Source: Terramyces sp. JEL0728 (lineage: Eukaryota; Chytridiomycota; Chytridiomycetes; Rhizophydiales; Terramycetaceae). Taken from it: a stretch of 34,137 bases of DNA. Made by a program: the position numbers and the translations under genes. A model generated the notes under the pieces. It did no database searches. It worked only from the letters and a program-made list of their open reading frames with translations, and had not been told where the DNA came from. Positions 1 through 34,137 of this stretch are shown piece after piece (the stretch's first letter is position 1; the number at the start of each line of letters is the position of its first letter). The stretch is from the NCBI GenBank assembly GCA_027603945.1, contig JADIIU010000133.1, positions 1 through 34,137 on the forward strand. The letters are read 5' to 3'.

Positions 1-235
1 AACAAATGAACTTACCACAACAGAACCTGCGACTACCTCAGAGCTGTCCTCCACAACTGAAGGAGTAACTACTACTGAAGTTACACTCACTGAAAGTACA
101 AGTACAGTGGAACTTACGACAACTGAAGGTGCTACAACAACTGAAAGTGCGACAACCATTGAAACCACAACTGAAGTAACAACAAATGAACTTACCTCAA
201 CAGAACCTGCGACTACCTCAGAGCTGTCCTCCACA
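1..235 (+). repeat. 55-bp direct repeat, two copies 180 bp apart, in mucin-like gene
   Basis: The stretch at 1-55 recurs at 181-235 with a single mismatch (a/t at the 17th base). Both copies encode the same Thr/Glu-rich segment (TNELT-TEPATTSELSS). The offset of 180 bp is a multiple of three, so gain or loss of a unit keeps the frame. This is typical of length-variable surface proteins. Confidence 0.85.
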
Positions 236-1631
236 GCCGTAGGTACAACGACCATTGAAACTACAACTGAAAGTGCAACTGCCATTGTATTGACTACAAC
301 CGAAGGTTTCACTACTATAAAAACAACCACCAAATCAACAGTTATATCAACTAGTGAACTTCCAACCTCAACTATAGGATTGACCACTACCGAACTTACA
401 TTGACTGAAACTACTTCCCTTGCTGTTGAAACATCTACAGGTAAACTATCCCATTAATCTAGGCACTGCAACTGTTTCTACTTCAACCTTGGAGGTTACA
501 ACAGGAATATCTTTGACAATTGAATCCACCAGCGCAGCTGTAGTTAGTACCACCGCTGAAACTTTATCTTCTGAAAGCACACAAGCTACTGCGGCAATTA
601 CTTCGACTGGAGCAATTACCTCGACTGCAATAATCGCGTCAAGCACTGTACATACTACTGCTGCTACAGGAACAACTGTTGGCATTGTTTCTACATCAAC
701 TGGAGCAATTACTTCGACTGCAATCATCGCGTCAAGCACTGTACATACTACTGCTGCTACAGGAACAACTGTTGGCATTGTTTCTACTTCGACTGGAATT
801 ACCTTAACTCAAGAAGGCACAACTACCCAGGCTACGATACCCACCATACAAACTACAGGAACAACTGTTGGTGTCGCATCTACAACTACAGGAATTCCCT
901 CAACTTCTCAAAGAATTACAACTACCGGCGTTATATCACCTACTGGGACTGTATCAGTCACCACAGCTGTTGTTGAAACTACAAGCACCATTACTGTAAG
1001 ATAAAATTGACTCTAGGGTATATCGTCAACCTTCAAAACCACAACCAAGACAAAAGCAAGCAAAACGACCACTAAAACAAAGCCTGCTGCAACAAAAACA
1101 ACTACCAAAATACATTCTATTACAACATCTAAAACTAATACAAAGTCTTTGAACCCCATTGGAGGACAATCTACTAGTTCTACCGCTCCAACTCCGACCG
1201 CTACTTCCAACTGCCCTGTATTCCCTGCTATTACTAATGGCCAAGATTGCAGTGCTTTTGCGGAAGGATACACTACTTGTTCAGGCGACTCTGGATCAAC
1301 CAACTCATCAATTGCAATTTGCGATCATAATGCCTTTGTCTTGATACAGTGTGCAGCTGGTACCTCTTGCAACACAAATTTCGGGTTTGCAATGTGTGGG
1401 TATCCTTGCCAGAACAATTCAGGATGTGGAACTGTTTACCCGGATTTAAGTGATGTTACTGGATGTACTTTTGGTAACTACGCTTGCTCTACCACTCAGA
1501 TAGCTGTCTGTCAATACACTGATGTATTTATGAGCACTGGGTATGCTATTCAAGATTGCGGACCTGAGCAGCACTGTGTAGAGCTGTCGGATGGGAGTGT
1601 CGGATGCCAACTCTGCAATAATTTTAGTTAA
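1..1631 (+). CDS. Ser/Thr-rich mucin-like surface protein with Cys-rich chitin-binding-like C-terminus (5' end outside window)
   Basis: The frame is open at the left edge, so the N-terminus is missing. Two tiny introns, 441-462 (22 nt) and 996-1016 (21 nt), join three exons. The first about 380 visible residues are almost only Thr, Ser, Glu, Ala, Ile and Val, partly in tandem repeats, as in heavily O-glycosylated stalks. A Lys/Thr-rich linker follows, then a C-terminal region of about 150 residues with regularly spaced Cys. That region seems to hold two related units: GYTTCSG...IAICDH...QCAAGTSC and NYACSTTQIAVCQY...DCGPEQHC. Both resemble the CBM19 chitin-binding pattern (C, C, then C-x-x-GT-x-C). 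I infer a secreted cell-wall or spore-wall protein. The CBM19 match is by eye; the mucin-like nature is certain from composition. Confidence 0.75.
609..794 (+). repeat. 93-bp tandem repeat, two copies, in mucin-like gene
   Basis: Two adjacent copies, 609-701 and 702-794, differ at only a few positions and encode the same 31-residue unit starting GAITSTAIIASSTVHTTAAT. A diverged partial third copy (ATGTTVG-like text) follows. Near-identity at the DNA level suggests a recent duplication or ongoing homogenisation. Confidence 0.9.
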
Positions 1632-1666
1632 CTTTTGAATAAATTGTTTATTTTTCGGACATCTAA

Positions 1667-2197
1667 ATGTACAAGACAAAAATAGAATCCAAACAGGCAG
1701 ATTTGAAAAAGACGGTTAAACCAAAGGAAAGGAAATCAGCCATCGCCTTGACAGATATTCTTGCACTGGAATCAATATTGTTTAGTCTCCAGTACATGAA
1801 TCTAAAGCAAAAGGTTGTAATAAACACAGATCTTTCAGAACTGAGGAGTTTGAAAGCAATAGAAAAAGAAAAGGAGAAATTGGAAGCTGAACTGGATTAT
1901 TTGAACAGATTGACGAATATTGATTTCAACTTGATGATGATGGTGGAAGATAATATGCGGAAATTTTCGCAACTAAAGGATTTTGTAGATTTACATTCAA
2001 AAATGGTCAGTGAAATGGAACTGGAAGAGTTTAAACAAAATCTAAAAGAACTGGAAATCAATGAGGACTGGAATGTAGCAATGATTGATAGTCTGAATAG
2101 TGCAGAGAATAATTCAGAACAACAAGAGTTTTATTCGAATGAAGCAGAAATCAAATTGAAATTACAGGAGCAAAATAATGAATTTATATTTAAATAA
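1667..2197 (+). CDS. hypothetical coiled-coil protein, 176 aa
   Basis: This single-exon gene starts 35 bp after the mucin gene stop. The N-terminus is Lys-rich. From about residue 60 the sequence is dominated by Leu, Glu and Lys in heptad-like spacing (for example AIEKEKEKLEAELDYLNRL), so an alpha-helical coiled coil is likely. No signal peptide, membrane segment or catalytic motif is visible and I do not recognise a family. Its stop lies 3 bp from the convergent Bud20 gene, so the 3' UTRs must overlap. Composition and length support a real gene; function is unknown. Confidence 0.7.
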   Translation: MYKTKIESKQADLKKTVKPKERKSAIALTDILALESILFSLQYMNLKQKVVINTDLSELRSLKAIEKEKEKLEAELDYLNRLTNIDFNLMMMVEDNMRKFSQLKDFVDLHSKMVSEMELEEFKQNLKELEINEDWNVAMIDSLNSAENNSEQQEFYSNEAEIKLKLQEQNNEFIFK

Positions 2198-2200
2198 ATC

Positions 2201-2548
2201 TTAGTTTCTTCCTGGCCCGTTATCTGTTTTTAAACCAGCAGCCAATTCAGCTTCTTTTTGTGTATATTTCGTTTCTGTTTTTAATACCTTTACTCTTTTC
2301 TTGTGCAGTTTCCCACTAATATGTGTCTGCAGCGCTTCATTTGTAATAAAATGTCTTGCGCAATGAATGCAGTAGAATTGACCTTGGCCCGGCAAATCTG
2401 GATTAACTGGTTGGTTAAGCAACTTTTGTGGGCTCTCTATGTCGTCAAATATCTCGTCCAAATCTCTGGTTTTTGCCTTTGTCTTTTTGCTTCTCTTGAC
2501 ATCTCTTATCCCATGATGCGACCTCTTTCTTCCTACTTTTGGTCCCAT
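2201..2548 (-). CDS. BUD20: Bud20/ZNF593-type zinc-finger ribosome-export factor
   Basis: The 115-residue protein has a basic N-terminus, then TRDLDEIFDDI, LLNQPVNPDLPGQGQ and one C2H2 finger, FYCIHCARHFITNEALQTH, ending in HKKRVK. This order matches yeast Bud20 and animal ZNF593, which bind late pre-60S particles and help nuclear export of the large ribosomal subunit. The basic start GPKVGRKRSHHG agrees with a nuclear role. I chose the ATG that gives the usual family N-terminus; another in-frame codon 16 residues upstream would add a Lys-rich tail. Identification is by motif recall. No intron was found. Confidence 0.88.
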   Translation of the reverse strand: MGPKVGRKRSHHGIRDVKRSKKTKAKTRDLDEIFDDIESPQKLLNQPVNPDLPGQGQFYCIHCARHFITNEALQTHISGKLHKKRVKVLKTETKYTQKEAELAAGLKTDNGPGRN

Positions 2549-2637
2549 TTGAAATTCAAACTTTTTATTTTTTTTTTGTTTAGTCGAGCCACACAAGGAC
2601 TGCGAATATCACTCTGAACCGTCCTTAGTGACTTTAT

Positions 2638-3005
2638 TCAAGTGATCTTCTCCCATTCCTCTTTCAGCACGCAATGGATTATCATTTTGAAGAATGAGGT
2701 GGTTTCACTTGGTATAGATTTAATGAGACTTGTAAGAGCAATGACAACAAATCTACCAGTGATTGCCCTGGGAATAGCTGAAATCCAGTTCACTTTTGCA
2801 CTAGGCCCGATAATCGCTATCAATGGCAATCTGCAGAGCCCCGCACTGTTTATTCAGCTACCATTGGGTTTATAGCCAGTATTTAAGCAGAATACCTAAT
2901 ATGACTAGCCAGAATTTCATATACGATCAATTTAATTCTATAAACGTATGGGATTGCTTTTGTAATCCTAAAGACTGGATACCCTTGAAATTGGCGACGT
3001 GTCAT
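2638..3005 (-). CDS. hypothetical protein, 105 aa, two exons (tentative)
   Basis: An ATG opens 110 nt (MTRRQFQGYPVFRITK...) and joins, after removal of 2846-2895, to a 208-nt exon rich in hydrophobic residues (RLPLIAIIGPSAKV, ITGRFVVIALTSLI) that ends LKEEWEKIT. The splice keeps phase, but the 50-nt intron is longer than is usual here. Both strands of the second exon are open, so strand choice is uncertain. The basic, aromatic N-terminus could be a mitochondrial presequence. No family recognised. Confidence 0.4.
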
Positions 3006-3075
3006 TCCCAATTTAGCAAAGGAAAAAAAGACATTGGTAAAAGAGCATAAATATTATTAAAAAGAAATCCAAAAT

Positions 3076-4081
3076 TCAGTAAGCTGTTTCTTGTTTGTCC
3101 ATCTTAATTGGTTCCTGGGGAGTCAGTGGCAATGTTGGTGATTTGTGGGTAATATTCATTGAAATGTCGGACGATGTCATTGCAGGACAGGATTTTGATG
3201 TTCGCAAATGTCTCTTCAATGCATCCTTTCTGGAAAAGGTTCGATTACAGCCAGCACAGTTGAAAATCATTGTGCGGTTATGGATTTGAGCATGTCTGGC
3301 AAGATCTATTATTAAACAAACCAATACCCTGCGACCTACAGAATTGGGCATGGCATTCAGCACATTGGTGGCTCTTATTTCTTGCTGGATTGTGAGTTTC
3401 TAGGTGGGATTTGAGATTGAAGGGTCTGGTAAACAACCGTCCGCAGCCTGGAATATGGCATTTAAACTGACCAGAATCATGCTTTTGTGGTACTGGTTCT
3501 AGACTGATGGAGGCAATCAAGAAGCCAGTTTTGATATCAGGTGTTTTGTCTTCTACGGAAAAATCCACACTGGTGGTTTGGCCAACTTTGATCATAGGCC
3601 CTCTAAGAGTAATCCATTTTCCAGCATGTTGGCCACCAGAACATGCTTTTAACGAGATTTCAGACATTTGATCTCTCAATGAATTCTAAATAAGTGATAA
3701 AATTACTGGTGAATTGCTGGCCCACATAAGCAGTTCCAAATTCGATGCTTTGGACTTTACCGTTGTTCTAAAAGTAACATTGTCTAATCCTGAAGCATGC
3801 GGATAAAGATAAATTTGATATAGTGGGATATACAAACCTTCTGGAACTGATGGTAATTCGCCGTAAACCTTTGATTAGCGAAATAAATACCTGTACAGAG
3901 CCGGCTTGCTGTATAGAAACAACTGGACTACAAATTAGCAATTACCGTACCTTGGGGAAATTTGGGGGTCGGTAATGATAATGGCAGAGCCGGGATTTAG
4001 CTCTGCAGCAAGTAGTCTTAAATCTGTTGTTAGTCGGATTTTACAGGTATGTTTCTGCATTTTGTTGCTTGTATCCAACAT
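3076..4081 (-). CDS. C2H2 zinc-finger protein with long novel N-terminal region
   Basis: Four short introns (3306-3327, 3686-3706, 3869-3890, 3928-3950) rebuild a protein of at least 305 residues. The C-terminal third has three C2H2 fingers: CHIPGCGRLFTRPFNLKSH, then CAECHAQFC-RSQDLARHAQIH, then CAGCNRTFSRKDALKRH. The middle finger has perfect C-x2-C-x12-H-x3-H spacing only once the 22-nt intron is removed, which validates the splice. The N-terminal about 200 residues (for example AAELNPGSAIIITDPQISP) match nothing I know. It is likely a sequence-specific transcription factor. The start is uncertain: the frame stays open upstream through a Cys-rich stretch (RVCCGAFHATYCGKVV) to about 4220 without an ATG, so a further 5' exon is possible. 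Confidence 0.75.
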
Positions 4082-4302
4082 TTGAGTGAAGAAAATACAT
4101 TGCGAAGACTCACTCACCACTTTGCCACAGTAAGTGGCGTGAAAAGCACCACAACAGACCCGCTCAATCCGCCAAGGAATAATGGGAACGGTGAATAGAC
4201 AAATATAACCGCATGGAAAAGGCTTTTACTCACCCTGTGATTGATGATACCCGACTGTTTATGAATCTTTCCACTTGCCTATAAATCTAAAATTTTAGCG
4301 TG

Positions 4303-4671
4303 ATGGAAATGATTGGTCACACTCCAGACAAAAAAAGGGGAACATTCTGAAATTGAACTTGCAAATTGGAAGGGAAATGCAGGGGAATATACTTTGGAAA
4401 CCGGTGGATATGGCTTTCCGTCCAATATTATACGCTTTTATAAAAAATCCCCATGGGCCCTGGTTGAATTCGATGGTATTCCGTTTGTGTGGGTCTTTTG
4501 GTTTTTGAACGGCCACCACAGAGCCAAGCTGAAATATGGTAAAAAATACAAACACCTAGTAGTAGCCTACCTATCCATAACGATCTATCTCGGATATGGT
4601 TAGGGTTCGTTCGATTAGGGGAGAGTTGCTTTTACAAGCACCATGTGTGTAGCAACTGCACACAAATGTAA
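4303..4671 (+). CDS. hypothetical small membrane-type protein, 108 aa, three exons
   Basis: A short first exon (ATGGAAATGATTG) joins across 4316-4337 (22 nt) to a long exon encoding ELANWKGNAGEYTLETGGYG and an aromatic stretch FVWVFWFL. A second possible intron, 4599-4618 (20 nt), leads to a short tail with C-x4-HH-x2-C-x2-C. Without that second splice the protein ends at 4603. Codon choice is gene-like, but the opposite strand is also open over 4295-4555, so strand carries some doubt. No family recognised. Confidence 0.5.
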
Positions 4672-4674
4672 ATC

Positions 4675-4818
4675 TCAATCAAATAGGTTTGGATAAAGGT
4701 TTCTATATCGAATCTTTCCTGCTGCAAGTGCTGGATGGATGATCTGTAAAGAAATGCGGCATTCTGATACTTGTAGCATGAACTGTGTAATGCAACAGAA
4801 TGCTGGAATTCTTAACAT
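4675..4818 (-). CDS. possible small ORF, 47 aa; rest of the 4672-5025 gap looks empty
   Basis: An ATG-to-stop ORF ends in AAGKIRYRNLYPNLFD, which has protein-like composition. Its stop falls 3 bp from the convergent stop at 4671. A 27-nt GT...AG segment inside it (good tttctttacag acceptor) could be an intron of length 3n, but it has no in-frame stop, unlike all other 3n introns here. The remaining 4819-5025 holds no ORF, and I found no tRNA or snRNA in it. Confidence 0.22.
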   Translation of the reverse strand: MLRIPAFCCITQFMLQVSECRISLQIIHPALAAGKIRYRNLYPNLFD

Positions 4819-5025
4819 GATTATTTCTAGATTCTTGATGAGCGAGATATCAGTGACCTTTCAGTGATTGATCGTGCTGACTGATGATGACTAATTGGCA
4901 ATGTAGCTGGGCCACTGCTTATGCCTGGTACTCTCAATCACTCAATATTGGTGAATCTTGTTGAAATCGCCAACCAATTCTGGAATAAAAAGTCGTCTAG
5001 TAAATAATACATGAAAACTTTATTA

Positions 5026-5525
5026 CTAAGCAGAAGGGGATGGAGCGGTTTTTGGCTTCCTTTTAGATTGCCAGTCGTTCACTGCACTCTTTATAGCATC
5101 CTCGGCAAGCACTAACATTAAGACAATTTCTTACTGGAACAGTGTAGTTTGACTGGCGGAAGTGACAATTCCTTGGCAATATCAACATTTGTAATTTTCA
5201 TTGCATCCCAGACTGTTAATCCTTTGATTTTCTCAGTTACAAGAGATGAAGATGCAATTGCACTCCCACATCCAAAAGTCTTGAATTTAACATCCTTGAT
5301 TTCGCCTGTCTCGTCATCGACTAAAATTTGTAATTTCATGACATCACCGCATGCTGGTGCTCTATTATTAGCCAACTAGTACCCTACGAGGCCAGTTCCT
5401 ACGTTAATATCTTTTTTGTTTAGCGACCCGACGTTACGAGGTTTTTCATAGTGATCTATAACTTTTTCATGGTATAGTCTGGCATTCGCTGGTATTCTGA
5501 GTCTCTTGGCTATTACTTTAAACAT
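5026..5525 (-). CDS. ISU1: mitochondrial iron-sulfur cluster assembly scaffold ISCU/Isu1
   Basis: Introns 5112-5134 (23 nt) and 5362-5382 (21 nt) rebuild a 151-residue protein. The three cluster-ligand cysteines are present: C52 in GAPACGD, C79 in [11 protein letters not shown] and C122 in LHCSMLAEDA. The Hsp70-binding motif LPPVK is intact at 115-119. The basic N-terminus ([17 protein letters not shown]) is a mitochondrial presequence. ISCU builds 2Fe-2S clusters with Nfs1, Isd11 and frataxin and hands them on through Ssq1-type Hsp70. The C-terminal [16 protein letters not shown] appears only after splicing, where an A plus TG creates the Met codon. AATAAA follows the stop. It is head-to-head with the PLC gene. 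Confidence 0.97.
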
Positions 5526-5907
5526 TTTGTTTTTCAGGTAAAGTGGAAAAATACAAGTTTTTATGGACCGAGCCAAGCCTACTCCGAAGAATCAAGCCGA
5601 GCTTTGATGAGGAATATCCAACCAATCAGCGACCTTGCATCGAGCAAATTGCTATCTCCAATATTGCAAATGCACGCGAATAGTGGCAAGCAATGTGGCC
5701 AACGAGGTATTCACGCACTGGCTTGACCTCAAGTTGGATTAGATCTTGTAGAGTCAAGTTGGATTAGATCTTGTTGGATCTTGTTTGATGGTTCAATTCG
5801 CAACCAGATACCAAACCCCAAGGACAATCCCACTTCACCGTATAAAACATTTGTCTGTTATCCCACTGGATGAACAATGATCAAAATTGTGACTTTGAAT
5901 CTGCAAA
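5526..5907. promoter_or_regulatory. divergent intergenic region between ISCU and PLC
   Basis: These 382 bp separate two start codons on opposite strands and should hold both promoters. There is no convincing ORF or RNA gene. A 20-bp direct repeat lies in the middle (separate entry). A TATA-like gtataaaac occurs near 5840, about 70 bp before the PLC start. Confidence 0.5.
5730..5774. repeat. 20-bp direct repeat, 25-bp period, in PLC/ISCU divergent promoter
   Basis: CAAGTTGGATTAGATCTTGT occurs at 5730-5749 and again, identical, at 5755-5774. A truncated third piece (TGGATCTTGT) follows at once. It sits about 135 bp upstream of the PLC start codon. It could be a transcription-factor site array or a recent slippage duplication. 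Confidence 0.85.
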
Positions 5908-8322
5908 ATGCAGACACAACCAACGCCAATAAAAAATACAAACAATCAGCTAGTAACAGGAACAGTCATGACCAAGTTAATGAAGCATGGCAGGGAACAG
6001 AGAATGTTAAAAGTTGAATTATACCCGCTGAATCTGCTGTTTGAGAGCAAAAAGAAAACATTCAATTCCAGTAATTGATATTGATCTAGTTTCATTTGAT
6101 AATATCATAGAGATCAGATTAGGACAGTATACGGAAAGGTTTGTTCAACAGGGAAAGTCCTCGGATGACGATTCGTCTTTCAGTATAATTTATTTGGAAA
6201 AGGGAAGATACAAGGCCCTTGATTTAATCGCACCTACACCTGAATTGTGTGCCGTATGGTATCCAGAGATTGATTTAGGGTCCAAGGATTAAATATGCTA
6301 CTTTCTAAAGACGCTTCAACAGTGCATGATTTGGTAGGATTACCAAAATGGCTTCAAGAAATGTGGAACAAAGTAGATGTGGGTTACCGAGGATCATTAA
6401 ATTTGGATGAAGTAACAGTGCTGATGAAAAAATTAAATATTCTGCTTACCAAAAACCAAATCAAATCTGCATTCAAAAACTCTAATATATCAAAGACCGA
6501 ATCAATCACGTTTGACGAATTTGAAAGACTATATCGAAACTTGAAATTTAGACCGGAAATTTCCAACCTATTTTCCCAAATATCTACCAATGGAATGACA
6601 ATAGCATTTGAGGAATTTAGAGAGTTTATTGTGAATGTGCAAAAGCAAGAATGGGAAGAGCAAAGAACTGAAGAGATTTACAAAAAGTTTGTGAATGCTA
6701 CTGGGAATATGGACTTTGATCATTTTACTTCATTTCTACTCTCTTCCAGGAATGCGGTATTCAAGAAGGATTACCGGGAACGACACCAGAATATGAATTA
6801 TCCTATATGTGATTATTATATTAATTCTTCGCACAATACTTACCTGCTTGGCGATCAATTTGCCAGCGAAAGCTCTGTAGAAGGTTTGTTTTGTTAATAC
6901 AGGATATATTAGGGCACTACTAAAAGGATGTAGGTGCCTGGAAATTGATTGCTGGGATGGGCCGAACGGACAGCCAGTAATATATCATGGGGGAACTCTT
7001 ACATCGAAACTCTCGTTTAAAGACGCGATAGAGACAATAATGAAATACGCATTTGTTGTTACAGATACCCCGTTGGTTTTATCTCTAGAGATTAGGTGTT
7101 CGTGGGAACAACAGAATGTAGTTGCCGAAATATTGGAAGCGAAATTGGGAGATTTTCTCGTTAAAACCACATCACACTCGCTCAATCCTGGTCAGCTATC
7201 TTCTGCTAATCTTGGTCAGCTGCCTTCTACTAATCCTGGTCAGCTGCCTTCTCCTAATCAGCTAAAAAACAAAATTTTAATCAAAGGCAAATGTTTATCG
7301 TTGCTTGGCGATGACATTTCAGATGATGACTTGAATAGTGAAGGCGGCTCTTCTCCAACTTCGCCAGCATCTATATATAGAAAGCTATCCTATTCAATGA
7401 CGATTACTACGACGCCTACTCAAGATATACCACCAGAAAAAGGTATTAGACGGTCCAAGTCTAAAGTTGCTGGAAGTACTTCAAAAGCGCTTACAAGTTT
7501 AATTGTATATCTGAGGGGAAAGCCTGCCAAACATATAGAATCCCTCACAAGTACTTTTCCATTCAACTGTAGATATATTGCTTAAATTCGATCAAGTATT
7601 TTCATTTACTGAAAATAAAGCGCTGGGGCTAATGCAGAAACAACCAGAGGAATATCTGAAATTAACTAGAAATAATGTGATACGAGTCTATCCATCTATT
7701 TTGCGGTTAACTTCTTCAAACTACGATCCGATACCCCATTGGCTCGTTGGAACTCAAATGGCAGCTCTTAATTTCCAGACCTTTGGTTCATTGTGGTTAA
7801 CAGTAGATACAGCAATGGAAATTAATCGCGCACTATTTGCCACTAATGGAGACTGTGGATATGTACTTAAGCCAGAGCGTTTAAGGTCTGTGAATTATCC
7901 AATATTGATTTCAAAGAAATTGACAGTAATAGTGCTATCAGCCCAACAGTTGGTTCGAAGCAAAGAAAAAGCGGCTTCCAGCACAAAATCAGCAGTGAGC
8001 ATAGAAATCATTGGCGATCCTAAAGATTCACAAAAGCAAAAAAGTCAAACCGTGAAATCTAACGGGTTTAACCCAATATTCAGCAAGGAATTTTCATTCA
8101 ATATTACCCACCATGATTTATGCTTTCTGCGCTTCAACGTGGAAGATGTTGACGGCTTGACAACTGACTCGTTTGGCAGTTTTATCATAGCTTTTTCTTG
8201 TTTGGAGTGTGGTAATACTTTTTAACGCAGGTTATCGTCACATTCCTCTCAATAACAAGCAGGGTGAACGAATCGGATTTTCCACCTTATTTGTAAAGAT
8301 CTCGATACTAGATGTAGAGTAG
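5908..8322 (+). CDS. PLC1: phosphoinositide-specific phospholipase C, PLC-delta-like
   Basis: Five tiny introns (6071-6089, 6259-6278, 6884-6902, 7551-7572, 8212-8230; 19-22 nt) rebuild 771 residues in the classic order PH, EF-hand-like, X box, linker, Y box, C2. The catalytic histidines are H296 (SSHNTYL) and H341 (YHGGTLTSK), 45 residues apart as in mammalian PLC-delta1. Calcium-binding Glu/Asp in LEIDCWDGP are kept. The Y box has RVYPS, SSNYDPIPHWLVGTQMAALN and GYVLKPERLR. The enzyme hydrolyses PIP2 to IP3 and diacylglycerol at the membrane. Oddities: the usual LENHC after the X box reads LEIRC, and the X-Y linker has NPGQLPS-like repeats. The PH start was chosen because it alone gives the TKLMKHGREQRMLKVE...LLFESKKK core and follows a stop. 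Confidence 0.96.
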
Positions 8323-8405
8323 TTTGTATAATAAATCAAATTGTTTATCGCCGAGCCATTGGAGCCCAAACCACGCCATGGAACTTGCACAAAAATTATA
8401 CAGCC

Positions 8406-8714
8406 ATGTCCAACGTAAAAATACCTCCTGCAGCATATGTTATACAGCCTACAGAGAAAGATACCCCGCAAATGAACACTGCTCCAGACACTCGGAAGCC
8501 GATCCAAACAAAACAGAAGGATTTGGGGTGCGATGTATGCACAGTCCCTTGCCAAGCATGCAGCGACTTTTTCACAAACAAAAAACAGACTAATGAAAAA
8601 GGATTAAGCGATGATGAACGACCACATTGCTGCTCTGGAGCATGCGGCAGTCCAACATCAGTAAATGGCTGTTCATGGTGCTTTGTGTTCGCCCTCTGTC
8701 CTTTATTTACATAA
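8406..8714 (+). CDS. hypothetical Cys-rich small protein, 102 aa
   Basis: The N-terminal half is Pro/Thr/Lys-rich (PPAAYVIQPTEKDTPQ). The C-terminal half is Cys-rich: GCDVCTVPCQACSDFF, HCCSGACGSPTSVNGC and a hydrophobic end CSWCFVFALCPLF. The pattern recalls small Cys-rich membrane-associated proteins (CYSTM or PLAC8-like), but I cannot place it. A second frame is open in parallel from an ATG at 8378 (MELAQKLYSHV...), so frame choice rests on composition. The stop is 8 bp from the convergent gene. Confidence 0.5.
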   Translation: MSNVKIPPAAYVIQPTEKDTPQMNTAPDTRKPIQTKQKDLGCDVCTVPCQACSDFFTNKKQTNEKGLSDDERPHCCSGACGSPTSVNGCSWCFVFALCPLFT

Positions 8715-8722
8715 TATATATT

Positions 8723-8869
8723 TTATTGCTTAAAGTACTTTTTGTATTCTGGGTCCAGAGCGTATACGGCTGAACCAAAACTTACCACAGCTGTAATTGG
8801 AAACCAGTACCAAGCTATTGAGAATCGCTTTGCTGGGCCATTAAGTGACGGAGGACGGACTATTTTCAT
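8723..8869 (-). CDS. small single-pass membrane protein, 48 aa
   Basis: It reads MKIVRPPSLNGPAKRF, then one hydrophobic helix (WYWFPITAVVSFGSAVYAL), then a charged tail DPEYKKYFKQ. Size and layout resemble small inner-mitochondrial-membrane subunits of respiratory or ATP-synthase complexes, but no specific family is recognised. An in-frame upstream codon would add 14 residues (VNQSLFEFHIGIK). It lies between two firm genes with its own upstream space. Confidence 0.5.
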   Translation of the reverse strand: MKIVRPPSLNGPAKRFSIAWYWFPITAVVSFGSAVYALDPEYKKYFKQ

Positions 8870-8948
8870 TTTAATACCAATGTGGAATTCGAATAAACTT
8901 TGATTTACCAAAAAAATTTCAAAGCAAATTACAGATTTATTAAATCAA

Positions 8949-10147
8949 TTAAGGGGGAAGAATTGCATTGATGGCGCTAGTAAGAATATTTTTCCTATCA
9001 TCAAAAGACACTTACAATACTTGGTGGATGATAATGCGCATATTTGAGGTATCAGTACAGCAAGTGACATGCAGCTTGACTCTATGAGCATGCTCATCCA
9101 ACAAGAACTTTTTTTTGAAAAACTTTAATGCAGCGTCAGAATCCCTCAATTCGCCTGCATTAAAACATATTACCTTTGAATTCTGGAAAATGCTTCTTTA
9201 CATCTACTAGCTTCACTTTGATCTCGAATAGGTCTGATTTGTTTAGGAAAACAATAAAGCTTGGTTTGCTGAGTAGAGGATGGGATACGAGAGATTGTAA
9301 GAGAAAGATTGAATCTGCCATTTGGTTCGTTTCTTCTTCATCCTCGACAACCATATCATAAGATGCCAATGAAGCGACAAACACCACGGCGTTTGCATTA
9401 TCAAAGTATGGCAGCCAATATTTTCTGTGACGCGGATTGCCATTGACATCAATGAAATGCAACTTTTGGTTATCAATCGTAAAGACAGTGTCTACTATGG
9501 TTTCCGTTGGGATCCTTAGATTGATAATATCTTCGTTTGTAATTTGAAAAGTTGGAGCACAGATTCTTTCTGCGTTTGACAGGAAGCTGGGATTAGCAAC
9601 GATTACAATGAAGCTGTTCCGGGCAAGTCTTTGATGAATAGGATAGTATCGATTACTATTGTTTCATTGTATAGATCAAGTATTAAAGGCGCGATTTCCC
9701 TCCCAGTAACTGTTTCTTTTGTCAATGTTGCTAATTTCGCATATTTCTAAGTAAATCTAATCATTACTTCTGCTATATCTTTGATATTTGCAAATTGGAG
9801 GAGTATGGTTTTACAATATATTGCGATATTCGTCCACACTAATTGTTTGTAATTCTCTTTCTCGTCATTTGTAAATCCGTTTCCGTGAATGATTTTCAGT
9901 TGTTTTAATAGAGTGGATTTCCCCGAATCAGAGCTGCCCAATATTAGCACCACTGGTTGTTTTTGCCTTTCTTCGAATGCTTTCTATTTATCAATATCTT
10001 TGTACCTTTTCTTTGAAGAGGTAGGCTTCGATATCGCGCGCAGCCTTATCCTGTTCACTACATTAGGAGGATATCTTACCGCCTTTTCATTCTTGGCGTT
10101 CCTGTGGCAGAATCTGTCTCTTTGAGTTTTGCTGGAGTGTCTGTCAT
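8949..10147 (-). CDS. heterotrimeric G-protein alpha subunit paralog, lacks catalytic Gln
   Basis: Six introns (10058-10079, 9984-10005, 9747-9767, 9587-9606, 9155-9173, 8995-9015; 19-22 nt) rebuild 357 residues, the normal G-alpha length. G1 is GSSDSGKST at about residue 56 (canonical GAGESGKST). The switch-I Arg and Thr are present in NLRIPTETIV. G4 is FLNKSDL and G5 is TCCTDT. G3, normally DVGGQ, is DVNGN at 205-209, so the glutamine that positions the hydrolytic water is Asn. The N-terminus (MTDTPAKLKE) lacks the MG-x3-S myristoylation signal and Cys for palmitoylation. The helical domain is present. It is probably a slow or non-hydrolysing, atypically localised G-alpha. It shares intron positions with the paralog at 10.9 kb. 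Confidence 0.9.
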
Positions 10148-10257
10148 GAAAAAGAGTAAACAATAGCGGTGGATTGTCCACTGATATACCGAGTTCTTTC
10201 AAACAAGCCCTAGTAGCAATAACAGCGGTTAATAAGCGATAGTTTATTATTGTCAAG

Positions 10258-10709
10258 TTAGAAAAAGCCCACGAAGCTTAGAGTAGCCATCAAGAGATTG
10301 AACAGAAATACTGGCGATAGCACGCTGAGATACGGCCACAATACGATATTACAGGAGACGATGGAAGTCAAGAAGAATACGGTGGCGATTTGAATAGTGC
10401 GTGGTACTAAATTACATATGAAATACCTTCTTCCTCCCATTTATCGAAATTCACTGTAATCCCTTTGACTTTTGGTAAATATACTGTCAGATAAATAAAG
10501 CAGAAAGTAAATCCACCGATTGAACTCGCAGCTAGCCAAAAATAAATGTCATGTTTGATTCGAGCAACAATTGACAGAAAATCAATCAAATACGCAAAAA
10601 CAAAGAATCCTGTAATCCATCCGACTGAATACAAGTTTGAAACCAGCTTTGACTGTGTTGATTTTTGGTGTGCAGGTTGTCGAGCTTTCTTGATTGCATC
10701 GCTTCCCAT
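10258..10709 (-). CDS. small four-helix membrane protein, 143 aa
   Basis: One 20-nt intron (10407-10426) joins MGSDAIKKARQPAHQK plus two membrane helices (GWITGFFVFAYLIDFLSIV; YFWLAASSIGGFTFCFIYL) and a short acidic linker (FDKWEEE) to two further helices (IQIATVFFLTSIVSCNIVLW; VFLFNLLMATLSFVGFF). The compact four-helix layout with a basic N-terminus suggests an ER or Golgi protein. I could not match a family. It lies between the two G-alpha genes and runs with the first. Confidence 0.75.
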
Positions 10710-10890
10710 TTTTCAAAAAGACGAAAAAGATAGCGATGGATACCAATAGATCATTGAATCAGCTATCCGCCTATTTGTGCATACAAGGGTTGCGATATAA
10801 GAGTTCCGTCGGCGATGGAGTGGAAAAACAATGCGGGTGCCATTGTTCTCATTGTAAAGTCTTCCACACTGCTGTTCCTTTTTAGTAAAA
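10710..10890. promoter_or_regulatory. divergent promoter between membrane-protein gene and G-alpha paralog 2
   Basis: These 181 bp separate opposite start codons at 10709 and 10891. No gene is seen. The T-rich patch ttcctttttagtaaaa directly precedes the G-alpha start. Confidence 0.4.
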
Positions 10891-12023
10891 ATGGATGAGA
10901 AAATTGAGCGCAAAAAGTATTGAATATTTAATTGGTAGCACTCAAGCAAAGAACAAGGAAATCGAGCAGTATTTGAAGGAAGAGCGAAAAGCATACGAAA
11001 AATACCTCAAAGAACCAAAGTTACTGATACTAGGATCTTCAGATTGTGGAAAGTCTACACTATTAAAGCAACTGAAAATATTACACGGAAATGGGTTTAC
11101 CGATTTAGAAAAGAAAGCAGCCCGTGATAACATCAGAACGAATTTGATCAATGCGCTCACTCAGATTTTAAAGAGTATCCCATTACAGTCGGAGGATAAA
11201 GCCAACTATCTTTCCTTTTCAGAGGATTGGCCCACGCCAGATAATATCATACCGACAGAGATCGTGCAGATGGTGAAGAGATTGTGGGAGATACCAGAAG
11301 TAAAAACTAGCTGCAAAGACCTAAAGTTACCCGAAACAACTCCATTGTAAATTGTTTATAACCAAGTTTTTTCAATGCTGTGGAAAGATTGAGCGAGCCA
11401 AATTATTCCCCAACAGACGAAGGTTTGTAATATTAACAGTAGATATCCTTAATCTGCGCACAGTAACTCAGTGTGTGTCGGAAACAATATTCAACATCAA
11501 CGGTAACAATTTCCACTTTTTTGACGTGAGCGGTCTCAGACACCATAGAAAGGCGTGGTTCAGTTACTTTGAACATGTCACTACTGTACTTTTTGTAGCT
11601 TCCATATCTTCGTACGACCAAAATCTTGTAGAAGATAATACTGTGAATAGAATGGTCGATTCCCTCGTACTTTTTGAGCAAATTACAAACCACAAACTGA
11701 TGGCAAAGCCGCAATTTGTATTGTTTTTCAACAAGAAGGATCTCTACGAAGTAAAGATTAAACAAATCGGGATAAGAGAGTTCTTTCCCGAATATGATGG
11801 TGATTTCCGCTAATCTAGATAAACCAAATAGCGCTTCTAAAGGAGTTGCATTCTTCAAGAAAAAGTTTCTTTCGCAAGTGCCTTCAAACAAAGAAGTCGT
11901 GGTCCATATTACGTGCTGCACAGACACGAAATCAATGAAGGTCCTAATCAGTTCCATGCTGTACTGTTTTGCTAATCTAGATTAACCATCGTCCAAGGAA
12001 ACATTGACTCGGTAGGATTTTGA
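10891..12023 (+). CDS. heterotrimeric G-protein alpha subunit paralog with natural Q-to-L in switch II
   Basis: Introns 10917-10938, 11347-11366, 11423-11442, 11800-11818 and 11961-11980 (19-22 nt) rebuild 343 residues. G1 is GSSDCGKST. Switch I is DILNLRTVTQCVSET with Arg and Thr kept. G4 is FFNKKDL and G5 is TCCTDT. G3 is DVSGL at 191-195: the catalytic Gln is Leu, the same change as the constitutively active Q204L/Q227L mutants of animal G-alpha. No N-terminal MG-x3-S is present (MDEKIERKNT). The C-terminus is NIDSVGF, similar in length to the receptor-binding NLKDCGLF end. At least three introns share position and phase with the neighbouring paralog, so the two are duplicates. I infer it is GTP-locked or regulated in another way. 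Confidence 0.9.
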
Positions 12024-12054
12024 CATACAATAAACTTGAATGAAAACTGTATAT

Positions 12055-12574
12055 TTATTCAGGTTTTCCGTATTCCAATCTTTCAGAGTAAACAACTTGG
12101 TTTGTAACAATGTAGTTTCCGTCATTCTTCCAGCCTCCAATTCCTCCTTTCAACGAAGATACGTTTTTGTACCCCATCTTGGTCAATGTGTCTGCAGCGA
12201 TAATTGATCGAAACCCTCCAGCACAGTACAATACAATTTCGTCGTGAACATCAGGGACAATTTGTTGCTACATTAGTAAATTCATACAATATCACGTTCA
12301 AGGTTACCGCGACCGGTATACGTTGCAAATGGAATATGATCTTCGTTCCACTCGTAAGTTTCACTGCGTCAGTTTAAGCTTACCGGACATCTAATAAGTG
12401 AAAAGTTTTTGGTGGGCCATGAATAGGGTCTGCAGCTATTTTTTGCTTTAATCCTTCCAAAGTTATTTCCTTTACGTTTGGAGTGAGTTTAGCAATGTAA
12501 TCCTTGAATAGTCCTCTTGATGCAATTGTGGAAGAAAAAGCTCTCTACTATTAGTTGATATTCACTTTGAACAT
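12055..12574 (-). CDS. mitochondrial-type rhodanese-domain sulfurtransferase
   Basis: Introns 12545-12565, 12364-12383 and 12268-12287 (20-21 nt) rebuild 152 residues. The start MFKRAFSSTIASRGLF, basic and Ser-rich, looks like a mitochondrial presequence and appears only after the first splice, which follows just nine coding bases. The rhodanese domain has LLDVRETYEWNEDHIPFA, then the active loop CAGGFRS with the persulfide-forming C97, then LTKMGYKNVSSLKGGIGGW. Such single-domain proteins move sulfane sulfur; the exact acceptor cannot be read from sequence. Its stop is 31 bp from the convergent G-alpha gene. Confidence 0.92.
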
Positions 12575-12643
12575 TTTGTGATGATTTGAAAAACAAAAAC
12601 TTTTTTGAATTCGAAAATTTCTGCTGCCAGTACAGAATGGAAT

Positions 12644-12969
12644 TCAATCGGCGGAAACATGTTTGCCTGGGACAGTGTATCTCTAATGGAAACAGATTAA
12701 TAAAGTCATATTCGACTGGATTAATGAGCTGGAGAGCGTTATCCAGTATACTATTTGGTATACTAGAGGCTGCAGATTTAACGCCTCCATAACATAAATG
12801 CTTTGCCAAGGTAGGAGCGAAGCAGGGTTTGCATTCACTTGACAATGCACTGTTATAAAATTGAGGCTGTTAATCACCTGCCAATACCTTTGACAAATAA
12901 TCGTTTCCTCTGGGACAAGAGATTTACGCACGGATGGTCTTTCTCGCTGTTGAAACGAAAGTGCGCCAT
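12644..12969 (-). CDS. hypothetical protein, about 82 aa, four exons (3' end uncertain)
   Basis: Two confident-looking introns (12910-12931, 22 nt; 12867-12887, 21 nt) join MAHFRFNSEKDHPGNDYLSK to PQFYNSALSSECKPCFAP and on to GGVKSAASSIPNSILDNALQ. The last exon needs a longer 34-nt intron (12683-12716) and gives a short tail RYTVPGKHVSAD. Other 3' ends are possible. The protein is polar with a few Cys and has no known motif. It lies 69 bp upstream of the rhodanese start on the same strand. Confidence 0.4.
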
Positions 12970-13008
12970 AGATCAAAGAGAGAGAATGCAGAGTTTCTGT
13001 GAGTCACC

Positions 13009-13020
13009 ACGTAGCTACGT
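13009..13020. promoter_or_regulatory. 12-bp perfect palindrome ACGTAGCTACGT
   Basis: ACGTAGCTACGT equals its own reverse complement. It lies 40 bp upstream of the start at 12969 and could be a site for a dimeric transcription factor. No other copy was noticed in the window. Confidence 0.35.
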
Positions 13021-13106
13021 AGTTGAAGGACAGGACAAAACAAACGTATTTGGAATGAAAAAATAAAATAACTTTATAAACAGATGCTCTAAGGTATAAG
13101 GATGGA

Positions 13107-13542
13107 TTACAAATTGGAACATTTGCTATCCCGTCTCTTGTGAAATCTAATTATTTCCTTTTGAGCGTTTTCCGCATTAATCATCTTCTCTACTTGCTTT
13201 TTCTGTGTAGGCGAACAATGTTTAAGCGTTGGAATATACAGATCTTGCTCTGGACAGCTACTAGCGATATCTTTGCTCACTTGAACGTCACTGACAACTG
13301 GCTTTTGGATATTTGTTGGAATGGAAGAGCGTCTGTAAGGACCAGTTTTATATTGATGCTCGAATTGAGGTTGGAATCCTTTGATTACAATTGTTGTTTG
13401 TACTGGACTCAAACTCGGCATGGGAAAAGGGAGGGAATTGTACTCAAATTAAACTTTTTATACCTTTTGTGGCGTTTGAGCCCCAGACACGAAGATGCTG
13501 GCTTTGTGGACTGTTTCACCACGGATGTGGATATCCGCTCAT
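13107..13542 (-). CDS. hypothetical protein, 129 aa, start overlaps upstream stop
   Basis: MSGYPHP joins across 13498-13522 (25 nt) to IFVSGAQTPQK, then across 13443-13463 (21 nt) to a 104-residue stretch. That stretch is Pro/Ser-rich, then basic, with SPTQKKQVEKMINAENAQKE, and ends in a Lys/Arg tail. This is likely disordered with a short helix; a nuclear or RNA-binding role is conceivable but not shown. The start ATG shares its A with the TAA stop of the preceding same-strand ORF. The alternative is one gene whose junction I cannot see, since the upstream frame continues directly past TAA TGA. Confidence 0.5.
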
Positions 13543-13736
13543 TACTGTTGCATTGCTGCAAGATACAGCACGGTAGAATGAGCGTATCGTCGTGATATAT
13601 CTTGCTTGTGCTGTTGAACCAGCAAGGCAATGCTTTCATGAACAGCCCTTTGAAGCAAATTTGTAAATGGAGGTTCGTGACATTCTGAATCAATCAAAAT
13701 ATCTCGTGTATCGGCATTTGCTAGTGTCGCCAACAT
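13542..13736 (-). CDS. small helical protein, 64 aa
   Basis: This ATG-to-TAA ORF has no intron. After LANADTRDILIDSECHEPP comes a long amphipathic helix (FTNLLQRAVHESIALLVQQH; ISRRYAHSTVLYLAAMQQ). The family is not recognised. It ends in TAATG, shared with the next ORF on the same strand, so the two may be one transcript or one gene with an unseen junction. Confidence 0.5.
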   Translation of the reverse strand: MLATLANADTRDILIDSECHEPPFTNLLQRAVHESIALLVQQHKQDISRRYAHSTVLYLAAMQQ

Positions 13737-13833
13737 TGGAATATCGAATATTCACTGTTTCTCTGAACGCACAATCTTAACCAATTATATTACTCCAGCA
13801 AGAAATTCATTCGAAATTACGATTACGCCTTTA

Positions 13834-14455
13834 TTATAATAGCATGGCAAAGACTCCAGTAAAGACTACCCACAGGCTGCTAGAGAGTGATAGAGCGGCA
13901 GAAGTAGTAGTAGCTGCTGCACCGCCAGCCAAGAAATTAACTCCAGTAATCGAACCAGTACTGTCATGTTCGACATAAGATGCACTGATAGAATCTTTAT
14001 TTCCTGTTGGCACAGTTCCAGAATAGGCAAAAACATATGAGCCAGTAGCTGAAATTCCAGTAGCTGGTCTTGAAAATGCATAAGCTACCTTTGCCCATGA
14101 TGGAGCTGCAACCCCCAAAGGAGCAACAGTGATGTCTTGGGGACTAACTGGAGTTGGCTGGGCACGAGCAGATGTTTTGGCGCTAACAACTGTGTATCCC
14201 CCGGTAGAGTTTACCCAGCCAACATACAAAGGATCATTAAGCATGCTATTTCCAACTCCAAATCCAGCCCACCTAATATTAAAACAATTCTACCCTCCCG
14301 ATGCTGAATGAACAGTAAAGGTGATTGTTGAACCAGAAGCTGTTGCATAAACACAGAACGTTTGACTTGGAGTGCTGCAATAACTTGCCTGGCCTAACAC
14401 AGCCGATAACAAGACTGGTTTAGTAACGCTTACCAGTGAGAAATACCACGAGCAT
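13834..14455 (-). CDS. secreted DOMON-like domain protein with GPI-type tail, 193 aa
   Basis: A 22-nt first exon (MLVVFLT) is completed by splicing out 14415-14433 (19 nt) to give a clear signal peptide, MLVVFLTVLLSAVLGQAS. Intron 14273-14293 (21 nt) then restores WAGFGVGNSMLNDPLYVGWV, which matches the core of DOMON/CDH-cytochrome-like domains (W-x-G-x-G-x-SM...VGW). The C-terminus is a small-residue stretch (GGAAATTTSAA) then a hydrophobic end (LWVVFTGVFAMLL), typical of a GPI-attachment signal. A cell-surface heme- or sugar-binding domain is likely; which ligand cannot be read. Confidence 0.8.
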
Positions 14456-14661
14456 GCTAAATTTGCAAAAATAAACATCCACGCTTTCGCGTTGAATCAA
14501 ACTCATGCAAGAGAAGCAGGTTTAAACTCGATGGTATTATTCATTTGGGACACTTGAATGGATAAAATTCAAAAATCTAATATAACAAATTTATAGATTG
14601 GAATATTATCAAATAGATGGATCGTTGTTACGGGTAGGCAAATCACTGAGTCAATTAATGA

Positions 14662-15498
14662 TTACCCTCTGTCTCGTTTCTTAAAGTCTTCCCACAATTC
14701 AACAGGAAAGCCCTGGACAGATCCATCATTCCATGGACCCAAGTCCGAAGATTCACAGCCTCCAGGACAACTACAGCTGCCACCCAGGAACTGCGGCAAA
14801 TTTTCGGCATCAATTAATTCCAATAATTGCTTTTGATATCCAGACCCCAAGATGGAAATCTTTGCAGCCGTGTTTTCATCAATCATATTCTTTACTACGG
14901 ACCAAACGGCAGTGAATAGTGTAGGGGCATTAATGATACACATTTTACCCATAGTCTCTGGATAGTAATCGGAAGCAATTGAAGATAGCGACTGAATAAT
15001 CTTTCTAACCTGGTTGAATTGAGAAAGCGGAACCCCTTTTAAATCCAAAATAGTCAATCCTTGTTCAATGTGGATTCCTTTTTTAGCTGAGCAAGCTGGC
15101 AAACGGTATCTGGTGAATTTTTCAAAATCCCGTATATGCTTGGTAATCATTCTCTCCTGGGTAGTAGCCTGCATTAATTTTGGAACATCCAAATTCTTCA
15201 GTTGCTCGATATAAACGGTTCGTCCAATTTTGTCAGTCTTGTGGTAGAATCGTGGATAAATAGACTGTACAGTTGCATTTTCCTGGAATGCGAAATTAGC
15301 TACAATATCATCTACTTTCTGAGACTTTCTCCATTCCTCGCAGTTCCTAAACATCAATTCAGTCTTGTCCAAGTCATATTTACGAGCGCGAAGGAAACGA
15401 CAAAGCATGTGGTCGTCGTGTCTTGCTGGGTCGTATAATCCCTTTTGCTCGATAATGCGTTTAAATGCTGAAAGTGATTCTTGCGGATTTGTTGACAT
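14662..15498 (-). CDS. SEC14: Sec14-like phosphatidylinositol transfer protein
   Basis: This 278-residue single-exon protein is of the Sec14 family (yeast about 300). The CRAL-TRIO N-domain shows DDHMLCRFLRARKYDLDKTE. The lipid-binding domain has DKIGRTVYIEQL, LTILDLKGVPLSQF, SDYYPETMGKMCIINAP and FTAVWSVVKNMIDENTAAKI, ending in the usual LPQFLGGSCSCPGGCE. Sec14 exchanges phosphatidylinositol and phosphatidylcholine and supports PI4P-dependent Golgi trafficking and lipid signalling. The frame is open upstream to 15711, but that extension lacks family character, so I chose the ATG giving MSTNPQESLSAF. It could supply phosphoinositide precursors for the PLC encoded in this window. Confidence 0.95.
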   Translation of the reverse strand: MSTNPQESLSAFKRIIEQKGLYDPARHDDHMLCRFLRARKYDLDKTELMFRNCEEWRKSQKVDDIVANFAFQENATVQSIYPRFYHKTDKIGRTVYIEQLKNLDVPKLMQATTQERMITKHIRDFEKFTRYRLPACSAKKGIHIEQGLTILDLKGVPLSQFNQVRKIIQSLSSIASDYYPETMGKMCIINAPTLFTAVWSVVKNMIDENTAAKISILGSGYQKQLLELIDAENLPQFLGGSCSCPGGCESSDLGPWNDGSVQGFPVELWEDFKKRDRG

Positions 15499-15848
15499 TT
15501 CAAAAAAGTAAAGTTTTTCTAGCACAAGACAACTGAACAAAGGGGTGGGTTTGAAAAGCCTCCACGAAAATTCCGTCCAATTACAGCAAGATAATGGTCC
15601 ACATTTCAAGGCATTGGTAAAGCAGGTGCATGCGAGAGCATGGTAATTGCATATCTTGCTCCTTTTCCCTAACAATTTGCTTACTAAGCCGCGAATCTGT
15701 GGCTCAATCAATCAGACTTCTTTGTGTTACATTCAAATTACAATTTCACGATGAGCGGGAGAATTAATTCTTTGCCAAGATGCCGATAGATTTGATAACT
15801 AGGAATCAATCTACTCAGGACAATAGCACAGATAAGAATTTGATTGGT
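15499..15848. other. intergenic region upstream of Sec14
   Basis: These 350 bp lie between the Sec14 start and the TIM54 stop, both genes on the minus strand. The Sec14 frame is open for the first 213 bp, but its Cys-rich translation does not look like a protein domain. The rest holds nothing I can identify. It presumably contains the Sec14 promoter and TIM54 3' UTR. ACTTTAC lies a dozen bases before the Sec14 ATG. Confidence 0.4.
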
Positions 15849-16774
15849 TTATTTGTAAATATAGAGTTTGGAAGCCAATCCGCCATCAATCTTGGCAATG
15901 CCCTCAGCCATATCAGATAGACGTTCTTTTTCCAGCACAGCTTCACTTGCATCTTTCTTTTTTTCCAAAGGTCTGTAATTTTCGCTTCCCAATAGCGTAT
16001 CTTCCTGCTTGAACTCTCTCTTATCACCCAAAACAATTCGCAGAGTCTCTTGGCCAATCTGGTGTGCCAATTGACGTCTGTTGAACCAGTAATAAATTCT
16101 ATTTGGTACATATCCCCAACCAGATAAATTCTTTGTAGAGATAAATCCTAGCGTTGGATATTCCAGTTCATGGGTAAAAGCAGCTTCACTTCTCGATGTC
16201 AAATGGCCTTCCATCAATCCACACAACAAATGTCTCCATCCAATGGCGCCAACTGCAACTAATCCAACAGAAGGATCGTATTTCAACTTTTGCAAATGTG
16301 GAAAGTGTAATTTCATTAATTGTTCCTTCTGTTCTTCAGTGCTAACGGACGATCCGAACCAACTAGTCTTTTTTGGAGGTTTGGGTTTGTTTTGCTCCAA
16401 TACATATTCTTTACCATCCCATAACTTGTCTCTAATTTGAGCAATGATCTCAGATGAATGCACAGGATCAATCAATTCGTAATCCACTGCACCATCATCC
16501 AATATTGGCTTGACAAATTCATCAAACCAGTACGGTGTCCAATTATTATGATCCAAATATACTGCGACTTTTCTGGCCGGCTCATTCCATTCTATCATTA
16601 AAACCATGTACCAGACATTTCTTTTGCTTTTGCTGAAGCTTGTTCTCCATAGTCTCTCAGTATTCTTTTCACTGCAAATCTGTCGTACACAATCAATCCG
16701 GAAATTGCCCCAACTGAAGTCCAAAATATACTCCAATTCCTTGAAGGAAGTTTTGGCATTTTGAATCCATTCAT
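15849..16774 (-). CDS. TIM54: mitochondrial inner-membrane translocase subunit TIM54
   Basis: One 20-nt intron (16592-16611) joins MNGFKMPKLPSRNWSIFWTS and the rest of the membrane anchor (GAISGLIVYDRFAVKRIL) to PARKVAVYLDHNNW, FDEFVKPILDDGAVDYELID and GLVAVGAIGWRHLLCGLMEG, all hallmarks of TIM54, giving 301 residues. TIM54 is a subunit of the TIM22 complex, which inserts carrier proteins into the inner membrane. The alternative frame upstream of the intron is open but gives a meaningless N-terminus. The true start was fixed by the SRNW-hydrophobic anchor. The protein is shorter than yeast Tim54, with a reduced C-terminus. Confidence 0.93.
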
Positions 16775-16812
16775 TTTTCTTTTTTTGGCTGATTGAAAAA
16801 ATGTTCAAGAAA

Positions 16813-17409
16813 TTATATTATTTTTAGAATATTGTGTCTGATGCTCTTGATTTGCTTTTGGTGAGCTTCATATATCCAGCGAGTCTTTTTGAATGCATGG
16901 GCTTCGCTTAACATGTCCAATTCCTGATCGATTTCGATATTCCAATTACGAGGCAACTCAGTGACAGTATCCATTTCAGTATCGCACATGCTTTTCTCTT
17001 TGTCCTTTACAATTCGCTCAGATTCGTGTGCATGGGAATCATCCTCTGGTGTTGGGTTGATTTCTGAAATTAGTTTTCTAAGGATAGAGTAGTATTCCTG
17101 AATATCAGCTGTGGTTTGAGTTTCAATCTCCTTGGCATTCTTCTTTACCTCAACATAAACCAATTTCTGCTCTTTGTCCTTACGCGTCGTACTAATACTT
17201 GCAGAGTTACTGTTACTTATATCCAAGTACCTAAGCTTCTCCTTCCTTTCCGCAGTGGGCTTTTTGAAATAGTCCATCAACTCTGGGGGGACAAAAGTAG
17301 GTTTCCTTGATTTGCAACTCTTCCAATATCTCTTGAGCTTTTCAAGATTATCCGGAGTGATGTTATTCCTACAATTCTCTATCGAATTCTGTATTGTCAA
17401 GACGCGCAT
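16813..17409 (-). CDS. hypothetical charged protein, 198 aa
   Basis: This single-exon gene has many Lys, Glu and Asp. Visible segments are LEKLKRYWKSCKSRKPTFVP, an acidic middle (PTPEDDSHAHESE) and a helical basic end. There is no signal, membrane helix or known motif, and I do not recognise it. It is packed between TIM54 (38 bp after its stop) and the membrane-protein gene (11 bp before its start) on one strand, so transcripts must overlap. Confidence 0.7.
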   Translation of the reverse strand: MRVLTIQNSIENCRNNITPDNLEKLKRYWKSCKSRKPTFVPPELMDYFKKPTAERKEKLRYLDISNSNSASISTTRKDKEQKLVYVEVKKNAKEIETQTTADIQEYYSILRKLISEINPTPEDDSHAHESERIVKDKEKSMCDTEMDTVTELPRNWNIEIDQELDMLSEAHAFKKTRWIYEAHQKQIKSIRHNILKII

Positions 17410-17420
17410 CAAAAATTAAA

Positions 17421-18242
17421 CTATTTATTAGAAAGGGCAAACGAAGCCTCGTCAGAAAAAAAGAACTGAAACAAGAGCAGCTCAAATATACATACGCCAA
17501 CGATCTTCAGTAATTTCTTGTGCTTTAGACCGATAACTTTCCACCCAGAGAGGAAATTGAATAAATCGCAAGCAAAGAGTAACAGATTTCTGCCTAGCTT
17601 TTGGTCCACAATCAAGGATTCGTCCAGGACAAGTTGGACCATATGGCAAAGAGATGTGCCGCACAACCCCAGTAGCAATGGGAGATTGCTTGTTTTCTTG
17701 TTCAAGTGGATCATACATGTGATAAATATATAGAATTCAGTGATTGTAAAGAATAACTGGGATCTCCACATCACAAAATACCTGTCATTCAAGTAGTGAA
17801 TCAGAACTGAGAAACTGTACCACATTGTAGGGAGAGCAGATAAAATATTCAAAACAAATACTTTCCTAATATTATCTTTCAATAATCCAACGACAATCTG
17901 TTCAAAGGCTTTGAAAGTGACTATTCCCCAGACCAAGAACAGTCCAAGCATGTGAAACGCCGTTGCATCTAGGTTAAAATATACAGATTTGTAGCAGTTG
18001 CTAGATCCAGCCTTGATTATTACTCCAGGTCTGATTTCAGTGTCTTTGTCGTATTTGACACACTTGTAGTGCGGCTTGTTGAACCCGTCCCAACACGATA
18101 ATGGAGGTGTCGAGCAAGTTTGTGACGGATCAAATATTTCAGAGGCGTTTGAAGGAACGATAAAGTAGTGCGCCAATAAAGAGATGGCCATACATCCCGT
18201 AAAAGCAATAATATTTGCCAGTATATGATTTTTTAGTTTCAT
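17421..18242 (-). CDS. multi-pass membrane protein with Cys-rich loop, 273 aa
   Basis: About seven hydrophobic helices are visible. The first, near residues 9-29 (IIAFTGCMAISLLAHYFIV), is followed by a soluble loop of about 70 residues with Cys in CSTPPLSCWDGF, HYKCVK and NCYK, likely disulfide-bonded outside the cytosol. Then come VWGIVTFKAF, IRKVFVLNILSALPTMWYSF, LFFTITEFYIFITCMIHL and further helices to a KKLLKIVGVCIFELLL end. I do not recognise the family; a receptor- or ER-type protein is possible. The ATG was chosen as the first Met before KLKNH; an upstream Met would enter the 26-bp divergent promoter. Confidence 0.72.
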   Translation of the reverse strand: MKLKNHILANIIAFTGCMAISLLAHYFIVPSNASEIFDPSQTCSTPPLSCWDGFNKPHYKCVKYDKDTEIRPGVIIKAGSSNCYKSVYFNLDATAFHMLGLFLVWGIVTFKAFEQIVVGLLKDNIRKVFVLNILSALPTMWYSFSVLIHYLNDRYFVMWRSQLFFTITEFYIFITCMIHLNKKTSNLPLLLGLCGTSLCHMVQLVLDESLIVDQKLGRNLLLFACDLFNFLSGWKVIGLKHKKLLKIVGVCIFELLLFQFFFSDEASFALSNK

Positions 18243-18268
18243 CGTGTCCAACAATTTTTTTGTTTTTT
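18243..18268. promoter_or_regulatory. 26-bp divergent gap between two start codons
   Basis: Only 26 bp separate the ATG of the membrane-protein gene (minus) and that of TRM11 (plus). It is T-rich (caacaatttttttgtttttt on the plus strand). Any promoter elements must sit inside neighbouring coding DNA, or one true start lies further in. Confidence 0.6.
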
Positions 18269-19602
18269 ATGAAGGATTATTTGGTTCACTTTGCTCAATT
18301 TCACTTGGAATTTCGACTACCGGAACTTGATTCGCTAGCAAGGCTGGAAAATATTGAAATCCGTTACAATATTGAAGAATATACGCACAAGCATCCTTTT
18401 TTAAAAGTCCAAATTGCAAACCACGAACAAGCAAAACGGTTAATACAACGTTCAATCTTGATAAAGTAGTTGACATTTAATGCAGGGATATTATTGAGTT
18501 GTGGGCGGCTGAAGATACTTTTGACGAGCTGAAGGAATTCCTAAAGAAGGACCAAAACAAAGACAAGGAGGAATACAAGGACGCTCCATTCAAGTTCCAC
18601 GTCGAAGCGTTTGAGCATACACTAACGATGGCAGAGCAAATAGAAAGAATCGAAGAGCTGGCATTCTTGCCATTAAATGGAACTGTGGATTTGAAGAATC
18701 CAAAATACATCTTTGCGCTATTCGAAGATTATAGCGGAGAAGAATTTAGAGGAGTAAAGAAAACTTTACCTCCAATCAAACTGTACTTTGGATTATTCAT
18801 TGGATCTGGCAATAGAGAGATTGTCAGTCGATACGATTTGAAAAAGAGAGAATATTTGGGGACCACTTCTATGGATGCAGAGCTATCTCTTGTCATGGCG
18901 AATCAAGTACTTGCCCAGCCAGGTTCATTAATACTGGATCCGTTCGTTGGAACAGGATCGTTTTTAGTAAGCTGTTCACATTTTGGTGCGTATACAGTCG
19001 GGAGTGATATTGACGGAAGACAGATCAGGGGGGCTGACGGCAAAGATATTAATTCCAATCTCTCTCAATACAATCTGGAAAAATATGTTTTAGGGACTTT
19101 TGTTTCCGATATTGCCCATCATCCATGGAGAAATGCTGAATGGCTGGATGGAATCATTTGCGATCCGCCTTACGGGGTTCGTGCAGGAGCCAGAAAGATT
19201 ACATTTAGCGATAAACCGTTATTTAGAAAGTGTGTTAAGTTAACATAGGGATGGTACAAGGAGATATCCGACTACAGAAGCATACGAAATGTCTCTGGTA
19301 GTTAGTGATCTAATCCAATTTGCGGCGACGTTCCTAGTCCCATCGGGAAGACTGGTGTTTTGGTTACCAACTTTAATCGACGAGTAATTAAATGTAATAT
19401 TAGGTACGTGCCAGACGATATCCCAACTCACCCAAAAATGAAACTGATTGCCAATAGCGAGCAGAACTTTGGCAAATGGTCCCGAAGACTAATCACTATG
19501 GAGAAAATCCATCATATTGATGAGTTTGACCAACTTTCTATATCGGTAGAAAAACCTGGGCACTCTAATTTCAGGGAAAAGTATTTCACTCCAACCGCCT
19601 AG
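18269..19602 (+). CDS. TRM11: tRNA (guanine-10-N2)-methyltransferase catalytic subunit Trm11
   Basis: Introns 18466-18485, 19230-19248 and 19384-19403 (19-20 nt) rebuild 424 residues (yeast Trm11 433). An N-terminal THUMP-type region leads to a Rossmann methyltransferase: SAM-binding LDPFVGTGSFLVS, a GSDIDGRQIRG acidic loop, and the catalytic DPPYGVRAGARK. The splice at 19230 restores RYPTTEAYEMSLVVSDLIQF, and the last gives LPTLIDEYVPDDIPTHPKM. With Trm112 it makes m2G10 in cytosolic tRNAs. Confidence rests on the motif order and the Trm11-specific C-terminal helix region. Confidence 0.93.
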
Positions 19603-19631
19603 GTACTAATATAAGATTGCTATTATATACT

Positions 19632-22600
19632 TTATTCTTCTGGTAGTTTCTTTAGTTTATGCCATGGTGTAGTAGTTAATTTCTTTTGCTCTTCAGGATC
19701 TTCACTGTCCATTAGTATTTCGACTTCTTCCAGCAAAACTCCAGCCTTATCTTGCGCTATTTTCTGGTCCAGCTGCTTTTGGGCTACGTGGATTTGATTG
19801 CTCTTGATACTATTTCTCTTGTTCAGTTTGCCAAGCGGTACAATCTTTTTCAATGAATGGTCGTTTTGATATGCCACTACGGAAGGTATTTCTTCTGTTA
19901 GGAGTCGAATTGCAGCTGAACTAATTGCATTATGCGGTACATCTTCTTCCTTTTCACCACTTGCCGTAAGCAATCGAGGCTCTGGATAAAAGTTTTTCAT
20001 GTATGGCTCTAAAAGATACTTTAACCTTTTCATTGAGTAGGTAAAGTTTGGTTGGGGCGGAACTGCTTCATATCCAGTAGCTTTCTTTATTTCCCACAGT
20101 TCTGTGGCTACTATTTGGCCAACTTTCTAATATTAGCAGCGCTTACCAATAAGTTGTGAGATATTGTTATATCGGGGTCGTATAGTGCGTGTTCCATGGC
20201 ACATAATACTGCAAGGTACGACTCTAGCGCCAATTCTTTCTTTTGAGCTATGCAACTAGGATTAAATATTTGTACAGAACTGCCAGTGATTTTTCTTCGT
20301 ACGGAAAAGTCACACCGTCCACAGTCTACCATTATGAGCATCTTACCCAATCGTTGAAATTAACCCCGTGGCGTGTTAGCTTTACAGCACATATTCGGGT
20401 ATTCAAATCCTCAATTACGCTACAGTTATTGCTACGTACTTGTGGTCTGCAATGTCTGAATAGTATGCAACTCTGCTTTGGACGGCTGGCACTTGTGTAA
20501 GATAATCTTGAATTACACGAGCCTCGATTAGCTGCATCATACCTTGTTCATGTATTGGGATTTTGACAGATAAGGTGGATTCCAGTGGAGATCCAAGTAG
20601 GTTGTTTTCATTTCAAACGTAGAGTTATCATGCACCAGACGAGCTTTCACTGCTACAGCGACCGCTCTAAAAACGTTATACGTAAGTCTAGGCACGATCC
20701 TTGATATATAAATATCCTAAAGTCAGAGCAAAATTACTTTGAAAAGGTTATTTTCCGACATGCACTCTAATGATAAATAGCCAACAACACCCTTTGATTT
20801 GCATAGTGATGAAATAATGCTCACAACTTCCAGAATTCTTTGCTGTGATATTGACTGCTGAGGGATGTATGTTCCGAATGGCTTCTCATCAACCATTTTC
20901 GTTTCCGATGATGCTACGAGTTTCCATTCGCCATTAGGCTGCACAAATAAGCCCACTTCAACTATATTGAAACTATTTTGATTTTCAAGAGGTAGGATTT
21001 CCAAAATCCCGCCATTTCCCCAAATCCCCAGTATAAAGTCTTCATTGTGCGTGTGTGATAATACCTGGTCTACTATATCTGCAGTGGCTATATTAGGAGA
21101 AATTACTATAAATAATGGGGAAATAGTCCATCAAACCTTCAAAATTATTTGCCCTCGTCAGTTTCCACAGTAATTTTTCAGGTCTTCCATGTGTAATTTC
21201 TCTGACCTGTTCCTCTAGAGATTCCAATTCTTTTACTTTTGATATCCAATATTTCGGTGTTGCTTTGACGGTTGTTCCAGCCTCGTTTATCCAATTCGAT
21301 AAAATGCACTTATTTTCTCGAAACTGTTCTTCCACTTTGGTACCGGAGCCAAAGTAAGGGCAATTTAAATACTTTTTTGATTAATTCAATATTTACTGTA
21401 CAAACTCCAGCGATATAAGTGGAAAATTCATCTGCAATTAAAATTGGATTTCTCTTTTGGCAGATTTCCTTGATTTTGTCCATTGCAAATTGACTAAAAT
21501 ATAGCGAGGTCTCAGTGAGAGATCTATTTTCAAAATGTTTTGCATTTTCTGGAATGACAACATGCAGTTTTCCTGATTCAATTGGGTTAGGGAAATGCGC
21601 AATGTCTAGCTGTCAACCGGCACTTACCAAAGAATTCAGTTAGTTTTTCATCAAATCTCTCATGCTTGAATGGCAGAACAATGATCATTCTTAAATTTGG
21701 ATCATAAAATAGTGGGAAAAGTCTAGTTAAAAGTGTATACCTTTCCACATCCATAAATTCATTTGGCTTTTTGAAATTTTTAGGCACAACTACAATTAAA
21801 ATTCTGATGTTAACCACAAATCACCGCAGTTTGGCATGGAATTCTTCTTTTGAATTTACAAATTTGTGCTGTATTTCATTAAATTTGGAATATGCTTCCT
21901 TCAATTTTGCCTGAATAAGGAATACCATACCTTATGGATCCCGTAAAATCTCTTTCTCATTTTGAATATTGTCCAGTAGTGCTTAAATACTCTTGTTGCG
22001 CGATGCAATTCCAGCAACTCTTGTCTCTGAACTCTATAATTAGCTGTCTATTGCCTCGTTCTATAATGTCTAAAAACTGATTGTATGAGAGAAACTGCCA
22101 GCCCTCTCCCGATTTCTGCATTGAAAAATGTTTGACCCGGTTTGTTTAGAATCCTCAAAACCTATATAATATTTAAATTACTGTTTTCTTGTTATAAATA
22201 CAATCCATCATAACCTCATATGGCAAGGGATAAATTAATGGGTCGCTGCATCTATTAATTACTGTTTCGCAGTCTAAAATAATGCTTGGGACTGAATTAG
22301 GCAGATATTACTGGAATATTTGATACTAAGGCCGATGATTCCGTCAATGATCCAAAACGCAACGCATTTGATGTCTTTCTCTTTGATTTTTGTATTAAAC
22401 TTTGCGTAAGCTCCTGTTGTATCGTCCACCATGCCATTTTCGATCACAACAACCCATCCAGGTGCTTTTTTCCCTGGAATCGGTCTAAATGTTTCATTAT
22501 AACCTGCTACTGATGGCTGGTCGGTCGTTGATTCAATTGAGCTTTCTGGCGATGCAGAATTCACAATTACAGATTCAATTGCCGTTAACGGCCTCCCCGG

Positions 22601-23191
22601 CATACGAGAAGATGCCAGCCTGACAGTAGTATCGTAAATATGAGGCTGGAAATCCCAAACCCTTTCCATTTTAACATCTTGAGAAAACAAAGTTGGTTTG
22701 ACAGGATTTAACAGCGGGACGTTGCCTTTTGTTTTAAAAGCAACTGATACATCAGCATGCGGTGGGACTATACACCGTTCCATTAGATTTTGTATTCCCC
22801 CAGGATTGTCCAGATTTGATTTTTCGGTTGGAATTAATATTTTCCTATTTGGATTCATCTTTAAGAAAACTGGAAGATTCGTTCCGTAATATACATAATT
22901 GATATCATTTTTTAACTTTCCTGGGATACTGCTTTTGTGATCTGGCGGTTTTATCACCAGATGAGTGACAGGTCTAATTCCGATTTTTGGAAGTTTAAAA
23001 TCAGTAGCCCTGCATAGGTGCTTGGTAATCTCTTTTACTTTTTCCTTTGGTAACGCATTCTGATTTAATTCTTGGTGAACAAGCATTGGCAATCCGATGT
23101 TTTCTGTTGGAACTTCAGGAGGATAATTCCGCGCATCGTTAATATCCGCAGACTTGTTTATCCCATCATATAGTTTCGATATCGCAGCCAT
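19632..23191 (-). CDS. IQCH: IQCH-like protein (IQ motif plus ATP-grasp domain), about 1064 aa
   Basis: A long first exon (PPEVPTENIGLPMLVHQELN; IRPVTHLVIKPPDH) is followed by about 15 introns: 22292-22311, 22116-22181 (66 nt, uncertain), 22034-22077 (44 nt, uncertain), 21911-21930, 21804-21824, 21606-21627, 21372-21396, 21088-21106, 20717-20737, 20523-20542, 20410-20435, 20326-20346, 20256-20275, 20127-20146. An IQ motif follows (ATRVFKHYWTIFKMRKRFYG), then FPLFYDPNLRMIIVLPFKHE and an ATP-grasp-like part (LLWKLTRANNFEGL; GGILEILPLENQNSFNIVEV; SKGVVGYLSLECM). This order recalls animal IQCH, a calmodulin-binding sperm protein. All exon lengths add up to a multiple of three. The two long introns need transcript support. 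If correct, it hints at a flagellate ancestry or stage. Confidence 0.7.
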
Positions 23192-23300
23192 TGTGATTTC
23201 TAAGCGAAATTTTACTAATTGTATGTTGCTGAAAACTAGGTGATGTCACTTGCTATTCGCCCCATGACTGCTGGTTTCAACGTCTGGTTTCACTTTACTA

Positions 23301-25227
23301 ATGTCGATAAATGAGCTGCCAACTGAAATATACGAAATAATCTTTTGTTACTTGGAAGAGCCTTTACGTTTATCACCGGTATGCAAGCAATGGAATTCCA
23401 TCCTGAAAAATCTAAAGGTAAATTTTAAGCTAATCGTTGAATATTGTAATAAAAGCTACTCCAAGGCTATACAACTATGGATTAATGAATATATTGGATA
23501 GATACAGTAGTTTGGAAAAGTTGAATCTAACAGTATGCGAGACATTCATAGAGGGCAGCCATCCTTACCTGCACCATCAAATTGCACAGCAATTCACAGG
23601 ACATAAAAAGCTTAGTGTAGTTATCAGTTCAAGTGATTTGATTATGCCAGGCGTTTTCAATTGTCCAAATCTTAGGAATTTGACGTTGCAGGAGAGTAGC
23701 CCGTATGGAGAAGAGTTCAAAATCAACCAACGCCAGGGTTTACACGAAAGGAGAAATTTAGGCTACATTATTACTTCATTGCCCAGTCTAGAGTCCTTAT
23801 CAGTCGATTCGCCAACTTTCTGGACACAGTCGCCTTCCATGGATCGCATGCAGCTTTTTAACTCTTCATCGCTGAAGAAACTAGTGATAAGATCATTAGA
23901 TCTTAAAACTATGGACAATATATTTAAATGTTTTCAAGATGGTGCAACTTTACCATGCCTCCAGCAGCTCACCATTGATTTTTGCCATCACAACCTGGAA
24001 AAGTACTTTGTAAATGCCTTGAAAAATGCTTGCCCTCAGCTAATTCACCTGCAGATCAAATATGGAAATCTACATTTTGATTCTCTTCAAGATATCTGCG
24101 AACAACTTCCACAAATCCAGCTGCTAAAGTTTTCTCGATGTGAAATTCCTGCCCCATCTACAAATTGGGCATTCATCCTAGCATATATTTCAGAAAGATT
24201 AAAATCACTAAAGACGCTCTCATTTAACCACTGTACAATCGTGGGGGAACACATTGAACTGAAACAACAGAGTAGAACAAACTACAACCTAAACTATCTC
24301 AAGCTATTTGATACGCAAGATACCAGACCTACGGATGACATGATTATTTTAATCCTGCAGCTATTTCCAAACCTCTCAAAACTTCGTGTGGATTTAAATA
24401 CTTTTCGCTTTCCAGGAAATAACGTGGAGGATCAGTTACTAATATGCAATAATTTAAAAAGCACAGAAACGATTGAACTCCGATTTGGGAAACTATCTGG
24501 CGAGGAGACGACGAATACCGAAATTATAGATTTTGTGTGCCCAAAATTAACAAACCTTTCGCTATGGGGGTTTCATTCCTTTCCAAATTTTATAATCGCA
24601 CCAAACAGTGTTAATTTAAGGAAGTTGTCGCTGAATTACTCGCTCGGCGCACCCCAAGCTAAATATTACGATCTGCCCAACCTTGAAACTCTTCACGTCA
24701 AAAGTGTGACCCACCTAGCGCAAGCAATATGTCTATCTACGATTAAGGCTCTGGTTGTAAACTCGAAAAAGCTCAAATCGCTCAGCATAGAAGCAATGAA
24801 TAACCAGATCTACTTCTTTGACGATCAAATATTGCAAAATCTGATGCAATGCTGCCCGAAGCTGAAAGAATTTAAATGCTTCCAATTTAGATTTACTTTG
24901 CACTCGCTTCAGCATTTTCTGGATAGATGGGATACCTTGAAAGCCCTTGCAATATCGGGACAAAGATCAATCGATGTACTGAATGATAATCTAAATACAA
25001 ATTTTATACTGCCGTTGCTGGCAAAGCGGAAGCTGCGGACATTTATTTTATCAGTCAGCGGCATTTTGCAGGAGAATGTTGAATTTTACAGCGACGAGAA
25101 CAGCATAGAAAAGTTTGCAGTGTATCGAGAGTATGAAAGAAAAGTAAAGGCAATGTTTCCTAGCCTACAAATGATCAAAATATTAGGGCCAGTTGAATAC
25201 ATATACCATCGACGTATGATTATATAA
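23301..25227 (+). CDS. F-box/leucine-rich-repeat protein, 635 aa
   Basis: The N-terminus is an F-box: INELPTEIYEIIFCYLEEPL...SPVCKQWNSIL. A 19-nt intron-like gap (23418-23436) leads to a long alpha/beta LRR array with repeats such as SSLEKLNLTVCETF, CPNLRNLTLQES, LPSLESLSVDSP, CPQLIHLQIKYG, LPQIQLLKFSRC and LKTLSFNHC, continuing to the C-terminus. Such proteins are substrate receptors of SCF ubiquitin ligases: the F-box binds Skp1 and the LRRs bind the target. The intron ends in CG instead of AG, yet removing exactly 19 nt is the only way found to join the frames. The start ATG lies 109 bp from the divergent IQCH-like gene. Confidence 0.88.
23418..23436 (+). other. non-canonical 19-nt intron (GT...CG)
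   Basis: The sequence gtaaattttaagctaatcg has the donor, length and gctaat branch site of the other introns here, but the acceptor is CG. Unspliced, the F-box frame runs to a stop at 23499-23501 without entering the LRRs. Removing 19 nt links AAG to TTG in the LRR frame. It could be a real variant acceptor, a mutated allele or a base-call error (A read as C). Confidence 0.6.
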
Positions 25228-25257
25228 TAAATTTGCAATGGATTTTTATTAGAACAG

Positions 25258-27553
25258 CTAATGCGGACTTGTCAACAGGTTTCCTCTGCTATCATGGCAT
25301 CTATCTCTTGGAATTTCCGGCCCTCCAACTGCCCACTGTTGAAGAGTGATATATGTTGTATATACCATCGCCAAAGTTCCAAAAATCACTACCAGCGAGT
25401 CTTTTGCGATTACCCACTTGCTTTTTGAGACGTTCAGATGGAACAAGGCAGGGTAGATGAATGATAACGGTATACAAGCAAAGCAGCCTACTAAAGACAC
25501 CACCTTATCCAAATTGGTTGATCCAGCCCAAGCAGTCAATCCAAGCATCATAGTCAATCCAGCACGATATAGATTCTTTTCCCATTTGATTAAAGTAGAC
25601 GCCTTCCCGGTGGATAGCCCAAATATTGCTGAATTAATTTCAAAGTACCTTGCTCAGTGATTCTAATTGCAGGATAAACACACAATGGGAATGAAAGCAT
25701 TATCGCAATTGCATACAAGAATTGAATCCCAGAAACTACAGGTGATTTAGGTAGATTCAAGAATACAATTGTTTCTACTTCATCGCCCAGCGCGAGATAA
25801 CCAAGAGTACCAATAGTTAGGAACACCCCTCCAATTACAACCATTCCATAAGTCAAGACATGATTGAAACGTTCCGGTTGTTTCATCGACTCTGCAATAG
25901 GCAGCATTAAACTGGGTTAAAAAGCAATTACCAAATTCCTTCAAATGCAAACATAGCTGTTCCAATAAATAGTGGGAATGATTGAAGATTAACCCAAGGG
26001 ACATTTTGAACTCCTCTTTCTCCAATAATAACAAAATCATATATAAAAATATATCCTAATCCTAAAAGAATAAACACATCGGCAATTAGTGAAGTAATCC
26101 CAAAGTTTTTGATTTTTCTAACCCACGCAAGAGGAATATACAAGAGCAATTGCAGTAAAATGAAAAACCAGTCTGGCAGTATGATTTTGCAGTTTGATGT
26201 TATCATAAGCAAGTCCCTTAAGTTTTGCCCTACAAAAATAAAGTAAGCACAGCAGAAACCCATTTGAGATACTGCAATCGATGCTAACACCAATTTCCGC
26301 ATTTTACTGCCGTAAATATGTTCTCCAATATCGCCGAATGATTTATGGCCCAGAGCTCTACTGGTATCTACCAATAACATCATGCAATGCAAAGTCATGT
26401 AGCCTAATACAAGCATCGTAACTACAGAAAACACCAAACCGCCATTTGAGAACGCTTTGGGAAGGAACAGTACTCCGGTTCCAACGAACGCCTTTATCAT
26501 CATAAAGAATGCTTTAGCTTCAGAAGTTCCTTTAACAGTAGTATTGGTTGTAGAGCTGGCTCTTGCTAGTAGAGGTGCTGATTCCTGGACTATCTCGTCT
26601 TCAATATCGCCAGGGACTGCTGGAAGCTCATCTTCTTCATCTTCATCATCACTAGGATAGACATCACCACCATAAAATCCGTAAAGAACCAAAAAATCAA
26701 TAAAGTTGCTCGTTACAAAGTTTGGTGGTCTTTTGCCCTCTCTTCTAGCTTTGTTTTGGAGAAAGTGTCTTCTAAAACCGCCAGGTTCGCGAAGATCTCC
26801 AGCGGTTTGCATTGTAGGTGATACAGCGATAACAACGTCCGGCTCGGAATTTCTTCTCTGCCTTTGTCCTTCTTTAGATTCTCTGTTTTCTTTCCACTTG
26901 TAAATATCCCTGGTAATGGCACCTACAGTCAATTTTAAGTTACCTCCCACGAGAGAATGAGACATTGAGCCAAAGGAAGCACCAGAGTCACTAGGCGGTT
27001 GCACCAAATGCTCGGCGACAATATTATTGACTTCCTGCACACCTAAAATTTCATCAATATCGGAATCGCTATTAATTCCTGCAGCAACATTTTTCAGGTG
27101 CGCAGCTTGGAATAGCGATGAGGGTGTAGCCCCTTTAACCGCCGACGATCTTCGCGGGATAGATTTTGGAATAGATCTAGACAATGAGCCGTTTGGACTT
27201 TTGGATTTTGTATTTCCGAATGATTTTGATAATATTTTTTCTGTTTCCAAAGTTGCTTTAGTTTTTGGGATTGGAATGCTGGTTTCTTCCTTTGGTAACG
27301 ATTGAATTTTAACTGCCGCTTGAGTTAGCAAACTTTGTTTGGGTTGCTCAACCACAATTGGCCGGCTTGGCTCTATTTCGTAATCAGATGCTTTAAAAGA
27401 AAGCGGTATTCTATGGTCTGATTCTATTTCTTCGTGCAGCTCATCCGTTGGTAATTCATGCTTTTGAATTTCTGGAGAGGCATTGACAGAAGAGTTTTCA
27501 GAAACCTTCTTCTTTCCCTTCTGCTTCTTGTTCTGCTTTTTCTTTGGAGGCAT
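25258..27553 (-). CDS. vacuolar-type amino acid transporter, AVT3/SLC36-like (AAAP family), 751 aa
   Basis: Two 20-nt introns (25912-25931, 25629-25648) lie in the membrane domain. The N-terminal about 330 residues are soluble: a Lys-rich start (MPPKKKQNKKQKGKKK), Ser/Pro-rich text and an acidic cluster (SDDEDEEDELPAVPGD). The transporter begins with AKAFFMMIKAFVGTGVLFLP, the AVT3/SLC36 signature, followed by about ten further helices, including the conserved FAFEGICLMLPIAESM restored by splicing. Such proteins export neutral amino acids from the vacuole or lysosome by proton exchange. The long regulatory N-tail resembles yeast Avt3/Avt4. Substrate range cannot be read from sequence. Confidence 0.92.
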
Positions 27554-27872
27554 TCAGAATACTAGGAAAGAATTTTTTTGCGATATCACCAACCGCAACT
27601 CGTTCATGGTCTTCAGCACTGACTAGATCTACTCGAGTAAATCAAATAAATAAGGATAAACGAAATACGCGAGTAAGCGTGAATAGTAGCGCAAACAATT
27701 ATTTCGTTTATGGATAATCGCGAATTTCGTTCCAATTATCGATCTTAAGTTTTAATGGTGGCCATAGTTATATTCCTGACGAAATTTCGATTCCTTTGAT
27801 GGAGTTGTTCTGTTGAATGGGTCATATTTGCCGTAATCACATTTCATTTTGTGGCTCATTTAACTTTACCAA
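27554..27872. promoter_or_regulatory. divergent intergenic region between AVT transporter and NPC2-like gene
   Basis: These 319 bp lie between opposite start codons. No ORF or RNA gene is seen. There is a CTCGAG-centred palindrome (actcgagt near 27633) and several CGAAAT/ATTTCG words around 27660-27790, on both strands. ACTTTACC lies just before the NPC2-like ATG. Confidence 0.4.
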
Positions 27873-28339
27873 ATGAAAATCCTCCTCCTTGCCCTTTCAG
27901 TATTCAGTTACCGTATTTCTCAGCAACCCATAACAGCACTAGAATCAGTATCTTGGTGCTCTTCTCCAGAAGATATTTTTGTTCCAGAATCGCTAACGTT
28001 GCTGCCAGACCCACCTGTTCGAGGGGAAAAATTGACGATTCAACTAAAAGGACAGTTAAAGGAAAAAGTTGATCAATCGAGTGTAGCGCAAGTTCGAGTT
28101 AAGCTCGGGTTTATCCAACTTGTCGACCAACCGTTTGATCTTTGTGAACAAATTGGACAAGTTGGAAAGGAATGTCCTTTGGAAAAGGGAGAGTTAGTAG
28201 TAGAAACTACTGTGGATATTCCCGGCCAAGTTCCTCCTGTAAGTACCATTAACGTTAGGGAAAGTACAATATTCATGTCACTGGCACCAACCAAGATCAG
28301 CTTCCTATTACTTGCATGGATGCTACATTTAGGATGTAA
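27873..28339 (+). CDS. NPC2: secreted ML-domain lipid-binding protein, NPC2/PG-PI transfer type
   Basis: A 20-nt intron (28239-28258) gives 148 residues. A signal peptide (MKILLLALSVFSY...) precedes SVSWCSSPEDIFVPESLTLL, PDPPVRGEKLTIQLKGQLKE, a DLC...KECPLEKGE disulfide region, VDIPGQVPP and, after the splice, GKYNIHVTGTNQDQLPITCM, which carries the conserved last Cys of the fold. ML-domain proteins bind sterols or phospholipids in the vacuole lumen or outside the cell. A 24-nt GT...AG piece at the signal-peptide end could be an in-frame intron but lacks a stop, so I left it in. It converges on the aspartyl protease gene 32 bp away. Confidence 0.92.
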
Positions 28340-28371
28340 AAGTTAATATATTAAGTATCGACAGAATATAT

Positions 28372-29710
28372 TTAAAGAAATATGTATGATAAGAACAATA
28401 ACATGTACCAAGGACGATTCTGCTCTTGGCCGTTCTTCTGCTGTGGCAAGGATGAATTGCTGGAGATGCTTGGTAGTGCAGTTGCTGGCGTTGCAAACCC
28501 AATCCTATTGTTTCCAAAATCAAATACATTGTAGAATTGATTGATGAATAACGCTCCAGCAATACCGTATTGCTGTCCAGCTGCGCCTAAAGTAGCTGGA
28601 GGCGATGAGAAGATGGAGAGACAAACGTTGCTGGAAATCTGAGCAACCTGTTGGTTTCCAGAAAGAGTGATTGAAAGACCAGAAGTGCCAAATGAAAATG
28701 TAACAGGTGAAAGAGAAGCTGCCTGCGAGCAAGGTATCACATATCCACTGTTTGTAAGTGTGAATTTCGCGTTCAATTGTTTGACGATTGCAGTTGGCAA
28801 GACAAAAGCAGTGGTACCAGTGTCAATAAATGTGGTCAAAGAAGATGAAAAGATGTTATTTCCGCCAACTGAAATAGAGTCCAAGTTGACTGCCCAATGT
28901 GCTTGTCCTGGTACAGAGTCGAACCTAGGATTAAAAACGACTTGCCATGAAATCTGGCCAGTGTATCTAGTAGGGTCTACTCCGCCAAAAGTAATTTCGC
29001 CAGAAGTGCCAGCTGCCGCATTTGGACTGGCTTGCAAGTTGTACCAGAAAGAAACAACTGCATTGTTGTTTGAAAACTTGGTAGCAAGAGACTTGAATAC
29101 ATTTGCTGCAGTTGAATCTTGCATTAACCCACTATTACCATCAGAATTGGAGGGCCCTAAGCCGATAATTCCGTCAAGATTAGCCGTAGTGGTTTGAATG
29201 GATGTAGCTTCACATAGAGGTTGCCCTTGAATCGCAAAGTTCCCAATGGTTACTGTATCTGTATTTATAGTGCAAATAACCTGAGTCCCATCACCATAAG
29301 TTACCTGCTGAGTTCCGCCATTAGTAGTTTTATAAGTAGAGCTAAATTAGTCAAGATAAACCTTTTTACATTATTGAAACTTCTCTGCTGGGCACAAGAT
29401 GTTGATGTGCACTGGTTTGATCTCACCCAGAACAGACTTGATCCTGTATCGAACAGGACAACCATAGGTTGCGGTGGTGTTCCCACTCCAATTGTGCCGA
29501 CCAACTAAAGTTAAAAATAATTACAGTTGCGGAAACGTAGTCCGCTCCAATTGCTCCAAATTGGGTAGAGTCCTTATTCACTACTCTTTCAAACGGAATT
29601 CGTTGAATTTCGCTTGGGGTGATATCTTTGGTACTGGCAATTCCGCCATAGTTGCTGTCAAACAATTTGGCTTGTGTAGAAATGGCCAATATCAGTGCAT
29701 TCCAGTTCAT
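28372..29710 (-). CDS. pepsin-like (A1) aspartyl protease, secreted and membrane/GPI-anchored
   Basis: Introns 29505-29524 and 29342-29361 (20 nt each) rebuild 432 residues. A signal peptide (MNWNALILAISTQAK) and short propeptide precede LVGTIGVGTPPQP and the first catalytic Asp, D81 in LFDTGSS. YGDGTQVICTINTDTVTIGN and LDGIIGLGPSNS follow, then the second Asp, D283 in FIDTGTTAFVLP, and FINQFYNVFDFGNNRIGFA near the end. A Ser/Gln/Asn-rich tail and a final hydrophobic stretch (WYMLLFLSYIFL) suggest anchoring, as in yapsins. Splicing restores the flap region that the unspliced frame lacks. It is a likely cell-surface protease for wall remodelling or nutrient digestion. Confidence 0.94.
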
Positions 29711-30187
29711 TTAGTGCTGCTCCAAACTGAATCCTTTATTGGTGAAAGCTTTATGAGCTCGAAATTTAGGGCTTGACATGGGTGGCTTGCCATTGCTTTT
29801 TGTTTTGGGATAAACAAAGCTGAGGTTGAAATGACATACGATGATGCACTATCTGATCACAGTCTTACAGATATGGTTTGCCTGGTCGTCTTGCAGGTGT
29901 CGCATTGAGAACTTTAAAGTCAGATACGACCCATGAAAAAATCCATCTGGTCCTTCAATGGATAGCAGACTTGTACAGCACTGGCGAATCCTAGTCGGAT
30001 ACCCGCTGTATAGAGCTCCGAATGAATCCTGATCCAAGAATAAATCCAAGAATAGATCCAAGAATAGATCCAAATTTTGAAAAAGTGAGTAGCAATATCC
30101 ATTGATGATATCCACTTTTAGGCATAATTTAGTAATCTCTTTGCAAGTTTATATTTGCAAGTCTTTATTTTCTCTGTTGAATCTGAA
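29711..30187. other. intergenic region upstream of INTS8-like gene; possible unsolved small gene
   Basis: These 477 bp lie between opposite start codons. On the plus strand an ATG at 29831 opens MTYDDALSDHSLTDM. A candidate intron ending at 29919 would lead to a gene-like stretch (SDTTHEKIHLVLQWIADLYS) that stops at 29991-29993. Immediately after, the same frame resumes with CIELRMNPDPRINPRIDP across a 12-bp repeat. I could not find splices linking these parts, so I call no gene. A 12-bp tandem repeat lies at 30031-30073. Confidence 0.35.
30031..30073. repeat. 12-bp tandem repeat, about 3.6 copies
   Basis: The unit GATCCAAGAATA repeats at 30031, 30043 (one mismatch, A for G), 30055 and partially at 30067. 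Every forward frame stays open across it because the period is a multiple of three; it would read DPRI/NPRI in one and basic SKNR in another. Confidence 0.9.
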
Positions 30188-32913
30188 ATGCTGCTGTTGA
30201 AAAAACAAGAGCTGGCAGAATATTTGAAAATCAAAACTAAACCAGAACTACTAGATGAATTTGCAAAACAAATATCGTTGATAGGAACATATATACCAAG
30301 TAGTTCATCATATAAATACCCGCCAGAAGAAGGTCAGGATTTTAATGTTATAAATACCACGCCCGCTCAATACGCACACTTTACAATGTCCGCCAAGATA
30401 GTAGCAGCGCTGCAGCTAGGAATGAGTGAAATATGTAAGATTTGCCCAAAAGATCTTGTCGCACCATTGTTACTTGCAATACAAGACCAAGGAATCGTTG
30501 CACTCAACCCAATGTTATTTTACAGTACGTTATGTTAATCGTAGCCAGATATAATCTTCGTCAGTTGATGGACCAATGCCTGGTGCAAATGGACGGAGAA
30601 ATACAACATCTGTTGAATTTTTTAGAGGATTGTTTAGAAGTAATAATGCAGACCAATGTTGCGGAAATGTACTTGAATTATTCGAATAGCACTTGTGTTT
30701 GTCTGGCAGCGGAACTGGGAAAATTCTATTTTGTAATTGAAGATTATCCCAAATCAAAAGAGAAGCTGGAGTTGGCCGTAACAATGGCTAAAGCTTTCAA
30801 TATCCAATTTCCAACAGAGATAGTAGATTTTAGCACAAGGCAGATTGAAAATATGCTGGCGGTTTGCAACATGAAAAGCACAATATACAGTGATCCTTTG
30901 AAAACAATCGTAGCAGATTTGCTACCCAACAAATATCCGCTAGAAGCTAAAAGGTTAATCAAGTACACGGTGGATATTCAGGACAAAGGTGATGAATCAG
31001 TTTTCATTGCGTGGTGCAACAGCATTACCCAAAGCTTAAAGATATTTGAAATAGGAGAATCAATATCAAATAACGGTATTTGGAATTAACAATCAGAGTT
31101 GGTGGAAATCTATTTGCAAGTAAAAAAAGAGTTTCCTCCAATTACAGCAGAAAATGTAAATACACTCTTGATGATACTTAAACTTGCACTGACAGACCTT
31201 ACTAATGGTAAATATGAATCGCAGCCTTCAATAGAATTGATACGATTGTGGAGACACTTGTTTCAAACGATTTTGCTTGGATTATCTTTAATAGTGGATT
31301 TGAAATCGTTAGAATTGGATGAATTTATTGCAAACTTTTTCAACGATCACAAAATTGCAAAGATTGTTGTCAATGTCGATCGGCTAGAAAGAAAATCACC
31401 TTCTGGTAAACAAGTTGCTATCAGAGAGATATTGCTGACGTATATATCCACGCAGGAAGAGTCAAAAGTTACGGAATTGAAAAATATAGTAGGATTGGTA
31501 TTCTTCCTCTTACTTAGCATCCAATGATGGTTTTCAAAGAATTGATTGAATTGGTAGAGACTCTGAAAAAAAGAAAGTCATACAACCAGGCGTTAGTATT
31601 GGCCACTCAGATTGAACCCTTTTGTCCTCCAGAACATTCCCAAAGGTTGGTTGACGTCAAGAATAGCTGCATGATATCCCAAATCATCATTACATTGAAC
31701 GAAAACAAAGTAAATGTGGAAGGGCTGTCAAAGCAGCTGCTTGAGAACTTGAAGAAACTGCCAAACCAAACACTAGAACAGTGCTCAAGCATAATAACAA
31801 CCTTACTGAACAAAAATCTCACAGAATTGGCGTTACAGTACATCCAAAACCTGCAAATATTAGAAAACAAGAATCTTTTTAATTTTGGAAGAATTTGCCT
31901 GTTGATCAACGCAATGTGGGACAATTTGAAAAAGGTTGACAGTATCAACAACCTGCAGCCAAATATATGTCAGGAAATAGTGGATTTTGCGTATCAGGTT
32001 ACACTTTGGCTTTGCGAACCAGATCCTGATACTTTGGTAATTCTTTTTAATGCAGAATGTACAGAAATTAGTGGTGGAGTATATCTGCAAACGGGATATT
32101 AATATTTTCAAATTGATCGTTGGTTGTTGTGGCGGTTATGTCAAACCACCTATACCTGTTCAATTGCTTGGACAGTTTTCTTATTTTTCAGTATCAACCA
32201 AGCAAAATTGGGAAATTTTGGATCTTTCACTGCCACCATTGAATTTCACCAATGTAAAACCGGTCCAGTCGAATCTAATTACAAACTTTATGACTACAGC
32301 AGCAGAAGCAATAGTCAAATCGAATATGAAGATTGATGTTTCCGGTTATTTCTTGTTGGCCCATCTGCAATCTGGCCAAGCCAAACATCGAGAAGCAGTC
32401 GTGTATTCCTTGATTAATTTAGATCTATTGTTAATGGGATTCTGATAGAGACAAACTATTTTCAAAAGAAAAAGTTTTACATGCAGTTTTATACCTCGCC
32501 AAATCTCGGATTGTTAATCAAGGAGCTGTTAGCCGTTGAAGGTAATTCGTGCTTAATCAGACTATTTCTCGGCTTTATTCTTTATGCAAGGCCAAGAAAG
32601 AGATGCCACTCTATACACCGAGATGTTCAAGATCGTAAAGAAAATACCCATCAGTTCGTTCAACACAGTTGAAAGCGTAGACCCACCAACGAATTTAACA
32701 GAGGCTAGTTTGCTATATGCGCTATATGACGTCCATCTGATTGAGCATTTTGTATCACTATTCAAAAAAGAGGATATGGCGGATCACGTCAAATTACTAA
32801 TCAATCGCCTAAGGAGCATAGTATTCGTACCGGGCTTTGACGGCTTCAAGTTCTACGTAGACAAACTTAATGTATGGTACATTGGCACACTAATCGACAA
32901 GTATCAAAAATAA
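30188..32913 (+). CDS. INTS8: Integrator complex subunit 8-like protein, 856 aa
   Basis: Introns 30525-30544, 31076-31096, 31498-31517, 32037-32055, 32430-32448, 32486-32522 (37 nt) and 32542-32560 rebuild 856 residues (human INTS8 about 995); exon lengths sum exactly in frame. It is an all-helical TPR-like protein. Points recalling INTS8 are NPMLFYTRYNLRQLM, then CVCLAAELGKFYF...YPKSKEKLELA, a late helical block and EDYFSALFFMQGQERD near the C-terminus, where the last two splices restore the order. INTS8 recruits PP2A to Integrator, the RNA polymerase II termination and snRNA-processing complex. The match is by pattern only and moderate. The ATG follows a T-rich patch; an in-frame upstream extension exists. 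Confidence 0.6.
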
Positions 32914-32921
32914 ATTCTTTA

Positions 32922-33314
32922 TTAAGCCAGTCCCAATTTCTTCATTCTTTCCAACTTTACTCTCTCCTTGTCTTTAATATACTTGTTTCTTCTCTTTGGC
33001 ACTTGCACATGAACTGGCTCTTTGCCTCTCCTGAACCATTCCAAGCTTTCCAGTAAATATTTTCTCATTCTAGTTTTCACCCCCATGGTTTCCAATTCTT
33101 CACTTGATTTAGAGAGTAATTGCTCCATAGATTCAAACTTGTCAGCCAGCTGGTCGCATCCTCTCCCAATTGATTTTAAATATTCTGCTGGGGCAACGTC
33201 TTTAGTTAGTGTAAATATACCTTTGGCATGCAGTGGAATATATTTGATTTTCTGTAATCTTGGTAGCTGGATGTATTGTAGAGTGCCTATACTGCGTTTT
33301 AGTATTGGAAACAT
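32922..33314 (-). CDS. FYV4: mitochondrial small ribosomal subunit protein mS41 (IGR-motif, Fyv4-like)
   Basis: This 130-residue protein has a presequence-like start (MFPILKRSIGTLQYIQLPRL) and then the IGR motif: AEYLKSIGRGCDQLADKFES followed by LETMGVKTRMRKYLLESLEW. The basic C-terminus (VPKRRNKYIKDKERVKL) suits rRNA contact. mS41/Fyv4 is a fungal mitoribosome small-subunit protein, so its presence implies a translating mitochondrion. The start is the ATG at the presequence; an alternative non-ATG extension lies upstream. It converges on the INTS8-like gene with only 8 bp between stops. Confidence 0.9.
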   Translation of the reverse strand: MFPILKRSIGTLQYIQLPRLQKIKYIPLHAKGIFTLTKDVAPAEYLKSIGRGCDQLADKFESMEQLLSKSSEELETMGVKTRMRKYLLESLEWFRRGKEPVHVQVPKRRNKYIKDKERVKLERMKKLGLA

Positions 33315-33502
33315 TGATGCAAGGAAAATTTTTTGCAGTTGGATTGCAACCAACTAAACGATGATATACAGCATTATCGATAAACCTGATCATTATAAAT
33401 ATCGTTCTTTTATCAAAACGTTTTTTTGTGCAATTTGACTATACACGTCATCCAAATGTCAGATTGAAACTGCAGCCTTTGTAATTTCCGCAATTCAATA
33501 AA

Positions 33503-34137
33503 ATGGTGAAAACAGGAACTGCAGCCCCAGTTGCAGTGGATATTATGGTTAACGCGTTTTGTAACGCTTGCGTCGTAGGTCAATGGTCACTAATCCAGGT
33601 AATCTATTCTTTCCGCTGTTGAAGATTACTATTGAATGGGAAGGAGCAACTGATTATTCCATATTCGTAACACTCGCTTTATCTTTTCAATTAGTTGCTA
33701 CAGTATTAAATTCCTTTGTAGACTCATATACAAATATTACGGCCGCATATGTGGATATAATCCAATCAATAATTCACTCTGTAGCGGTTGGGTTTATTTT
33801 GTATTTGTTGACCATAAGGGCAAAATGCGCAAAATTAGTTACATGGACAAAGCATGTCAATCTGCCTCTTGCAATTGTACATTTTCTACTTCGAGCTGCT
33901 ACTACAGTGTTCAGTATTATGGCTGACTTGGCTACTATTGGAGGATATACTTTGCAAGATCCATTTCCGATGGCGAGACAAGTAATCAGAATGGCTATGA
34001 ACTGCACCGCATTGATTGTCATTTTATACTTTGAGACATTCATTACTTTTTACATTCGCAGTCAATTTGCCTCGGATGCCCAGGTAGTTAACAGGATCAA
34101 CATCTACTCGTTCGTCTTGTCGTTTATCATCACTGCT
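33503..34137 (+). CDS. multi-pass membrane protein, N-terminal part (runs off right edge)
   Basis: A 23-nt intron (33556-33578) joins MVKTGTAAPVAVDIMVNA to SMVTNPGNLFFPLLKITIEW. From there the frame is open to the edge. At least four helices are visible: YSIFVTLALSFQLVATVLNS, IIQSIIHSVAVGFILYLLTI, LPLAIVHFLLRAATTVFSIM and CTALIVILYFETFITFYI, with another starting at IYSFVLSFII. It faintly recalls small ciliary or ER TMEM proteins, but I would not name a family without the C-terminus. It is divergent from mS41 over 188 bp of promoter. Confidence 0.7.

Follow-up and report, generated by a model that had tools for sequence, protein, structure and literature searches.

Predicted U2-type introns of 19 to 22 nt cut the protein genes of the chytrid Terramyces sp. 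JEL0728

The DNA analyzed here (34,137 nt, referred to below as the window) is a contig of nuclear DNA from Terramyces sp. JEL0728, a chytrid of the Rhizophydiales. Many open reading frames in the window break off and continue in a different frame. Our annotation contains 25 gene models (counted after joining the two halves of an IQCH-like gene) and 58 introns (Table 1), 55 of which come from the window gene model; the other three, all in the IQCH-like gene, were missed by the gene finder used here and were added. The introns measure 19 nt (9 introns), 20 nt (27), 21 nt (11), 22 nt (8), 23 nt (2), and 25 nt (1); that is, 55 of 58 lie at 19-22 nt and none exceeds 25 nt. The original prediction had counted about 65 introns in 20 genes, which differs from our totals, and had placed nearly all of them at 19-23 nt. 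Because the length prior of the window gene model favored 19-22 nt, the lengths from this model alone prove little.

Table 1. Introns modeled in the window. P0001, P0004, and P0007 are public Terramyces gene models; P0005 and P0008 (Boothiomyces sp. JEL0866) and P0006 (B. macroporosus) are proteins of relatives.
Gene	Length (nt)	Positions	Strand	Support
	22	441..462	+	gene model only
	21	996..1016	+	gene model only
C2H2 zinc-finger	22	3306..3327	-	gene model; spliced protein zf-C2H2 52.1 bits
zinc-finger	21	3686..3706	-	gene model
zinc-finger	22	3869..3890	-	gene model
zinc-finger	23	3923..3945	-	gene model
zinc-finger	21	4024..4044	-	gene model
ISCU	23	5112..5134	-	gap-free to PDB 5t0v
ISCU	21	5362..5382	-	gap-free to PDB 5t0v
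PLC-type PH domain	19	6071..6089	+	PDB 1mai supports frame; gap adjoins junction
phospholipase C	19	6884..6902	+	gap-free to PLC-delta1
phospholipase C	22	7551..7572	+	gene model; PLC-delta1 alignment poorly conserved here
phospholipase C (C2 domain)	19	8212..8230	+	gap-free to PLC-delta1
G-alpha 1	19	9155..9173	-	gap-free to PDB 9sh6
G-alpha 1	20	9587..9606	-	gap-free to PDB 9sh6; alignment start ~6 residues upstream
G-alpha 1	21	9747..9767	-	gene model
G-alpha 1	22	9984..10005	-	gene model
G-alpha 1	22	10058..10079	-	gene model
G-alpha 2	22	10917..10938	+	gene model
G-alpha 2	20	11347..11366	+	gap-free to PDB 9sh6; nearest gap ~9 residues upstream
G-alpha 2	20	11423..11442	+	gap-free to PDB 9sh6
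G-alpha 2	19	11800..11818	+	gap-free to PDB 9sh6
G-alpha 2	20	11961..11980	+	gap-free to PDB 9sh6
rhodanese	20	12268..12287	-	gap-free to PDB 6mxv
rhodanese	20	12364..12383	-	~4 residues inside 6mxv alignment start; outside validated 30
rhodanese	21	12545..12565	-	gene model
3' end of gene model 14609-15498	20	14646..14665	-	gene model only
TIM54	20	16592..16611	-	gap-free to two Boothiomyces proteins; identical in public P0001
Trm11-like	20	18466..18485	+	gene model; beyond aligned part
Trm11-like	19	19230..19248	+	gene model; beyond aligned part
Trm11-like	20	19384..19403	+	gene model; beyond aligned part
IQCH-like	20	20127..20146	-	gap-free to P0006; identical in public P0004
IQCH-like	20	20256..20275	-	gap-free to P0006; identical in public P0004
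IQCH-like	21	20326..20346	-	identical in public P0004; gap in Boothiomyces proteins
IQCH-like	20	20420..20439	-	identical in public P0004; gap in Boothiomyces proteins
IQCH-like	20	20523..20542	-	identical in public P0004; gap in Boothiomyces proteins
IQCH-like	21	20717..20737	-	gap-free to P0005, P0006; identical in public P0004
IQCH-like	19	21088..21106	-	gap-free to P0005; public model 49 nt
IQCH-like	25	21372..21396	-	gap-free to P0005, P0006; public model 34 nt
IQCH-like	22	21606..21627	-	gap-free to P0005; identical in public P0004
IQCH-like	21	21804..21824	-	gap-free to P0005; identical in public P0004
IQCH-like	20	21911..21930	-	from public P0004, then gap-free to P0005
IQCH-like (GC-AG)	21	22034..22054	-	gap-free to P0005, which was used to place it; public model 51 nt
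IQCH-like	20	22162..22181	-	from public P0004, then gap-free to P0005
IQCH-like	20	22292..22311	-	gap-free to P0005; identical in public P0004
amino-acid transporter	20	25629..25648	-	gene model; spliced Aa_trans 275.6 bits (343-724)
amino-acid transporter	20	25912..25931	-	gene model; spliced Aa_trans 275.6 bits (343-724)
ML-domain	20	28239..28258	+	gene model; spliced ML domain 96.0 bits
ML-domain	20	28336..28355	+	gene model
aspartic protease	20	29342..29361	-	frame supported, gap adjoins junction; outside validated 30
aspartic protease	20	29505..29524	-	gap-free to PDB 9snt; alignment start ~5 residues upstream
868-aa protein	20	30525..30544	+	gap-free to P0008; identical in public P0007
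868-aa protein	21	31076..31096	+	gap-free to P0008; identical in public P0007
868-aa protein	20	31498..31517	+	gap-free to P0008; public model 29 nt
868-aa protein	19	32037..32055	+	gap-free to P0008; identical in public P0007
868-aa protein	20	32403..32422	+	gap-free to P0008; public model 104 nt
868-aa protein	19	32542..32560	+	gap-free to P0008, flanks 25/25 identical; public model 49 nt
last gene model (runs off window)	20	33579..33598	+	gene model only

To compare the length peak with chance, we ran the gene finder without any motif, and with a prior that was flat over lengths of 12-120 nt, on eight border pairs, GT-AG and seven false sets. Under these conditions, 55 of 102 GT-AG introns fell at 19-22 nt, compared with 4, 4, 5, 5, 5, 8, and 9 introns for the false sets, and among the eight pairs the peak arose from GT-AG only. 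No excess of longer GT-AG introns, up to 120 nt, was seen with this flat-prior finder (11 versus 18-30 for false borders at 23-40 nt, and 30 versus 40-53 at 41-120 nt). A count made independently of the gene finder, of the pattern GTA ... YTAAY ... AG on both strands of 240,348 bases and with control donors and acceptors, gave 62, 70, 40, and 18 at 19, 20, 21, and 22 nt, respectively, and between 1 and 14 at every remaining length in the 12-60 nt range. Across the whole genome, a stricter pattern gave 900 matches versus 162 for the same pattern read backwards; among the 100 matches listed of these 900 (contigs C1-C4), 87 were 19-22 nt long, 62 were exactly 19 nt, and none was 18 nt. In 234 kb, we found 262 short introns, with 101 of 149 gene models carrying introns (about 1.8 per model), from which we estimate by extrapolation about 17,000 introns genome-wide. 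The mode in these 234 kb was 20 nt, in the flat-prior runs as well as with the prior, and lies within the limit of about 25 nt that, together with a fixed donor-to-branch distance (also found here; see below), characterizes an ultrashort-intron genome. The existence of the introns and their length spectrum are shown by these data, and the original claim that ultrashort introns occur throughout the window is borne out by this comparison with false borders and by protein alignments.

In a test of whether removing an intron restores a conserved protein, 30 of the 58 window introns lay in gap-free alignments with Boothiomyces or PDB proteins, which shows the borders of these 30 by homology. The other 28 comprise seven with ambiguous alignment (starting at 6071, 7551, 12364, 20326, 20420, 20523, and 29342) and 21 beyond the junction-level alignment cover. 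The 868-aa model, with its six introns, aligns without a gap to an 868-aa protein of Boothiomyces sp. JEL0866 (686 identities), and in the IQCH-like gene nine junctions are gap-free to JEL0866 and two more to B. macroporosus; one of the nine, that of the GC-AG intron, was placed using the JEL0866 protein itself, so this alignment is not an independent test of it. Two of the 19-nt introns originally singled out (6884-6902 and 8212-8230) were exact, each within a gap-free stretch of the PLC-delta1 alignment. The third (6071-6089) brings a PLC-type PH domain back into frame (E 1.5e-4), but a 5-residue gap adjoins the junction, and its exact borders are provisional.

In three public Terramyces gene models, 15 of 21 introns are 19-22 nt long, and P0004 and P0007 hold longer ones of 29, 34, 49, 49, 51, and 104 nt. 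The latter raise the alternative that the introns are real but in truth extend further, to 29-104 nt. We consider this very unlikely, because at six of six such places the JEL0866 protein keeps residues that would be lost with the longer intron, and the 19-25-nt versions align there gap-free. It is also contradicted by the length counts, in which GT-AG fell below the false borders in both longer classes. By these alignments, exons are lost or distorted at 6 of the 21 introns in the examined public models, where the annotation took a longer intron, which is of practical consequence.

The broken reading frames could also arise without any introns, from assembly errors, frameshifts, translational bypassing, or damage to pseudogenes. 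We regard this as extremely unlikely: damage would not produce GTA starts, YAG ends, a peak at 19-22 nt, and a branch motif at a constant position, and a related species encodes the proteins in joined form. Further, two near-identical copies of a locus differ, in one gene, by nine silent substitutions, all at codon position 3, with an identical protein, whereas a one-base indel in this gene sits inside a predicted intron (21 versus 20 nt).

A typical intron opens with a GTAWTT-like donor from position +1 and carries a YTAAY-type branch motif. The last A of this motif, the likely branch A, falls on position 14 or 15, and the intron ends after another 5-6 nt with a YAG acceptor; the two motifs, donor and branch, together occupy nearly all of positions 1-15. 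The branch motif is strong or medium in 234 of the 262 short introns, and in 193 of these 234 its A falls on position 14 or 15; nine introns have a bare TAA, and 19 have none. A likely branch A was counted at position 14 in 87 places (50 with a tail of 5 nt and 37 with 6 nt) and at position 13 in one (tail of 5 nt, one; tail of 6 nt, none). The alignment-validated intron at 31498-31517 has no branch motif. By this geometry, what is constrained is the spacing of donor and likely branch A (14-15 nt) together with a 5-6-nt tail, rather than the length itself, which refines the original emphasis on shortness. Further refinements are that a few introns reach 23-25 nt and that one is GC-AG (22034-22054). 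That donor, branch, and acceptor lie within about 20 nt agrees with the motif and border data, which support spliceosomal-type introns of this design genome-wide.

Part of the splicing machinery was found in the genome. We detected U2 snRNA (140 bits), with the branch-pairing box GTAGTA, and U5 snRNA (86 bits). Further, splicing joins matches of 251.7 and 27.9 bits into one of 334 bits for the U2AF large subunit, and matches of 66.2 and 42.9 bits into one of 114.8 bits for SF1-HH. The searches run turned up neither U1 nor U6, and for two of them an empty result proves nothing; likewise, no candidate emerged for RED_N, a portion of a human factor acting on short introns, and this blank says little either way. 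That U1 and U6 genes were not found here, together with a donor-to-branch distance of 14 nt, much shorter than the ~52 nt required by a human B complex (PMC6692369), could point to removal without a spliceosome, by an endonuclease and ligase, self-splicing, or excision at the DNA level. This seems extremely unlikely to us, as GT-AG borders and YTAAY fit the U2 found here with its branch-pairing box, the genome also retains U5, SF1, and the large subunit of U2AF, and 20 nt is presumably too small for a self-splicing structure; moreover, Stentor, with introns of 15-16 nt, has all five snRNAs (PMC9505925). Overall, we infer that the segments are spliced from RNA and put at about 90% the probability that the protein genes of Terramyces sp. 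JEL0728 are interrupted by spliceosomal introns of the U2 type, 19-22 nt in length and seldom as long as 25 nt.

How a spliceosome might handle such introns can be proposed from their geometry. With a minimum of 14 nt from donor to branch A, U1 and U2 are probably not both fully bound to one intron. The donor would then pass from U1 to U6 through helices shorter than those of the human B complex, and the 14-nt minimum would approximate the U6-donor and U2-branch helices lying side by side with almost no linker, a floor down to which introns may have shrunk through deletion. We offer only tentatively, as a possibility short of probable, that early spliceosome assembly in Terramyces departs from the textbook, in that full joint seating of U1 and U2 would not be possible and U1 would be skipped, be bound in passing, or give way to U6 ahead of U2 docking. 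If true, the sharp floor at 14 nt would mark the closest approach of two helices in a working spliceosome. Alternatively, the floor may be deletion bias meeting the length of the motifs (donor 6, branch ~6) and no physical limit of the spliceosome, a reading that concerns the mechanism alone and is compatible with U2-type introns. The near filling of positions 1-15 by the two motifs agrees with it, and deletion bias acting against a functional threshold has been put forward in PMC10245619; however, the branch position of 10 in Stentor (PMC9505925) implies that motifs can overlap elsewhere, and the same lengths are predicted by both readings. We judge this reading to be less likely than not, although a serious contender.

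At 19-22 nt, the Terramyces introns are near the shortest known in any nucleus and show how little sequence suffices for a spliceosome. Ultrashort introns have been described in reduced parasites, in relict nuclei, and in ciliates, the last of which seem to run against the trend according to PMC10245619; for a chytrid with an estimated 17,000 such introns and ordinary SF1 and U2AF, reduction is not an easy explanation. The prediction that few eukaryotes have them is in line with the literature found, where the cases are ciliates, mikrocytids, one nucleomorph, and one 23-nt intron in Trichomonas. We found no report of such introns in a fungus in this literature, although public models of the genome contain many; Terramyces adds a further case. 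This fungus can be grown in culture and offers a system for the question of minimal donor-to-branch spacing.

Comparable introns are known in Stentor, mikrocytids, and a nucleomorph (PMC9505925, PMC10245619, PMC12316389). The chlorarachniophyte nucleomorph of Bigelowiella natans (18-21 nt) shares the length range, narrow spectrum, and abundance but is a relict nucleus with >800 introns in ~300 genes (PMC10245619, PMC12316389), whereas Terramyces has a fungal nucleus, a 15-Mb assembly, and ~1.8 introns per gene model. Stentor coeruleus (15-16 nt) shares GT-AG borders, a fixed branch position, a 5-nt tail, and a conserved U2 branch box; its branch A is at 10 or 11 without strong consensus, and it has five snRNAs and introns in 18% of genes (PMC9505925), compared with branch A at 14/15, a strong YTAAY, U1 and U6 not found in the searches run, and introns in 101 of 149 models in Terramyces. 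Mikrocytid introns (16-17 nt) are likewise uniform in length with a conserved internal motif, but occur in parasites whose spliceosome is strongly reduced and which carry 224 introns (M. mackini; PMC10245619), against ~17,000 introns estimated here. The introns of Paramecium and Nyctotherus (~25 nt; PMC5014332) are also ultrashort genome-wide, but ~5 nt longer and in ciliates rather than fungi. Finally, for short introns dependent on Smu1 and RED in humans, it is also the donor-to-branch distance, not the length, that is critical, with a limit of ~50 nt (PMC6692369) compared with 14 nt in Terramyces.

The original prediction held that spliceosomal introns of mostly 19-23 nt occur throughout the window, and both the controls and the comparison with homologous proteins back introns that appear to be real and genome-wide. 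A motif count of GTA...YTAAY...AG over 240,348 bases, taken on both strands and independent of any gene finder, gave 62, 70, 40, and 18 places at 19, 20, 21, and 22 nt, respectively, and 1-14 places at each of the other lengths from 12 to 60 nt. In the motif count over 234,137 bases, the 19-22-nt peak was not found with the donors GCA, GCG, GCT, ATA, GAA, and GGA, the donors GTG and GTT gave a slight rise at most, and no comparable peak arose when the acceptor AG was replaced with AC, TG, or AA. Further, we wrote a gene finder, with long ORFs from the sequence under study as its training set, and gave it GT and AG as the sole splice motifs and a prior that was flat for all lengths of 12-120 nt. 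It placed 102 introns in 234,137 bases, 55 of which were 19-22 nt long; seven sets of false borders yielded 4-9 introns of this length in the same finder. Because the false borders yielded more introns than GT-AG in the classes of 23-40 and 41-120 nt, nothing points to a class of longer introns within the range covered, which ended at 120 nt. Across the whole assembly (15,016,339 bases in 231 contigs, of which the window, C133, makes up 34,137), a stricter pattern gave 900 matches compared with 162 for the pattern reversed. Among the 100 matches listed, all on contigs C1-C4, 62 were of 19 nt, 19 of 20 nt, 4 of 21 nt, 2 of 22 nt, and none of 18 nt, with 13 at other lengths between 16 and 45 nt. 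The three chance tests agree, and we consider the existence of ultrashort introns across the Terramyces genome to be well supported at the sequence level.

The window was modelled with 58 introns: 55 from a gene-finder run whose length prior favoured 19-22 nt and three that this run missed, all in the IQCH-like gene, two of them taken from the public model and one, with GC-AG borders, read off a Boothiomyces protein. Of these 58 introns, 30 fall within a gap-free alignment to a homologous protein (7 of 19 nt, 15 of 20 nt, 5 of 21 nt, and one each of 22, 23, and 25 nt), and all of these except the GC-AG intron were modelled without the aligned protein. They are found in the genes for ISCU, PLC, two G-alpha proteins, an aspartic protease, a rhodanese, TIM54, the IQCH-like protein, and an 868-aa protein; PDB alignments were assessed by eye. 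Judged by protein comparison, the strongest case for the borders is the 868-aa gene, the model of which was built without homology, contains six introns of 19-21 nt, and aligns at 686 identical residues and with zero gaps to a protein of the same length (868 aa) from Boothiomyces sp. JEL0866. Ten junctions of the IQCH-like gene were compared with the Boothiomyces macroporosus protein P0006, a deposited model in which parts of this gene are missing; 4 are gap-free and 6 fall on gaps. Three introns of the Trm11-like gene lie outside the aligned region, and further individual introns are described in the table. We note that 43 of 46 introns of 21 nt carry an in-frame stop, a count that is uninformative because the gene finder is blind to introns of 3n length without a stop, and we draw no inference from it.

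Selected introns and other features of the window
Feature	Coordinates	Strand	Remark
GC-AG intron, 21 nt	22034-22054	-	fitted to Boothiomyces sp. JEL0866 protein; normal branch motif
Intron	12268-12287		among the 30 gap-free introns
Intron	9587-9606		alignment starts just ~5-6 residues upstream; counted among the 30
Intron	29505-29524		alignment starts just ~5-6 residues upstream; counted among the 30
Intron	29342-29361		gap beside junction; not counted among the 30
Intron	6071-6089		five-residue gap in alignment
Intron	12364-12383		at alignment edge
Intron	7551-7572		in poorly conserved part of alignment
Intron junctions	20523, 20420, 20326		Boothiomyces proteins gapped here
Region of P0004 (IQCH-like)	19632-23191		deposited protein lacks residues removed by over-long introns
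Region of P0007 (868-aa gene)	30188-32913		deposited protein lacks residues removed by over-long introns
PH domain piece	5908-6292		likely part of the PLC gene
PLC gene	6295-8322
G-alpha gene	9012-10147	-	divergent from, and near neighbour of, the other G-alpha gene
Short ORF model	10407-10709	-	between the G-alpha genes
G-alpha gene	10891-12023	+
F-box-like start, then long LRR-like frame of 580 aa	23303-25227	+	labels by eye
Repetitive Ser/Thr-rich coding sequence	1-1004	+	mucin-like by eye; direct repeat block near 600-790
ORF upstream of TIM54	16813-17412		resembles N-terminal residues of P0002 (by eye)

The three public Terramyces proteins of this contig map with zero mismatches and with GT-AG introns only. 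Fifteen of their 21 introns are 19-22 nt long (13 were already in our own gene-finder models, and 2 were adopted from the public ones), and the remaining six measure 29, 34, 49, 49, 51, and 104 nt. At each of these six, the Boothiomyces sp. JEL0866 protein has coding residues and fits an intron of 19-25 nt, one of the six shorter replacements being the GC-AG intron. Tiny introns are thus already present in the databases and partly misread; our search found no paper commenting on those of the public models. Since GC donors gave no peak in the motif count, GC-AG introns are rare.

The anatomy of the introns was taken from the window and 20 genome stretches, the models of which carry the length prior: 149 gene models, 101 with introns, contain 270 introns, of which 262 are 17-25 nt long. 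The donor GT is followed by A at +3 in 90%, A at +4 in 56%, and T at +6 in 60%, and the acceptor AG is preceded by a pyrimidine at -3 in 90%. A strong or medium branch motif was seen in 234 of the 262 introns, a bare TAA in 9, and none in 19. The A of the motif is probably the branch; counted from the first donor base, it lies at position 14 in 107 and at position 15 in 86 of the 234 introns, and the tail past it is 5 nt in 108 and 6 nt in 84. A count made without gene finder or prior gave, for tails of 5 and 6 nt, respectively, 50 and 37 places at position 14, 29 and 24 at position 15, and 1 and 0 at position 13. With the branch A at 14 or beyond and a tail of at least 5 nt, the minimum comes to 14 + 5 = 19 nt, which fixes the length of the shortest introns, and there is no room for a polypyrimidine tract between branch and acceptor. 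A negative correlation between loop and tail lengths seems due to a few misassigned branch sites, and we make no use of it. Position 14 also shows a slight surplus of places with tails of 9-12 nt; downstream AGs would produce this, and we do not read it as evidence of longer introns.

Components of the splicing machinery were found in the genome, including U2 snRNA, which scored 140 bits and has an intact GTAGTA box, and U5 snRNA (86 bits); these two were found at once, unlike U1 and U6. The U2AF large subunit and SF1 are also present; the gene model of the former has four introns of 19-20 nt and that of the latter has one. Once these introns were removed, U2AF, previously matched in two pieces (251.7 and 27.9 bits), gave a single match of 334 bits, which exceeds the curated cut-off of 310.3; for SF1-HH, matches of 66.2 and 42.9 bits became one of 114.8 bits. 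The Rfam model gave no U1 match in the whole genome, no credible U6 emerged from the Rfam model, core patterns that allowed as many as 3 mismatches, a BLAST-like search, or an intron-tolerant gapped pattern, and a search for RED_N gave no candidate; we do not claim that any of the three is absent. Two weak Rfam U6 matches (27 bits) are located in a protein gene with two copies.

Two near-identical copies of a locus, L001 on contig C199 and L002 on contig C111, carry two genes each and are either alleles or a recent duplication. In the first gene, all nine coding differences fall at third codon positions and the 334-residue proteins are identical, and one intron differs by one base (21 versus 20 nt). 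The second gene likewise has an intron of 21 versus 20 nt, and its protein is identical over the last 217 residues compared.

Elsewhere in the window, the TIM54 ORF matches a Terramyces sp. JEL0728 protein at 100% over 78% of its length and two Boothiomyces proteins at 84-86%. The deposited TIM54 protein P0002 of B. macroporosus (433 aa) is perhaps a fused gene model. No short intron linking the F-box-like start (~23303) to the LRR-like frame (23485) was found by hand, and a search of a plasmid collection gave, as expected, zero matches.

How would a spliceosome assemble on such introns? In the account of the human B complex in PMC6692369, the U6-donor helix of 17 nt and the U2-branch helix of 14 nt lie 15 nm apart, and the unchanged structure would need ~52 nt between donor and branch. 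Because 14 nt is too short for this span, the Terramyces complex would have shortened helices and hardly any linker or, alternatively, the donor would be passed to U6 before or during U2 docking. We infer that the assembly route on Terramyces introns most likely belongs to this family, shorter helices or early donor-U6 pairing having the best odds, with no single route singled out. PMC10245619 proposes for mikrocytids that deletions shortened introns until a threshold was reached; the same process would explain the pile-up of introns just above the floor.

Terramyces is a free-living saprotrophic chytrid of the Rhizophydiales (Terramycetaceae). PMC7537106 suggests that JEL strains are in culture. 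Our searches, judged mostly from titles and the starts of abstracts and covering few subscription journals, found no report of such introns in chytrids, Terramyces and Boothiomyces included, and, as far as they show, this is the first ultrashort-intron genome in a fungus. The interest of the case is that the minimum donor-to-branch distance becomes testable in a fungus. Microsporidians, which are fungal relatives, are described as having few, relatively short introns (PMC10245619), and a 2025 report places a 23-nt intron of Trichomonas among the shortest known. Overall, Terramyces joins the known ultrashort-intron genomes, described as having introns of 15-16 nt in Stentor, with the branch A at 10 or 11 and a tail of 5 nt (PMC9505925), 16-17 nt in mikrocytids (PMC10245619), 18-21 nt in the chlorarachniophyte nucleomorph (PMC10245619, PMC12316389), and ~25 nt in Paramecium and Nyctotherus (PMC5014332).
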